Shown in pieces: positions 1 to 64,000 of a stretch of DNA of 64,000 nucleotides. The notes under the pieces were generated by a model that did no database searches, was not told where the DNA came from, and saw only the letters and a program-made list of their open reading frames with translations. The stretch spans positions 1,178,337 to 1,242,336 of the forward strand of contig NZ_CP075169.1 in assembly GCF_016865525.2 (NCBI RefSeq). The letters are read 5' to 3'. The DNA is from Sodalis ligni (GTDB taxonomy: Bacteria > Pseudomonadota > Gammaproteobacteria > Enterobacterales > Enterobacteriaceae). Position numbers and translations under genes: made by a program. Numbering within the stretch: position 1 is the stretch's first letter; every line of letters begins with the position of its first letter.

Positions 1-491
1 TACAAATCCGCCAGCCGCCGGCCGGTTTCCTCGTTGCGCGCGACAATGGTGCCGTTGTGGAATCCGGCGTCATGGAACGCGGCGGCCACCGCTTTTGCCA
101 TGCCGCCGCTGCCGCGCAGGACAAAGGACGTCTGCGGATTGATACCATGCTGTTTTATCAACTGCGCAATGGCGATATAGTCGGTGTTATAGGCTTTGAG
201 ATAGCCATCGGTATTCACGATGGTATTGACGGAATCGATGGCTTTTGCCGAAGGATCAAGTTCGTCCAGATAGGGAATGCACGCTTCTTTAAAGGGCATC
301 GACACCGCGCAGCCGCGGATTCCAAGTGCGCGGATCCCGCCGATGGCGGCCGGCAGATCCTGTGTGGTGAAGGCTTTATAGATGTAATTCAGATTGAGCT
401 GTTCATAGAGATAATTATGGAAACGGGTGCCGAAATTACCCGGCCGCGCGGCCAGAGACATGCAAAGCAAAGTATCTTTATTGATATTCAT
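1..491 (-). CDS. Shikimate 5-dehydrogenase-like protein (AroE family), 3' end outside window
   Basis: The reverse strand codes for the first ~163 residues of an AroE-type NAD(P)-dependent dehydrogenase; the rest lies before base 1. The family reduces 3-dehydroshikimate or similar cyclic acids in the cytosol. Seen: an N-terminal substrate domain with FGTRFHNYL, the family's catalytic-lysine loop as SMPFKE (usual NVTxPxK), the paired substrate motif AYNTDY, then the start of a Rossmann fold (LRGSGGMAKA). These spellings resemble the Haemophilus HI0607-type shikimate dehydrogenase-like enzyme (from memory) more than true AroE or YdiB, so a role outside aromatic amino acid synthesis is likely. 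The start at 491 has an AGGA Shine-Dalgarno about 8 bases upstream. Nothing is visible of its operon. Confidence 0.85.
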   Translation of the reverse strand, partial: MNINKDTLLCMSLAARPGNFGTRFHNYLYEQLNLNYIYKAFTTQDLPAAIGGIRALGIRGCAVSMPFKEACIPYLDELDPSAKAIDSVNTIVNTDGYLKAYNTDYIAIAQLIKQHGINPQTSFVLRGSGGMAKAVAAAFHDAGFHNGTIVARNEETGRRLADL

Positions 492-892
492 GGCGGTTAT
501 CCTGTGTCTCTTTTTTTCAAGAATTGTCTGTTATGCCGGCATGTCGCTTAGATACAGCGGTGCCAAGTTGCTGCCCGGCCTGGTTTTATCCTTAACCGGC
601 AGCATATCACATCGCTAATCCTTCAGGCACCGGCCGGCGAGCGATGTAGATTCGCCGTGCGGACTTCTGGCAGAACCGCAAAGCGGTACTACACTTCGAA
701 CATGGTCTGTTACTTCCACCCCGGACTCATACGAAAAGCAACGCCCAATACCTGTTTTAAATTTATGTGCCATCAGCCATTGATCCCAAAGGCGGGTTAA
801 TTATTGCCCGCGCCGGGAGCGATGCCTACATCGGCACGGGTTAAGGCAGCGGAAGTCGGAATTCGTCTAAATGCGCGCAGGAGAAGAATTGG
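492..892. other. Intergenic stretch, no gene supported
   Basis: Divergent spacer between the dehydrogenase-like gene and glgX. Short overlapping frames occur on both strands, but none has a ribosome site together with recognisable protein sequence. The glgX ribosome site AGGAGAAG lies at about 879-886. Confidence 0.5.
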
Positions 893-3187
893 ATGGCCAA
901 GGGATCCTCAAAGAAAAATGAAGTGGTTTTTCCTACCACCACAACCACCATGGCAAGCAAAGTCGATAACCAGGTGGAAATTACTATTGATGACAAAGGG
1001 GTGCGTATCGTCCACCCCAATTCAGATAACGATATTGTCCAGCGGCTGGACGCCGATCGCAAAACCCGCGTCAGGGAAGGCAAGCCGGTGCCCCTTGGCG
1101 CGACCTGGGACGGCCTTGGGGTGAATTTTGCCCTCTTCTCCGCCCATGCCACCAAGGTGGAACTCTGTCTGTTCGACGAGGAAGGCGTTGAATATGACCG
1201 CATCGAACTGCCGGAATATACCGATGAAGTCTGGCACGTCTATTTGCCGGATGCCCGGCCGGGTCTGCTGTATGGTTATCGCGTGCATGGCCCCCATTCC
1301 CCGGAGGAGGGGCATCGCTTCAACCCGGCTAAGCTGCTGCTCGACCCTTATGCCAAGCAGATCCGTGGAGAATTGAAATGGGATGATGCGCTGTTCGGTT
1401 ATGATTTTAACGCCGACGATAAAGACCTGAGCATTGATGAACGGGACAGCGCGCCTTTCATGCCTAAGTGCCGGGTTATCGATCCGGCGTTTTCCTGGCC
1501 GGCGAACGGCAAGAGTTTTATCCCCTGGGAAAAAACCCTGATCTACGAAACCCACGTGCGCGGCTATACCATGCGCCATCCGGCGGTGCCCGAACATCTG
1601 CGCGGCACCTTTTCGGCCCTGAGCGTACCCCAGATCGTGGATTACATTAAGTCTCTCGGCGTTACCGCTATTGAGCTGATGCCGATCCATGCTTTCACCG
1701 ACGATCGCCATTTACAGGAAAAAGGGCTGCACAATTTCTGGGGCTACAATACCCTGTGCTTTTTCGCCCCGCATCCGCAATACATGGCCACGTCGTCGGT
1801 ATATGAATTCAAGCAGATGATAGCCACCCTTCATGCCGCCGGCATCGAAGTGATTCTGGACGTGGTGTATAACCATACCGCCGAAGGGAATGAACTGGGG
1901 CCGACCCTCTCTTTGAAAGGCATCGACAATGCCAGTTATTACCGGCTGTTTCCCGAAGAAAAGCGTTATTACATCAACGATACCGGTACCGGCAATACGC
2001 TGAATTTAAGCCATCCGCGGGTGCTGCAAATGGTCACCGACTCCCTGCGTTACTGGGCAACGGAGATGCAGGTGGATGGCTTTCGCTTCGATCTGGCCAC
2101 CATCCTCGGGCGGGAGATTTACGGCTTTGACGAAGGCTGCGGGTTTCTGGATACCTGCCGCCAGGATCCGGTGCTCAGCCAATGTAAACTGATTGCCGAA
2201 CCTTGGGATTGCGGCCCCGGCGGGTATCAGGTGGGCGGTTTTCCTCCCGGCTGGTCGGAGTGGAACGATCGGTATCGCGATTCGGTGCGCAAATTCTGGC
2301 GCGGCGATGAGGGCCAATTGGCGGAATTCACCACCCGGCTGGCCGGCTCGGCGGATATTTTCAACCACCGCGGACGAAAGCCCCATGCGTCGGTGAATTT
2401 TATCACTGCCCATGACGGTTTTACCCTCAACGATCTGGTTTCCTATGAGAACAAGCATAACGAAGCCAATGGAGAGGATAACCGCGACGGCCATAGCGAT
2501 AATAATTCCGCCAACTATGGTGTCGAGGGGCCCACCGAAGACCCGGCCATCAATGCTTTGCGGCTGAGGCAGATGCGCAATATGCTGGCGAGCCTGATGT
2601 TTTCCCAAGGCACGCCGATGCTGCTGGCGGGGGATGAATTCGCCCGTACCCAGCAGGGCAATAATAACGGTTATTGCCAGGACGATGATATCTCCTGGGT
2701 GGATTGGAATATCACCGATAAAGGTGAATCGCTGATTCTCTTTACCTATCGGCTTATCGCGTTGCGGGATCGGTTCCCGATTTTGCATCGGGGACGTTTC
2801 CTCACCGGGCAGCGCAATGAAAAACTGGACATCAAGGATGTGACCTGGTTCCAGCCCAATGGCGAGGAGATGACCGAGGAGTCATGGGGTGATGCCCAGC
2901 TGAAAAGTATCGGTATGCTGCTGGACGGTCGTTCACAGCCCACCGGCCTGCTGCGGGTCGGCTCCCTCAGTACCGTTTTGCTGCTGTTCAGCGCTTCCCA
3001 TGAGGATGTGGTGTATACCTTGCCGGAAGTGGCCCACGGTTACGGTTGGCGGCATATCTTTGATACGTTCCAGCCGGACGATATCAATGAGCACAGCTTC
3101 GGCTTCGGCCATAAATATACTTGTCCCTCCAGGACCGTGGCGCTGTTTGAGCTGGTGAATACCAAGACCACCATGGTGCGGGGATGA
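893..3187 (+). CDS. glgX: Glycogen debranching enzyme GlgX/TreX (GH13 isoamylase-type)
   Basis: 764-residue glycoside hydrolase of the isoamylase subfamily, which hydrolyses alpha-1,6 branches of glycogen or limit dextrins in the cytosol. An N-terminal CBM48/isoamylase domain (about residues 65-180) precedes the catalytic barrel. The three catalytic acids are in place: D400 in DGFRFDLA, E436 in EPWD and D508 in TAHDGFT. It is longer than E. coli GlgX (657 aa), partly from a ~60-residue polar N-terminal extension (KKNEV, PTTTTTM). The start at 893 follows AGGAGAAGAAT. No other glg or mal genes are nearby, so it appears to stand alone; other glycogen genes, if any, are elsewhere. Confidence 0.95.
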   Translation: MAKGSSKKNEVVFPTTTTTMASKVDNQVEITIDDKGVRIVHPNSDNDIVQRLDADRKTRVREGKPVPLGATWDGLGVNFALFSAHATKVELCLFDEEGVEYDRIELPEYTDEVWHVYLPDARPGLLYGYRVHGPHSPEEGHRFNPAKLLLDPYAKQIRGELKWDDALFGYDFNADDKDLSIDERDSAPFMPKCRVIDPAFSWPANGKSFIPWEKTLIYETHVRGYTMRHPAVPEHLRGTFSALSVPQIVDYIKSLGVTAIELMPIHAFTDDRHLQEKGLHNFWGYNTLCFFAPHPQYMATSSVYEFKQMIATLHAAGIEVILDVVYNHTAEGNELGPTLSLKGIDNASYYRLFPEEKRYYINDTGTGNTLNLSHPRVLQMVTDSLRYWATEMQVDGFRFDLATILGREIYGFDEGCGFLDTCRQDPVLSQCKLIAEPWDCGPGGYQVGGFPPGWSEWNDRYRDSVRKFWRGDEGQLAEFTTRLAGSADIFNHRGRKPHASVNFITAHDGFTLNDLVSYENKHNEANGEDNRDGHSDNNSANYGVEGPTEDPAINALRLRQMRNMLASLMFSQGTPMLLAGDEFARTQQGNNNGYCQDDDISWVDWNITDKGESLILFTYRLIALRDRFPILHRGRFLTGQRNEKLDIKDVTWFQPNGEEMTEESWGDAQLKSIGMLLDGRSQPTGLLRVGSLSTVLLLFSASHEDVVYTLPEVAHGYGWRHIFDTFQPDDINEHSFGFGHKYTCPSRTVALFELVNTKTTMVRG

Positions 3188-3205
3188 GGGCCGGTAGGAC
3201 GGCGT

Positions 3206-3375
3206 GCTCCTTTACACGTCGGCTGCACGTCTGGCGATAGCGGGCATACCGTGCCATGTGGCGCTCGGTCGGGCGGGAAAACCACGCCCGATTCCACCAC
3301 ATCGGCACGCTCACCCTTTAACAGGTCCGTTGCACGCTCGGCGATCGCGGGTCTGGTTCGCCATGGGCCGACGCT
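3206..3375. repeat. Tandem intergenic repeat, locus 1 (two ~106-bp units)
   Basis: Two imperfect units follow glgX. Each begins with CCTTTA (3209 and 3315) followed by an ACACGT/ACAGGT-type segment, then GGCGAT-GCGGG and, less well conserved, CCATG. The same unit type recurs at 58182-58330, where CCTTTA boxes are 102 bp apart. The conserved core in the best copies reads GATAGCGGGC, then ACCGTG and GGCGCTC. It looks like a dispersed noncoding repeat family rather than decayed coding sequence. Confidence 0.55.
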
Positions 3376-3928
3376 ACTCACAGGCAGACTGGCGAAGGGC
3401 CAGATATTCATCTTGAAAGATACACATCCGGATGGTGTTGCGGTATTCGCCGTTAACGAAAAATTCCTTGATCAATACCCCCTCCACTTTGAATCCCAGC
3501 TTGCTGTAGATGTGGATGGCCTTTTCATTCTCCTGGTCAACAATGAGGTAGAGTTTATGCAGGTTTAGCACCAGGAACCCATATTCCATGGCCAGCCGGG
3601 CGGCGATGCCGGCATAGCCATGCCCCTGATGCGTCGGATCGATCAAAATCTGGAATTCGGCGCGGCGATGGATATGGTTGATTTCCACCAGTTCCACCAG
3701 ACCGATTTTGATGCCTTCCTTGTCGATGATAAAACGCCGCTCGCTTTGATCGTGAATATGCTTGTCGTAGAGGTCGTTCAGTTCCACAAATGCTTCATAG
3801 GGTTCCTCGAACCAGTAACGCATTACGCTTTCATTATTATCCAGCTGATGGACGAAATAAAGATCCTCGCGTTCCAACGGGCGTAATTTTATATTGTAGG
3901 TGTTAGAGAGTTTATTTTCTACGATCAT
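3374..3928 (-). CDS. speG: Spermidine N1-acetyltransferase SpeG
   Basis: 184-residue GNAT-fold acetyltransferase that transfers acetyl from acetyl-CoA to spermidine or spermine in the cytosol, detoxifying excess polyamine. The N-terminal run KLRPLERED, followed by the HQLDNN and [12 protein letters not shown] segments, is essentially E. coli SpeG. The acetyl-CoA loop is QGHGYAG and the late GNAT strand is seen in [13 protein letters not shown]. It lies 57 bp downstream of emrE on the same strand, so the two could share a transcript. Its end runs into the repeat at 3206-3375. Family assignment is firm. Confidence 0.96.
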
Positions 3929-3985
3929 AATTTATATATTAATAATAAAATAATAATGATTTTAATCGGGCCGGGGCGCTGCGTT

Positions 3986-4321
3986 TTAATGCTCCGCCGC
4001 GGTGGATGTCAGGTTAATAACTAATACTCCGGTGATAATAAGCGCCATGCCGAGTATAGCGTAAAGATCCAGCTTTTGATCGAAGAACAGATAGCCGGCA
4101 ATGGCCACGAAAACGATGCCTAAGCCTGCCCAGAGCGCGTAGGCTATGCCCACCGGGATGGATTTGAGTACTAATGATAATAATAAAAAGGAAGTAATAT
4201 AGCCGGCAATCACCAGAATGGAGGGATAGAGTTTCGTAAAACCCGCCGAGGCTTTAAGTGAAGTGGTAGCAATAACTTCGGATAAAATAGCGATCAGGAG
4301 ATATAAATACGTCATAGGCAT
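3986..4321 (-). CDS. emrE: Small multidrug resistance efflux protein (EmrE-like)
   Basis: 111-residue SMR-family antiporter that exports cationic drugs and quaternary ammonium compounds in exchange for protons, acting as an inner-membrane dimer. Four hydrophobic helices are clear. The single membrane glutamate needed for proton and drug binding is present in ILSEVIATT (E15 from the first Met; E13 if the second Met, which has MTYLYLL, is used, compared with E14 in EmrE). GIAYALWAGLG matches the signature around Trp63 and DLYAILGM the fourth helix. Gene order with speG suggests stress and polyamine export, since some SMR proteins move polyamines, but that is inference. SugE-type guanidinium exporters are the alternative; the GIAYALWAG loop favours EmrE. 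Confidence 0.88.
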   Translation of the reverse strand: MPMTYLYLLIAILSEVIATTSLKASAGFTKLYPSILVIAGYITSFLLLSLVLKSIPVGIAYALWAGLGIVFVAIAGYLFFDQKLDLYAILGMALIITGVLVINLTSTAAEH

Positions 4322-4706
4322 TAATCATTTTCTCTAACAAAGGCTGCCAATATTACCACGTTAATATGGAATGTGAAATTGACAATTTACCGCTGTTTTT
4401 AATATTCGGCAGGATGATTATTATTCTATAAAGAATTTGACGATTTATACCGCCGGCCTATTGATTCAGCCATATCGGCGTTTCCGGCCGGACCCCGCTG
4501 TGTTGGGGGGGCCGGCAGTGCGCACGGCGGCAGGGTTCCTCCGGGGGCAGGAGATTCCTTAAAATGGGAAGAAAACGGAGCTTGATGGAAATCATTTGCA
4601 TCGTGCCGTGGCCGCCCGGGGAAAATGTGTAACAAGGTTCAAAAGCTTGGGACGGCTCACGGATCGACAATAAAACCGTCCCGGGGCTCATCCTCCGTTC
4701 ATTTAT
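4322..4706. other. Divergent spacer between emrE and the chemoreceptor gene
   Basis: AT-rich on the emrE side and GC-rich near 4490-4560. No coding region is supported. It should hold the emrE promoter on the reverse strand and the upstream half of the chemoreceptor promoter. Confidence 0.5.
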
Positions 4707-4714
4707 GCCGATAA
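4707..4714 (+). promoter_or_regulatory. FliA (sigma-28) type -10 element for the chemoreceptor gene
   Basis: GCCGATAA is an exact match to the sigma-28 -10 consensus, 33 bases before the chosen ATG at 4747. The corresponding -35 position (TAAA consensus, 15 bases upstream) is weak here. Chemoreceptor genes are typical FliA targets, which supports the call. Confidence 0.5.
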
Positions 4715-4746
4715 ACCTTTACCCCTCTTCAAGGACGGTTTTGGTT

Positions 4747-6303
4747 ATGAAAAAATTAGTACATTTACCTTTTTTGGTTCAAATGATAAGTGGTTTTGCA
4801 GTCGTTATTTTTATGATGCTTTGTTTGGGCGGAGTATCGTTGTACCACCTTAGCAATACCAATGCCCATATAGACGACTATCGCAACAACTGGCTGCCCG
4901 GCGTGCGCTACACCCTGGAGATGCGCGAAAATCTGGCGGAGCTGCGGTTGCAGCAGATACAGTATATCTCCTCGGCGACGGAGAGCGACCGCGAGGGGCA
5001 TCGGGTAGAGCTCATGCAGGCGGTGGCCAACTATCGTCGTGCTCAGGATCATTATATTGCGTTGCACAGTCCGTTAAGCTCCACCCCGTTATTCAGCCAG
5101 ATCATCGCCAATTTTGATCAGTTCAGCCAGGCGAATGATGAGGTGGTGAAAGCCATGAGCGCCGGCGATGTGACGTCGGCCATCCAAATCAGCGGTGATA
5201 ATTCCCGCAAATACCGCACTCAGCTGATGATTGATCTGGCCACCATGGTGGATCGGGAAATCAGCGGCAGCAACAAGGCCGCCGACGAATCAAGCCAGGG
5301 GTATTTTATCGCCAAAACTTCTCTGCTGGGCCTGGGGCTGTTCGCCCTGGTGATTTCCGGCCTGCTGGCGACGGTCATCGCCCGAAATCTGTGGCGGCAG
5401 CTGGGCGGCGAGCCGGCTTATGCCACGGCCATTATGCGTAAAATCGCCGAGGGCGACCTGACCACGGGCATCCAGGTGAGGGCGAAGGACAGCGGCAGTT
5501 TGCTGGCGGCGCTGAATACCATGAGCCAGCAGTTGCGCGATACCATTAACGGTATCATCCGCGGCAGCGAATCCATTTCGGTGGCCTCGGGCCAGATTGC
5601 GCAGGGAAATACCGATCTTTCCCAGCGTACCGAAGAACAGGCGTCTTCGTTGATCCAGACGTCGGCCAATATGCAGCAGCTGACGCAAACCGTGCATCAG
5701 AACGCCGATAATGCCAAAGAGGCCAGCGAGCTTGCCACGGTAACGTCGCGTACCGCTTCCCAAGGCGGTAAGATCGTTGCCGAAATGCTGACCCAGATGC
5801 GCGATATTTCGCAAAGCTCGAAAAAAATCGTTAATATCATTTCTGTCATTGAAGGTATCGCCTTCCAAACCAACCTGCTGGCGCTTAACGCGGCGGTGGA
5901 AGCGGCCAGGGCCGGTACCCAGGGCAAGGGTTTCGCGGTGGTGGCCAGCGAAGTCAGGACCCTGGCGCAAAAGAGCGCCGACGCGGCCAAAGAGATTAAA
6001 TCCTTGATTGAAGGCACGGTGGAGAAAATCACCGCCGGCTCCGACCGCGCCGATCATGCCAGTAAAGCGATGACGGAAGTGGTGGATTCGGTGGATAAAG
6101 TGGCCGCCATTATCCGTGAGATCGCCAATGCCAGCAGCGAGCAGCATTTGGGCATCCAGGAAGTGGGGCAGGCGGTTGCGCAGATGGATCAGGTGACCCA
6201 GCAAAATGCGGCGCTGGTTGAAGAGGCCGCCGCCGCAGCCCGGTCGCTTACCGAACAAGGAGAGGAATTGCGTAAAACCGTCAGCTTTTTCCAGACCGCC
6301 TGA
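4747..6303 (+). CDS. Methyl-accepting chemotaxis protein (Tar/Tsr type)
   Basis: 518-residue transmembrane chemoreceptor that senses a periplasmic ligand and controls CheA through CheW. TM1 spans about residues 8-32, a four-helix ligand domain about 33-190, TM2 about 195-215, HAMP about 215-270, and the cytoplasmic coiled coil runs to the end. The signalling tip is intact: FQTNLLALNAAVEAARAG followed by GKGFAVVASEVRTLAQ. No C-terminal NWETF-type pentapeptide is present, so CheR/CheB tethering would depend on other receptors. The start at 4747 is preferred over an upstream in-frame ATG at 4705 because it follows AAGGACGG and because the FliA-type -10 lies between them. Ligand unknown. Confidence 0.93.
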   Translation: MKKLVHLPFLVQMISGFAVVIFMMLCLGGVSLYHLSNTNAHIDDYRNNWLPGVRYTLEMRENLAELRLQQIQYISSATESDREGHRVELMQAVANYRRAQDHYIALHSPLSSTPLFSQIIANFDQFSQANDEVVKAMSAGDVTSAIQISGDNSRKYRTQLMIDLATMVDREISGSNKAADESSQGYFIAKTSLLGLGLFALVISGLLATVIARNLWRQLGGEPAYATAIMRKIAEGDLTTGIQVRAKDSGSLLAALNTMSQQLRDTINGIIRGSESISVASGQIAQGNTDLSQRTEEQASSLIQTSANMQQLTQTVHQNADNAKEASELATVTSRTASQGGKIVAEMLTQMRDISQSSKKIVNIISVIEGIAFQTNLLALNAAVEAARAGTQGKGFAVVASEVRTLAQKSADAAKEIKSLIEGTVEKITAGSDRADHASKAMTEVVDSVDKVAAIIREIANASSEQHLGIQEVGQAVAQMDQVTQQNAALVEEAAAAARSLTEQGEELRKTVSFFQTA

Positions 6304-6345
6304 TTGGCGGTCCGGCCAAGCAGAGGTAATCATAAGGACAGCGGT

Positions 6346-7005
6346 ATGCCGGTAGAGCATTATCCCTATGTATCACAGTGGTCCGCGCCGGGACTGAATC
6401 AGCGAATACTGGCCGGCGCCGATCCCTGCGGGGATCCGGATTGGCGGGAACAGTCCGGCTTTAGCGATGCCCAGGAGTACCGCTTCTGGTCCTGGCGAAT
6501 CTGCGGTATCGCCTGTTTTCAATCGCTATTGCTATACCGGCGCCGGCACGGGGCGACGCCGAACCCGTCCCTCTGCTCGCGTTATGCCATCTGGCGCCAT
6601 GCCATGGCGGCAAAAGCCTATATTCCGCAGCCGGACGGCTCGGTTAAGGGGTTGATTTATGCCCCTTTTGTGGCGATGATCGTACGCCTGTACGGCATTT
6701 CGGCCCGGGTGGATACCGCCATCAGCCGGGAGAGCCTGGCGGACTGCCTGTCAAGGGGGATGCCGGTAATGGCGTCGGTTTCGCCTAAGATCCGCCATGC
6801 CGACGGATACAATAGCGATCCCGGCGCAAACGGCGGCCATTTGGTGTTGTGCTACGGGCTGGAGGGGGATCGGGTGTGGTTCAATAATCCCTCGGCCACC
6901 GAGACGGCCCCTTACCACTCTTCACTGCCGCTGGACGCGTTTTTTTCCTGGTGCGCCGGCCGGGGCGTGGTGTTTGACGCGGCGTCCTGCCCCGCTTCGA
7001 CCTAA
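6346..7005 (+). CDS. C39-like cysteine peptidase family protein
   Basis: 219-residue protein with a C39/papain-like arrangement: WRICGIACF (likely nucleophile Cys in the family CG.A motif), NGGHLVLCYG (likely catalytic His) and VWFNNPS (likely Asn/Asp). Peptidase_C39_2 proteins cleave peptides or cross-links; the substrate is unknown here. No signal peptide and no ABC transporter domain are seen, unlike bacteriocin-export C39 peptidases. It starts 42 bases after the chemoreceptor gene behind AAGGA, so it is probably co-transcribed with it, which is an unusual pairing. The family call is moderate because it rests on three short motifs in the correct order and spacing. Confidence 0.6.
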   Translation: MPVEHYPYVSQWSAPGLNQRILAGADPCGDPDWREQSGFSDAQEYRFWSWRICGIACFQSLLLYRRRHGATPNPSLCSRYAIWRHAMAAKAYIPQPDGSVKGLIYAPFVAMIVRLYGISARVDTAISRESLADCLSRGMPVMASVSPKIRHADGYNSDPGANGGHLVLCYGLEGDRVWFNNPSATETAPYHSSLPLDAFFSWCAGRGVVFDAASCPAST

Positions 7006-7101
7006 GGTTAATCCTCTCGCGCCGTCAGGTATTGGTACCGGCGGCGGCAACCACGGGGATAGCCGTGCCGGCGCCTCCGGCAACGTCTCATTCATCAAGC
7101 C

Positions 7102-8610
7102 CTAACGGCCGGAAGCCGGTTTTCGTTTTACCGGCTGCGGTTTGCGCGAGACCGATTCCCCCGCGTTGGCGGGCAATCGCAGCAGATCCACCAGGCCGAT
7201 AAGCGACATCAGGGTAATCAGCACAAACGCCAGCCGATAGCTGATGCCAGGCAAATCCCCCATACCCAAGAGCGGCGCCGCTTTCTCTCCGATCCGCACG
7301 CCGATGGCGCCGATGGTGATGCCCATGCCGATGGAGAGCTGCACCGCCGTACTGAACAGGGTATTGGCATAACTCATGTCGCTCTGCGGGATATCGGCGA
7401 AGGCCAGGGTGCTGATGCCGGTAAATTGCATCGATCGGCAGAGGCCGCCGTAAAACAGTACGCTAAGAATGACCCAGCTCGGCGTCGTCGGCGTCAGAAA
7501 GGCGCAGGCCAGCAGCGACAGCGCCCCAAGGGTGCCGTTTACCAGCAGGACCTTGCGGAAACCGAAGTGCCGGATAAGCGGCGTGGTGGCGGGTTTCATC
7601 GCCAGGTTGCCGGCAAACACCGCCAGCACCAGGGAACCGGCATGGAACGCGTCCATGCCGAATCCCACCTGGAACATGATGGGCAGTAAAAACGGCACCG
7701 CGCCGATGGCCATGCGAAATAACGAACCGCCGCCGAGAGTCACCCTGAAGGTCAATACCTTAATGGAATTCAACCGGATCATCGGGTTTTCGGCCCGCTG
7801 CAAATGGCGCAGGGTCAAAAACAGGGCCAGCAGGCCCACCAGCAGATACAGCAGCATGTAAGGCCAGGGGGCATCTTGCCGGCCGGTCAGTTCCAGTCCG
7901 TAGACCAGGCTGAGCATCGCGATGCCGCTGGTGACAAAACCAATCAGGTCAAACGGCGGCCGTACCGTGCGGGGCGGGTTGGGAATAAGCTTCCAGGCGG
8001 CAAAGATGGCCACTATTCCCAGGGGCAGGTTGATAAAAAAGATCCAGCGCCAGCTTGAGTAGTCGGTAATAAACCCCCCCAGGGGCGGCCCCAGGATCGG
8101 CGCCACCAGCGCCGGCCAGGTTAACGTGGCGATAGCTTTGATCAACTGCGGTTTAGGCGTGCTTCTGAGCACCGCCAGGCGCCCCACCGGCACCATTAAT
8201 GCGCCGCCGGCCCCTTGCAGGATGCGCATCAGGACAAATTGCGGCACGTTTTGCGTCAGGCCGCACAGCACCGACGACAGGGTAAAAATGGCCAGCGCGA
8301 CGGTAAAGACCTGCCGGGAGCCGAAGCGATCGGCGATCCAGCCGCTGGCGGGGATCAATACCGCCAGCGTCAGCAGATAGGCGCTCATGCCGATATTCAG
8401 ATCCACCGCGGAAACGCCGAAGGTCACGCCCATTTGCGGTAATGCGGTAGCGATGACCGTGCCGTCGATATACTCCATAAAAAACGCGCCGGCTACCAGC
8501 AGCGCCATGCCCGATATCCCGCCGGAAGACACCTGTTCAGGCGGGTTATCCGCTGTGTCGGCGTCCCTAATCTCCGTCAACGCGGAAGTCGGTTGTTTCT
8601 CATTCGCCAT
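7102..8610 (-). CDS. DHA2-family MFS multidrug exporter (EmrB/MdtD-like)
   Basis: 502-residue inner-membrane drug:proton antiporter with about 14 hydrophobic segments. Family signatures: FMEYIDGTVIATALPQM (TM1 motif D1), GWIADRFGSRQ (motif A loop), RILQGAGGALMVPVGR (motif B), and GPPLGG with WRWIFFINLPLG. The MVPVGR and inner segments resemble MdtD (YegB) from E. coli. The first ~33 residues are polar and precede the first helix. No membrane-fusion partner (EmrA-like) is adjacent. An inverted repeat CGGTAT-N4-ATACCG at 8651-8666, just upstream of the start, could be an operator. Confidence 0.9.
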   Translation of the reverse strand: MANEKQPTSALTEIRDADTADNPPEQVSSGGISGMALLVAGAFFMEYIDGTVIATALPQMGVTFGVSAVDLNIGMSAYLLTLAVLIPASGWIADRFGSRQVFTVALAIFTLSSVLCGLTQNVPQFVLMRILQGAGGALMVPVGRLAVLRSTPKPQLIKAIATLTWPALVAPILGPPLGGFITDYSSWRWIFFINLPLGIVAIFAAWKLIPNPPRTVRPPFDLIGFVTSGIAMLSLVYGLELTGRQDAPWPYMLLYLLVGLLALFLTLRHLQRAENPMIRLNSIKVLTFRVTLGGGSLFRMAIGAVPFLLPIMFQVGFGMDAFHAGSLVLAVFAGNLAMKPATTPLIRHFGFRKVLLVNGTLGALSLLACAFLTPTTPSWVILSVLFYGGLCRSMQFTGISTLAFADIPQSDMSYANTLFSTAVQLSIGMGITIGAIGVRIGEKAAPLLGMGDLPGISYRLAFVLITLMSLIGLVDLLRLPANAGESVSRKPQPVKRKPASGR

Positions 8611-8650
8611 TGCCTGCTCAAATCCTTAAAACACGTTTTTACCTACCCGT

Positions 8651-8666
8651 CGGTATCAGAATACCG
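8651..8666. promoter_or_regulatory. Inverted repeat upstream of the MFS exporter gene
   Basis: CGGTAT, four bases, ATACCG: a perfect 6-bp inverted repeat about 41 bases before the exporter start. It may be a binding site for a local drug-responsive repressor, none of which is encoded alongside. Short palindromes also occur by chance. Confidence 0.3.
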
Positions 8667-8817
8667 GCAAACCTGACCCGCTTCGCGCGGGGTATGGATA
8701 TTACTTTACCTCCGGGGAATAATTTGTCATACAAAAAAATGAGTGATTATACCAGTGAGCATAAAGAGGTAGGACCGGCAACAACCGTGCCGGTGTTTTC
8801 GGGCGAAAGGAGAAAGG

Positions 8818-9768
8818 TTAACCCGCCGGTTTGCCGGAATCGCGGCGGGTCTTGACCACCGGCTCCAGATTGCCGGCGGAGTGCCTGCCGGCGGTGATGG
8901 ATTTGCCCACCATGACTATCATGACCGCGAGGATAATAATACCCAGCGCCGTCCATTCCGTCCCCGTGAGACGTTCACCGGCGAAACCCATGCCCAGCAG
9001 TACCGCCACCACCGGATTGACATAGGCATAGCTGGTGGCCAGCGCCGGACGGGCGTGTTTGAGGAGGAACATATAGGCGCTGATGGCAATGATTGAACCG
9101 AACAGGATCAAATAGCCCACCGCCAGAATACCGGGCATATCCGGCATCCGCACCAGCCGTTCGCCGCTGATGCGGCTGGCGCAAAGCAGTACCGTCCCGG
9201 CCACCAGCATCTCCATTGCTCCGGCCATCAAACCTTGCGGCAGCTGGAGTTTGCTTCCCCATATGGAGCCGAACGCCCAGCTGATGGAGCCGACGATCAA
9301 CAGCATAGCTCCCAGCGGATGTTCAGTGAGATTGCCGGACGTATTCAACAAGATAATCCCCGCCAGTCCGGTGGCAATGCCCAGCCATTCAAGCCCGGTG
9401 GCGCGGATGCCCCACAGGCTGCCAAAAGCCACGGTGAACAGCGGCACGGTGGCGACCACCACGGCGGCAATGCCGGACGGCACCTGCATATGCTCCGCCA
9501 CGGTGACCAGCCCGTTGCCGATGGCCAGCAGCAATATGCCTATCGCGCCGGCGTTCACCGTCTGGCGCAGGGTGGGAAGACGGTCGCCTTTAAGCAGCAG
9601 CACCGTCAGCAACAGGGCGCCGGCCAGGAAAAACCGGACTCCGGCCATCATCAGCGGCGGCCAGGCGCCGACGCCGACGCGGATAAAATAATAGGTGGAA
9701 CCCCAAATGACATAGAGCGTAAACAGGGCCAGGGCGAGTTTGAAACCGGGCGAATCCTTTAAGCGCAT
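8818..9768 (-). CDS. yedA: EamA-family inner-membrane transporter YedA
   Basis: 316-residue drug/metabolite transporter with ten predicted membrane helices in two EamA repeats. The N-terminal segment LYVIWGSTYYFIR and the second-half segments SWAFGSIWGSKL and YAYVNPVVAVLLG match YedA of E. coli. The true substrate is not established; YedA-type proteins are thought to export metabolites or amino acid derivatives. It is divergent from an Lrp/AsnC-type regulator (start 9920), the usual arrangement when such a regulator controls an amino-acid exporter, so control by that gene is likely by context. Confidence 0.9.
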   Translation of the reverse strand: MRLKDSPGFKLALALFTLYVIWGSTYYFIRVGVGAWPPLMMAGVRFFLAGALLLTVLLLKGDRLPTLRQTVNAGAIGILLLAIGNGLVTVAEHMQVPSGIAAVVVATVPLFTVAFGSLWGIRATGLEWLGIATGLAGIILLNTSGNLTEHPLGAMLLIVGSISWAFGSIWGSKLQLPQGLMAGAMEMLVAGTVLLCASRISGERLVRMPDMPGILAVGYLILFGSIIAISAYMFLLKHARPALATSYAYVNPVVAVLLGMGFAGERLTGTEWTALGIIILAVMIVMVGKSITAGRHSAGNLEPVVKTRRDSGKPAG

Positions 9769-9919
9769 TTTTTTTCCTGTAAATGTCTGGCAATTGAATC
9801 CTAACTTAACCTATTTTATTAGCACTCAATGAGGTATTTATGCACCGTTTACCCGATGAAAGCACGGGAAAACCACCAATATACCTTCGATTCAACGTTC
9901 AACGGCCGGCGGACAAAAT

Positions 9920-10357
9920 ATGGATAAATTCGACGAATTGATATTGCACGCGCTGATGGAAAACGGGCGATTGAGCTATGCCGAGCTGGCGCGCCGGGTG
10001 AACCTTTCACCGCCGGCGGTGGCCGAACGCGTGGCCAAGCTGGAAGCAAAAAAAGTCATCACCGGCTACCATGCCCATATCAATCTGGAAAAAATGGGGC
10101 TGGATATCTCTTTTATTGTTGAACTGCGTCTTAATCATAACCACTGGCAGAATATCCTGCAGGCATTGACCCAGATGCCGCAGATTTTGCAGTGCTACCG
10201 GGTCACCGGCGAAGCCTGCGTGATGATAAGGGGCGCGGTGCGCAATATGGCGGCTTTGGAAGCTTTTATCGAAGAAGTCAGCCGTTTTGGGGCCACCAAA
10301 ACGTCCATCATCCTGTCGGCACCGGTAGAACGTATCGCGCCGCTGTCGCTGAGCTAA
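9920..10357 (+). CDS. Lrp/AsnC-family transcriptional regulator
   Basis: 145-residue protein with an N-terminal winged helix (about residues 3-60: DELILHALMENGRLSYAEL, then the recognition helix in SPPAVAERVAKLE) and a C-terminal RAM ligand-binding domain with the LQCYRVTGEACVMI strand. Such proteins form octamers that bend DNA and respond to amino acids. It faces yedA across a ~150-bp divergent promoter region and probably controls it. The effector amino acid cannot be read from the sequence. Confidence 0.92.
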   Translation: MDKFDELILHALMENGRLSYAELARRVNLSPPAVAERVAKLEAKKVITGYHAHINLEKMGLDISFIVELRLNHNHWQNILQALTQMPQILQCYRVTGEACVMIRGAVRNMAALEAFIEEVSRFGATKTSIILSAPVERIAPLSLS

Positions 10358-10388
10358 TTGCCGAAGGTAAAAACGCTTTCCGGAAAAA

Positions 10389-10460
10389 CGTGATATGCAT
10401 CACATAAATTTGACAGGCCATTCCCTTTTGCTTAGTATGAAAAATGTGATTTACATCACA
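10389..10460 (+). promoter_or_regulatory. Strong sigma-70 promoter flanked by two CRP-type palindromes
   Basis: TTGACA (10410-10415), a 17-base spacer and TAGTAT (10433-10438) make a near-consensus promoter. Two related palindromes flank it: CGTGATATGCATCACA (10389-10404) and TGTGATTTACATCACA (10445-10460), 13 of 16 bases alike and 56 bp apart centre to centre. The second is a perfect TGTGA-N6-TCACA CRP consensus and lies on the expected transcription start, a position that would repress. Downstream is the 27-codon ORF at 10489. Confidence 0.7.
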
Positions 10461-10488
10461 AATTAATAGCTAATTCGAGGAATCTTCC

Positions 10489-10572
10489 ATGAAAGTGCTG
10501 CGCAAAATGAAAGCGTTTTTGAAGAAGCAAGGCGATATACATGCACAGGCCGCCAGGCTCGCCATGTTTTAA
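10489..10572 (+). CDS. Small basic protein, 27 residues
   Basis: An ATG at 10489 behind GAGGAAT opens a 27-codon frame rich in Lys/Arg at the start (MKVLRKMKAF, then LKKQ) and Ala near the end (AQAARLAMF). It could form one amphipathic helix. It sits 50 bases after the -10 of a strong promoter with two CRP-type sites, which is the main reason to think it is expressed. I do not recognise it. Alternatives are a leader peptide or a small RNA in which the frame is incidental. It converges on cho. Confidence 0.55.
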   Translation: MKVLRKMKAFLKKQGDIHAQAARLAMF

Positions 10573-10588
10573 CCAGGCGCATTCACGC

Positions 10589-11452
10589 CTATTCCAGTTC
10601 GATGATCTCATGACGCCCGCTTAAGATCGGCCCGCTGAGGATTTTGTAGCCGTCGCGGTCGAAATTTTTCGCCACTTTATTCAGGGCCGCGGCGTCGGAC
10701 AGGTTGTTTACAGACCCCAGATAATACCAATTGTTCACCACGTGGATTTGGCGAAAACCCGCCCCCTGCTCCACCAGGCCTATTGCCCCCGCATAGGGCC
10801 AGCTGAATATGCGCATCTGCTGCAGCGCGTCCATCAGGCGAAGATGATGCTCCTGCGGCGTCTCCTTACCGCAGCAGGCCCCGGCGCAGCGTCCGAGATG
10901 AAAGCGGAAACAGGGGCGGCCGTGACTGATCCTTTCCAACCCCAGCAGGCTGTAACATAAAAATTCGCTGTCGCCGATATCCAGCAGCCTTTGCTGCGCG
11001 GAATGGCGGTTGGAGAATAGCCCGTATAAATCCGCTGCGCGGGCGAAGTCTATCTCCTTGGCCGAGACAATAACCGGCATACCGTTCACCAATTGGATGG
11101 AGCAGAGCTGGCGGCTGCGCCGCAGCCTCTTGTTATGCAGCGGCTGATATTGCTTGATCATCTGCGCCTCCAGCAACAGCGCGCCGATTTCTCCGGCGGT
11201 GGGATAATAGCTGACGCGCCGGGCCTGGCGCAGCATGCGCGCTTCCTCGGCGGTACGAAAATGGGACATCACCCGGCTGCGGATATTGATGCTTTTACCG
11301 ATATACAGCGGCATGACGTCGCTGTCGCCATGGAAAACGTACACGCCGGGGGCGGCGGGGAGACTGTCGATAAATGAACGCAGATGTTCCGGATACTGAT
11401 AAATCTCGGCGGGATCGAATTCCCGCCGGACGGTGGTGAGACGCTTGCGCAC
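10589..11452 (-). CDS. cho: Excinuclease Cho (UvrC homologue)
   Basis: 287-residue endonuclease homologous to the N-terminal half of UvrC. It makes the 3' incision during nucleotide excision repair of bulky lesions with UvrAB. The GIY-YIG nuclease domain occupies about residues 30-110 (APGVYVFHGD, then LYIGKSINIRSRVMSHF), followed by a Cys-rich segment RPCFRFHLGRCAGACCG typical of UvrC/Cho. Length is close to E. coli Cho (295 aa). A consensus LexA box lies 19-34 bases upstream of the start, so it is SOS-induced. Confidence 0.95.
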   Translation of the reverse strand: MRKRLTTVRREFDPAEIYQYPEHLRSFIDSLPAAPGVYVFHGDSDVMPLYIGKSINIRSRVMSHFRTAEEARMLRQARRVSYYPTAGEIGALLLEAQMIKQYQPLHNKRLRRSRQLCSIQLVNGMPVIVSAKEIDFARAADLYGLFSNRHSAQQRLLDIGDSEFLCYSLLGLERISHGRPCFRFHLGRCAGACCGKETPQEHHLRLMDALQQMRIFSWPYAGAIGLVEQGAGFRQIHVVNNWYYLGSVNNLSDAAALNKVAKNFDRDGYKILSGPILSGRHEIIELE

Positions 11453-11470
11453 TGAATAAAACCCGCTCTA

Positions 11471-11486
11471 CTGTTGTTTTGTACAG
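11471..11486 (-). promoter_or_regulatory. LexA box upstream of cho
   Basis: CTGTTGTTTTGTACAG has the exact CTGT-N8-ACAG form of the enterobacterial LexA operator and lies just upstream of cho, a known SOS gene. Confidence 0.88.
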
Positions 11487-11640
11487 CATAGCAGGTTATA
11501 TTTTAACATAACAGCCTAAAATATCGCCGGCAGGGTAGAAAATGAGCATATCCTGCCGGAAAATCCACGCTGACGCTATTGCCGGCTAGGGCAAGCCATC
11601 TGCCGCCCGGTTCCGCCTGGGGAAGGCAGCGCGGACGCCA

Positions 11641-12114
11641 TCAGTGCTTATGCCCGTGATCGTGGCCACCGCGGAGCGTTGGGGACGGGTTGGCGTCAAC
11701 CGCCAGTTCCGCCGCCTCCAGCGGAATCAGGTTGATGCTGCCGTGGCGCACGCCGGTCTGGGCAATCACCGACTGGGCAAACTCAGTCAGTTGCCGCAGC
11801 GGTCCGCGCAAAATAGCGGTTTCCACGCATTCGTCATGGCTCAGATGGGCATGCATGGTGGAAATGGTCAGTTCATGATGATCATGCTGAAGTTCGGTAA
11901 GACGGGCGGACAGCTGGCGTTCGTGGTGGTCGTAGACATAGCTGAGTATGGCAATAAAGGGCGTATTCACGTCGCTGGCGGCCACCTGGCGTCCCAGCTC
12001 GCGCCGCAGCATATCGCGGAAGGCTTCGGAGCGGCTGGCGTAGCCGTTGCGCCGCATTAATTCGTCGAAAGCGAGCGCCAGCTCATCGTCCAGGGAAAGG
12101 GTCAAACGTTGCAT
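11641..12114 (-). CDS. nikR: Nickel-responsive regulator NikR
   Basis: 157-residue ribbon-helix-helix repressor. Residues 1-45 form the DNA-binding part (MQRLTLSLDDEL, then RSEAFRDMLRREL); the rest is an ACT-like nickel-binding tetramer domain. The nickel ligands are in DHHELTISTMHAHLSHDECVE (three His and one Cys in the NikR pattern). A His-rich tail (GGHDHGHKH) may add weak metal binding. It lies 70 bp downstream of urtE on the same strand, so it may be read through from the urea-transporter operon. No nikABCDE is in the window. The pairing makes sense because urease is a nickel enzyme, although no ure genes are visible. Confidence 0.93.
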   Translation of the reverse strand: MQRLTLSLDDELALAFDELMRRNGYASRSEAFRDMLRRELGRQVAASDVNTPFIAILSYVYDHHERQLSARLTELQHDHHELTISTMHAHLSHDECVETAILRGPLRQLTEFAQSVIAQTGVRHGSINLIPLEAAELAVDANPSPTLRGGHDHGHKH

Positions 12115-12184
12115 GTCTTTGTTCCGGGTTAAAGGCTATAAGCCAGTGTGAAACATTTTTATCCCCAATCATAGACGCAGTATG

Positions 12185-12883
12185 TTAAATGGTGACCAAT
12201 CCCCGCACTCCTTCCGCCTCCATATCCGCTCCGCGCCCGCGCTGCACGATCTGGCCGCGGGACATGACCAGATAACTGTCCGCCAGGGCGGCGGCAAAAT
12301 CATAAAACTGTTCCACCAGTAAAATGGCCATATCTCCCCGGGCCGCCAGGGTTTTGATGACGAGGCCGATCTCCTTGATAACCGAGGGCTGTATGCCTTC
12401 AGTGGGTTCATCGAGGATCAATAATTGCGGCCGGCAGGCCAGGGCGCGGGCGATGGCCAGTTGCTGCTGCTGGCCGCCGGAGAGATCGCCGCCGCGCCTT
12501 TGTTTCATTTCAGCCAGTATGGGAAACAGCGAATAGACTTCCGCCGGCGGCTGTTTAGCCTGGGCGCCCGGAAAGCGCGATAAGCCCAGCAGGATGTTCT
12601 CCTCCACCGTCATGCGCGGAAAGATTTCCCGTCCCTGCGGCACATAGGCGATACCCGCCTGGACGCGCTGGTGGGTTTTGCGCCCGTTTATCAGCTCGCC
12701 CTGCCAGCGGATGCGGCCGGTTTTAACCGGCAGCAGTCCCATCAGGCATTTGAGCAGGGTGGTTTTACCCACGCCATTGCGTCCCAGCAGGCAGGTGACC
12801 TGGCCGACGCGCGCCTCAAACGACAGGCCGCGCAGGATATGGCTGCCGCCGTAAAACTGATTCAACTCTTCCACCTGCAGCAT
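12185..12883 (-). CDS. urtE: Urea ABC transporter ATP-binding subunit UrtE
   Basis: 232-residue LivF-type ATPase of the urea importer. Walker A is GRNGVGKTTLLK, the signature LSGGQQQQLAIAR and Walker B LLILDEPTEGIQPS, the last being characteristic of UrtE. It hydrolyses ATP at the inner membrane together with UrtD. It is the last urt gene, 57 bp after urtD, and nikR follows. Confidence 0.94.
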   Translation of the reverse strand: MLQVEELNQFYGGSHILRGLSFEARVGQVTCLLGRNGVGKTTLLKCLMGLLPVKTGRIRWQGELINGRKTHQRVQAGIAYVPQGREIFPRMTVEENILLGLSRFPGAQAKQPPAEVYSLFPILAEMKQRRGGDLSGGQQQQLAIARALACRPQLLILDEPTEGIQPSVIKEIGLVIKTLAARGDMAILLVEQFYDFAAALADSYLVMSRGQIVQRGRGADMEAEGVRGLVTI

Positions 12884-12940
12884 CCGGTTTCTCCCCAGGT
12901 AAAAATTTGGTTTCCCCGCTATCGCCCCAACGGAATGCGA

Positions 12941-13732
12941 TTATCGCCCCAGATAGACTTCAATCACCTGCTCATTGGCCTGGACTTCCCGGAGCGATCC
13001 CTCCGCCAATACCTGGCCCTGGTGCAACACCGTGACATGGTCGGCGATGGTTTCCACAAATCCCATATCGTGCTCCACCACCATAAGCGAGTGCTTACCC
13101 GCCAGCGAGCGGAACAGCTCGGCGGTATAGGCGGTTTCGGCATCGGTCATGCCGGCGGCGGGCTCATCCAGCAACAGCAGATGCGGTTCCTGCACCAGCA
13201 GCATACCTATTTCAAGGAATTGTTTTTGTCCGTGGGACAGCATGCCGGCCGCGCGATGCCGCTCATGGCTCAGGCGCAGCGTCGATAGCATGGCGTCAAT
13301 GCGGTCCCGCTGTTCGCTGGTGAGTTTATTGCGCAAACAGGCCCAGACCGATTTATCGGTTTTCAGCGCCAGTTCCAGGTTTTCAAATACCGTCAAGGCT
13401 TCAAATACCGTCGGCTTCTGAAATTTACGGCCGATGCCGGCCCGGGCTATTTGGGTCGGGCTGAGCCGGGTCAGATCGGTCTGCTGATCGTAAATGGCCC
13501 GGCCGCTCTGGGGACGGGTTTTACCGGTGATGACATCCATCAGCGTAGTCTTGCCGGCGCCGTTGGGTCCGATAACGCAGCGCAGTTCGCCGACGCCTAT
13601 CTGAAAGGAGAGGGAGGTTAGGGCGCGAAAACCGTCGAAGCTGACGTTGATGTTTTCCAGCGACAGCACCGGGTCGCGCCGGTCCCGCCTGGCGTCCGCC
13701 GGATAGGTTTGCGTCAGTAGGCCTTCATTCAT
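12941..13732 (-). CDS. urtD: Urea ABC transporter ATP-binding subunit UrtD
   Basis: 263-residue LivG-type ATPase with Walker A GPNGAGKTTLMD, signature LSHGQKQFLEIG and Walker B LLLLDEPAAGM. The LSHGQKQ variant and the DVITGKTRPQSG segment are typical of UrtD. Its ATG overlaps the urtC stop by four bases (ATGA), indicating translational coupling. It works as a heterodimer with UrtE. Confidence 0.95.
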   Translation of the reverse strand: MNEGLLTQTYPADARRDRRDPVLSLENINVSFDGFRALTSLSFQIGVGELRCVIGPNGAGKTTLMDVITGKTRPQSGRAIYDQQTDLTRLSPTQIARAGIGRKFQKPTVFEALTVFENLELALKTDKSVWACLRNKLTSEQRDRIDAMLSTLRLSHERHRAAGMLSHGQKQFLEIGMLLVQEPHLLLLDEPAAGMTDAETAYTAELFRSLAGKHSLMVVEHDMGFVETIADHVTVLHQGQVLAEGSLREVQANEQVIEVYLGR

Positions 13733-14805
13733 AAGCCCCTCCTTTTACGCAGCAGGCCGATGACGCCCTGGGGCAACAGCAGGGTGACCACGATAAACAT
13801 CAGGCCGAGAAACAGCTGCCAATATTCCGGCATCGCCACCGTGAACCAGCTTTTGGCGCCATTGACGATGCCGGCCCCCAGCAAAGGGCCGATCAGGGTG
13901 CCCCGCCCGCCCAGCGCCACCCAGATCGCCGCTTCAATGGAGTTGGTGGGGGACATTTCCCCCGGATTGATGATCCCCACCTGCGGCACATACAGCGCGC
14001 CCGCCAGACCGCACAGTACCGCCGACAGGGTCCAGATGAACAGCTTGAAGCCCTTGGGATCGTAACCGCAGAACACCAGGCGGTTTTCCGCGTCCCGTAT
14101 CGCCGTCAGCACCCGGCCGAACTTGCTTTGCGCCAGGGCGAAACCCAGCAATAAACTGGCGGCCAACAGCAGTACCGTTACCATGAACAGTGCGATCCGG
14201 GTGGACGTGGCGGTCACCGAATAGCCCAGTAGGGTGGTAAAACCGGTAAAACCGTTATTACCGCCAAAACCGGTCTCATTGCGGAAAAACAGCAGCATGG
14301 CGGCATAGGTCAGCGCCTGGGTCATGATGGAAAAATAGACCCCTTTGATTCTCGAACGAAACGAAAAATAACCGAAAACCAGCGCCAGCAGGCCGGGGGC
14401 CAGGATAATCAGACAGAGCGCCCAGGCGAAATGCTCGGTGCCGGTCCAGTACCACGGCAGTTGTGTCCAGGATAAAAAGGACATAAACGGCGGCAAACCG
14501 TCCCCAGCCGCCTGGCGCATAAGGTACATGCCCATGCCGTAGCCCCCCAGCGCGAAAAACAGCCCGTGTCCCAGGGACAGCAGCCCGGCGTAGCCCCACA
14601 CCAGATCCAGGGCGATGGCCACCACGGCATAGCAGAGGATTTTACCCACCAGTGTCAGGGTATAGGTGGAGATGGCCAGCGGATGCCCCTCGGGCAGCAG
14701 GGCCAGCAGCGGGAAAATCACCAGCGCGATAAAGCCCAGTCCGGTGAGCGTGATGGCGATGCGCGGCGCTTTTTGCACCGCGGTTATGGTTAAGGGCTGG
14801 CTCAT
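13729..14805 (-). CDS. urtC: Urea ABC transporter permease UrtC
   Basis: 358-residue LivM-type inner-membrane permease with about ten helices. Seen: VWGYAGLLSLGHGLFFALGGYGMGMYL, and FGRVLTAIRDAENRLVFCGYDP, the cytoplasmic coupling segment, then WVALGGRGTLIGPLLGAG. Together with UrtB it forms the urea channel. It overlaps urtB by one base and urtD by four. Confidence 0.95.
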   Translation of the reverse strand: MSQPLTITAVQKAPRIAITLTGLGFIALVIFPLLALLPEGHPLAISTYTLTLVGKILCYAVVAIALDLVWGYAGLLSLGHGLFFALGGYGMGMYLMRQAAGDGLPPFMSFLSWTQLPWYWTGTEHFAWALCLIILAPGLLALVFGYFSFRSRIKGVYFSIMTQALTYAAMLLFFRNETGFGGNNGFTGFTTLLGYSVTATSTRIALFMVTVLLLAASLLLGFALAQSKFGRVLTAIRDAENRLVFCGYDPKGFKLFIWTLSAVLCGLAGALYVPQVGIINPGEMSPTNSIEAAIWVALGGRGTLIGPLLGAGIVNGAKSWFTVAMPEYWQLFLGLMFIVVTLLLPQGVIGLLRKRRGL

Positions 14806-16385
14806 CAGTCAATCACCCGGCCTTTCACGGCGAACAGACCCTGCGGCCGCTTTTGGATAAACAGTACAATCAATGCCAGGATAAGGATTTTACCCAGCAC
14901 GGCGCCGATCTCCGGCTCAAGGATTTTGTTGACGATACCCAGCCCGAACGCGGCCGCCACGGTACCCGCCAACTGGCCCACGCCCCCCAGCACCACCACC
15001 AGGAACGAATCGATAATATAACCCTGGCCCAGTTCGGGTCCGACATTGCCCAATTGGGACAACGCGACGCCCCCCAGGCCGGCGATGCCGGAACCCAGGC
15101 CGAAGGCCAGCATATCCACCCGGCCGGTGGGAACGCCGCAGCAGGCGGCCATGGCCCGGTTTTGGGTTACCGCACGGATATTCATACCCAGCCGGGTTTT
15201 ATTCAGCAGCAGCCAGCACAGCGCCAGTACGGCGAGCACAAACAAAATTACCGCTATGCGGTTCCAGGGCAAGACCAGATTCGGCAGCAGTTGAATACCG
15301 CCGGACAGCCAGTCAGGATTGGCCACCTCCACGTTTTGGGCGCCGAACAGCATGCGGACTCCCTGGATAAGCACCAGGCTGATACCCCAGGTAGCCAGTA
15401 GGGTTTCCAGCGGGCGGCCGTAAAGGTGGCGTATCACCGTGCGCTCCAGCAGCATGCCGATGCCGCCGGTGACGGCAAAGGCCACCGGCAGGGCCGCCAG
15501 CGGATAAAAAGCCAGTAATTGCGGGGTAAACTGCTGCATCAGCATCTGTACCAGATAGGTAGAATAGGCGCCGAGCATTAGCATTTCGCCATGGGCCATA
15601 TTGATTACCCCCAGCAGGCCGTAGGTAATGGCCAGTCCCAGCGCCGCCAGCAATAATATCGAACCCAGCGAGAGTCCGGTAAAGGCCTGGCCCAGCAGGT
15701 CTCCCAACAGCAGCCGATGCCTTACCTGTTTTAAACTGTTGATAGCGGCGGCACGGACCTGGGCATCGGGTTCGGTGTTAACGTTGGTGAGGGATACCAG
15801 ACGCGCCTGGGTATCCGGATCGCCGGATTGGCCCAATAGCGTCACCGCCTGGAGCCGCACCTGGGGATTGGCATCGTTTAATTGCAGATTGGCCAGGGCG
15901 GCCAGCAACGCACCGTGCACCGACGGATCCTGCTCCGCTTTTAAACGGGCGGTCAGCAACGGCAACTGGTCCGCCTGGGCTTCCCGTTGCAATACCTTGG
16001 CGGCCTGTAGCCGCACGCGGGGATCGTTGCTGACCAGCTGATGAGCGGACAGCGCATTGGCGATAAGATTGCGCAGCCGGTTATTCAGCCAGACTTTTTT
16101 AACCGCGCCCTGCGGTTTGCCATCGCCTTCCATGGGCAACAGCTGCGTATCCCTTTGGATAAAAGGCCGGCCCGCCTCGTCGATAACCACCTCTTCCCGC
16201 CGCAATGACTCCAGCAACGGTAAACGCGAGGCATCCGGCGCCACGGACCAGTTTTCCAGCATCTTGGCCTGCATGCTGCGGTTTGCAGCGACAAAATCGG
16301 CGGCGGGACCGGCTAAGGCCCCCAGCGGCTGGCATAAGCACAATGCCAGGGCTACCCACCGTAATAAACGAATTAAACCGCTCAT
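14805..16385 (-). CDS. urtB: Urea ABC transporter permease UrtB
   Basis: 526-residue permease with the UrtB-specific architecture: a signal-like N-terminus (residues 1-25), a ~200-residue periplasmic region with HEAT-like repeats (DANPQVRLQAVTLLGQSGD), then a LivH-type membrane domain (GLLGVINMAHGEMLMLGAY, VVVLGGVGQLAGTV). The start at 16385 is chosen over an upstream frame extension because it places the signal segment first and has GGGTGA before it. It lies 82 bp after urtA. Confidence 0.94.
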   Translation of the reverse strand: MSGLIRLLRWVALALCLCQPLGALAGPAADFVAANRSMQAKMLENWSVAPDASRLPLLESLRREEVVIDEAGRPFIQRDTQLLPMEGDGKPQGAVKKVWLNNRLRNLIANALSAHQLVSNDPRVRLQAAKVLQREAQADQLPLLTARLKAEQDPSVHGALLAALANLQLNDANPQVRLQAVTLLGQSGDPDTQARLVSLTNVNTEPDAQVRAAAINSLKQVRHRLLLGDLLGQAFTGLSLGSILLLAALGLAITYGLLGVINMAHGEMLMLGAYSTYLVQMLMQQFTPQLLAFYPLAALPVAFAVTGGIGMLLERTVIRHLYGRPLETLLATWGISLVLIQGVRMLFGAQNVEVANPDWLSGGIQLLPNLVLPWNRIAVILFVLAVLALCWLLLNKTRLGMNIRAVTQNRAMAACCGVPTGRVDMLAFGLGSGIAGLGGVALSQLGNVGPELGQGYIIDSFLVVVLGGVGQLAGTVAAAFGLGIVNKILEPEIGAVLGKILILALIVLFIQKRPQGLFAVKGRVID

Positions 16386-16467
16386 GATATTCACCCGTTC
16401 TGGCGCCGGAATAATCAGGCGCCGGCCACGCTCCGGCACCCATACCCTCTCGCTGGCTTTACTCAGA

Positions 16468-17736
16468 TCACATGGCGCTTTTCACCGGATGATCCGGTTT
16501 TTTCTCATCGCCGGGAATATAGGGGCTCCAAGGCTGGGCGCGAATCGGTTTATCCGTCTGCCAGACCACGTTGAACTGGCCGTTATCCTCGATCTCGCCA
16601 ATCATGACCGGCTTATGGAGGTGGTGATTGGTCTTATCCATGGTCAGCGTGAAGCCTGACGGCGCCGCGTAGGTCTGTCCCGCCATGGCCGCCCGGACCT
16701 TATCCACGTCCGTTGACTTGGCTTTTTCCACCGCCTGGGCCCACATATGAATGCCCACGTAGGTGGCTTCCATGGGGTCGTTGGTCACCACCGTAGCGGC
16801 ATTGGGCAGATTATGGGCTTTGGCATAGGCCCGGTAATCGGCGACAAATTTCTTGTTGGTGGGATTATCCACCGACTCGAAATAGTTCCAGGCCGCCAGA
16901 TTGCCCACCAGCGGTTTGGTATCGATACCCCGCAGTTCTTCCTCGCCTACCGAGAAGGCGATAACCGGAACGTCGGTGGCCTTGATGCCCTGGTTGGCCA
17001 GCTCTTTATAGAACGGCACGTTGGAATCGCCGTTAATAGTGGAAATGACCGCGGTTTTACCGCCGGCGGAGAATTTCTTGATATTGGCGACGATGGTCTG
17101 ATAATCGCTGTAGCCGAAGGGGGTATAGACTTCTTCGATATCTTTATCCGCCACGCCTTTGGAATGCAGGAACGAGCGCAGGATCTTGTTGGTGGTGCGG
17201 GGATAGACATAATCGGTACCGAGCAGGAAGAAGCGTTTGGCGCCGCCGCCATCTTCGCTCATGAGATATTCCACCGCCGGGATAGCCTGCTGGTTAGGGG
17301 CCGCGCCGGTATAAAATACGTTCGGCGACATCTCTTCCCCTTCATATTGCACCGGATAGAACAACAGGCCGTTCAGCTCTTCAAACACCGGCAGCACTGA
17401 TTTTCGCGATACCGAGGTCCAGCAGCCGAACACCACCGCCACTTTGTCCTGGGTTAACAGCTGACGGGCTTTCTCGGCAAACAGAGGCCAATTCGACGCG
17501 GGATCCACCACCACCGGCTCCAGCTGTTTACCTAAAACCCCGCCGTGGGCATTGATATCATCAATGGTCATCAGGGCCACATCTTTCAGCGGCGTTTCAG
17601 AAATCGCCATGGTGCCGGACAGTGAATGCATTATGCCGACTTTGATGGTATCCGCGGCCAGGGCGCCCCAACTGATGCCCATGCCGATAACGGTAGCGGA
17701 GAGGGCAAAGGCTTTAAGCAAACTACGTCGTTGCAT
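16468..17736 (-). CDS. urtA: Urea ABC transporter substrate-binding protein UrtA
   Basis: 422-residue periplasmic urea-binding protein. The N-terminus MQRRSLLKAFALS resembles a twin-arginine signal, with predicted cleavage after GALAA. Family segments: GIMHSLSGTMAISETPLKD, VFGCWTSVSRKSVLPVFE, LLFYPVQYEGEE and SFLHSKGVADKDI. The start at 17736 follows TTTGGAGTG; an in-frame extension to 17988 lacks a ribosome site and would bury the signal. It is the first gene of urtABCDE. A consensus sigma-54 promoter lies about 155-175 bases upstream, so expression probably rises under nitrogen limitation through NtrC. Confidence 0.95.
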   Translation of the reverse strand: MQRRSLLKAFALSATVIGMGISWGALAADTIKVGIMHSLSGTMAISETPLKDVALMTIDDINAHGGVLGKQLEPVVVDPASNWPLFAEKARQLLTQDKVAVVFGCWTSVSRKSVLPVFEELNGLLFYPVQYEGEEMSPNVFYTGAAPNQQAIPAVEYLMSEDGGGAKRFFLLGTDYVYPRTTNKILRSFLHSKGVADKDIEEVYTPFGYSDYQTIVANIKKFSAGGKTAVISTINGDSNVPFYKELANQGIKATDVPVIAFSVGEEELRGIDTKPLVGNLAAWNYFESVDNPTNKKFVADYRAYAKAHNLPNAATVVTNDPMEATYVGIHMWAQAVEKAKSTDVDKVRAAMAGQTYAAPSGFTLTMDKTNHHLHKPVMIGEIEDNGQFNVVWQTDKPIRAQPWSPYIPGDEKKPDHPVKSAM

Positions 17737-17892
17737 ACAATTCACTCCAAAATGAGTTGTGGATAAACATAAACGGCCCGTTGTAAAGGGTGACAATGTC
17801 TTTTGATGCCGCGATAGTGATTGCCGGTTCGGCCTGCCTGGCGTCCGGCGGTTACGCTTTGCCCCTGCGGTGGCCGGGGATGCATTGAGCAA

Positions 17893-17909
17893 AGCAAACG
17901 CCGTGCCAG
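17893..17909 (-). promoter_or_regulatory. Sigma-54 (RpoN) promoter of the urt operon
   Basis: On the reverse strand CTGGCACGGCGTTTGCT matches the sigma-54 consensus YTGGCACGRNNNTTGCW at every defined position (-24 GG and -12 GC correctly spaced). It directs transcription toward urtA. About 60 bases further upstream, TGCACCA at 17971-17977 begins an imperfect NtrC-like dyad. Nitrogen control of urea uptake is well established in other bacteria. Confidence 0.85.
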
Positions 17910-18584
17910 ATACCTCTGGTCTAGCCCACCGGCTTTTCTCCTCTTTACCATGGGCATAAAAAACCAGGCGTGCACCAGCGGCGGGCATCGATGCGGCATG
18001 GCGGGGCGGGAAGGCTATTTATCATCCAATCCGGGGGGAAAGAAGGGCTAACGGAGTGCAGAGGACCGATAAGATGTTATATAAACCGTGCAGAGCGGAT
18101 AGGGCCTCGCGGTGTCGATCCCCTTATCTTAAGAGGTGCCGCTGGGGAAATTAGTAAGAGAAGCTAAACTTTCAATTGTCCCAAAAGGCACTTTTGTTCA
18201 GTGCTGATTTCTTCTTTGAAGGGTGCATGATGGCCGATTGACATGCTGATTGCCTGGGCTGGTGACGTGACGCCCCGCCATGGAACAGCGGGCGCAGGCG
18301 ATTGGCGATTTGGCAGGGCAGTGAATTTTGAACAGATAATAATGCTATCAAAAACGCCCATAGCGACGAGAGAGAATTATTGCCGAGTTCAGGCTTTTAG
18401 ACCATTGTGGTTTGCGTCAAACGTTGAGGGGTTTTTATTGCGGCCTAAGCCATATATAAAAAATTGAATAATCATATCAACCCCATAAAAAACATGATCC
18501 AATAAATCACAGCTCGGGCAATTTTTCATATCGTCCGAGCCGTGGCGTTACGCAAAAGAAATAAGGCATAACCTGGGGAATATA
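17910..18584. other. Spacer upstream of the urt promoter, no gene supported
   Basis: Apart from the possible NtrC dyad near 17971-17987, I see only short frames without ribosome sites. A GCTCGG / CCGAGC inverted repeat near 18513-18541 could be a weak hairpin downstream of yciF. Confidence 0.45.
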
Positions 18585-19072
18585 TTAGCCGGCTATATTG
18601 ACTTTCATCGTCGCCAATTTAGACAGTTTGATATCGGTGTCTTTTTCTTCCTTTAAGGTTTCAGCCAGCAGCGCCTTCCCTTCGCTATATTTCAACAGTT
18701 CAGCCAAAGCGCAAAGAGTGCCGTAGGTGGCAATTTCGTAGTGCTCCACCTTCTGCGCCGCGGCAATAAGTCCGGCATCGCGAACCGGGCCTTTTTCCAC
18801 TTCGTCGATAATTTCTTGTCCCTCTTCAACCAATCCTTCCATTGCCAAGCACTTCATCCGCTTGATCTTTACATTAGGGGTCGCTTCCACCAATTTATCA
18901 ATACGTTCTATCTGACCGTGCGTTTGCTCAAGATGCGCTTTGAATGCCGTGACCAACTCGGGATCTGTTGCGGCGCGGGCCATTTTCGGTAATGCGCGGG
19001 TAGTTTGCTTTTCAGCACTGTACACATCCGATAGGGCATGGATAAAAGGTCTTCCAGAGTTTTGATATTCAT
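18585..19072 (-). CDS. yciF: YciF-like DUF892 ferritin-like stress protein, frameshifted near the N-terminus
   Basis: Residues matching E. coli YciF run through the frame ending at 18585 (YSAEKQTTRALPKMARAA, QTHGQIERIDKLVE, IKRMKCLAMEGL, KVEHYEIATYGTLCALAE). YciF-type proteins are small four-helix ferritin-like proteins tied to osmotic and oxidative stress. The natural start is the ATG at 19072 behind GGAGACATAA, reading MNIKTLEDL; the match then changes frame at the T-run pairing with 19044-19047. Adding one base there gives exactly 162 codons before the stop, the family length. As written, only an internal start would give a protein missing about 16 residues. Either a recent pseudogene or a consensus error. 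Confidence 0.82.
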
Positions 19073-19686
19073 TTATGTCTCCGCGGCAGGTTTTAAAACA
19101 TTAAATAAGAAAGGCCCTTTTCAATGAAAATCCCTTTATGATATAAGTTTAGTCAGAGAGTGATAATAAAACAAACAGTGGCGTTAATATGAGAGAGTGA
19201 AATGATAATTGCTATCATGAATAATAATAAATTCATGGAGTTGGCGCTGAGTTTTTATCAGATTTTCCCATTGCTAGAATAATAAATCAAGAGGTAGAAG
19301 ATATTTAGAATAATGCAACCTAAAATATAAGCCGGTAACGGCCTATTTGTCGTTTGGACCATAGCCTCATGAGATACGAAAAAAACTTTTGTGACTTTTA
19401 GTTTTATCACCCTGGCGGGGCTTTTGGCTTTGCCGGCTTATGTAGCGCAGATGCAGCAGCGACGCCGTCGGCTGGATCACATTTTTTACTCGTGAATGAA
19501 CGTCACAACCTTCAAGACGTTTAATCCTCCTTTCAGGTCTGCCGCCATCGCGGTAGGATAATTGAAGTAAGGCATAACATAAGCAGTGGCACTTTCAGTA
19601 ACGTGCCGGGGAGAAGGGCGCGGATCGCGCTTTTATAGCCGCCGGCGAGCGTAACAGGCCCCGATAATTTAAATAAGGATGCAAGA
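19073..19686. other. AT-rich spacer, no firm gene
   Basis: About 600 bases without a convincing gene. A GTG-initiated 34-codon frame near 19392-19496 would give a short hydrophobic peptide with an Arg-rich tail, but has no clear ribosome site. The ribosome site of the next gene (AAGGA) is near 19675. Confidence 0.45.
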
Positions 19687-20007
19687 ATGGTTAATTTCAA
19701 AGAATTTATGCGTTTTTTCCGCGAGAAGATAAAGCACCCGCATAACGCCACGGTGCCGCACGATCCGGATATCACTTCATTGATATCCGCGCTGGGTGAG
19801 CAGGAAAATATCGTTGATGTGGATGCCTGTATCACGCGTTTGCGGGTGAAGGTCAAGGATTTGAGCAAGGTGGATACGGGGGAAATCCAGCATTTGGGCG
19901 CCGTGGGGGTGGTTGTGATAGGCCAGGAAATCCAGGCCATTTTCGGACGGCAATCGGATAATCTACGCCGCGAGCTGGCGGAACGTTTCGGCCTGGAGGA
20001 CAAGTAG
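19687..20007 (+). CDS. Stand-alone PTS glucose-type EIIB domain protein
   Basis: 106-residue protein made only of a glucose/sucrose-family phosphotransferase IIB domain. The phosphorylated cysteine is C48 in DVDACITRLRVKVKDL; the downstream signature GAVGVVVIGQEIQAIFG and SDNLRRELAERF are typical. A IIB domain takes phosphate from a IIA protein and gives it to the sugar bound in a IIC channel. Here no IIC or IIA is adjacent, so it must partner in trans or serve regulation. The start is supported by AAGGA seven bases upstream. A ~35-residue charged N-terminal extension precedes the domain. Confidence 0.85.
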   Translation: MVNFKEFMRFFREKIKHPHNATVPHDPDITSLISALGEQENIVDVDACITRLRVKVKDLSKVDTGEIQHLGAVGVVVIGQEIQAIFGRQSDNLRRELAERFGLEDK

Positions 20008-20078
20008 GCGCGAATCGCCTTCGATCCTGTTTGCGCTCCCCCTTTAATACGCCCGGTCCTTCGCCAGCGCCGGGCCGG

Positions 20079-20215
20079 TCAAATCGACCCATGGCTTCTT
20101 TCCGGCAAGAGGACATAATCGATAACGTCTTTGGCCTGTTCGGGCGGTTTGGTGCATTTCATCATCGGCAGTGGCGCGATAACCGTACCGCCGGCGGGAA
20201 AGATGGCCTTTCGTG
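20079..20215 (-). pseudogene. Possible remnant of an iron(III)-type ABC binding protein
   Basis: One reverse-strand segment reads PAGGTVIAPLPMM followed by PPEQAKDVIDYVL, which resembles the C-terminal part of AfuA/FbpA-type periplasmic binding proteins (PADGT...P.PM and NPE.AK..IDYVL). Nothing else of the gene is visible and flanking frames are closed. If real it is a short decayed fragment. The resemblance is limited to about 35 residues. Confidence 0.3.
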
Positions 20216-20518
20216 GGTAACTCGCCCCGGACGGACGTGGCGGAACGGGGACAAAAAAATAAGGCGCAGAGCACGGCATCCGGTGATGGCTTAATACCGG
20301 AGCCTGGCCGCTGCGCCAAGGACAGGCGGGCGTACATATTGTTATTCTTTTTTGGACTTAATTGAAGCTGAAGTATAAAGAACCTATATGACGTTTTTAT
20401 TGCCATGCCGCGTTGACGCTGTCCGATGACGGAATCATGAATCAAATTTGATAATTTTAAAAAGTGGTCATTTCAATGCACGATCCGCGATGGCGCAGGC
20501 GTCACCACTTTAGCCGCA

Positions 20519-20994
20519 TTATATCGGCTCAATCTCCGCGGGCGATCCCGGCAGCGGCACATAGCGCTGCCATTGCCTGTCGATGAATCTAAAAATGAGC
20601 TGTTCAATGAAACGATCCTGTCCCGACTCGGAAAGTAAATGGACATGCAGTTCCCTTTCGCTTTCCTCCAGCAATAAGCCGACATAGATCGTTCTTAATG
20701 CAATATCGGCCCCTCGGGGCAAGGGGTGGCAACTTTGTTCCCACTGACTGACGATCGACGCGCCCACGCCCATTTTTCTCCCAGTTCCCTTGTTAATAGA
20801 TTCATTTCGCTGCGTATAAAATACATCTCCCGTCCGGTCAGAGATCCCCGGCGATTAATTAATGCCTTGGCGATTAATCGATGTAAACCGGATTTATCTT
20901 CAATGCAGTAGGCGAGGTCCTTATTCATTTTCTCTTGCGCATAACCGTTGATGAGCCAAACAATTGATAATCCGCAATCTTTATAATGAAACAT
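20519..20994 (-). pseudogene. MqsA/HigA-like HTH protein, frameshifted
   Basis: Two frames join into one protein of about 158 residues. The first part (from ATG 20994, ribosome site AAGGAAAATT) reads MFHYKDCGLSIVWLINGY, the start of a YgiT/MqsA-like HTH family, and continues to MNLLTRELGEK. The second frame continues MGVGASIVSQWEQ with PRGADIALRTIYVGL, the helix-turn-helix recognition part. One base is missing from the run pairing with 20773-20777 (five T; six would restore the frame and give 158 codons plus stop). Such proteins are antitoxins or solitary regulators; no toxin gene is beside it. As written it lacks an intact DNA-binding domain. Confidence 0.65.
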
Positions 20995-21368
20995 AATTTT
21001 CCTTATTAATAATGCATCCTGGTTAATTTGATGTGTAATCAATACTGGCGTGCCGGATAATGATCGCTAAAATAGCATGATTGAGCTCATTTAATAGCAC
21101 GTGGATCATATAAGAAAAATTTTATAATTACAGTGAGCTGCCAGGAGGTAATAACACTCTTTCCCTCTTCTTGAAGAATTGGCTCAACAGGGAAGGGTAT
21201 TTATTACAAACAGAGTAATTTGGGAACTATGTTTTTATAATTATATATTTTCTATAGATGGGTATTGTCTGCTTTCTGTCCAGGATACGCTCGGCGCGGG
21301 CGTTGAATTCGTCGCCGATGCCAATGATACCGCGCCCTATAGGCTTTGCCGCCGGCCGGCGTCCGCCG
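20995..21368. other. AT-rich spacer, nothing firm
   Basis: Region between the start of the broken HTH gene and the end of the LacI-type regulator. It should hold the HTH gene's promoter on the reverse strand. Open frames on the forward strand here have no family resemblance. Confidence 0.4.
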
Positions 21369-22436
21369 TTACTCTGTGGACGTCCATGGGTTGGCTAATA
21401 AGGCGGTACTGTCGCGATCCACCAGGGTGAAACCCACATCCATCATTACCGGCGGGGACGTTGTGTTACCCTTCAGCCGCTCCAGCAAAGCCGCGGCCGC
21501 CCGGCGGCCGATACCGGCACCGTCGATTCTTACCGTGGACAGCGACGGGAAGGTAAACGCGGCGAAATTCATATCGCCAAAACCCATGACGGCAAATTCA
21601 CCGGGAACGTTTATTCCCTGGCAAGCGGCCTCGGTCAGCACGCCATGGGCCAGCGTATCCGATGAACAGACGATCATCAGCGGCCGCTGCCGCAATGGCA
21701 GCAGCGTCAGAAGGGCTGCCCGTCCCTGGGACAGCGCCGGCAATCCATGAAAGGTTTGGCGATGGCGGGGAGCTATACCGTGCAGCGCGAGCTCCCTTAT
21801 GAAGCTTTCGCTGCGCCGATGGCCGCGCGGATCGTCCACTTCCACAATAGCAAAATCCCGATAGCCTTTCGCCAGCAGATGCTGCGCTTCCCGCCGTCCT
21901 ATCTCCTCATGGGAAAAACCGATGAGCATATCAATGGGTTCTTCGGTCATATCCCAGGTTTCAACCACCGGGATGCCGGTGGATTGCAGTCGCCTACGGC
22001 TCAGTTCGGTGTGAATGGTACCGGTCAGGATAATGCCGTCGGGGCGGCGGCTGAGGACAACGTCAATCAATTCCTCTTCCTGCTCGGCATGGTAGCCGGA
22101 AATGCCGAGCAAGACCTGGTAGTCGGCTTTGGCCAGCCAGGTCGCTATGGCCTGGTAGGTATCGGAAAAAATCGGATTGGTGAGTACCGGCACGATGACC
22201 GCCACCAGCCTGGTGCGGTTGGATGCCAGCGAACCGGCGATTTGATTGCGCACGTAGCCGGTTTCTTCAATCACCTGCCGTACCCTCAGCAGCGTGGCTT
22301 CTTTAACCTTGCCGGGCTCGTTCAGTACGCGTGAAACGGTAATGGGCGCCACGCCCGCCAGACGGGCCACTTCAAATACGGTAACGCCCTGGGTTGACCG
22401 GGCACTGACATTGCGGGGTTTTTGCGGCTTGGGCAT
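21369..22436 (-). CDS. LacI/GntR (gluconate)-type transcriptional regulator
   Basis: 355-residue repressor with a classical LacI helix-turn-helix (VTVFEVARLAGVAPITVSRVL, ~residues 18-40), hinge helix (NQIAGSLASNRT) and periplasmic-binding-protein-like sensor domain (GILTGTIHTELSRRRL region). ILLTGTxHT and the VGFTL ending recall the gluconate repressor GntR of E. coli. The start at 22436 is the second of two in-frame Met codons; the first, at 22499, would add 21 residues and cannot be excluded because neither has a strong ribosome site. No transport or catabolic gene is adjacent, so its targets are elsewhere. Confidence 0.88.
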   Translation of the reverse strand: MPKPQKPRNVSARSTQGVTVFEVARLAGVAPITVSRVLNEPGKVKEATLLRVRQVIEETGYVRNQIAGSLASNRTRLVAVIVPVLTNPIFSDTYQAIATWLAKADYQVLLGISGYHAEQEEELIDVVLSRRPDGIILTGTIHTELSRRRLQSTGIPVVETWDMTEEPIDMLIGFSHEEIGRREAQHLLAKGYRDFAIVEVDDPRGHRRSESFIRELALHGIAPRHRQTFHGLPALSQGRAALLTLLPLRQRPLMIVCSSDTLAHGVLTEAACQGINVPGEFAVMGFGDMNFAAFTFPSLSTVRIDGAGIGRRAAAALLERLKGNTTSPPVMMDVGFTLVDRDSTALLANPWTSTE

Positions 22437-22808
22437 GGGGTTGCTCGGAAAGAAGACCGGTGCCAATGCTACAACGCCGGGGATATCCGGGCAACCCAAA
22501 CCGCCTGGGGCCGGCCGCCTTTCGGGCGTCCATTATTGACAACCTTTTTACCCATATGAATATTCTATGTTCAGATTTACATTTTATCGGTCGTCGCTGC
22601 AGGGTATTTAATATCTTTCATTTCAGGGCATTGAAACCGCACGGCGGTGAAAGGCCGGTTCTGGGGCGCGTTGAGGCGGCAGAGATACAAAAAAAAGCTT
22701 TCCCGCGGGAACGGTTTGCGTTTATAACGGTATTACCGTCATCTTCGGGCGGTACGCTGCCAATTCACCCGACCAACAGGCCTTGCTCTTCAGGCCAGGA
22801 GCATCGAG
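22437..22808. other. Spacer upstream of the LacI-type regulator
   Basis: Contains the promoter side of the regulator gene. No coding sequence is supported. A CCAGGAGCATC ribosome-site-like sequence at about 22795-22806 precedes the small ORF at 22809. Confidence 0.4.
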
Positions 22809-22994
22809 ATGATTATTGAACATTTAAAGCGTCTGTTTCTTGTCTTACCTGAAGAACCCAGCGCCGACCGGGCTTCCTGTTCCGAAACCGATGCATTGTT
22901 CAGCGCCATGGGCTGCGATCATATGCCGGTTTACATGCCCGCCGAAGTCTGGCAGCGGGTCAGCGATATGGAATACGACCAGCACCGGGTATGA
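22809..22994 (+). CDS. Hypothetical protein, 61 residues
   Basis: Small acidic protein starting MIIEHLKRLFLVLPEEPSAD and ending PVYMPAEVWQRVSDMEYDQH. No membrane segment or known motif is visible. The AGGAG ribosome site eight bases before the ATG is good, which is the main support. Not recognised; could be a stress-related small protein or an incidental frame in a gene-poor region. Confidence 0.45.
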   Translation: MIIEHLKRLFLVLPEEPSADRASCSETDALFSAMGCDHMPVYMPAEVWQRVSDMEYDQHRV

Positions 22995-23807
22995 AGATGA
23001 ACTGCCGGGCGCGGTTTCAAGCGATGCGCAGCCGCGCCCAGTCGATACATGATTAAACTTATTGAATATCCGTGCATTCGTGCTCGCGGTAACATCTTAA
23101 CCCCTCAATTTGTAAGGTAATAGGCCGCGCTTTTCCTCCGGTTTCCGCCCCGATAATCCTATTTTCCCTCCTGGCGTTATCGCAATAATTATTAACCCTC
23201 TATAACCACCGCGAATTTATAAATTTCATTTATAGATGTTTTCGTTTTGTTATTGTTGTTTAATAATAGTATCTCACAACGTTACTATTTTGAACTCCAT
23301 AAAGGCAGGCGGTGAGTCAAGCGTTCGGAAAGCGCCGCAACGGGCAATCCGGCCCTTACGATAAATCCGAATCTCTTCGCCCGGACGAGGCCGGATGCGC
23401 TTTTTAACGCTGGTCTCACCTGGACATATCCATCGGTCTGAAGGAACGGATTGACGGCGAACCGCCGGCGCCCATGAAACCGCCGAGGAGGCGTAACCAG
23501 AATATTTCGTCCGCTGGCGCGCTGCTACGCATTGTTTTTAAACATAAAAATATTATGCGGTGTCTTCTTTCCCTATGGCGGACGGCAGGGGTAATCGGCA
23601 TGTCCATGGGACAGTTACCCTCACGCCGCGCCGCGTCCGATGGCGGCCATAGCCAGGCCAGGGCGCTTGCCCAGGTGAGCATAACCAATGCGGGCTTGTT
23701 GTGGATGTCCATAAATAGTCCATCAGTGGCTATAGTTATAAGTCTGCTACGAATTTCTCGGCTGCGGCCAGATTAGCCGGATGGCGTATAAAAAAGGAGA
23801 AAAACCT
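22995..23807. other. Gene-poor spacer before trehalase
   Basis: Eight hundred bases with no supported gene. Frames of 98-100 codons on both strands at about 23416-23776 overlap each other and show no domain or ribosome site. AT-rich at 23100-23290. The trehalase promoter should be in its 3' part. Confidence 0.4.
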
Positions 23808-25496
23808 ATGATTACACGCTCTTTCAGGTGGACCTGGAAAAGATTTCTGACATTGGGCATGGCGCTGGGAGCAGCTTCAGGCCTGGCCCTCTCTACGAGT
23901 ACAACTAAAAATAAAACAAATATTCCTTCCTTGCTGGGGCCGGACATATTATTGGGCCAGCTCTATATCGACGTGCAAACGGCGAAATTATTCCCCGACC
24001 AGAAAACTTTTGCGGATGCAGTACCGCGCCGGACTCCGTCGGCGATTGTGGCCGATTATCAAGTAAAAAAACGGCGTAAAAAATTCAATCTGCGAACCTT
24101 TGTCGACAAGAATTTTATCTTTCCCCCGGATCGGGTGAAATATGTGCCGCCCACCGGCCAGACGTTACGTGAACATATCAATACGCTATGGCCGGTATTG
24201 ACCCGGAATACCGCCACCGTACGGCCTTACGATTCGTTGCTGCCTCTGCCCAACGATTATGTGGTGCCGGGGGGCCGGTTCCGGGAAGTCTATTATTGGG
24301 ATAGCTACTTCACCATGCTGGGCCTGGCGGAAAGCGACAAATGGGAACTGGTCAGGGATATGACCAATAACTTCGCCCATGAAATCGAAAAATACGGCCA
24401 TATTCCCAACGGGAACCGCAGCTATTACCTGAGCCGTTCCCAGCCGCCCTTTTTCGCCTTGATGATCGATTTGCTGGCGACCCACGATGGCGAGGGGGTT
24501 TACCTCAAGTATCTGCCGCAGTTGAAAAAAGAGTACGAGTACTGGATGGCAGGCAGCGAGAACCTGGAAAATGGCGAAGCGAACAAACGGGTGGTGCGTT
24601 TGCCGGACGGTTCGTTACTGAACCGGTATTGGGATGATCTGGATACCCCGCGCACGGAATCCTATATGGAGGACGTGCTGACCGCCAGCGAGGCTAAAGA
24701 CCGGCCGGCGGCGGAAGTTTATCGTGATTTGCGGGCCGGCGCCGCCTCTGGCTGGGATTATAGTTCGCGCTGGTTCTACAACCCGCTGGAACTCTCGTCC
24801 ATCCGCACCACCTCATTCCTGCCGGTGGACCTGAACGCCTTGCTGTATCATCTTGAGCATACCCTGGCCAACGCCAGTTTGCTGGCCAAGGATCAGAAAG
24901 CGGCCAATGATTACAGCCAGCGGGCCGAACGCCGGAAGCAGGCTATCAACCAGCACCTGTGGAACGATCAGGAGGGCTATTACGCCGACTACAACTGGCA
25001 GCAGGGCAAGCTGAGCGAACAGCTTACCGCCGCCACCGTGTTTCCGCTCTACGCAAAAATCGCGCCGATGGATCGCGCCAATCGCACCGCGCAAACCATA
25101 CGGTCGCAGCTGCTTAAGCAAGGCGGCTTGACCACCACTACCCATACCACCGGCCAGCAATGGGATGCCCCCAATGGCTGGGCGCCGCTGCAATGGGTTG
25201 CGGTTGAAGGGTTGCGTAATTACGGCAATGATGCCCTGGCGGAAGATATCGCCACCCGGTTTTTAGGCAACGTGCAGCGGCTTTATAATAATCAGCACAA
25301 GCTGGTGGAAAAATATGTTGTTGAAGGCAGCGGCCTCGGCGGCGGCGGCGGCGGTGAATATCCGCTGCAGGATGGCTTCGGCTGGACTAATGGCGTCACC
25401 CTGAAATTACTGGATATGTATTGCGATAAAACGCCGGGCTGCGAGGACAAACAAAGCTCGGACGAGAGTGCAAAAGAGGCCTCGGCGGCCCATTAG
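23808..25496 (+). CDS. treA: Periplasmic trehalase (GH37)
   Basis: 562-residue GH37 enzyme that hydrolyses trehalose to two glucose. The first ~40 residues ([20 protein letters not shown]) form an export signal, placing it in the periplasm. Trehalase signature 1, [15 protein letters not shown], is at residues 154-168, and signature 2, [13 protein letters not shown], is further on, followed by the glycine loop [10 protein letters not shown]317 in SGWDYSS corresponds to the likely catalytic acid. The start at 23808 follows AAGGAGA; an in-frame ATG at 23781 lacks one. The C-terminal ~20 residues are polar. It appears monocistronic, with a possible hairpin (GGCCCT / AGGGCC, 25565-25582) beyond it. 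Confidence 0.95.
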
Positions 25497-25564
25497 CATA
25501 GGATGGCGCCATGGCCGCCCTATGAGTCTATCGCCCCGTTGACCCGTCAGCGGCACATAAACGG

Positions 25565-25582
25565 GGCCCTGGGCATAGGGCC
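25565..25582 (+). terminator. Possible rho-independent terminator after treA
   Basis: GGCCCT, six bases, AGGGCC, followed eight bases later by CTTTT. The stem is GC-rich, but the T-run is short and offset, so this is a weak call. Confidence 0.3.
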
Positions 25583-25768
25583 GGCACCGTCTTTTAGAAT
25601 CTGATGAATTTTATCCGGCGCCGGTCATTATTCATTCTTATCGATCCCGCACATAAAACCAGCCCGTTGATTATCGCCGCTTCTTCGCGCCTGTGACTAT
25701 ACTTAATAGGCATAACCCTTCTAAAGCATTGTCAATTATTATGTTTATAATTATTTGAAGAGGCAAAT

Positions 25769-27925
25769 ATGACGTATCCGCCGTTGGGTCAGGATGAAGA
25801 AAAGCGTTTGGCAATTCTTGAGGAATTCGGAATTCATTCGCCAATAGCGGATATGGCTTTTAACCGTTTAATCCAATTAACGGCCAATATATTCAATGTT
25901 CCCATCGTATTGATTTCCCTTATTGAAGCGGAGCGGCAGCTGTTTGTCGCCAGCACCGGCATCGCTACCTGTGAAACGCCGCGGGACATTTCCTTTTGTA
26001 CCCATACCATCCAAACTCGAAATATCCTGGTGATACCGGATACCCTGGCGGATCCTTTATTCCGGGATAATCCACTAGTGACCGGGGAGCCCTTTATCCG
26101 TTTTTACGCCGGAATACCACTGTTTACGCGAACGGGCTACGCCATCGGCTCATTGTGCATTATCGATCGGGTACCGCGACCGGATCTTAACGGCGGCGAC
26201 AGGCAGAATATGCAGGATTTGGCGGCGCTGGTGATGGATAAGCTGGAAATGCGCCGGCTGGAACGGGCGCGCGGCGCCAGCCAGGGCCGTTTTGAAAATA
26301 TCGCGCATACCTCGCCGGATGCGATTATCTGCGCCGACGAAATCGGTACCATTACATTTTGGAACGCCGCCGCCCGCAAATTATTGGGTTATGACAGCAA
26401 GGATATTATCGGACAAAATATTAATATATTGATACCGGGCGGTCCGGTGGCCCGATTGCGCCGTCTGGTGGCGGATAAAGAAGCCTTGCAGCATGGCGGC
26501 ACGCTGGAACTGAAGGTTCGGGCCGCAGACGGCGCCTGGATTCCGGTAGAGCTGTCCGCCTCGATGTGGGTCGATGATCAGCATGTCAGCTTTGGCGCCA
26601 TCCTGCGGGATATTACCGAACGCCGCCGCAATGAGGAGCGCCTATTCCAACTGGCGCATATGGATCATCTTACCGGACTGGCCAATCGGACCCTGCTGAC
26701 GTCGAGTCTCGAACAGGTATTGAGGAATGAAGACGCCGCCATCATCATGCTGGTGGATCTGGACGGCTTCAAGGACGTTAACGATAATCTGGGACATGCC
26801 GGCGGCGATGCGGTTCTGGTGGAAGTGGGCTATAAACTGCAGCACTGCGTGCGATCCGGCGATGTGGTGGCCCGCATGGGTGGCGATGAGTTCGCCATGC
26901 TGATGCCGGGCCTGTCGGATCCGCAGCGGGCGGCGGAAATCGCCGACCAGATCATTGATGAAATATCAAAAATTTTGGCCGTCGACGGACAGCCGGTGAA
27001 TATCGGCGCCAGCGTCGGTATCGTGATTTATCCCATCCACGGCCTGACTATCCAGGAACTGCTTACCAGCGCGGATCTGGCGCTCTATCAGGCGAAAGCC
27101 GAGGGACGCCACTGCCGCCGTTTCTTTACCCGCGAACTGCGTGAGCTATCGCAGGCGAAACGCTCCTACCAAACCGAACTCGGCCGCGCCTTCGAGCAGA
27201 ATGAATTTGAATTGTTTTATCAGCCTCAGGTACGTTTGTCCGACGAGGCGATTGTCGGGGCGGAAGCCCTGCTGCGCTGGCAACATCCGGTAAAAGGATT
27301 GCTTGGTCCGGCCGCTTTTTTACCGGCGTTGGAATCCGGTCCGTGGGCGGAACGGGTCGGGGAGTGGGTGATAAAGACCGCTTGCCGCCAGACGGCGGCC
27401 TGGCGCAAGGCCGGCGTTGAAAATTTCCGTACCGGCGTCAATCTCTTTAGCGCTCAGTTCAGAACCGGAAACCTGGCGCGGCAGGTTCGCGCCATTCTGG
27501 CCGAAACCGGGTTACCGCCCCAGGCGCTGGAATTGGAAATCACCGAGAATATTATCCTGCGCCATGATGAAACGATGCTGCTTCCGCTGTGCGAATTATG
27601 CCAAGATGGCGTGGGGATCGCTTTTGATGACTATGGAACGGGATATGCTTCCCTCAGCATGCTCAAGCATTACCCGGTCACCCGGCTGAAGGTGGATCAA
27701 ACCTTTGTCCGCGCCATGTGCGAATCCCCGCCGGATGCGGCGATCGTCAGGGCAATACTCTATTTGGGCAGCAGCTTCAAACTGGAGGTTATCGCCGAAG
27801 GCGTTGAAACCGTGGAACAGTGCGAACGCTTGCGTAAAAAAGGCTGTCTGGAAGCCCAGGGCTATCTGTTCGGCAAACCCATGCCGGCGGCGGAGTTTGC
27901 CCTGCGGTTGGGACTGGGACGCTGA
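25769..27925 (+). CDS. GAF-PAS-GGDEF-EAL cyclic-di-GMP signalling protein
   Basis: 718-residue cytosolic protein without membrane helices. GAF domain about residues 20-165 (RDISFCTHTIQ, IGSLCIIDR), PAS domain about 175-290 (SPDAIICADEIGTITFWNAAA), diguanylate cyclase domain about 295-455 and phosphodiesterase domain about 470-715. The cyclase motif GGDEF (371-375) is exact and is preceded by an RxxD inhibitory site (362-365). The phosphodiesterase motif EAL (499-501), DDYGTG and VIAEGVET are also intact, so both activities are possible. Inputs would come through GAF and PAS. The neighbour downstream is unrelated; no partner gene is evident. Confidence 0.95.
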   Translation: MTYPPLGQDEEKRLAILEEFGIHSPIADMAFNRLIQLTANIFNVPIVLISLIEAERQLFVASTGIATCETPRDISFCTHTIQTRNILVIPDTLADPLFRDNPLVTGEPFIRFYAGIPLFTRTGYAIGSLCIIDRVPRPDLNGGDRQNMQDLAALVMDKLEMRRLERARGASQGRFENIAHTSPDAIICADEIGTITFWNAAARKLLGYDSKDIIGQNINILIPGGPVARLRRLVADKEALQHGGTLELKVRAADGAWIPVELSASMWVDDQHVSFGAILRDITERRRNEERLFQLAHMDHLTGLANRTLLTSSLEQVLRNEDAAIIMLVDLDGFKDVNDNLGHAGGDAVLVEVGYKLQHCVRSGDVVARMGGDEFAMLMPGLSDPQRAAEIADQIIDEISKILAVDGQPVNIGASVGIVIYPIHGLTIQELLTSADLALYQAKAEGRHCRRFFTRELRELSQAKRSYQTELGRAFEQNEFELFYQPQVRLSDEAIVGAEALLRWQHPVKGLLGPAAFLPALESGPWAERVGEWVIKTACRQTAAWRKAGVENFRTGVNLFSAQFRTGNLARQVRAILAETGLPPQALELEITENIILRHDETMLLPLCELCQDGVGIAFDDYGTGYASLSMLKHYPVTRLKVDQTFVRAMCESPPDAAIVRAILYLGSSFKLEVIAEGVETVEQCERLRKKGCLEAQGYLFGKPMPAAEFALRLGLGR

Positions 27926-27975
27926 AGACGATGGCGATGCCCATGAGTTCTTTTGACGCGGTCGGGACAATCGTC

Positions 27976-28785
27976 TTACCAAGGCCGCCAGAACCGCCCC
28001 ATCTGGGCCATGTGTCCGTTTGCCGCCTGCTGTTGCAAAACCGGCAGGGGACGGGAACCCGCCCTTCCGTTGTTTGTGCCACTTTTGCCTTGAGCGCTAC
28101 GGTGAGTTTCAGCCGCTTTCTCCGCCGGGCCATTATTGCCCTGCCGTGCGGCGAGTAGGGAAGAGTTGACTTCTAAAATCCTTTTATGGAGCAATTCTGC
28201 CGAAAGGCCGCCATCGTCAAGATTTCCTGTCCATGCCGGACATTCTTTCAACCATTTCATGAGTCTCGTACGGGGAACACCGTATTTCTTTACCACAGAA
28301 TATATGCTCAGGTATTTATTCGTTACCTCATCCAGGCATGCTTTTTTGATGTTCTGATAATAGATCTCTTTTTCCCATTTTTTCCGCGCTGTAATAGCGG
28401 CGTAGCTGGACCGATACGGCATTTGTCTGTACTGATTGGAAGCCTTGGCGTTAAGCGAATCGCCAATTGTATGCACAGAGCAATGAGCATGGAGATTGCA
28501 GTTCTTCTGCCCGCCCATGATTGATTGAGGTAAACCGGCAGTAATTTCAGAGCCGCCGGTCCATGATCCGCCATGTATTGAAGGTGGGAGCTGAGCACTA
28601 TCGCGTGACGCCGCAGGGATTTTTTTAAATTTCACACTGCTGTTGGAAACGCTTATTCTTGGCGGCATTCGTGATGTATTGGCAGAAAAGGGTTCATGCG
28701 TATTAGCTCCGGCTCCAAGTCCATCCATTGAGGCATATCCGCTAAAAGTCACCGTCCCGTTATTAGCCGACAGCGTATTATTCAT
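27976..28785 (-). CDS. Unrecognised protein with a psq-like helix-turn-helix segment
   Basis: 269 residues from the ATG at 28785, which follows TTGGAGC. The N-terminal ~130 residues are polar and low in predicted order (many Ser, Asn, Gly). A central part reads ARKKWEKEIYYQNIKKACL and then YLSIYSVVKKYGVPRTRLMKWL, the spacing of a Psq-type or Hin-like helix-turn-helix. The C-terminus is Gln/Ala-rich and ends in FWRPW. It is AT-richer than its neighbours and stands alone between the c-di-GMP gene and the gat cluster. It could be a DNA-binding protein or a secreted effector; no function is assigned. Confidence 0.6.
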   Translation of the reverse strand: MNNTLSANNGTVTFSGYASMDGLGAGANTHEPFSANTSRMPPRISVSNSSVKFKKIPAASRDSAQLPPSIHGGSWTGGSEITAGLPQSIMGGQKNCNLHAHCSVHTIGDSLNAKASNQYRQMPYRSSYAAITARKKWEKEIYYQNIKKACLDEVTNKYLSIYSVVKKYGVPRTRLMKWLKECPAWTGNLDDGGLSAELLHKRILEVNSSLLAARQGNNGPAEKAAETHRSAQGKSGTNNGRAGSRPLPVLQQQAANGHMAQMGRFWRPW

Positions 28786-29085
28786 GCAAAGCTCCAAAAT
28801 GTTTCATCGTTTTTTTCAGTATCATAATGAAATTGTGCATCTGCTCAACAAATATTTTGGCTATTTTGAATAGCAGATAAAACAATTTTTTTTTCATTAA
28901 ACCAAACTTGGCCGAAACAGTGGATGTTCCGCCGAACCCTCCTTAAAGCCGCGATTTTCAACCTATCGTCATTTAAATATCTCTGCCCATCTACCCTCTG
29001 TCAAACCGGCGTTACGCCTACCCTCGGGGAGTTCCACAGCCAGTATGCCTACGGTTTACTCCTGAAAGTCAATGTTTCGATATCT
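28786..29085. other. Divergent spacer upstream of the gat-like cluster
   Basis: AT-rich near 28800-28900 with no gene. It is the promoter region for the HTH-like gene on the reverse strand; the operator and CRP-like site of the gat-like cluster lie just after it. Confidence 0.4.
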
Positions 29086-29105
29086 TTCGTTTAAGTTCAA
29101 ACGAA
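29086..29105. promoter_or_regulatory. DeoR/GatR-type operator
   Basis: TTCGTTT, six bases, AAACGAA: a perfect 7-bp inverted repeat about 80 bases before gatZ. TTTCGTTT-like sequences are typical of GatR/AgaR operators. The right half extended, AAACGAAGGT, recurs exactly at 39255-39264 just before the DeoR-family regulator gene, supporting control of the cluster and autoregulation by that protein. Confidence 0.55.
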
Positions 29106-29112
29106 GGTTTAT

Positions 29113-29128
29113 TATGATCAGGATCACA
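29113..29128. promoter_or_regulatory. CRP-like site before gatZ
   Basis: TATGATCAGGATCACA fits TGTGA-N6-TCACA with one mismatch in the left arm. It lies between the DeoR-type operator and the cluster start, as expected for catabolite control of sugar genes. Confidence 0.45.
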
Positions 29129-29185
29129 AACGTAAATAGAAGATAAATACAATAAATAAAAATAAATAGATACTAAAAGCAATCA

Positions 29186-30493
29186 ATGAAGCTGCTCAGA
29201 AGAGATATCAATGAAAGCTATTATCGAAGCGCACAAAAAGACGGTAAAACAGGCATTTGTTCCGTTTGTTCGGCCCATCCATTAGTAATCGAAGCCGCGT
29301 TAAGATTGGATTTGACAACAAATCGAAAGGTATTGATAGAAGCGACATCTAACCAGGTGAATCAATACGGTGGTTATACCGGGATGAAACCCGCGGATTT
29401 CCGTGATTTTGTTTATGCCATCGCGCAGTCCATCGACTTCCCGCAGGAAAGATTGATTTTAGGCGGCGATCATTTGGGGCCGAACTGCTGGCAGGACGAA
29501 CGGGCCGAGGAAGCCTTGGTCAAAGCGGAGGTGTTGATAGCCGAGTATGTTAAAGCCGGTTTTAGCAAAATCCATATCGATACCTCCATGTCATGCGCCG
29601 GCGATCCGGTTCCTTTGGCACCGGTAACGGTAGCCCGGCGCGCCGCGCGTTTATGCCGGGTGGCGGAAGAGAGCGCCACCGAATCGCAAAAAAACCGGCT
29701 GACTTACGTAGTGGGCACCGAGGTGCCGGTACCGGGAGGGGAAAAGCAGGCTAATTACCTGATGCATATTACGACATCTTCCGCCGCCGCCGAAACCATT
29801 CGTAGCCATTACGAAGAATTTGGCGCGCTGGGTTTAAAGGATGCCATCGGGCGTATTATCGCCATTGTCGTGCAGCCGGGGGTCGAATTCGATCATTCGT
29901 CGGTTATCCATTACGATCCTGCCCTGTCAATGGATTTATCAAGATTTATTACCCAAACCAGGCTGGTGTACGAAGCGCACTCCACGGACTATCAAACCGC
30001 CAAAGCCTACCGGCAGCTGGTGCGGGACCATTTTGCCATTCTTAAGGTGGGGCCGGCATTGACTTTTGCCCTGCGTGAAGCCTTGTTTGCCCTGGCCATG
30101 ATGGAAAAAGCATTGGTGAGTCCCGAAGCCCAAAGCCATCTGATATCGGTCATTGATCAGGTTATGCAGGACGAACCGGAATATTGGAAAAAATATTACA
30201 GTCCCATTCATTCCAAGGCGGTCATTGATATTCATTTCAGTTTGTCCGATCGCCTGCGTTACTACTGGCCGCACGATCGTATTGCGCTGGCGGTAAATAA
30301 ACTTTTTGACAATTTGAACAATGTTGCCTTGCCATTAGGAGTGTTAAGTCAATATTTTCCCGATCAATTTCAACGCATCCTGAATAAAGAATTGACCGGT
30401 ACACCGAAAGAGCTCGTCCTCAGCAAAATTCAGGATGTGTTGCGCGCTTATGCCTACGGATGCGATCAGGATGACACCCGACTTGAAATATGA
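29186..30493 (+). CDS. gatZ: Tagatose-1,6-bisphosphate aldolase non-catalytic subunit GatZ/KbaZ, probable N-terminal frameshift
   Basis: GatZ/KbaZ stabilises and activates the class II aldolase GatY, which splits tagatose-1,6-bisphosphate to glycerone phosphate and glyceraldehyde 3-phosphate. Family sequence is clear from [17 protein letters not shown] onward, with [22 protein letters not shown] and AHSTDYQT. The native N-terminus seems to be the ATG at 29211 ([10 protein letters not shown], as in E. coli GatZ), which is in another frame; one A added to the five-A run at 29235-29239 joins it perfectly and gives 427 residues, close to E. coli's 420. As written, translation from 29186 replaces the first ten or so residues with unrelated sequence. 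It heads the cluster. Confidence 0.88.
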
Positions 30494-30541
30494 AGGGTGC
30501 AGATGACACGGGAATTGTGCAAATTATTCAAGGCAGCAAAA

Positions 30542-32457
<1,916 letters not shown>

Positions 32458-32505
32458 TCCGATAATTAAACGCGGAACTTACCACCCCTGTACCGGGAGT
32501 TTTTT

Positions 32506-32934
32506 ATGTTAAAGAATATCAATGCTTGTATTTCACCGGAATTATTGCATCAGCTCTATTGCATGGGGCACGGTGATGAAATTGTCATCAGTGATGCCCA
32601 TTTTCCGGCCTATTCGGTCAATAAGCGGGTTATCAGGGCTGACGGAAATGAAGTCTCCGGCCTGCTGCGGGCGATAATGCCGCTATTCGCGCTGGATGGC
32701 TATGTTGATGATCCGGTGGTGATGATGGCCGCCGGCTCGGGCGACACGTTGCCGGACGGTTTGGTCTCGTTATATCAGCAGCACCTGCCGCGAGGGCAGA
32801 ATATCACTTTTATAGATCGTTTTGCATTTTACGACCGGGCCAAAAATGCCAGCTGCATTGTGGTGACATCCACTACGAAGAAATATGGCAATATTCTGTT
32901 AAAAAAAGGCGTTACACCGGTTGAAATAGATTAG
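32506..32934 (+). CDS. RbsD/FucU-family sugar mutarotase
   Basis: 142-residue member of the RbsD/FucU family, which interconverts alpha and beta forms of free sugars to help their phosphorylation or isomerisation. The signature CMGHGDEIVISDAHFPAYS holds the catalytic His and Asp. The length and the ASCIVVTSTTKKYGNILLKKG ending place it with FucU. Its presence suggests that the cluster takes up a free reducing sugar, not only a polyol. GGGAG lies six bases before the ATG. Confidence 0.9.
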   Translation: MLKNINACISPELLHQLYCMGHGDEIVISDAHFPAYSVNKRVIRADGNEVSGLLRAIMPLFALDGYVDDPVVMMAAGSGDTLPDGLVSLYQQHLPRGQNITFIDRFAFYDRAKNASCIVVTSTTKKYGNILLKKGVTPVEID

Positions 32935-32966
32935 AAATTCAATGTATTGAAGCATTGGAGCATAAA

Positions 32967-34487
32967 ATGACTCAACCTTTATTACAGATGACTGATATTT
33001 CCAAATCCTTTTCCGGTGTGCCAGCCTTGAAAAAGGTGAATTTTAAATTACGAAAAGGAGAAGTCCATGCGCTGATGGGCGAAAACGGCGCCGGAAAATC
33101 CACCTTGATGAAAGTCCTGATCGGTGTATATGAAGCGGATGAAGGGACCCTCTTTTACAAAGGACGCGAAGTTCATTACGATTCGGTACTGGAGGCGCAG
33201 CAAGACGGTATTAGCATGATTTTCCAGGAGCTGAACCTGGTGCCGCATCTTACCGTTGCCGAGAATATATTTCTTGCCCGTGAGCCGTTGAAAAATGGGT
33301 TAATCAATTATAAAAAAATGGAGAGCGACGCTCAGGATTTGCTGAATATCTTCGACATAGATGTTTCGCCAAGAGAGACCGTGCTGAACCTGTCTGTCGC
33401 CCGCCAGCAGATGGTGGAAATCGCCAAGGCGCTCTCATTTGACGTTGAAGTCCTGATTATGGATGAACCGACTTCGGCACTGACCAAGCGAGAAATAGAT
33501 AAGCTTTTCCAGCTGATTGATAAATTAAAGAAAAAAGATGTCTGTATTGTCTATATTTCACATCGTATGGACGAATTGAAGAAAATTTGCGATCACATTA
33601 CTATTTTCCGCGATGGAGAGTACGTATCCGATCATCCTTTCTCATCGATTACAATGAATGACATTATTGCAAAGATGGTCGGAAGACCCTTGGATAACCA
33701 TTTCCCGGTAAAAAGCGAAAATAACCGATGCGTTGATTTTGTCCATTCAGGACGCGTCGCGATATGGCGTATTTGAGCATATCAATTTTGACCTGCGACA
33801 GGGAGAGATTCTGGGCATTACCGGATTAGTGGGAGCAAAAAGAACCGAATTGGCCAGGGCAATATTCGGTGCGGAAACGCTGGATGAAGGACAAATCGTT
33901 ACCCTTGATAAAGCCATCAAAATCACCTGTCCGAACGATGCCATCAAGTCAGGTATCGCCTATTTATCGGAAGACAGGAAACTTAATGGATTGGCGGTAA
34001 GCATGTCCATCAAGAATAATGTCATTATGGCGGCGATGGAAAAAGTGTGTAACCGATATGGGATTATTTCCCGCGTGAAAGAGAAACTGGCCAGTGACAA
34101 ATATATCAAAAAGATGCAAATTAAAACGCCGCATATTGATCAGATTGTCAGCAACCTGAGCGGCGGTAATCAGCAAAAGTGGTTATCGCAAAATGGCTTT
34201 TCCGCGATGCCAGAATCATGATCTTTGATGAGCCGACCCGCGGGATTGACGTTGGGGCGAAATATGCCATTTATGAACTATTGGACGAACTGGCGGGGCA
34301 GGGTATCGGCATTATCATGATCTCCTCGGAGTTGCCGGAAATATTAGGGATGTCCGGTCGGGGGGTTATTTTGTAAGAAGGAGTGATGTGCGCGGGGCTT
34401 GGGAAGGCTAAAACCAGCCAGGAAGAAATAATGCAATATGCTACCGGCATCAAAGATATGTACACCGCAGAAAGAGAGGTTGCGTAA
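32967..34487 (+). pseudogene. Sugar ABC transporter ATP-binding protein (RbsA-like), broken by two frameshifts and a stop
   Basis: A duplicated-ATPase subunit of a ribose-type importer, about 506 codons if mended. First half is normal: Walker A GENGAGKSTLMK, MIFQELNLVPHLTVAENIF and Walker B LIMDEPTSALT. The frame then slips near the A-run at 33718-33721 (one extra base), and the second half continues LILSIQDASRYGVFEHINFDL. It slips again at 34175-34178 (one base missing: QQK-VVIAKW expected) and then meets TAA at 34374 where the family has Tyr (VILYEG). The same frame continues to the true end at 34485. The SDR motif before the stop has also changed to SGR. With three lesions, no full ATPase can be made; the transporter of this cluster is probably dead unless another ATPase substitutes. 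Confidence 0.88.
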
Positions 34488-35522
34488 ATGAGCGATAACC
34501 AAAAGCAATTGCTGTTGAAATTAACGGCATTGGGCGGATTGTTGTTACTGATTATTATTTTTTCGGTGACCAGCGGCAGTTTCCTGACCATGAATAATAT
34601 CATGACGGTGGGATTGCAAACCTCCACTATTGCCTTTATAGGCATGGGCGCCACCTGCGTTATCCTCACCGGCGGCATTGATTTAAGCATCGGATCCGTT
34701 GTCGCCCTGTCGGGCGTGGCGGCGGGGCTATCGATCAAGGCCGGTTTGCCGGTGGAGCTCGGCATGCTGGTGGGTATCGCCGCCGGTGCGCTGAGCGGCG
34801 CCGTTAACGGCCTGCTGGTCACTAATTTCCGGCTGCCGCCGTTTATCGCCACCCTGGGTACCATGATGATCGCTCGCGGGCTGGCGCTTTATGTCACCAA
34901 TGCCGCTCCGGTATCCGGGTTGCCGGATTCGTTCGGCGCGTTGGGTAACGGTTCCCTGTGGCGTATGACCTCTATCGGCGAAAACGGGCTGCCGTCGGTT
35001 ATCTTCCCCGGCATTCCCTATCCGGTGGTCATCATGGTGGCGTTGGCGCTGGTATTTACCTTCGTCTTGGTGAAGATGCGCTTTGGCCGCTATCTCTACG
35101 CCATCGGATCCAATGAGGAGGCCGCGCGCCTGTCAGGCATAAAGACCGATCGCGTTAAGCTGTACGCCTACACCCTCTGCGGCGCGATGTCCGGACTGTG
35201 CGGCATCATTATCGCTTCCCGGCTGGTGACGGCGCAGCCCAACGGCGGCGTGATGTACGAGCTTGATGCCATCGCCAGCGCGGTGGTGGGGGGGACATCC
35301 CTAATGGGCGGCGTGGGGTCTATTCCCGGCACGCTTATCGGCGCCTTTATTATCGGCGTGCTGCGCAACGGACTCAATATGAACGGTATCTCCTTCTTCG
35401 TGCAGCAAATCATCATTGGCGGCGTTATTTTACTCGCCGTCGCTTATGACCAGGTTCGTCAACATAAAAAAACCAAGAAACCTCTGAAAAAAACCAAACC
35501 CTCACTTAAGGAAAATAATGTG
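34488..35522 (+). CDS. Sugar ABC transporter permease (RbsC-like), reading through into the binding protein
   Basis: Ribose-type permease with about ten helices: TGGIDLSIGSVVALSGVAAG, then FIATLGTMMIARGLALY, GSNEEAARLSGIKTDRVK (coupling loop) and VVGGTSLMGGVGSIPGTLIGA. Its start follows GAGAGG and abuts the end of the ATPase gene. There is no stop: after a Lys-rich tail (HKKTKKPLKKTKPSLKE) the frame runs straight into the binding-protein gene, making a 661-residue fusion ending at 36473. Two seven-A runs (35466-35472, 35487-35493) precede the junction; one more A in either would place TAA at 35507-35509 and give a normal 340-residue permease. Confidence 0.85.
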
Positions 35523-36473
35523 ATGAATAAAATCGCCATGGTTGCCATGATTGGCTTAACCACCGTATTTGCGGTTCCCCATGCGTTTGCGAAACAGTCT
35601 GAAATTGCAGTTATTGTAAAAACAGCGAATTCTAATTATTGGCAAAATGTTAGTAAAGGCGCCAGCGATGCCGAAAAGTCCCTAAAGGGTAAATATAAAA
35701 TCACTTTCCAGGGACCTGATTCGGAAACCGCCGTAGCGGACCAGGTTAATATGGTTGATAACGCCATCAATCGGGGCGTTGCGGGAATCGTCCTCGCGCC
35801 GTCGGATCCGGATGCGTTAATCCCGGAAATCAAAAAAGCGTGGGAGAACGGTATCCCGGTGGTCTTGATTGATTCCGCGCTCAATAAAAAAGGCGAACAG
35901 TATTACCAGTCTTTCCTTTCCACGGACAACCGCAAAGCCGGCGCCATTGCCGCTGATAAATTAATCGCGAAAAACGGTAAAGAAGGCAAGGTCAGCGTAA
36001 TGTCATTCACCCCCGGCGCCGGCAGCGCCATCGAACGGGTCGGCGGATTTACCGATGAAATAGCCAAAAACTCCCATGTGAAAATTGTCGGACCCTATTA
36101 TTCACAATCCGATATGGCCACTGCCCTAAACCAGACCATTGATGCCATGGCCTCCAATAAGGATATTACCGCCCTGTTCGGCGCCAATGAACCCACCGCC
36201 ACCGGTATGGCCCGCGCCATCAAGCAGCTGGGTTATGCCGGTAAAGTCGTGGCCATCGGTTTTGACGGCAATACCTTATTACAAGACTTTGTCCGCGACG
36301 GTACGCTGGACGGCATTCTGGTGCAGTCGTCCTATCAGATGGGCTTTAAAGGCGTCACTACCGTGGACGCCATAATCAATAAACAAAAGGTTGAAAAATT
36401 CATCGATACCGGGGTGATTTATGTCACCAAAGCCAATATTGACTCCCCGGAAGCCAAGGCCGTTTTGTATTAA
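35523..36473 (+). CDS. Sugar ABC transporter substrate-binding protein (ribose/allose type)
   Basis: 316 residues from the ATG at 35523, with its own ribosome site AAGGA and a signal peptide (KIAMVAMIGLTTVFAVPHAFA, cleavage after AFA). The mature part is a Peripla_BP_4 domain: KTANSNYWQNVSKGASDA, GIVLAPSDPDALIP, NGIPVVLIDSALN and FGANEPTATGMARAI. It would bind a pentose or hexose in the periplasm. As sequenced it is also the C-terminal part of an unbroken permease frame. The ligand cannot be assigned; context suggests a sugar entering via tagatose or xylulose phosphates. Confidence 0.88.
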   Translation: MNKIAMVAMIGLTTVFAVPHAFAKQSEIAVIVKTANSNYWQNVSKGASDAEKSLKGKYKITFQGPDSETAVADQVNMVDNAINRGVAGIVLAPSDPDALIPEIKKAWENGIPVVLIDSALNKKGEQYYQSFLSTDNRKAGAIAADKLIAKNGKEGKVSVMSFTPGAGSAIERVGGFTDEIAKNSHVKIVGPYYSQSDMATALNQTIDAMASNKDITALFGANEPTATGMARAIKQLGYAGKVVAIGFDGNTLLQDFVRDGTLDGILVQSSYQMGFKGVTTVDAIINKQKVEKFIDTGVIYVTKANIDSPEAKAVLY

Positions 36474-36559
36474 GGCATCCTGTCGCGGCTGGGTACGTAT
36501 AAGTAATTTAACGTCTCCCCCGTTTCCCGGAGGGACTGAATGTCATAAGGATGGAATAT

Positions 36560-37581
36560 ATGAGCACGATTAACGCTGAACAACCCGGTATTGACCCTCC
36601 GCAATACCCTGCAAGGTGCTGTCCAACGGACAGAAAATACCGGCCATTGGCATGGGCACTTTCGGTTCCGATCGGTTTTCGGCGGAACAGGTCTCCAACG
36701 CGGTGCTGGAAGCCGCCGCCGCGGGTTTTCGTTTTTTTGACTGTGCATCGGTTTATGGCAATGAAAAACTCATCGGGGAGGTTTTCAAAAAAATTATCGG
36801 CGGCGGCATTCCACGGCAAGCGCTTTATATCGATTCCAAGGTCTGGAACGATCGCCACCAGGATGTGCTGGGTTCATGCCGGCAGACGCTGGAAGATTTA
36901 CAGCTGGATTATCTGGATCTCTATCTGGTCCATTGGCCTTTCTCCAATTATCACCCGCCGGGATGCAGCGTCGATTCACGAAGCCCCGATGCCAGACCCT
37001 ATTCCCATGAACGCTTTATGTCTACCTGGCGCCAAATGGAACAATTGGTCAAATCGGGTCTGGTCAAAAGTATCGGCACTTCCAATATGACCATACCCAA
37101 GATGGAACTGCTGCTGGCGGATGCGGAAATTGCGCCGGTGGTAAACGAAATGGAATGTCATCCCCATTTCCAGCAGCCGGAACTGTATCGGTATCTGGTT
37201 GAAAACGGCATTCAACCCATTGGATTTTGCCCCATCGGTTCGCCGACCCGTCCCGATCGTGATAAGACCGCCGATGATACCTGCGATATTGAGGATCCGG
37301 TTATTGTCGATATCGCCAGGCGACTGGGGGTCCATCCGGCGGTGGTCTGTATTAAATGGGCGGTGCAGCGCGGACAGATTCCCATTCCTTTCTCGGTAAA
37401 AAGCGCCGAGATCCGCAGCAATCTGCTGGCCGTTACCCGCGATCCCCTTACCGACGACGAGATGCGCGCAATCGCCGCTATCGATCGTCATTGCCGATTG
37501 ATCAAAGGGCAGGTCTTTTTGTGGGAGCACGCCGCCGGCTGGGAAGATTTGTGGGATCTGGACGGAAGCATCGCCGGTTGA
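36560..37581 (+). CDS. Aldo/keto reductase, frameshifted near the N-terminus
   Basis: NADPH-dependent reductase of the AKR fold. The catalytic tetrad is visible: Asp and Tyr in FFDCASVYGNE, Lys in IDSKVWND and His in LVHWPFS. It ends with a family-typical IPFSVKSAEIRSNLLA cofactor segment. The proper start is the ATG at 36560 behind AAGGA (MSTINAEQPGIDP); one base is missing near 36599-36601, and with it the protein is 340 residues. As written, a GTG at 36616 could begin a 321-residue product lacking about 20 N-terminal residues that precede the first strand, so some function might remain. In this cluster it could interconvert a sugar and a polyol. Confidence 0.82.
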
Positions 37582-37717
37582 ACCGCGCTTTTGCGTTTGA
37601 TGTTCCCTACCGGCGCCCCGCTGGCCGCGCGGTGCGCCGGGTTGGCTGATGGCGGCCGGAAAAGCCGTCCCCGTCGCGGGTCGGCTTTTATTCGGCATTT
37701 TTTTCGGAAAACACATT

Positions 37718-39217
37718 ATGTATCTCGGTATCGATTGCGGTACGCAGGGCACCAAGGTGCTGGTATGGGACGCCGAACGCCGTAGCGTGGCGGGCGCCGG
37801 TTATGCCGGCTATCCCCTGTACAGCGATGAACATGGCAAAAAGGAACAGCACCCCGCCGATTGGATTGACGCCATGATCAATGCGACCCGTCAGGCGTTG
37901 GCACAGGCGGCTATCTCACCGTCGCTGATTCGGGGTATCGGCGTTTCGGGCCAACAGCATGGATTGGTGCTGCTGGATGAATGCGACCGGGTTATCCGCC
38001 CGGCCAAGCTTTGGTGCGATACCGGCCCGGCGGAGCTGCTGGCGGAATTTGAACGGAGCCGGTTCACCGCGCCCTCGGCGCCGCTGTCGGACATCATCGG
38101 CATTCACGTCCCGGTAGCCTTTACCCTGGCCAAGCTTCTGTGGGTAAAAGCGCTGGAGCCGGAGAATTATCGGAAGATCCGCAAAATCATGCTGCCCCAT
38201 GAATATCTGAATTTCTACTTAACCGGCGAATACCGCGCGGAATGCAGCGACGCCTCCGGCACCGGCTATTTCGATACCCGCCGGCGCTGCTGGAGTGAAG
38301 AGGTGCTGGACCGGGTGGATCCCCTGCGGCCATTCAGCCTGCCTAAGCTTATTCGCTCCGCTGAACCGCATGGCGAGCTGCGCCCCGCGGCCGCGGCCGA
38401 AATGGGACTTGACGCCGGTATCGTGGTGGCCAGCGGCGGCGGCGATAATATGATGTCCGCCATCGGCACCGGCAATATCAGCGAGGGACTGCTGACCATG
38501 AGCCTGGGCACCTCGGGAACTCTTTTCACCTTTACCGAGCGGCAAATCGACAGCCGCCTCCAGCCGGACATCAACGCTTTTTGCTCGGCCAACGACGGTT
38601 GGCTGCCCCTGGTCAGCACCATGAATATGACCAACGCCACCACGGCGTTCAGGCAACTGTTGAATAAATCGCTGGCGGAGTTTGAAACGGCCCTATCCGC
38701 CAGTTCTCCCGGCGCCGGCGGGATATCCTGCCTGCCTTATCTCAACGGCGCCCGATTGCCGAACCTGCCGGCGGCCAGCGCCAGCCTGACGGGCATTACC
38801 GGCCATAATCTTAATGCGGATAACCTGTTGCGTGCGGTGGTGGAAGGCGTCAGCTTCAATTTATGCAGGGGCATAGACATTTTATCCCGTTGCGACTTGC
38901 GCTTTACCCGTTTGGTGGTCATTGGCGGCGGTTCCAACAGCGAGGGGTGGCGGCAGATTATCGCCAATGTCAGCGGCCTGAGCGTGGTCAAGAGCCTGGT
39001 AACCGACGCCGGCGCCTTGGGAGGGGCATTGCAGGCGCACTGGTGCCATCTGAACCAGACGGTTTCCGGCGCCCGCCTTGGGGATATCTGTTCTTTGTCG
39101 ATGCTGGTGGATGACTCAAGCATCGTTGAACCCCGGCCGGAAATGTATTCCCGCTATCGGGAACTGTACTTGGCTTATCATCAGCAAGTGGATAACTATA
39201 AAAGCCAATGGTCGTAA
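37718..39217 (+). CDS. xylB: FGGY-family sugar kinase, xylulokinase-like
   Basis: 499-residue kinase of the FGGY family. N-terminal ATP loop YLGIDCGTQGTKVLVWD, substrate segment GVSGQQHGLVLLDE, catalytic Asp in ASGGGDNMMSAIGTG and the adenine loop VIGGGSNSEGWRQI. Xylulokinase phosphorylates D-xylulose to xylulose-5-phosphate. The substrate here is uncertain: with no xylA beside it and the gat genes upstream, tagatose or another ketose is possible. The start at 37718 follows GGAAA; in-frame sequence upstream of it has no family match. A DeoR-type regulator follows. Confidence 0.88.
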   Translation: MYLGIDCGTQGTKVLVWDAERRSVAGAGYAGYPLYSDEHGKKEQHPADWIDAMINATRQALAQAAISPSLIRGIGVSGQQHGLVLLDECDRVIRPAKLWCDTGPAELLAEFERSRFTAPSAPLSDIIGIHVPVAFTLAKLLWVKALEPENYRKIRKIMLPHEYLNFYLTGEYRAECSDASGTGYFDTRRRCWSEEVLDRVDPLRPFSLPKLIRSAEPHGELRPAAAAEMGLDAGIVVASGGGDNMMSAIGTGNISEGLLTMSLGTSGTLFTFTERQIDSRLQPDINAFCSANDGWLPLVSTMNMTNATTAFRQLLNKSLAEFETALSASSPGAGGISCLPYLNGARLPNLPAASASLTGITGHNLNADNLLRAVVEGVSFNLCRGIDILSRCDLRFTRLVVIGGGSNSEGWRQIIANVSGLSVVKSLVTDAGALGGALQAHWCHLNQTVSGARLGDICSLSMLVDDSSIVEPRPEMYSRYRELYLAYHQQVDNYKSQWS

Positions 39218-39330
39218 GTAAGATAATTTATTTTGAATGTAATACTCCGTAATAAAACGAAGGTAAAAAATTTTCTTTTCACCAGGGCTCGGGTAACATA
39301 GTTAAAATTATTGTTAAGGAATCATGCAAA

Positions 39331-40134
39331 ATGCACCTGGTTGAAAGACGGAATGAAATTCTGCACTGCCTTAATAGCGCCGGAAGCGTGCAGGTGGCCG
39401 AACTTGCGCAAACCCTGGCAACGTCGGAAGTGACCATCCGCAATGATCTGAAGTATCTGGAACAGAAAGGGGCGCTGATCAGATTCCACGGCGGCGCCAC
39501 GCTGCCGGAAAACGCCTTATCCTCGCGTTTGCCTCCTGCCCAGGCCGCGCCGACGACGGCCCAAACGGAACTGGTATTGGAAGACCGGGTGTCCATCGCC
39601 CGAGACCCGAAACGACGAATTGCCGTTCGCGCCGCCGGTCTGGTGAAACCGGGGGATTCCATTATTCTGGACAGCGGCAGCACCACGTTAAACGTGGCGG
39701 AAGAGCTGGCCAAGCGGGGCAGCATGACCGTACTGACCAACAATCTGCCCGCTGCGCTGGCATTGTCAGGCAATCAGGAGATCACGCTGGTGCTCTGCGG
39801 GGGCACCTTCCGCCATAAAACCCGTTCATTTCACGGTGCCCATACCGAAGCGGTGCTGCAAGGCGTCACCGCCAATATCTTGTTTATCGGCGCGGACGGT
39901 ATTGATGCCCGTATCGGTATTTCAACTTTTAACGAGGGTTTCGCCATCAGCGGCGTGATGGCGAACGCGGCTAAAAAAGTGGTTGCGGTGCTGGATTCCA
40001 GCAAGTTCGGCCGTAACGGATTCAATCTGGTGCTGCCTATCGATAAAATTCACACCTTGATCACTGATGACGGAATCAATGACAAGGATCGAACCGACCT
40101 GGAACAGCAGGGCATTGAGGTCATCATCGTCTGA
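39331..40134 (+). CDS. DeoR/GatR-family transcriptional repressor
   Basis: 267-residue regulator: N-terminal DeoR helix-turn-helix (VERRNEILHCLNSAGSVQVAE, SEVTIRNDLKYLEQKG, FHGGAT) and C-terminal sugar-phosphate sensor domain (ILDSGSTTLNVAEEL, VLTNNLPAAL, LCGGTFRHKTRSFHG, FIGADGID). Such proteins release DNA when a sugar phosphate binds. It closes the gat-like cluster. The half-site AAACGAAGGT occurs both before it (39255) and before gatZ (29099), suggesting it controls the cluster and itself. The expected ligand would be tagatose-6-phosphate or a related intermediate. Confidence 0.9.
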   Translation: MHLVERRNEILHCLNSAGSVQVAELAQTLATSEVTIRNDLKYLEQKGALIRFHGGATLPENALSSRLPPAQAAPTTAQTELVLEDRVSIARDPKRRIAVRAAGLVKPGDSIILDSGSTTLNVAEELAKRGSMTVLTNNLPAALALSGNQEITLVLCGGTFRHKTRSFHGAHTEAVLQGVTANILFIGADGIDARIGISTFNEGFAISGVMANAAKKVVAVLDSSKFGRNGFNLVLPIDKIHTLITDDGINDKDRTDLEQQGIEVIIV

Positions 40135-40163
40135 TGATTTGCCCGGCCGGCCGCATCGGTCAG

Positions 40164-40931
40164 CTATTGCGTCATCCAGGACAGCATATTGATCAATAAC
40201 TGCTTGTAGCCGGGCCAGTCCATAAAGCTTTGCGGCAGCCAGTGCGGGCTGATATCCGATGTCCACACCAGCGTACGCCCTTGCTGATAGCGGCCGGTCA
40301 CCAGCAGCGGATGGCCGCCGGCGGCTTTTGGCAAGCGCGCCAGCACTTCGCTGCCGGGTTTGACGATCACTTCGTTTATCCCCAGCAATACCGGCCATTC
40401 GCCGGTAATATCACTGAACATGGCATGGCCTTGATACGCCGGCTCTATTTCCGGGCGGAATCCTTCGGGTATTTCGATCCGATCGTCATAGGGCAGACAT
40501 TCCACCGGCAAGGCCTGTTCCACCGGGGTCCGATGCCAGCGCGCCTTGCCGTCGATGCCCTGGAAACTCAGATAGCCGCCGAACATGGCCAGGGCGCCTC
40601 CTTGGGCGGTCCAATCCCTTAACAGCGCCAGGCGATTGGCCACGGTTTTGCCGTTCAGCCAGACATCGGGGTGCAACAGCAGCGAATTGGCGCCGATATC
40701 CGACAGCAGGACGGCATCGTAAGCGCTGAGCCCCTCTGCGGTAAAAGGGAAATCTTCCACCGCCTGATGCGCAGGCAGATGGGTGATCTCAAACTCCGTG
40801 TCGGCCAGTGCGGCCATCAGACCTTTGGCCCCCGAGTGGAAGGTCACGCTGCCGAACTGATCGAAACCCTTGAAATGCGTTGCAGAGGTAACCCATGTTT
40901 CACCTACCAGCAGTACTTTTTTTCGACTCAT
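40164..40931 (-). CDS. ThuA-like / class I glutamine amidotransferase-fold protein
   Basis: 255-residue cytosolic protein of the DUF1355-type amidotransferase-like fold. Seen: KKVLLVGETWVTSATHFKGFD, LSAYDAVLLSDIGANSLLLHP, LRDWTAQGGALAMFGGYLSFQGI (nucleophile-elbow position is occupied by GGY, with no Cys, so amidotransferase activity is unlikely), and WTSDISPHWLP near the end. The family is linked in other bacteria to sugar or polyol utilisation. It is divergent from an ABC ATPase/permease/LacI set, with two palindromic operators in the shared 297-bp spacer. Confidence 0.78.
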   Translation of the reverse strand: MSRKKVLLVGETWVTSATHFKGFDQFGSVTFHSGAKGLMAALADTEFEITHLPAHQAVEDFPFTAEGLSAYDAVLLSDIGANSLLLHPDVWLNGKTVANRLALLRDWTAQGGALAMFGGYLSFQGIDGKARWHRTPVEQALPVECLPYDDRIEIPEGFRPEIEPAYQGHAMFSDITGEWPVLLGINEVIVKPGSEVLARLPKAAGGHPLLVTGRYQQGRTLVWTSDISPHWLPQSFMDWPGYKQLLINMLSWMTQ

Positions 40932-41003
40932 TGTGAGGCCCTCCCCGAGCCGTAATAAAAAATTGGGTGTTATAGTGCTGTATTGATATGTCAGTCATCA
41001 CTG

Positions 41004-41023
41004 TTATTGAACCGGTTCAATAA
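41004..41023. promoter_or_regulatory. LacI-family operator 1 (perfect 20-bp palindrome)
   Basis: TTATTGAACCGGTTCAATAA is a perfect palindrome with the central CG step typical of LacI-family operators. It sits in the spacer between the ThuA-like gene and the ABC ATPase gene. The LacI-family regulator at 42832 is the likely binder. Confidence 0.75.
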
Positions 41024-41093
41024 ACAAAATTGTCATCTTAATGCTTTTTAATCAAGCAAAAAAAAAGATATTATCGAGATACAATGGTAAATT

Positions 41094-41109
41094 ATTGAAC
41101 CGTTTCAAT
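41094..41109. promoter_or_regulatory. LacI-family operator 2
   Basis: ATTGAACCGTTTCAAT differs from the core of operator 1 at one base. The two centres are 88 bp apart, compatible with DNA looping. Together they could shut both divergent promoters. Confidence 0.72.
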
Positions 41110-41228
41110 TTCCATTTTATCCGCCAGGTTGCGGTGGTTCGGCGGCGGCGGTTGTGGAATACTGATAACCGAAGGGAAGCCATTGATTGTAGCGTACCGG
41201 GATATCCGGATTGAAAAGAGGCCACCGC

Positions 41229-42017
41229 ATGACATCTGCCAAGTTATCGATCCGACAGGTCAGCCGGCGCTTTGGGGCGATGACGGCGCTGGCGCCCACC
41301 AGTCTTGACATCGCGCCGGGGGAGTTCGTCTGCGTGGTGGGGCCGTCCGGCTGCGGCAAAAGCACCTTGTTCAATCTTATTTCCGGGATTTTGCCCCCGG
41401 ACAGCGGCGCGATTGTTCTTGACGGCAGGGATGTTACCGGCCGCACCGGCCATGTGGGATATATGCTGCAAAAGGATCTGCTGCTGCCCTGGATGACGGT
41501 TATCGACAATATCGTGCTCGGCGCCATCCTTAACGGCGGCGCCGGCCGGGCGCAGCGGGCGGCCGGGGTAGCGCTGGCGGAACGCTACGGCCTCGGGGAG
41601 TTTATCAATCACTATCCGGCGGCACTGTCCGGCGGAATGCGGCAGCGGGTGGCGCTGATGCGCACCCTGGCCATGGAGCATGACGTCATGCTGCTGGACG
41701 AACCCTTCGGCGCGCTGGATTCGCAAACCCGTTTGTCCATGCAGCAGTGGCTGTTGACCGTCTGGACCGAGCAGCACCGGACGGTGATTTTCGTCACCCA
41801 TGATATCGACGAAGCGGTTTACCTGGCGGACCGGGTGGTGGTAATGACGCCCCGTCCCGGCCGTATCCAGGAAATCTTTACCGTGAATATTCCCCGGCCG
41901 CGGCCTTTGTCCTGTCTGACCGGGGAGGAATTCATCCGGTTGAAGCGCCGGATATTGAGCCTGATTTACAGCGAGACTCCCCAACAGGACGTTCATGCCG
42001 ATGAAACACCTTCGTAA
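41229..42017 (+). CDS. ABC transporter ATP-binding protein (nitrate/sulfonate/taurine type)
   Basis: 262-residue ATPase of the SsuB/TauB/NrtD family. Walker A GPSGCGKSTLFN, Q-loop YMLQKDLLLPW, signature LSGGMRQRVALMR, Walker B VMLLDEPFGALD and switch His in VIFVTHDIDEAVYLADRV. It would energise import of a small organic compound such as a sulfonate, pyrimidine or taurine analogue. The start at 41229 follows AGAGG. It overlaps the permease gene by 23 bases. Confidence 0.9.
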   Translation: MTSAKLSIRQVSRRFGAMTALAPTSLDIAPGEFVCVVGPSGCGKSTLFNLISGILPPDSGAIVLDGRDVTGRTGHVGYMLQKDLLLPWMTVIDNIVLGAILNGGAGRAQRAAGVALAERYGLGEFINHYPAALSGGMRQRVALMRTLAMEHDVMLLDEPFGALDSQTRLSMQQWLLTVWTEQHRTVIFVTHDIDEAVYLADRVVVMTPRPGRIQEIFTVNIPRPRPLSCLTGEEFIRLKRRILSLIYSETPQQDVHADETPS

Positions 42018-42810
42018 ATTGTTGTTACCCCTGCTGGGGCCCCTGGCGGCGTTACTGCTGGTGCTGCTGGCATGGGACCTGGCGGTGCGTTATTACCATA
42101 TTCCCCCCTATGTCCTGCCTTCGCCGGAAATGACCTGGCGCCATGTGCTGTCGGACTGGGCGGTATTATGGATTGGTTTTCAAAGTACGTTTACCACCTT
42201 CTTGCTGGGTTTTGTTCTCGGCGCCGGCGCCGGGTTCCTGTTTGCGGTGGCCATGGATTCCACCCGCTGGATTCGCAGCGTGCTCTATCCGATTCTCATT
42301 GCCAGCCAGGCGGTGCCGGTGATCGCCATCTCCGCCGCGCTGACCATCTGGCTGGGGTTCGGCCTGGCGCCCAAGCTGGTTATCGTGGCGCTGGTGGTGT
42401 TTTTCCCGGTGGTGGTGAACGTGCTGGACGGCCTGAACTCCGTTGATGGCGATATGCTGAACCTGGTGAGGTCCATGGGCGGCTCCCGCTGGAGCATCTT
42501 CCGCTATGTCAAACTGCCGGCCACCTATACGCCGCTGTTTTCCGCCCTGAAACTGTCCGCCACGTTCAGCGTGACCGGCGCGGTGATCGGCGAATGGACC
42601 GCCTCCACCAGCGGCGGCCTTGGCGCTTATCTGCTGCAGGCCAACTCGCGGTTGAACACCGCCGGGACCTTTTCCGCCATCGGTTTCCTGGCCTTATTGG
42701 GCGTGCTCAGTTTCCTGCTGGTGATTGTGCTGGAGTATCTGGTCACTCCATGGCGCACTTCGTCCAAGGCCCGCCGCTGGTCGCGGCGCTACTGGCGCCG
42801 TTCCCCCTAA
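41995..42810 (+). CDS. ABC transporter permease (SsuC/TauC-like)
   Basis: 271-residue permease with six helices and a BPD_transp_1 domain: LIASQAVPVIAISAALTIWLGFGLAPKL, then NVLDGLNSVDGDMLNLVRSMGGSRWSIF (EAA coupling loop), and TGAVIGEWTASTSGGLGAYL. It partners the preceding ATPase. A second in-frame ATG at 42001 is an equally possible start. No substrate-binding protein is found on either side, so the importer needs one encoded elsewhere. Confidence 0.9.
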   Translation: MPMKHLRKLLLPLLGPLAALLLVLLAWDLAVRYYHIPPYVLPSPEMTWRHVLSDWAVLWIGFQSTFTTFLLGFVLGAGAGFLFAVAMDSTRWIRSVLYPILIASQAVPVIAISAALTIWLGFGLAPKLVIVALVVFFPVVVNVLDGLNSVDGDMLNLVRSMGGSRWSIFRYVKLPATYTPLFSALKLSATFSVTGAVIGEWTASTSGGLGAYLLQANSRLNTAGTFSAIGFLALLGVLSFLLVIVLEYLVTPWRTSSKARRWSRRYWRRSP

Positions 42811-42831
42811 CCCGCACAGGCTTGATCAAGC

Positions 42832-43914
42832 ATGGAAAACAGCATCAAATCCGCCCGGCCGGTTCGGCCCACCATTCGTGATGTGGCGCGGCTGGCCGGG
42901 GTTTCAATCGGCACCGTCAGCGCCGTGATCAACAATAGCGCCCGGCCGGTGGCGGAGGATACCCGCCGCCACGTCCTGCGCTGCATCGCCGAACTGAACT
43001 TCGAACCGAACAGCGCCGCCAGGAGCCTTAAGCATCAACGCATCTCATCCATCGGTTTTGTCGTGCCGGATTTGGGCAATGCGTTTTTCGTCGATGTCGC
43101 CCAGGGCATCCAGAGCGTGCTGGATACCGTCGATTGCCTGCTGGTGTTGTGTCTGACCTGGTCGGATACCCGGCGGGAGGAGTATTACGCCCAGGTGTTG
43201 CGCACCCAGCGGCTGAACGGAGTGATTTATCTCTCCGGCACCGGCTTGCCCAGTCCGTCGCTTACCGCCTTGGCGACAAAGGGGTCGGTGGTGTTTGTGG
43301 ATGAATATCTGCCCGGCATGGTGTCCGGCATAGCCCCCGGGATAGAAGTGCCGTTTATCAGTTCGCAAAATCTTATCGGCGCCCGTACCCTGGGACAATA
43401 TGTCCTGGCCAGGCACCACCGTCGCCTGGCGCTGGTAAGCGGTCCGCGAGGGTTATGGACCAGTGAGCAGCGCCAGGCGGGATTTCGCGAGGCCCTTGCC
43501 GGTGCCGGCATCCCGCCGGACAGCGTGCCGGTGATACGCGGCGATTACACCGAGCAGGCAGGCCGCCGGGCGGCGGACGAGATCCTGGCCCTGTCGGCGC
43601 GCCCCACGGCGGTGCTGTGCGCCAACGATCTGATGGCCATTGGTTTTATTCGCCGCTGCCTGGAGCTGCACGTACGGGTGCCGGAGGATATCAGCGTTAC
43701 CGGTTTCGACGATATTCCCGAAGCGCGGCTGCTTCACCCCGAACTGACCACCGTGCGCCAGCCGGGGCGGGACATGGGCCGCGCCGCGGCGACCCTGCTG
43801 CTGCAGCGCATGGGCGCCGTCACCGACGGTCCGGCGCAAAAAGATTTTCCCACCGAGCTTTGTATCCGCCGTTCGGTGGGTTTATCGCCACCTGACGATG
43901 TTGTGCCGGGGTAA
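42832..43914 (+). CDS. LacI-family transcriptional regulator
   Basis: 360-residue repressor. The helix-turn-helix reads TIRDVARLAGVSIGTVSAVIN and the hinge FEPNSAARSLK. The sensor domain has GFVVPDLGNAFFVDVAQGI, VLCANDLMAIGFIRRCLEL and ISVTGFDDIPEARLLHPELTTV, as in ribose/purine-type LacI proteins. It is the third gene of the ABC set, 21 bp after the permease, and very likely binds the two TTGAAC/GTTCAA operators at 41004 and 41094. Ligand unknown. Confidence 0.92.
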   Translation: MENSIKSARPVRPTIRDVARLAGVSIGTVSAVINNSARPVAEDTRRHVLRCIAELNFEPNSAARSLKHQRISSIGFVVPDLGNAFFVDVAQGIQSVLDTVDCLLVLCLTWSDTRREEYYAQVLRTQRLNGVIYLSGTGLPSPSLTALATKGSVVFVDEYLPGMVSGIAPGIEVPFISSQNLIGARTLGQYVLARHHRRLALVSGPRGLWTSEQRQAGFREALAGAGIPPDSVPVIRGDYTEQAGRRAADEILALSARPTAVLCANDLMAIGFIRRCLELHVRVPEDISVTGFDDIPEARLLHPELTTVRQPGRDMGRAAATLLLQRMGAVTDGPAQKDFPTELCIRRSVGLSPPDDVVPG

Positions 43915-43934
43915 ATCCCCTAGGCACTGTGGGT

Positions 43935-46347
43935 TCACACCGGCCGGTGGATTTCTTGCCACTGCCAATCCCGCACTTCCGGCAGGTCGTCGCCGTGTTC
44001 CCGCACATAATGATAATGCTCATCCAGCTTGGCACGGAACAGGGCCAGGGCGGCGGCGGCCGGTTGTTGCGCTTTCAGCCCCGGCACCCGCTCAATGGCG
44101 GAGATGGCCAGGTGAAATCTGTCCAGCTGATTAAGCACTGCCATATCAAACGGCGTAGTGGTGGTGCCTTCTTCCATGAAACCATGTACGTGGATATTGT
44201 CATGGTTTTTGCGTTGATAGGTCAGGCGATGGATCAGGACCGGATAACCGTGAAAAGCGAATATCACCGGCCGGTCGGGGGTAAACAGCGCATCGAAGAC
44301 GTTATCGGGGCGGCCGTGGGGATGGCTTTCCGGTGATTGCAGCGCCAGCAGGTCCACCACGTTGACCACCCGGATGCGCAGGGCCGGCACATGGCGGCGC
44401 AGCAGTTCCACCGCCGCCAGCGTTTCCATGGTGGGGACATCCCCGGCGCAGGCCATCACCACATCCGGCGGCGTGCGGCCGCCTTCGTTGCCCGCCCAGC
44501 GCCAGATGCCCATGCCCGACTCGCAGTGCTTGACCGCTTCATCCAGAGGCAGCCACTGCGGTTCCGGCTGTTTGCCCGCCACAATGACATTGATGCGATC
44601 GTAGGTGTTCAGACAGTGATCGCCCACCCACAGCAGGGTATTGGCGTCCGGCGGAAGATAAATGCGCACGATATCGGCTTTCTTGTTGGCCACCAGATCC
44701 ATAAATCCCGGATCCTGGTGGCTGTACCCGTTGTGATCCTGCCGCCAGACATGGGACGACAAGAGATAATTCAGGGACGATATGGGCCGGCGCCATGGCA
44801 AAGCACGGGATACCTTCAGCCACTTGGCATGCTGGTTGAACATGGAGTCGACGATATGGATAAAGGCTTCATAACAGGTAAACACGCCGTGGCGACCGGT
44901 AAGCAGATAGCCCTCCAGCCAGCCCTGGCAAAGATGCTCGCTCAGGACTTCCATCACGCGGCCGTCCGTTGCCAACTGCTCGTCGTAAGGTTTTACCTCC
45001 TCCATCCAAACCCGATCGGTGGCTTCAAAAACCGCGCTCAGCCGGTTTGACGCCGTCTCGTCCGGGCCGAACAGGCGAAAATTGGCGTTATCCGCATTCA
45101 GCCTGAAAATATCCCGCAAATATTCACTGAAAATTTTGGTGGATTCCGCCTGGCTTCCACCCCGCCGGCTTACCGCCACCTGATAGTCGCCGATGGCCGG
45201 CGTGCGCAGGGCCTTGCGCAGCAGTCCCCCGTTGGCATGAGGATTAGCCCCCATGCGCCGGACGCCGGCGGGGGCCAACTGACGCAGGTCGTCCTTCAGC
45301 CTGCCCTCGGCGTCGAACAGTTCTTCAGGGTGATAACTGCGCAGCCAGCCCTCCAGTATTTTCCGGTGGGCGTCGTTCTCGCGGCAGCCCGCCACCGGAA
45401 CCTGGTGGGCGCGCCAGAAGCCTTCTACTTTTTTGCCGTCCACTTCTTTCGGGCCGGTCCAGCCTTTCGGGCTGCGAAATACGATCAGCGGCCAATGGGG
45501 CACCTCATGCTTCGGCGCACCGCCGGCGGCGGCATCCCGTTGTATTTCGTGGATAGCGTCGAAGGCCAGATCAAAAGCGGCAATCATTTTACGGTGCATA
45601 TCCAGGGGTTCATCCCCTTCGACAAAAATCGTCTGATAGCCATAACCCCCGAACAGTTGTCGCAGGTCGCCATCGCTGCAACGCGCCAGCAGGGTGGGGT
45701 TGGCTATTTTGTAGCCGTTGAGGTGCAGAATGGGCAGCACGGCGCCGTCGCGGGCCGGATTAATGAATTTGTTGGCGTGCCAGCTGGCGGCCAACGGGCC
45801 GGTTTCCGCTTCACCGTCGCCGATAACACAGGCGGCGATTAGGCTTGGGTTATCGAACACCGCGCCGTAGGCGTGCACCAGAGAGTAGCCCAGTTCTCCG
45901 CCTTCATTGATGGAACCGGGCGTTTCCGCCGCCGCGTGGCTCGGGATGCCGCCCGGGAACGAAAATTGCCGGAACAGTTTGCGCATCCCCTCGGCGTCTG
46001 CACCGACGGCCGGATAAATTTCGCTATAGGTGCCCTCAAGCCAGGTATTGGCTACCATCCCGGGCCCGCCGTGCCCCGGACCACAAATAAAGATAATTTC
46101 CGCATCGCGATTGCGGATAATGCGATTGAGATGGGTATAGATAAAATTGAGTCCGGGCGTAGTACCCCAGTGGCCGAGCAGGCGAGGCTTGATATGTTCG
46201 CGCAGCAGCGGCCGGCGGAGCAGGGGATTGTCCATCAGATAGATTTCTCCCCCAAACAGATAATGGGCCGACCGCCAATAGCGATCCATAAGCGCCAGTT
46301 CTCGGGCATCGGGGTGGAGGAACGGTTTCTGCGGCGGTGGTATGCAT
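43935..46347 (-). CDS. xfp: Phosphoketolase (Xfp), one-base frame break at codon ~12
   Basis: Thiamine-diphosphate enzyme that splits xylulose-5-phosphate, and often fructose-6-phosphate, with phosphate to acetyl phosphate plus glyceraldehyde-3-phosphate or erythrose-4-phosphate. Seen: [25 protein letters not shown] region, [41 protein letters not shown] (ThDP-binding) and [20 protein letters not shown] at the end. The ribosome site GAGGAGG precedes the ATG at 46347 ([12 protein letters not shown]). The match then changes frame at the four-G run 46311-46314; removing one base gives exactly 803 residues. As written, only a TTG at 46385 without a ribosome site opens the long frame. Confidence 0.9.
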
Positions 46348-46448
46348 CGGAGCCTCCTCGGCAGACTTGATAAGACATAGCTCAAGTCTAGACCGGTATC
46401 TTCCGCTATGCCTGGGGGAGGGCGCGCGGGCGGGCAGTCAGTGATGAA

Positions 46449-47562
46449 TCAGGGAAGCGTTCCGCAGGAAGAACGGATAATCAGTTCGCCGCGGAGCTGC
46501 AAATGGCGGGGGGCCGTCTGAGGAAACTGTAGACGGTTAAGCATCAGGAAAATGGCGTTTTCCGCGATATCGCCGAAGGGTTGTTTATAGGTGGTCAGGG
46601 GGATGCCGAGCAAAGCCGAATATTCATTATCATCAAAGCCGACAACGTTCACTTTGCGGTTGATTTGAGTGCAGACTGATAACAGCTTCATGGCGGTGAA
46701 ATCGTTGGCGCAAACAATATCGGTGGCGCCGGAATCGAGTATACGGTTAATAAACTTTTTATCCCCCACGGCGCCCTCATGCACCCACTCCGCTACGGCG
46801 GGCAGTGAGGCTTCCAGCAATGCCAGCCTATATCCCATAATGCGCATGGAAACCGTATGAGCCGAGTAGTTTTCACAAAGAAAATCAACGCGCCGCGTTT
46901 TATTTTGCAGCAAATGGCGCGTCACTTCATAACCGGCGGCAATATTGTCGATACCCACCAGGTCGTAGGCGCTTTTATCCGGATAAGCGGCAAAATCGCT
47001 GTCCACCAGGACCACCTTGATATTGTATTGCGATAATTTATGCAGAATCAGGTTGTTGATCTCATCCGCAAAGGGGTGAAATTCTATGGGAATAAAAAAT
47101 ATTCCGTGCACGTTATTTTTGATATAGCGATCGATGATTTTTTCAATGATCTCGATGATTTTTTGTTTACTGGCCTCCGATCCCATGGTGACCACACCGT
47201 TCCAGACCAGGGAAAAATTGAATTGCTGCGATAATGACGCCATGGACTTGAAAATTTGCTCGAAGAGAAAGCCGCTTTCATTGGCCTCAAGGCGAGGAGA
47301 TAATATACCAAGGATCAGTTCTTGCGGCGCAAGGGGAGATTCCTTACGCTGAACACAGACATAATGGCCTGAGCCTTGAGTACTGCTGATCAATCCCAGT
47401 TCTCTTAATTTAGCCAAGGCTTTGGATATTGTGGGCCGGGAGACGGAAAACTCATCACATAAAATTTTTCCGATGGTAAACGTTGATCTTCTTCGTAGAT
47501 CCCATCAAGGATACGCTGTTTTATCGTCAAGAATACCGCGTCAAGTTTACCTCTTTTGCCAT
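46449..47562 (-). pseudogene. GntR-type regulator with LacI-like sensor domain (AraR-like), broken HTH
   Basis: The C-terminal ~300 residues form a periplasmic-binding-like sensor (ILGILSPRLEANESGFLFEQIF, GIFFIPIEFHPFADEIN, DIVCANDFTAMKLLS, VVGFDDNEYSALLGIPLTTYKQP). The N-terminal winged helix is visible only across frames: MAK, then RGKLDAVFLTIKQRILDGIY, then FSVSRPTISKALAKLRELGLI. Two single-base losses explain it, at runs pairing with 47554-47557 and 47465-47469; mended, the gene has 371 codons. As written no intact DNA-binding domain is made. It lies between xfp and the divergent SIS-VOC-ABC operon and probably once controlled one or both. Confidence 0.82.
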
Positions 47563-48050
47563 GATGATTTTTTCGCCCATTCTAAAAGTAATTAAGCAAT
47601 TCAAAATTATCCGTGGGCCGGGAAATAACACCGACACGAAATAACCAGCACCCGACAATATTTTAAAACACCATAAATGATAAAAGTTGTAAAATCAAGC
47701 GCGTTATTTGGTCAAGATTTATACCGTCCGAGGCCGCTGCCGCCATTGGGATTATCGTGCAGGAGATAAAATAAACCCCTACCGAGCACACTAAATAAAG
47801 ATTTTTTCTTTATCACGAGTGGCGTCACAATCTTAATCCCTCGCCCTTACGGTATTTACTTCAATGAATTGATCCCAGCGGCGATTCTGCCCCATCAGAC
47901 AACCTTTGGCAAGTCGCTGCCAAGCGGCAACGCGTCCCGGAGTCCTCTTCCCGATGGGGGAGTTTAGACGGTTTTTTTTTTAACCCTGCGGCGTTACAAC
48001 AGCGCTGCTGTGGAGATACTGGAGGGGCCGTGATTCTTTCGGATAATTAA
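47563..48050. other. Spacer upstream of the SIS-VOC-ABC operon, no gene
   Basis: Roughly 500 bases without a supported gene. It includes the promoter of the GntR-type regulator on the reverse strand. Confidence 0.4.
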
Positions 48051-48066
48051 TGTGAGTGCGATCACT
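48051..48066. promoter_or_regulatory. CRP site upstream of the SIS-VOC-ABC operon
   Basis: TGTGAGTGCGATCACT matches TGTGA-N6-TCACA with one difference. A second, weaker match, TGTGATCGGTATCGAT, lies at 48112-48127. Catabolite control of the sugar operon is implied. Confidence 0.6.
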
Positions 48067-48160
48067 TTAATGACAAAATGGTGCTTTTTTTTAACAAATT
48101 TGCAAAAAAAATGTGATCGGTATCGATAGTTACGCTACAAATTTATCGTATGTTGTATGC

Positions 48161-48199
48161 ACATATCAACTAAATTAATTTACAAATTTTTTGATATGT
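48161..48199. promoter_or_regulatory. Inverted repeat before the SIS gene, possible operator
   Basis: ACATATCAA (48161-48169) and TTGATATGT (48191-48199) are perfect 9-base arms 21 bases apart, just upstream of the first gene. They could be the operator of the adjacent broken GntR-type regulator or a leader hairpin. Confidence 0.4.
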
Positions 48200-48247
48200 A
48201 AAAGTAAATCATCAATGCCGATTAAACTAAAACTGAGGATTTTTTTG

Positions 48248-48819
48248 ATGTACACCTACAAGAACCTCGTTGAACAGGTAATAGCTGAAAACAAAACGAC
48301 GCTGCTGGCGGTTGATGAAAATGAAATTAGCCAGTTGATGGATGAAATATGTAAAGCAAAAACGATTCAGTTGTATGCTATGGGTAGAATGCAACTTTCC
48401 GTTCGCGCTTTTGCCATGCGGCTGAAGCATATGGGATTCGACAGTTATGTGGTTTATGACACCACCACCCCCTGCATCGGGGAGGGGACCTGCTTATCGT
48501 CCACTGCGGGGTCACCAATGTCGAACTCAATATCATCAAACTGGCTAAGGAAGCCGGCGCCCGCATCGCTTTGCTCACCGCGCATCCGGAAAACGAACAT
48601 GGCGGTTATGCCGATTTAACGGTGCGGGTACCGGGCCAGATTTTTGGCGGCGCTGAGGAAGTGGCATCCATTCAGCCCATGTCGTCCCTGCTGGAACAAT
48701 CGCTCTTTTTGTTTGTTGATATTATTACCATGCTGTTGATTGAAAAAACCGGTATTTCCCTCGACGAGATGAAAAAGCGCCATACCAATCTTGAAGGGTT
48801 GCCGCATAAATTTGCCTAA
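48248..48819 (+). pseudogene. SIS-domain sugar isomerase (HxlB-like), frameshifted
   Basis: Mended length 190 residues, the size of 6-phospho-3-hexuloisomerase. The first frame reads from ATG 48248 (ribosome site GAGGA) through AFAMRLKHMGFDSYVVYDTT to TPCIGEG; the second frame continues DLLIVHCGVTNVELNIIKLAKEAGARIALLTAHPE to the end. One base is missing in the four-G run at 48484-48487. Two family motifs differ from HxlB: the GAGRSG phosphate loop is AMGRMQ (44-49), and SGSGET is HCGVTN, so the usual Ser/Thr phosphate contacts are gone. The substrate is probably not the hexulose phosphate of the RuMP pathway. First gene of the operon. Confidence 0.78.
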
Positions 48820-48850
48820 CGTTGATTTTATTTAGCCAAAAGGCCCGATT

Positions 48851-49324
48851 ATGAAAGATGGTGACATAATACAAATCGCACATCTGGTATCCAATCTGGA
48901 TGATGCAATTGAGCATTATTATCATGTATGTAATATCGGTCCATGGGATATATATACCTATGGACCCCACAACATTAAAAATTCACTTTATCGCGGTAAG
49001 CCGGCGGAGCATGTTTATAAAATCGCCGTATGCTGGGTGAACGGTGTTCAAATGGAATTAATGCAGCCTGTAAGCGGATATAGCATCTATGATGAGTATA
49101 TCGAAAAGCATGGTTACGGTTTGCATCATTTGAAGCTTTATTTTAAAGATTGCCGGCAGGCGATAGCCGATTATGAAAAACGCGGCTACCAGGTGGTGCA
49201 AAGCGGCAATATCGGTGACGATGTTTTTTATTATCTTGATACCGAAGAGCGGTTCCAGGGCGCGGTGATCGAATTAGGCAACGCCGGTGCCATACCTGAA
49301 CCGGAAAGCCGGTATCCCGCCTGA
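48851..49324 (+). CDS. VOC-superfamily metalloprotein (glyoxalase/epimerase-like)
   Basis: 157-residue vicinal-oxygen-chelate protein with two beta-alpha-beta-beta-beta repeats. Probable metal ligands: His in QIAHLVSNL, Glu in VQMELMQP, His in GLHHLKL and Glu in AVIELGNAG, the four-residue set used by methylmalonyl-CoA epimerase-like enzymes. VOC proteins catalyse isomerisation, epimerisation or ring opening using a divalent metal. It lies between the SIS gene (32 bp before) and the binding-protein gene, so it is likely an enzyme of the same sugar pathway, perhaps an epimerase. The exact reaction cannot be told. Confidence 0.8.
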   Translation: MKDGDIIQIAHLVSNLDDAIEHYYHVCNIGPWDIYTYGPHNIKNSLYRGKPAEHVYKIAVCWVNGVQMELMQPVSGYSIYDEYIEKHGYGLHHLKLYFKDCRQAIADYEKRGYQVVQSGNIGDDVFYYLDTEERFQGAVIELGNAGAIPEPESRYPA

Positions 49325-49391
49325 TATACCCGTCGCTTGAAACTCGTAGTATTGAGGATAAAGAGCATATTGTCAGTCATGAGGAATAAAC

Positions 49392-50382
49392 ATGAAAAAA
49401 CTCAACGCAGTTGCGCTGTGCCTGCTGCTTGGCGCCGCCATCAATACCTATCCTATGATCGCCAACGCCGCGGGCGAGCAGCAATTAACGATGGTCGGTA
49501 TTCCGAAATTACGTTCCGCCTGGTTCAACGACTATGAAAAAGGGTTAAAAAGCCGGCAAGGATTTCGGCGTCAATGTTTACCAGCAGGCGCCCGCGTCCC
49601 CGGATGAAGCGCAACAGGTCCGTATTATTGAAGACTCCATCAGCCAGGGGGTTAACGCGGTGCTGGTGGTGCCGAATAACGCCAGCTCCTGTGAGCCGGT
49701 TTTCGCCCGCGCCCATGATAAAGGCATCGTGGTCATTACCCATGAGTCGGTGAACCAGCCTAACGCCGATTTTGACGTGGAAATGATCGAAAACGAAAAA
49801 TTCGGCAAATACATGCTGGATCAGTTCGCCCAGCATGTGAACGGCAGCGGGGAATACGCCATTTATGTCGGTTCGTTAACGGTGCCCGCCCACAATATCT
49901 GGGCGGATGCGGCGATAAAAGAAGCGAAGGCGAAATACCCCAATCTGAAGCTGGTGGCCGAGCGTTTCCCCGTCAGTGAGGATCGCAACGCCTCGCGTCA
50001 GAAGACCCTGGAACTGCTCTCCACCTATCCTGATCTGAAAGGCGTAATTTCATTCGGCAGCCAAGGTGGGCCGGGGGCGGCGCAGGCGCTGCGGGAGAAG
50101 GGCCTGGTGGGTAAATTGACCGTCATGGGCACCACCTCGCCGAAAGAAGGTGCGTCATTCCTGAAAGACGGTTCGCTGACCGAGCTGATTCTGTGGAGCC
50201 CGGGCGATGCCGCGTATTCCATGACCTATATCGCCAAAATGATCGCTGAAGGCAAACGCGATCAGATTAAAAACGGACTGGAAATCCCCGGCATCGGCAA
50301 ACCGGATATCAACGGCAAAAACATTATTTTTGATAAACCGCTCACCGTGACCAAAGACAACTACAGCAAATACGATTTTTAA
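49392..50382 (+). pseudogene. Sugar ABC transporter substrate-binding protein (RhaS/LsrB-like), frameshifted
   Basis: A signal peptide (MKKLNAVALCLLLGAAINTY) leads to a Peripla_BP_4 domain: QLTMVGIPKLRSAWFNDYEKGL, then in another frame GVNAVLVVPNNASSCEPVF, HESVNQPNADFDVEMIENE and WSPGDAAYSMTYIA. The frame slips at the five-A run 49547-49551; taking one base away joins the two parts into 329 residues (KGLKAGKDFGVNVYQQAP). The LsrB/RhaS-like pattern fits a deoxy-sugar or ketose ligand. As written the mature domain is cut after about 65 residues. It has an upstream ribosome site (GAGGAA) and the rest of the importer follows. Confidence 0.82.
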
Positions 50383-50443
50383 TCGGACGCCTGGACAGGG
50401 GCGGACTGCGCCGTGCCCCTGTCTGCCGCCGGAGGACCCTACA

Positions 50444-51925
50444 ATGCAATTTCTTGCCGCTGAACATATTACCAAGACCTTTGACGGGGTAACCGCCCTG
50501 AATGATGTCAGTTTCGACATCAATGTCGGGGAAATTCATGGATTGGTGGGTGAAAACGGCTGCGGCAAATCCACCTTGATGAAAATCATCGCCGGCGTGC
50601 TGGATTTCCATCGCGGCACCCTGCGGATCAACGGCCGCCAAATGGATAAATATTCCGCCATTGAAGCGGTAAAGCAAGGTATCGGCATCATCTATCAGGA
50701 TCTGTCGCTGTTTCCCAATCTGACGGTATTGGAAAATATTTATATCAGTCAAATGGTGAATGACAATAAATCACTCGTGTTTTCATCGGCCTATAAAGAC
50801 AAGGTCGGGACGATTATCCAGCAATTGGGCATCAGCCTCGATCTGGAGGCGGATGTGGATGATTTGCCCATCGCCAAGCAGCAGCTGGTGGCCATTGCCC
50901 GCGCGCTGATTAATGACTCACGGCTGATTATTCTGGATGAGCCCACCACGGCGTTGACCCGTACCGAAATCAAGCATCTCTTCACCATCCTCAACCGTCT
51001 GCGCACGCAGGGCATATCGTTTATTTTTATCAGCCACAAGCTTAATGAACTACTGGAAATCTGCGATCGCATTACCGTGATGCGCGACGGCAAATTAATC
51101 GACACGGTGGCCGGCGGCGAAGCCACCACCGCCAAAATCGAAGCCTTGATGCTGGGTTATGAACTGACCTATCCCCCGCGGCAAACCCATGCTACGGACG
51201 AGGTACTGCTCAGGGTGCGCGGCCTGTGTAAAAAAAACAGCTTTCAGGATATCAGCTTTGATTTGCATAAAGGCGAAGTGCTGGGCATCGCCGGATTATT
51301 GGGCGCCGGCCGTACCGAACTTGCCCTGGCGCTGTTTGGCATCGAACCGGCGCAAAGCGGCGAAATCTTTATTGAAAACCGTCCGGTGACCATCGGGAGC
51401 GTCGGCACCGCCGTGGCCAACGGCATCGCTTACGTGCCGGAGGACAGATTACTGCAGGGGCTGGTGATGCAGCAAAGCATCGCCGCCAACGCCGCGCTCT
51501 GCTCATTGAAATCCTATCTTAACCCGTTGGGACTGCTGGACGGCGGCAAGATGCGCCGTGCGGTGAGCGGCCTGCTCAAAGGCATGCAAGTGAAGTATGA
51601 CAATATGGATAAAGAGATCAGAATGCTTTCCGGCGGTAACCAGCAGAAGGTGGTGCTGGCGAAATGGCTCGCCACCCATCCGCGGATTTTCATCCTGGAC
51701 AGCCCGACGGTGGGTATAGACGTGGGGGCAAAAAGCTATATCTACCAAACGGTGAAAGAGAAGGCCGCCGAGGGCATGGGGATTGTGTTTATTTCCGACG
51801 AACTGCCCGAGCTATTGGCCAATTGCGACCGGATTATCATGATGAACCGGGGCCGTTTCGGTAAGGAATATGCCACCGATGCCATTGATAATGAAACATT
51901 GCAGCACGAAATGGAAAACGTCTGA
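50444..51925 (+). CDS. Sugar ABC transporter ATP-binding protein (RbsA/RhaT-like, double NBD)
   Basis: 493-residue protein with two ATPase domains. Domain 1: Walker A GENGCGKSTLMK, LSLFPNLTVLENIY, Walker B LIILDEPTTALT. Domain 2: GLLGAGRTELALALFG (degenerate Walker A, usual in this family), ERLLQGLV-type region, signature [14 protein letters not shown] and IFILDSPTVGIDVG, in which the catalytic Glu is Ser. One weak second site is common in this family, so hydrolysis probably occurs at domain 1. It follows the binding protein by 61 bp and is intact. Confidence 0.92.
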   Translation: MQFLAAEHITKTFDGVTALNDVSFDINVGEIHGLVGENGCGKSTLMKIIAGVLDFHRGTLRINGRQMDKYSAIEAVKQGIGIIYQDLSLFPNLTVLENIYISQMVNDNKSLVFSSAYKDKVGTIIQQLGISLDLEADVDDLPIAKQQLVAIARALINDSRLIILDEPTTALTRTEIKHLFTILNRLRTQGISFIFISHKLNELLEICDRITVMRDGKLIDTVAGGEATTAKIEALMLGYELTYPPRQTHATDEVLLRVRGLCKKNSFQDISFDLHKGEVLGIAGLLGAGRTELALALFGIEPAQSGEIFIENRPVTIGSVGTAVANGIAYVPEDRLLQGLVMQQSIAANAALCSLKSYLNPLGLLDGGKMRRAVSGLLKGMQVKYDNMDKEIRMLSGGNQQKVVLAKWLATHPRIFILDSPTVGIDVGAKSYIYQTVKEKAAEGMGIVFISDELPELLANCDRIIMMNRGRFGKEYATDAIDNETLQHEMENV

Positions 51926-51963
51926 TGTCGTCGGTGTAAAAAAGCGGGTGAGGTTATTTTATT

Positions 51964-52983
51964 ATGGATATGACCAAAATGTTCAAATCGCGGGAGTGGC
52001 TGCTGCTCTTGCTGATTATAGTATTCTCCATTGCCATTACCTATATCAATCCGGCATTTATGTCGCTGGATAATATTGCAGATTTACTCAAGGCAAACAC
52101 GGTATTGGGCATTTTCGCCCTGGGTGTTCTGCTGGTGTTGATTTCCGGCGGATTCGACGTTTCTTTCACCGCCATCGCCCAGGTGGTGCAATACGCCGTA
52201 GTCTATTATTTCCTACAGGCCAATCTGGATAACATCTATCTGGCGATATTGTGCAGCATCATAATCGGTGGGGTGATGGGGTCGCTGAACGGCGTGATCA
52301 TTTATTATTTCAAGATTACCGCGATCATTGTCACCATCGCCACCAACAGCCTGTTCTACGGCCTGTTATACGTCGTGACCCAGGGTGACCTGATTTATGA
52401 TATTCCGCCGTCGTTCCTGGGGTTGGCTGAGCTGAAAATTTTTCCGATGCATGCCGCCAACGGCGCATTGTACGGGATCAGTTTTGTCACCTGCCTGTGG
52501 TTCCTGCTGGCGCTGGGCATGCATTTATTCCTGCGCCATACCGTGCTGGGGCGCAGCGTGTATGCCATCGGCGGCAATCCCGTTTCGGCGGAACGAGTGG
52601 GGTTCAACCTTAAAAAAACCACGCTGTTTATCTATACCCTGGTGGGCGCCATTTCCGGCTTTGCCAGTATTGTCCAGGTGTCGATCGTGCAAACCGTCAT
52701 TCCCAATTCCATCGTCGGTTCGGAACTGCAGGTGATTGCCGCCGTGGTCCTGGGCGGGGCTTCGGTTACCGGCGGCCGCGGCAGCGTAGCGGGGACCCTG
52801 CTGGGAGTGCTGTTGTTCTCCATTCTCAGCAATAGCCTGACCCTCATGAAAATATCCCCCTATTACTACAACGTGTTCACCGGCCTGGTGATTTTATTCA
52901 GCGTCGCCGTTAATGCTTTGCAGGTTATCAGGCAACGGCGTTCCCGCGTGCGGGTGCTGGTGGATATCAAGGAGCCCTCATGA
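51964..52983 (+). CDS. Sugar ABC transporter permease 1 (RbsC/LsrC-like)
   Basis: 339-residue permease with about ten helices; the core segment is LISGGFDVSFTAIAQVVQYAVVY and the coupling loop AIGGNPVSAERVGFNLKKT, then VIAAVVLGGASVTGGRGSVAG. With the next gene it would form a heterodimeric channel. A second in-frame ATG at 51970 is an alternative start. It overlaps permease 2 by four bases. Confidence 0.92.
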   Translation: MDMTKMFKSREWLLLLLIIVFSIAITYINPAFMSLDNIADLLKANTVLGIFALGVLLVLISGGFDVSFTAIAQVVQYAVVYYFLQANLDNIYLAILCSIIIGGVMGSLNGVIIYYFKITAIIVTIATNSLFYGLLYVVTQGDLIYDIPPSFLGLAELKIFPMHAANGALYGISFVTCLWFLLALGMHLFLRHTVLGRSVYAIGGNPVSAERVGFNLKKTTLFIYTLVGAISGFASIVQVSIVQTVIPNSIVGSELQVIAAVVLGGASVTGGRGSVAGTLLGVLLFSILSNSLTLMKISPYYYNVFTGLVILFSVAVNALQVIRQRRSRVRVLVDIKEPS

Positions 52984-54014
52984 AAGCGATAGCAGTCGAT
53001 AAAAAGCAACCGGGCAGAGCGCCGTTGCCGCCGATTATCCGCGAAAACGCCTCGCTATATCTGGTGTTGGCGGCGGTATTCCTGTTGATGTATAGCCTTA
53101 ACGGCGCCAAGTTTTTAAGCGTGCAGAATTTCAGCTCCATGGCGTATCAGCTGCCCATCGTCGGTTTTTTGTCCCTGGGGATGATGATATCCATGCTGTC
53201 GGGGGGGATTAACCTGTCGATTATCGCCACCACCAATCTGAACGGCATTGTGATCGCGCTGTTTTTGCAATCGTTCGCTCCCCAAGGCATGAAGCTGGCG
53301 TCGGGGGAAATGATTGCCCTGGCGATTGCGCTGGGGCTGGCGGCCTGCGTGCTGGTGGGGGTGATAAACGGTTTACTGATTGCCTTGCTGAAGATCCCGG
53401 ATATTTTGGTGACCCTTGGCACCATGACCCTGATTTCCGGCTTGAACGTGGTTTTCACCAAAGGCTACACCATTACCGGCTTTCCGGCGTCGCTTTCGAA
53501 TATCGGCAACGGCCAGAGTTTCGGCGTGCCCAATTCCCTGTTCCTGTTTGTGGCCGCCACCATTGTCGCGTCGGTCATCCTGAACAAAACCCGCTTTGGT
53601 TTTAACCTTTATATGATGGGTTCCAATCCGATGGCGGCCCGTTTTTCCAATATCAGCATCGTCAAGGTTACGGTTATTCAGTATGTGCTGTCGTCCTGTT
53701 TCGCCGCCCTTACCGCGCTGGTGATGATCGGCCAGCTGAACTCGGTCAAGGCCAGCTATGCCGATTCCTACCTGCTGGTGGCGGTATTGGCGGCGTTTCT
53801 CGGCAAGGTCAGCCCGTTTGGCGGTTTCGGCCGGGTGTCGGGGGTTGTGCTGGCGGTCATCATTTTGCAATTGATTTCCAGCGGCCTGAATCTGATGCGC
53901 CTGGATCCGTTCATGATCACGGCAACCTGGGGCGGTATCATTATTATTATCGTGCTGTGCCGCGGGCTTTTTTCCGCTATCAACCGGCAAATGAAACAGC
54001 GTCGCCGGGTTTAG
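52980..54014 (+). CDS. Sugar ABC transporter permease 2 (RbsC/LsrD-like)
   Basis: 344-residue permease, again RbsC-like: [62 protein letters not shown] and [19 protein letters not shown]. The ATG overlaps the previous stop (ATGA). Two different permeases are typical of LsrCD or RhaPQ-type importers. The last ~20 residues are cytosolic and basic. Confidence 0.92.
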
Positions 54015-54097
54015 CGCCGGCATGGGGCCGATTGTCGCTATCCCGGCGCATCGTAAACATTTGCTGCATACGGCATTTAAAAATAAAGGTTTATCCT

Positions 54098-55009
54098 ATG
54101 TATATCGGTATTGATTTGGGCGGCACTAAAACGGAAGTCATCGCTCTTGACGCGGATGGGCGGGAATTGTACCGGCACCGGGTGCCGACGCCGCGTAATG
54201 ATTATGATCAAACGCTTATCGCCATTCGCGATCTCATTTTACTGGCGGAGCGGGAGACGGGACAGCAGGGCACCATCGGCATCGGTATTCCCGGTACGGT
54301 TTCGCAGTTAACCGGAAAAATCAAAAACGCCAATTCGGTTTGGCTGAACGGCCGCTTTTTCGAGCAGGATTTAGCCGCGCTGCTGCAACGCCCGTTCAAG
54401 GTCGCCAATGACGCCAACTGCCTGGCGATTTCAGAAGCCACCGATGGCGCCGGGGCCGGGGTGGAAATCGTATTTGCGGTGATTATCGGCACCGGCTGCG
54501 GCGGGGGCTTGGCCATCAATACCCGCGTTTATCAGGGAAGCAGCGGTATTGCCGGCGAATGGGGACATAATCCTTTACCCTGGCCCGACGAGACGGAGCA
54601 GGTGTATCAGCGTGAGGTGCCCTGCTACTGCGGCAAGGTGGGGTGCAACGAAACCTTTATCTCCGGTACCGGTTTTGCCACCGCCTATCGGCGCATCAGC
54701 GGCAAATCCCTGCCGGGAGATGAGATAGCCCGTCTGGCCGAGGCCGGCGACGCAGCCGCCGGGCAAGCGTTGCAGCAGTATGAAATGCGGCTGGCCAAGG
54801 CGCTGGCCGGGGTCGTGAATATCATCGACCCGGGAGTCATCGTGCTGGGAGGCGGTATGAGCAATGTGGATCGATTATATTCCACCCTGCCGACCCTGAT
54901 GCCGCAGTGGATTTTCGGCGGGGAATTCTCCACCCCCATCCGTAAAGCGAAACACGGCGACTCAAGCGGGGTGCGGGGAGCGGCCTGGCTGCCTAAATTA
55001 ATGGGCTGA
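54098..55009 (+). CDS. mak: ROK-family fructokinase Mak-like
   Basis: 303-residue ROK sugar kinase. ATP loop [17 protein letters not shown], sugar-binding [19 protein letters not shown], the catalytic Asp in [23 protein letters not shown], and the zinc-binding [15 protein letters not shown]. The tail [22 protein letters not shown] region is nearly that of E. coli Mak (YajF), a fructokinase. It phosphorylates fructose or another ketose with ATP. The start at 54098 follows AAAGG; upstream in-frame sequence is not family-like. In this operon it likely activates the sugar brought in by the ABC importer, giving a hexose-6-phosphate. Confidence 0.9.
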
Positions 55010-55116
55010 TGGCGCGGTCTCGCTTGTGCGATAAGGGCGATAATACTAATGCCATTAGCATAATTAGGGCTATGCTTACCTCATCATTATAAGTTAAGTA
55101 TAGGGAGCAGCGTTTT

Positions 55117-55329
55117 ATGACAACCCCAAATAATCCCGCGCCAGCGGACCAAAAACCGGACCAAAAACCGGACCAAAAACCCGAAGATGTGACCGTAAGC
55201 GAAGGACTGGCCAAAATACTTGAAGCGGACGCGCTGCTGACGCCGGAACAGGAGAATGCCATGGCGGATAAAGCCAGGGCGGCCGCCAAAGAGAGCCAGG
55301 ATGCCCATAATAATCACCGGGATGAGTAA
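55117..55329 (+). CDS. Small polar protein with a QKPD repeat, 70 residues
   Basis: Hydrophilic protein with a triplicated four-residue unit (ADQKPDQKPDQKPED) followed by VTVSEGLAKILEADALLTPEQENAMADKA split across an acidic helix. No membrane segment. A ribosome site AGGGAG precedes the ATG. The repeats match a tandem 12-bp DNA repeat (GACCAAAAACCG) and may vary in number. Not recognised; the composition suggests an intrinsically disordered stress-type protein. It is monocistronic, 107 bp after mak. Confidence 0.6.
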   Translation: MTTPNNPAPADQKPDQKPDQKPEDVTVSEGLAKILEADALLTPEQENAMADKARAAAKESQDAHNNHRDE

Positions 55330-55716
55330 TCACGGGAAACCGAAAACGCCTTTGCGTCTCGTGTAACGTTGAATCCGGGCCGATTCGTCGCCCGGTTCCA
55401 GGCATTGATGCCGGGTCCCTACGGCCCGGTTTTCCCCAAACAGCCCGTCATTGTTTTTAGCCGATAGCCATTTTTTCCCTGCCGGAACCCCTCCGCTATT
55501 TTCGTGATTTAGCTCTCTTCATCTCATACATTTGCACAAAGAAATTGCCAGCGCCCGCTTTAATGCTGTGCCCTTGACCGGTGTCGCCGGAACATCCGCC
55601 CTCTATAATCACTCATGTGACAATGCTTTAACATTATTGATATAAAACCCTGTTGAAGACCTTTGCAAACCAGCGATGCATGACTGCCCGAAGGTTCTCT
55701 ACATGAGGCACCCGTG
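55330..55716. other. Spacer before the enolase-superfamily gene
   Basis: No gene seen. The ribosome site GAGG for the next gene is near 55704-55707. AT-rich near 55500-55620. Confidence 0.4.
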
Positions 55717-56877
55717 ATGAAAATTACTGACATTGAAGTGATGCGCCTGGCGATGCCTTTTACTTCCGGTAGAAGCAGCGACCGGCAAAAGGGTTCGGCG
55801 GAGGATGCCTATAACGCCGCCTCGCCGGAGCTGACCCGTATGGAAACTCTGCTGGTGCGGCTGACGGCGGACAATGGTTTGCAAGGATGGGGCGAGGGTT
55901 TCGGCCATCTTTCCAACCCGGTGACCTTTGCCGCGCTGGAGGGGCCGGTGGGGCGGTTTTTCCTTGGACAAACCTTTGCGGACACGCCGGAGGGCGTAGG
56001 GCAGCTGATGGATCGGGCGCAACGCGCTTTCCACGCCTTCGGGCGCAGCGGACCGGTGCAATTTGCCCTGTCGGCCCTGGATATCGCGCTGTGGGATCTT
56101 TGCGCCCAGGCGGCGGGGGTGCCGCTCTGGCAATTGCTTGGGGCGCCGCGCCGGGAGATTGGCGTCTATGCCAGTCTGGTGAGCTACGGCAACGATCCCG
56201 CGCAGGTGGCTGCCCATGCCATGCGCGCTTACGGCCAAGGCTTTCGGTCCATCAAACTCCATGAAACCGAGTACCGGGCCATTGCGGCGGCCCGTGATGC
56301 GCTGCCGGCCGATGCGCGGTTAATGGTGGACGTTAATTGCCCGTGGACGGTCGAGGAAGCGTGCCGGCAAGCCCGGTCGCTCAACGAACTGGGACTGGCC
56401 TGGCTGGAAGAGCCGGTATGGCCGCCGGATGATTTGGCCGGGCTGGCGGCGGTAAAGGCCTGCGGGACTCCGGTGGCCGCCGGGGAAAATGCTCAGGGGG
56501 TGGAGGGTTTCAGGCAGCTGTTTGAAGCCGGCGCCGTAAGCGTAGCCCAGCCCAGCGTGGCGAAAATAGGCGGCATCAGCGCCGCGCTGGAAGTTTATCG
56601 TCTGGCGCAGCAGTATCGGGTAAAAGTGGTGCCGCACTGTTTTTATTACGGTGCGGCCCTGATGGCCACCGCGCATCTGGTGGCTACCCTGCCGGAAGAC
56701 GTTGCGCTGGAAGTGCCTTATCTGCAATGGCCCGAACCGCTGTATGCCGAACTGGATTTCCAGCCGCGCCTGCGTCTGGCCGATACGCCGGGTCTGGGTT
56801 TCCGGCCCGCTGAAGATATTCTGCGCCGTTATCGCATTGCCCATCGAACCCTCTCGTCGGAGATGACCTCATGCTAA
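55717..56877 (+). CDS. Mandelate racemase / muconate lactonizing enzyme family protein
   Basis: 386-residue enolase-superfamily enzyme. N-terminal capping domain to about residue 125, then the barrel. Metal ligands: Asp in MVDVNCPW, Glu in WLEEPVWP and Glu in AAGENAQG. Base candidates: Lys and His in FRSIKLHET, Lys in SVAKIGGI and His in VPHCFYYGA. The family abstracts a proton next to a carboxylate, for example in sugar-acid dehydratases or racemases. The next gene is an anion transporter, which supports a sugar-acid or hydroxy-acid substrate. The start at 55717 is preferred over a GTG three bases before it. The two genes overlap by seven bases. Confidence 0.87.
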   Translation: MKITDIEVMRLAMPFTSGRSSDRQKGSAEDAYNAASPELTRMETLLVRLTADNGLQGWGEGFGHLSNPVTFAALEGPVGRFFLGQTFADTPEGVGQLMDRAQRAFHAFGRSGPVQFALSALDIALWDLCAQAAGVPLWQLLGAPRREIGVYASLVSYGNDPAQVAAHAMRAYGQGFRSIKLHETEYRAIAAARDALPADARLMVDVNCPWTVEEACRQARSLNELGLAWLEEPVWPPDDLAGLAAVKACGTPVAAGENAQGVEGFRQLFEAGAVSVAQPSVAKIGGISAALEVYRLAQQYRVKVVPHCFYYGAALMATAHLVATLPEDVALEVPYLQWPEPLYAELDFQPRLRLADTPGLGFRPAEDILRRYRIAHRTLSSEMTSC

Positions 56878-58172
56878 AACATAAATATCGCTTGGTGGTG
56901 GCGCTGTTGCTGTTTTTCGCCGGTATGCTGAATTATCTGGACCGGTCGGCGCTGTCGGTGATGGCGCCGTTGATAAAAAAGGATTTGCACATCGATGATG
57001 CGCAAATGGGCATTCTGTTCAGCTTCTTTTTTGTGGGCTACTGCCTGTTCTGTTTTGTCGGCGGATGGGGCGCGGATAAATTCGGCCCGCGGCGGGTTTA
57101 TGCCTGGGCGGCCGGCGTCTGGTCATTTTTCTGCGGCGCCACGGCGCTTGCCACCGGTTTTGGCTATCTGATGTTCGTGCGGATTCTGTTCGGCATCGGC
57201 GAAGGCCCCATGGGCACCACCACCAATAAATCCATTTCAAATTGGTTTCCCCGTAAGGAAGTAGGGCGGGCGGTGGGTTTTACCAATGCCGGCCAGCCGC
57301 TGGGCGCGGCTATCTCGGCGCCCATCGTCGGCCTGGTGGGGCTTAACTTCGGTTGGCGCATCTCATTTCTGGTTATTGCCCTGCTGGGGTTTATCTGGCT
57401 GGGCTGCTGGCTGATTTTTTTTCGCGATCGGCCTGAACTGCATCGCCGGGTTTCCGCCGAGGAAGTGGCGCTTATTACCGCCGACCGCCCGGCGAATCCG
57501 GCCGCGCCGGTGCTGCCTGCCGACCTGTCGCGGCAGAAAAAGCACGGTATTTTGTTTTATGTGTTATCGATGCCGGTGCTGGGCGTGGCGGCGGCATTTT
57601 TCTGTTTCAATTATATCCAGTTCTTTTTCCTTTCGTGGCTGCCCAGCTACCTGACGGATTATCAGCATCTGGATATCAAAAGCATGAGCATCATCGGCGT
57701 ATTGCCCTGGCTGGGGGCGACGCTCGGTTTTGTCGGCGGCGGCGTGGTGTGTGACGGCATATTCAAAAAAACCGGTAATTTCCTGTTGTCGCGCAAGCTG
57801 GTGATTATCTTCGGTCTGGCCATTGCCGCGGTGTGCGTGCTGATGACCGCCTATGCGGCGACGCTTGGGTCGGCGGTGGCGCTGATTACCGTGGCCAGCC
57901 TTTTTGCCTACATGACGCCTCAGGCTTGCTGGTCGCTGCTGCAGGATATTGTGCCGGCCTCCCGTATCGGCTCCGCCGGCGGCTTTGTGCATTTGCTGGC
58001 TAACCTGGCGGGAATTCTGTCGCCGAGCATTACGGGATTTCTGATCCAGTACGGCGGAGGCTACCGGTCGGCGTTTATTCTGTCCAGTATACTGGCGGTG
58101 GCGGGTATTGTGGTGATGCTGCTGTTCGTTCGTCAGCGCAAGGTGGATAGCATCAGATTGCAGGCGGCCTGA
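56871..58172 (+). CDS. MFS transporter, anion:cation symporter (ACS) type
   Basis: 433-residue transporter with 12 helices. FFAGMLNYLDRSALSVMAPLI begins it, and GWGADKFGPRRVYAWAAGVWS is the motif-A loop; RILFGIGEGPMGTTTNKSI and WFPRKEVGRAVGFTNAG are ACS-type. Such proteins import hexuronates, galactonate, glucarate or hydroxy acids with protons. It overlaps the preceding enzyme gene, so the two form a small operon for a carboxylate substrate. Confidence 0.9.
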   Translation: MLKHKYRLVVALLLFFAGMLNYLDRSALSVMAPLIKKDLHIDDAQMGILFSFFFVGYCLFCFVGGWGADKFGPRRVYAWAAGVWSFFCGATALATGFGYLMFVRILFGIGEGPMGTTTNKSISNWFPRKEVGRAVGFTNAGQPLGAAISAPIVGLVGLNFGWRISFLVIALLGFIWLGCWLIFFRDRPELHRRVSAEEVALITADRPANPAAPVLPADLSRQKKHGILFYVLSMPVLGVAAAFFCFNYIQFFFLSWLPSYLTDYQHLDIKSMSIIGVLPWLGATLGFVGGGVVCDGIFKKTGNFLLSRKLVIIFGLAIAAVCVLMTAYAATLGSAVALITVASLFAYMTPQACWSLLQDIVPASRIGSAGGFVHLLANLAGILSPSITGFLIQYGGGYRSAFILSSILAVAGIVVMLLFVRQRKVDSIRLQAA

Positions 58173-58181
58173 GCTGTTGTT

Positions 58182-58330
58182 CTCCCTTTAACAGGTTCGC
58201 TTTGAGCTTCGGTGATAGCGGGCTTACCGTGGCATGGGGCGCTCCGCGGCCGACAATGGCCGCTTCGACCCCATTGCCGCGGTCTCCCTTTAACACTCCG
58301 GTTCAAACTTCAGTTAAGTCGGTTGGCGGT
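58182..58330. repeat. Tandem intergenic repeat, locus 2
   Basis: CCTTTAACA units at 58185 and 58287, 102 bp apart, with GATAGCGGGC, ACCGTG and GGCGCTC between them. Same family as 3206-3375. Position right after a stop codon is the same in both loci. Confidence 0.55.
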
Positions 58331-58363
58331 CGGCGTATGGTCTGTATGACAAGGCTGTAATGG

Positions 58364-58412
58364 CTAAAATGCCACATTAAGTTGCATAACGCGACCTAAT
58401 ATGGCATTTTAG
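58364..58412. other. Long hairpin upstream of the toxin-antitoxin gene
   Basis: Two 22-base arms (58364-58385 and 58391-58412) around a five-base loop (ATAAC). Nineteen of 22 positions pair; the three differences are transitions, so two or three could pair as G-U in RNA. The outer arms start with CTAAAATGCCA and end in its complement. No T-run follows, so it is not a simple terminator. Confidence 0.65.
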
Positions 58413-58507
58413 CGTTATGAGACATTGCGACGCGGATCGAACTCTATCATCTGAAGTTTGCGTTCCCCGGATGCAGTCAATAATCTATTTAGAAAGAGGT
58501 TCCCGAC

Positions 58508-59041
58508 ATGTCAATCAGTGTACGTTTAGACGATGAATTTGTAAGCGACATCAAGGTTCATGCTGAAGCGGCAAGCCGAAGCATACCCAAGCAAATTGAG
58601 CATTGGGCCAAAATAGGGCGTATTGCCGAAGAAAACCCCGATCTGCCCTATGGTTTTATTCTTGAGACGCTGTTAGCGCAGAGTGAAGTTAAAACAATAA
58701 GGTATCCCGCTATGCCAGAAGGACAAGCCGGTCGAAGGATTGATGTATACGAAACGCGCCGTTTCTCGAAGGCCCTGGCAAAGCTGCCCAGGGATGTGCT
58801 CGCAGCCGTTGAGGACGAGATTGACGCCATCATCGCCGATCCTTCCCTCGGCGAACAGAAAAAAGGGGATTTGCGCTTCCTGCAGGTACATAAGTTTTCA
58901 TTGAACAACCAATTGATGCTAATCGGGTATAGCTGGATTGAGAACCGGCTGGAGCTCTACCTGCTGAGTTTTGGCACTCATGAAAATTTTTACCTGGAGC
59001 AAAAAATTCATCGTAAAGCCGATCTTAAACTTATTGAATAA
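58508..59041 (+). CDS. ParD-like antitoxin fused to a RelE/ParE-type toxin in one frame
   Basis: 177-residue ORF. Residues 1-62 are an antitoxin of the ParD-like type (SISVRLDDEFVSDIKVHAEA, RSIPKQIEHWAKIGRIAEEN, DLPYGFILETLLAQSEV). Residues from about 79 onward are a RelE/ParE-like toxin (DVYETRRFSKALAKLPRDVL, FLQVHKFSLNNQLMLIGY, LYLLSFGTHENFYLEQKIH). In the usual arrangement these are two overlapping genes. One added A at the four-A run 58691-58694 would let the antitoxin end at TGA 58741 (78 residues), with the toxin starting at ATG 58712 (109 residues). So this is most likely a frame-break fusion, unless it is a true single-chain pair. Confidence 0.8.
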   Translation: MSISVRLDDEFVSDIKVHAEAASRSIPKQIEHWAKIGRIAEENPDLPYGFILETLLAQSEVKTIRYPAMPEGQAGRRIDVYETRRFSKALAKLPRDVLAAVEDEIDAIIADPSLGEQKKGDLRFLQVHKFSLNNQLMLIGYSWIENRLELYLLSFGTHENFYLEQKIHRKADLKLIE

Positions 59042-59173
59042 CGCCGGCCTTGGGGTTGCAGAGTATGGCGTATCGTATAAAACAGCAGGTATTTAACCCT
59101 ATTATTACTAAGGACAACCTGGCCCGTTTGGCGGTAAACTTGCCTATCTTTTGCCAGGGAGCACGTTCGGAAA

Positions 59174-60454
59174 ATGCAAGTAGATGAAGCGGCGATGGGG
59201 CAGCTGATAGAACGCTGGCGCGGCGATCCGGCCGGTACCTATCAGAGCTGGTTTTTATGGCCGGAGCGCATCAAGAATTTCCGTTCCATCCACCGCGGGA
59301 TTGCCCTGGTGGTGTCGGAAATCGAAGCCGGTACCTTCGGCAATCTGTATCGCGGTTCTTCGCTTGAGACCATCGTGCATTCCATTGCTGAACAGCGCCA
59401 GATCTTCAAAGGCGCCGATCACGCGTTTTTATGGAAGCCGAAGCTGCGCATTCCCGATATTTATGAAAACCCCGGCAATCAACGGGCGTTTGGGCATCTG
59501 CTGTTTTCCTGCGCCGGCTGTACCCACGCCGAGCAGATTATCCACGCTATCCATGATATCGACAGGCTAGGGATCAAAGGGCTGGGACCGGCGGTGGCTA
59601 ATCTGCTGTATTTCCTGCACCCTACGCTTATGCCGCCGTTTAATACCGCTATCGTCAAAGGCTACAACGCGCTGACCGGCGCCAATGTGAAACTTGGCAA
59701 ATGGACGGAATATCTTGCCATGCGGCAGGGCATCATGGCCCTTAACCATCGCTACGGCCCTTTGTTATCCAACGATCTCGGCGCCATGGCCGGGCTACTG
59801 TTCGATTTGGGCAATGAGCGATATCCCGCACCGCCCAGGGCCGATGATCTGGGGGCTCGGGAGCGGTGGGCGGCGGATTTGGCACAGGTGCGGGCGGAGG
59901 GCGCCGCCATGGCAAAAGCGCGGCAACAGGCCGGTGACAATGACCGTACCCATACCGAAATCCAGGGCTGGCTGCGTGATTTGGGGCTGGCCTTGGGCTA
60001 CAGCGTCTGGATTACCGCCAACGATCGCCGTCGCGCCTACGACGGCGGTGTGCTGGGGCAAGGATGCCTGGAACAGCTGCCGCCGGATATTATCGCTTCC
60101 CCGGCCGCCGATGCTATCCGCCTCATCGACGTACTCTGGCTTGACGCAGGGCGGCAGCGGGTGATGGCGGCTTTTGAAGTGGAGCATACCACCTCGATCT
60201 ATTCCGGGATCGTGCGCATGCTGGATTTGGCCCTGAGCGGCGATACCCAGGCCAGCGAAGGCCTTTTCCTGGTGGCGCCCGACAATCGCGAGGCGGAAGT
60301 GCTGGCGCAGCTGCGCCGTCCGGCGTTCAGCCGGGTGGCGGATCTGCGGGTGCGCTACCTGACCTATGGCGAATTGGCGGAGAATCGCCAGGCGCTGGCG
60401 CGTTTCGGGCAAGGGATCAAAGGCATGTACGCCATTTCCAAATGCTTGCTATAA
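59174..60454 (+). CDS. Unrecognised protein with a nuclease-like C-terminal domain
   Basis: 426 residues. The N-terminal half holds SWFLWPERIKNFRSIHRGIALV and a helix-hairpin-helix-like turn GIKGLGPAVANLLYFLHPT (~residues 130-150). The C-terminal part reads LIDVLWLDAGRQRVMAAFEVEHTTSIYSGIVRMLDLALSG and FLVAPDNREAEVLAQLRRPAF. The D...ExE arrangement (E335 and E337) resembles a PD-(D/E)XK nuclease core with the usual Lys replaced, as in some restriction or repair enzymes. It stands alone after the toxin-antitoxin gene. Function not assigned; a defence or repair role is possible. Confidence 0.6.
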   Translation: MQVDEAAMGQLIERWRGDPAGTYQSWFLWPERIKNFRSIHRGIALVVSEIEAGTFGNLYRGSSLETIVHSIAEQRQIFKGADHAFLWKPKLRIPDIYENPGNQRAFGHLLFSCAGCTHAEQIIHAIHDIDRLGIKGLGPAVANLLYFLHPTLMPPFNTAIVKGYNALTGANVKLGKWTEYLAMRQGIMALNHRYGPLLSNDLGAMAGLLFDLGNERYPAPPRADDLGARERWAADLAQVRAEGAAMAKARQQAGDNDRTHTEIQGWLRDLGLALGYSVWITANDRRRAYDGGVLGQGCLEQLPPDIIASPAADAIRLIDVLWLDAGRQRVMAAFEVEHTTSIYSGIVRMLDLALSGDTQASEGLFLVAPDNREAEVLAQLRRPAFSRVADLRVRYLTYGELAENRQALARFGQGIKGMYAISKCLL

Positions 60455-60574
60455 CATCCTGTTCTCTAATGATTATCTTGCAATCGATTCCGCCAATGCC
60501 TATCGGTGCGGCAAGTAAAGACAGTAGCCGCAAAATCAAATTCTCTTACGGGGGACAACAATCCTCCGTAGCTA

Positions 60575-61878
60575 TTAGCCAAAATCAAACCGCGTATTCA
60601 CCTCATCCCGGTCGTTGAAGCTTATTTCCACCGTTTCACCGGTTATCTCCACGTCATCGCGCTTTTTCAGTTCGTCAAGGCAGGATGCGGAAACATAGAT
60701 ATATTCCAGATGGAGGGTGTCTTTGATCCACACCACCTTGGCCCGGTCAAATTCAATGCGATTACAGGTCTTAATGGCTACCGCCAGCGCGATGCGATCG
60801 TTGGGCAGGATTAGCGGCAGCTTGCCGGCGTTGAGATTGGAGGAGGTAATGACATTGGTGTAAAACGCCGAGAAGTCGATTTTATTGAAAAACTTACTGG
60901 TGATGATATCGGCATTGTTGATACAGGCGGCATTGCCATGGGACTCGTCCGTCAGGTCGCGCACCCAGATTTTCTGGATGGGGGGCGCGACAAATCCCTC
61001 TTTCACATTGGTTGAATTCCGGCCGGTGACATTGGGATCCATACCGGCGCCGCTGACCTCTTTGCCGAACCGCTCCACTACCAGCACGTCTATACTCTTT
61101 AGCAGCAGTTTCGGCAATCGGGTCTTGGCCCGGGCCAGGATCGCCGGTTCTTCCGCCGCGATATCCTCCACCGGCAGCGCGACGATATCGCAGGTTTGGT
61201 CATAGGCGTTTTCCACCAGGCCGATGCCGATGGCTATCGGGGCCTTTTCCATCACCAGTTTCGCGGCAATGGGCATCAACTGGCCGAACGAGGGTATTTC
61301 ATGGCGGTGTATGGAGCTGGCGCCTATGTGCTTGCCCAGGCCGATAACCATCATTTTCTGGATGCCGCTTTCCACCGGACCCCTTAAGTCGGTATGGGGG
61401 TTGACGCGCCCGATGGCGATTACCGCATCGCTTTCATAGGCATTTTTATCAAACCAGATGCGCAGGCCGTTTTCCAATTGTCCCAATTCCACCGTGTCCA
61501 TGGAGGAGACAACGGGACAGCCGACGTTACTTTCAGTAATGCCGAAGCCGGCGATGACCTGGCGCTGGCCTTCGGCGGTGGCGCCGCCGTGGCTGCCCAT
61601 GGCGGGGACCACAAAGGGACTCCCGCCCCGTTGTTTTACTTCGTGCACCACGGCGGTAATAATTTCCCGCAAATTGGCGATGCCCCGGCTACCCGCGGTA
61701 AGTGCCACCCGCATCCCCGGCCGGATTTTGGCGCTCACGGCGGGTTTGGCAAATTCCGCCGCCACTTTGGCTGGAATGTCCTCCACCCGCGGGGGTCGAA
61801 TTTCTGTTTTACCCGATGCAGTCTCGGCCACGCCATATCAAAGCCGTCCTGCAGTTTTATGTCGGTATTCTCAAACAT
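60575..61878 (-). CDS. LarA-like (DUF2088) nickel-pincer enzyme family protein, frameshifted near the N-terminus
   Basis: LarA-family proteins use a nickel-pincer nucleotide to racemise or epimerise hydroxy acids. Seen: ALTAGSRGIANLREIITAVVH, VVPAMGSHGGATAEGQ, AIGRVNPHTDLRGPVESGIQKM, VIGLGKHIGASSIHRH (His-rich loop for cofactor and catalysis) and SGAGMDPNVTGRN. The natural start is the ATG at 61878 (MFENTDIKLQDGFDMAWPRL), nine bases after the transporter stop; the frame slips at the five-G run 61791-61795, where one base is missing. Mended length is 434 residues. As written only a GTG at 61831 opens the main frame, replacing the first ~30 residues. Operon with the MFS gene. Confidence 0.82.
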
Positions 61879-61887
61879 GGCCTGACC

Positions 61888-63207
61888 TTATGCTCCGGTT
61901 TCACGGCTGGTATTTGTCGCTTTAGGCAACCCGGCGGCGGCTTCAGGTGACTTTGGGTGGGTAAGGGGCCCCGGCAGGGTCAATGTGGTGAGAAATCCCA
62001 CCAGCAATATACCCGCCAGGCAATAAATGCCGGTGGAAAGGCTGTATTGAGAAGTCATCCAGCCAATCATGAACGGGCCGACAAATCCCCCCAGATTGCC
62101 CAGGGCGTTAATCACCCCGCGCGCGCCGCCGGCCAGATGATGGGGAAACAGCACCGGCGGTATGGTCCAAAATACGCTGGAAGCAGATTCATAAAACAGC
62201 CCGCACAGCACCAGAAAGGTAAATGATACCCAGATATAATGGCTGAATTGCGCCGAACAGATTAAAAACAGCGCAAATCCGAATAGGGATAGCGCGATGA
62301 AAAATTTCCGGTTGTTTCTTTTATCCGACAGCGACGAAATAGCATAGGTGCCGATGAGCATGGCGACATAAGGTAATGTGGATAAGAATCCCACCGCGCC
62401 GATGCCCATGGTGGTGAGGTTTTTAATCATCGTCGGCAGCCAGAAGCTGAAGCCATATATACCGGTCTGATAGCAAAAATAGATGACTACCAGTTTCCAC
62501 AGGCTGTTTTGTTTTAAAATTTCCATCAGCGAGCCGGTATGAATACTTGCTTCCTGCTCCTCTCTGATTTTGTTGTTGATATAACTACGCTCTTCTTCGC
62601 TTATCCAATCGGCGTCATCCGGCCGGTTGCTGATAATCGGGAACCAGATAAACAGCAATAACAGCGACATCACCCCTTCGATAATAAACAGTTCCCGCCA
62701 GCTCCAGCGACTGATAATCCAGCCGGCAATGGGACCGTTGATAAAGTTGGCGATAAAGACAATACCGCCGATAAATATCGCGTTGGCCCGGGCGCGTTCG
62801 GCGTTGGGAAACCAGTTGGAGATAATGATCAGCAGCGCCGGAAAGACACCGCCTTCCGCCACCCCTAAAATGAAGCGCAGCGTCAGCACCTGCCAGTCTT
62901 TTTCCACAAAGCCCATCAGAAGAGAGGTGGCGCCCCAGCCAACAATGGTATAGGCGATGAATTTTTTAGCGCTGCCCCCGGCGGCAATCAGCCCGCCGGG
63001 TATTTGCAGCAGCAGATAGCCGATAAAGAAAATGCCCGCCACCAGTCCGGCAAAGGTGGTAGATAAACCCAGATCTTTATCCATGCCGCCGGCGATGGCG
63101 AAACCAATATTCACCCGATCCATCAGGGCAACGATATAAACCAGAAGTATCGGCGGCAGGATCCTTACCCATCTTTTATTGGGAATCACGTGCGGATCAT
63201 TGAGCAT
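61888..63207 (-). CDS. MFS transporter (ACS family, hydroxy-acid type)
   Basis: 439-residue, 12-helix carrier. Seen: LLVYIVALMDRVNIGFAIAGG, GIFFIGYLLLQIPGGLIAAG, RFILGVAEGGVFPALLIIISNW (ACS signature) and NRPDDADWISEEE in the central loop. The start at 63207 (MLNDPHVIPNKRW) has AGAGG seven bases upstream; longer in-frame starts to 63399 add a polar extension without family match. With the LarA-like gene nine bases after it, it probably imports the hydroxy acid that LarA converts. Confidence 0.9.
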   Translation of the reverse strand: MLNDPHVIPNKRWVRILPPILLVYIVALMDRVNIGFAIAGGMDKDLGLSTTFAGLVAGIFFIGYLLLQIPGGLIAAGGSAKKFIAYTIVGWGATSLLMGFVEKDWQVLTLRFILGVAEGGVFPALLIIISNWFPNAERARANAIFIGGIVFIANFINGPIAGWIISRWSWRELFIIEGVMSLLLLFIWFPIISNRPDDADWISEEERSYINNKIREEQEASIHTGSLMEILKQNSLWKLVVIYFCYQTGIYGFSFWLPTMIKNLTTMGIGAVGFLSTLPYVAMLIGTYAISSLSDKRNNRKFFIALSLFGFALFLICSAQFSHYIWVSFTFLVLCGLFYESASSVFWTIPPVLFPHHLAGGARGVINALGNLGGFVGPFMIGWMTSQYSLSTGIYCLAGILLVGFLTTLTLPGPLTHPKSPEAAAGLPKATNTSRETGA

Positions 63208-63483
63208 AGCATTGCCTCTCATTGTGTTTGGTTCCCAGCTGAAGTTGTTATATTGACTCGCCATACTCCAAGGGACTGACTGTCTGTTTTTCAGTGCATC
63301 CACTTCGCTAACATCATTATGTGTATGGTTTTCATTGGAACTGTTTGGCTTTATTAAGCCCGCTTCAAACCGCCGCGGTTGTGATTGATTAACCACCAAT
63401 AACCCGCTGTGGTTTTTGTGAACTGCCTCTCATTGATAATCGTTTTTTAATGAAAGATGTCTTGTCTGTTAACGAGATTATGA
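63208..63483. other. Divergent spacer between the MFS-larA unit and larB-like gene
   Basis: Holds the promoters of both divergent units. No gene supported. Confidence 0.4.
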
Positions 63484-63512
63484 ATAACCTGTAATCCTGT
63501 CAAACAGGTTAT
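63484..63512. promoter_or_regulatory. Operator-like inverted repeat in the lar divergent promoter
   Basis: ATAACCTGT, eleven bases, ACAGGTTAT: a perfect 9-base inverted repeat between the divergent MFS/larA and larB-like units. It could bind a dimeric regulator controlling both sides. Confidence 0.55.
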
Positions 63513-63577
63513 GGTGTTAGCGTCCGCTGATTTCTTGAATTGCGAAACTAATCACAAAAAGCACCGGGTGAGCCGAC

Positions 63578-64000
63578 ATGAATACGTTTGAAGACTTGGG
63601 TTATTGCAAAGTGGATGTCCAGCGCGAGAGCCGGACCGGTTTCCCCGAGGTGATTTTTGGCCAGGGCAAAACCGTTGCGCAGATAGCCGGTATCTTTGAT
63701 CGCTTGCTGAGCCATCATGGTAAGGCCATGGTGACACGGCTTGGATCAGGCAAGGCGGCGCAGGTAATGGCGGCCTTTCCCGCGGCCCGCTACGACGCCG
63801 GGGCGCGCATTCTGTGCCAGGGGGGCGCCAAAGCCCGCTTTGCCGGAGAAGTGATGGTGCTGTGCGCCGGAACCTCGGGGATCTGCCGGTGGCGGAAGAG
63901 GCGGCGCTCACCGCCGAATGGATGGGGTGCCGGGTCCGCCGCCGCTACGATGTGGGCGTCGCGGGCATCGACCGGCTATTGGCCTACCGCGATGAAATCG
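63578..64000 (+). pseudogene. larB: LarB-like (NCAIR-mutase-related) protein, frameshifted, 3' end outside window
   Basis: LarB carboxylates and hydrolyses nicotinic acid adenine dinucleotide in the first step of nickel-pincer cofactor synthesis. Frame 1 from ATG 63578 (ribosome site GGTGAG): EDLGYCKVDVQRESRTGFPE, VIFGQGKTVAQIAGI, ending VLCAGTSG. Frame 2 then reads [19 protein letters not shown] and [20 protein letters not shown]. The slip is at the four-G run 63877-63880 (one base lost or two gained). It is cut by the end of the window. As written the conserved AEEAA helix is missing from the product. Confidence 0.85.

Follow-up and report, generated by a model that had tools for sequence, protein, structure and literature searches.

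Single-base frame breaks in a 64,000-nucleotide window of a Sodalis ligni chromosome: probably residual consensus errors rather than gene decay

The single-base frame breaks in the window, by which we mean the whole 64,000-nucleotide stretch that was analyzed (contig NZ_CP075169.1 of assembly GCF_016865525.2, positions 1,178,337 to 1,242,336), very probably reflect consensus errors that persist in an assembly built from long reads, and comparison with related sequences makes real decay of the genes appear unlikely. We prefer this reading because losses far outnumber gains and depend on local GC content, because single-copy essential genes and 16S genes are also hit, and because whole copies of two of the window genes exist. 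A preliminary description of this DNA had offered homopolymer error and ongoing gene decay as two readings; the former is strongly supported by the data presented below, and the latter is not supported. A long-read consensus would tend to come out one base short in runs and may sometimes garble short stretches, presumably in those mainly GC-poor patches that short reads left uncorrected. Each dropped base would shift the frame, so that healthy genes could look split, truncated or fused to a neighbor. The assembly is probably the hybrid assembly of strain dw23 or its successor.

Frame breaks in the window

Fifteen break sites had been listed from a reading of adjoining frames. We compared them with Sodalis sp. 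dw_96, G001, G003, G004 and G005 and, for the ABC ATPase, with S. ligni 159R. Eleven sites (19044, 20773, 33718, 34175, 47465, 47554, 48484, 49547, 58691, 61791 and 63877) were supported by relatives, one was consistent with them, two were left undecided, and one, in xfp, was wrong. A site was counted as supported when an uninterrupted ORF or a DNA alignment of at least one relative spans it and the window frame changes there; for 58691, 61791 and 63877 this relative was dw_96 only, and for 47554 it was the DNA of dw_96 only. The genes concerned are as follows.

18585..19072, minus strand: yciF-like gene (Pfam DUF892), broken near its start at about 19044; dw_96 and G001 ORFs run through the site.
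20519..20994, minus strand: gene named MqsA-like in the preliminary description, broken at about 20775; a 158-aa dw_96 ORF matches in two frames.
29186..30493, plus strand: gatZ, GatZ domain 7-419 of 420; listed break at 29235 undecided.
32967..34484, plus strand: RbsA-like sugar ABC ATPase in three frames, with shifts at about 33712 and 34177; whole in G003 and S. ligni 159R.
34488..36473, plus strand: permease and periplasmic binding protein in one 661-aa ORF with two complete Pfam domains; separate in G003.
36598..37581, plus strand: aldo/keto reductase, domain 4-290 of 291; listed break at 36599 undecided.
43950..46409, minus strand: xfp phosphoketolase, intact, with three complete or nearly complete XFP domains.
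46455..47557, minus strand: GntR/LacI-type regulator, broken at about 47457 and at about codon 3; ORF whole in dw_96, G001, G003 and G004.
48245..48819, plus strand: gene named SIS protein in the preliminary description, broken at about 48484; 190-191-aa ORFs of dw_96, G001 and G003 (87-95%) match in two frames.
49392..50382, plus strand: autoinducer-2-type ABC substrate-binding protein (named from protein search matches; earlier called RhaS-like), broken at about 49549; 330-aa ORFs of dw_96, G001 and G003 match in two frames.
58508..59041, plus strand: ParD-like antitoxin and ParE-like toxin in one ORF (Pfam ParD_like 4-61, ParE-like 80-166), two adjoining genes fused at the listed site; two ORFs in dw_96.
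60575..61886, minus strand: LarA-like gene (Pfam Lar_N), broken at about 61795, close to its start; a 437-aa dw_96 ORF matches in two frames.
63578..64000, plus strand: gene named LarB in the preliminary description, extending beyond the window end, broken at about 63880; a 231-aa dw_96 ORF matches in two frames.

The pieces of the MqsA-like and SIS genes gave no Pfam match, and both names are those of the preliminary description. At the permease/binding-protein junction (35466/35487), the presence of two genes in G003 and one ORF in the window is consistent with the claimed break, short of proof. The break placed in xfp at 46311 was contradicted by the 820-aa G001 protein, which aligned from residue 1 to 819 in a single frame across the site; residues 1-18 of the dw_96 protein had no match in the window. 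Unmatched residues were likewise N-terminal only in gatZ (14 of the G003 protein, 33 of the G005 protein) and were only the first 12 of the G003 protein in the aldo/keto reductase. The relatives found by a scan of genome contigs with xfp did not exceed 76% identity, and plasmid searches yielded nothing closely related along the full query; neither result was used. A further break candidate, absent from the earlier list, was noticed at about 23757.

Distribution along the chromosome and local GC content

We scored ORFs against dw_96 if they were 100 aa or longer, lay in an aligned block over 80% or more of their length, carried 8 or more substitutions, of which at least 60% fell at third codon positions, and overlapped no better ORF. 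We excluded compensated indel groups, events where local identity was below 75%, and events within the first 2% or the last 5% of a gene. This scoring superseded a simple frame-switch scan and a first ORF count, as both were inflated by shadow ORFs and alignment ends. The breaks were uneven within the window, as had been described: broken genes numbered 0/12 at 0-18.5 kb, 5/13 at 18.5-50.4 kb, 0/6 at 50.4-58.2 kb and 3/3 at 58.2-64.3 kb, with the 28-40 kb block unscored because dw_96 lacks it. The claimed confinement to 19-64 kb did not hold, since broken genes also lay beyond the window: 5 of 49 scored genes in the remainder of the chromosome stretch that holds it, and 48 of 293 scored genes in four further stretches. 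Over the five stretches, 61 of 376 scored genes (16%) were frame-broken as compared with dw_96.

The breaks were markedly one-sided. The 103 events comprised 92 losses and 11 gains, 90 being of a single base, and in the reverse view, from the ORFs of the window genome, only 5 of 38 events were losses in dw_96. The statement that nearly all breaks lie at mononucleotide runs was correct for about half by a strict test (52/103 events in runs of at least 3). Losses clustered, with a mean of 1.02 and a variance of 3.23 per 1.5-kb bin (322 bins), as compared with 0.42 and 0.60 for gains. No event fell in any of the 27 genes scored at 570-600 kb, where the mean rate would give about 5 (P = 0.007). 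Truncation of runs, leaving none longer than 5 bases in bad patches, was considered and rejected for the window, where runs of at least 6 bases are about as dense as in dw_96. Some loss-rich bins elsewhere on the chromosome do lack runs of at least 6 bases.

The excess of single-base losses depended on local GC content. It reached 3.85/kb in coding and 3.14/kb in noncoding DNA below 45% GC, and lay between -0.43 and 0.13/kb above 55% GC. GC content is low in many broken zones of the window (46-49% at both 28-34 kb and 46-50 kb), and like breaks elsewhere are also mostly in GC-poor DNA, so that the apparent confinement to 19-64 kb can largely be put down to GC content. GC content does not account for the three breaks at 58-64 kb, where it is 52-57%. 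At 45-50% GC the excess was 0.78/kb in genes and 2.26/kb between genes; this larger value outside genes is what selection would give, and it speaks against the error reading, as do the spared genes at 570-600 kb, the breaks at 58-64 kb and the fact that not every long run is shortened.

Essential genes, near-identical copies and alternative readings

The genes murJ and pssA are indispensable in enterobacteria. A scan of the whole genome turned up each of them solely as a pair of fragments lying in different reading frames, with no second copy. This check covered 20 of the 52 internally broken genes, and 15 passed the curated cut-off. The gene nrdB was also split; since a further, weak match (27%) may represent another reductase, we did not count nrdB as proof. 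Outside V4, the 16S copies showed 7 losses and no gains relative to the other copies, in 4 of the 7 copies.

Near-identical copies were available for two of the window genes, and the break was absent from both (2/2). S. ligni 159R encodes the ABC ATPase unbroken (P0195, 507 aa), and this protein is 100% identical to the window over residues 1-249, 99.4% over 250-405 and 91% over 405-507. The first 405 residues thus hold one difference, and all nine mismatches of the remainder fall within 17 codons, one of them a stop, forming a burst of substitutions at about 34356-34406, in addition to the two frame breaks. The regulator is whole in P0121 (371 aa, 99.4% identical over 338 residues), although P0121 might come from another assembly of the same strain. 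For the autoinducer-2-type binding protein, no S. ligni copy by name was among the matches listed, the closest of which was the dw_96 protein (98%). Published SNV and indel counts for 159R versus dw23 (PMC9241852) were not used, because the SNV count seems at odds with the stated ANI.

There is a small chance that a minority of the breaks is genuine and strain-specific, for example the ParD-ParE fusion and those in LarA and LarB at 58-64 kb, hidden among errors; a free-living Sodalis would then stand at the first step of the decay seen in its insect-bound kin. That the breaks as a whole reflect real, recent decay of accessory genes by single-base losses in runs, as would occur in a lineage on its way to host restriction, we regard as very improbable. 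Such decay would agree with the clustering of events, the sparing of the 570-600 kb genes, the strain-specific losses in two genes, and the properties of the broken genes, which had lower GC content and, at codon positions 1+2, slightly lower conservation (P = 0.005; position-1+2 to position-3 ratio 0.190 in broken genes vs 0.176, P = 0.07). It is opposed by the splitting of murJ and pssA, by a loss excess below 45% GC that is about equal inside and outside genes, and by the lack of an excess of nonsense changes (10 nonsense-only genes here, 13 in dw_96). Moreover, the genome, at 6.44 Mb, is larger than those of the five same-genus relatives compared, and S. ligni is described in the literature as free-living.

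Single-base indels in runs are also the expected signature of a mismatch-repair defect; that a mutator isolate truly lost these bases is nevertheless hardly credible, as gains should accompany losses, an excess of 3-4/kb only below 45% GC is not expected, and survival with split murJ and pssA is hardly possible. Programmed frameshifting or phase-variable runs, which might be suggested by the fact that some regulator and transport genes are broken at runs, can practically be dismissed, as the relatives' copies show no shift, the genes hit are unrelated, and losses also occur between genes.

Comparison with known systems

Residual consensus error, the preferred reading, has a counterpart in long-read bacterial assemblies. 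The portion of the Kastor paper used here (PMC12007338) describes indel errors in a small genome fraction that split many genes into apparent pseudogenes, and a pseudogene rate that fell from 23.3% to 5.6% after correction; of the genes scored here, 16% were broken. The assembly studied here resembles those in its gene-splitting indels and differs, as far as that portion goes, in the concentration of its errors in patches of low GC content; most of its GC-rich DNA is clean, a pattern that a hybrid assembly with incomplete correction might show. In Sodalis glossinidius, the portion of the source used here (PMC3091646) describes gene inactivation in a tsetse symbiont with proliferated mobile elements. 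Genus and gene inactivation are shared with the present case; unlike that symbiont as described there, the genome here is large, the lineage is free-living, and the genes that appear broken include single-copy essential ones.

Taken literally, the assembly would give a free-living Sodalis frameshifts in 16% of its scored genes together with spurious fusion proteins, and this would mislead work on gene loss by symbionts in this genus. A GC-stratified loss test, combined with inspection of single-copy essential genes and 16S copies, offers a quick check for such assemblies. The 16S copies of this assembly also carry differing, partly foreign V4 segments, which would mislead 16S identification and studies of operon heterogeneity. 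These segments are bounded by the 515F/806R primer sites; the patterns searched with, which we take to be the sequences of these V4 primers, matched 7/7 of the 16S copies.

Frame breaks within the window

The genome carrying the window is a single contig of 6,443,694 bases, in which the window spans bases 1,178,337-1,242,336. Frame by frame, we compared the window with unbroken ORFs or DNA from relatives at the 15 sites where the preliminary description had placed single-base breaks. At 11 of the 15, the window changes frame while one or more relatives continue in frame across the site; the nearest of these relatives and main comparison genome, Sodalis sp. dw_96, is the sole relative to support four of these (47554, 58691, 61791 and 63877). 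A further site, at which a permease and a binding protein lie in one shared ORF, was consistent with a break, and at two sites, where the mismatch to relatives was limited to N-terminal residues, a break is possible. The break proposed in xfp was wrong, the gene being whole when compared with an 820-aa protein of the relative G001. When genes were scored against dw_96, the uneven spread of breaks within the window proved real. The preliminary description thus stands for most of its sites and for their unevenness, but neither for xfp nor for the confinement of breaks to 19-64 kb (see below).

Two run-together ORFs were noted in the window; should the breaks be errors, databases would list these two as fusion proteins that do not exist:

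34488-36473, permease and binding protein
58508-59041, ParD-like and ParE-like proteins

A possible additional frame change, absent from the preliminary description, lies at about 23757, early in a gene whose dw_96 version has 631 aa. At the corresponding place, dw_96 lacks the block at about 27900-39900, with gatZ and genes for an aldolase, a sugar ABC transporter and an aldo/keto reductase, but much of the block has a counterpart of 67-74% identity in contig C101 of another relative (G003). We read it as an accessory sugar-uptake island.

Breaks along the chromosome and local GC

The comparison with dw_96 was extended to five stretches, with a total of 504,916 aligned columns, and frame-broken genes were also found in chromosome stretches other than that of the window. 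Altogether, 61 of 376 scored genes were broken, by 103 events, comprising 92 losses (bases missing from the window genome) and 11 gains. By stretch, the broken genes numbered 13 of 83 in the one bearing the window, and 15 of 55, 5 of 13, 0 of 27 and 28 of 198 in the others. Scoring in reverse, from the window genome's own ORFs, gave 35 of 376 genes with 38 events, namely 33 gains and 5 losses in dw_96; these 33 apparent gains are how losses in the window genome appear when scored from its own fragments. Genes with nonsense changes only numbered 10 in the window genome versus 13 in dw_96. The absence of broken genes among the 27 scored at 570-600 kb, where about five events were expected (P = 0.007), counts against consensus error.

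Local base composition mainly sets where the breaks fall. The mean GC of the surrounding DNA was 51.7% for broken genes versus 56.4% for intact ones (P = 6e-8). The loss excess, calculated as single-base losses minus gains per kb, was 3.85/kb in genes and 3.14/kb between genes where local GC was below 45%, and lay between -0.43 and 0.13/kb above 55%. Selection would purge a mutation process from genes, but at the lowest GC the excess is unpurged. At 45-50% GC the excess was 0.78/kb in genes versus 2.26/kb between genes, which is evidence the other way. Losses were strongly clustered (mean 1.02 and variance 3.23 per 1.5-kb bin), whereas gains were nearly random (0.42 and 0.60); the hottest bin held 11 losses and no gains, although its DNA is merely 6.3% diverged. 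Because GC is 52-61% in the intact zones of the window and 46-49% in the worst zones, much of its break pattern follows from composition. Composition fails to explain the three breaks at 58-64 kb, a region of 52-57% GC.

Essential genes and near-identical copies

The murJ and pssA genes, named by NCBIfam matches of the dw_96 copies, are required for growth in enterobacteria. Each was split by a single-base loss of the same kind as the window breaks, and a whole-genome search for further copies found two pieces of each and nothing else. Among 20 scanned genes, taken from 52 broken inside, 15 exceeded a family's curated cut-off; the 13 besides murJ and pssA include ptsI, ppk, fruA, fruK, radD, yejK, nfo, nrdB, cheZ and rcsA. 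The nrdB gene (4085844-4087134 of the same genome) is split by single-base losses, and its second match elsewhere is weak (27%).

The first two pieces of the ABC ATPase at 32967-34484 are 100% and 99.4% identical to a whole 507-aa protein of S. ligni 159R. The window copy shows one difference in the first 405 residues, but two frame changes. All nine remaining differences, one of them a stop, fall within 17 codons near the end (34356-34406), with identical flanks; this burst resembles garbled consensus rather than mutation, and would add another type of apparent consensus error to the single-base losses. A 371-aa protein that is 99.4% identical across 338 residues represents the regulator at 46455-47557 in unbroken form, but could derive from another assembly of the same strain. 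Among the matches listed for the 49392-50382 binding protein, that of dw_96 was the closest (98% over the query fragment).

16S copies, assembly and repeats

The genome holds seven 16S copies, all outside the window:

284217, 600531, 1134008, 4753387, 6058352, 6110615 and 6356294

Outside V4, four of the seven carry between them 7 losses and no gains relative to the other copies. Substitutions distinguish the copies at 118 alignment columns, 96 of which are flanked by the 515F and 806R primer sites. Three more are precisely the degenerate bases of 806R, the 515F site contains none, and 19 lie elsewhere, mostly at columns 1002-1040. Similarity searches with V4 covered three of the seven copies. 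The V4 segment at 6,110,615 was 97.2% identical to Rhizobium; that at 1,134,008 had enterobacterial best matches, plus one Acinetobacter record at 96.8%; and that at 6,356,294 had no match above 80.7% in the plasmid collection. Some copies appear to be chimeric, with V4 amplicons of foreign origin; on the simplest reading, amplicon reads covering V4 from other bacteria got into the short-read data and replaced the V4 segment.

According to the paper on S. ligni dw23, MinION reads (LSK108, Albacore 2.1.7) and MiSeq 2x250 reads were assembled using Unicycler with pilon, and the hybrid assembly is credited there with helping to identify seven individual 16S copies (PMC8226273). The assembly bearing the window may be this one or a successor; if so, GC-poor patches without adequate short-read support would retain long-read errors. 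Such errors are able to make a large share of genes resemble pseudogenes (PMC12007338). Taken together, the breaks are very probably an assembly artefact.

Tandem arrays whose repeat period is about 107 bases were observed at 1173831-1174845 of the same genome, 3.5 kb before the window, and at dozens of other places on the chromosome; dw_96 has them too.
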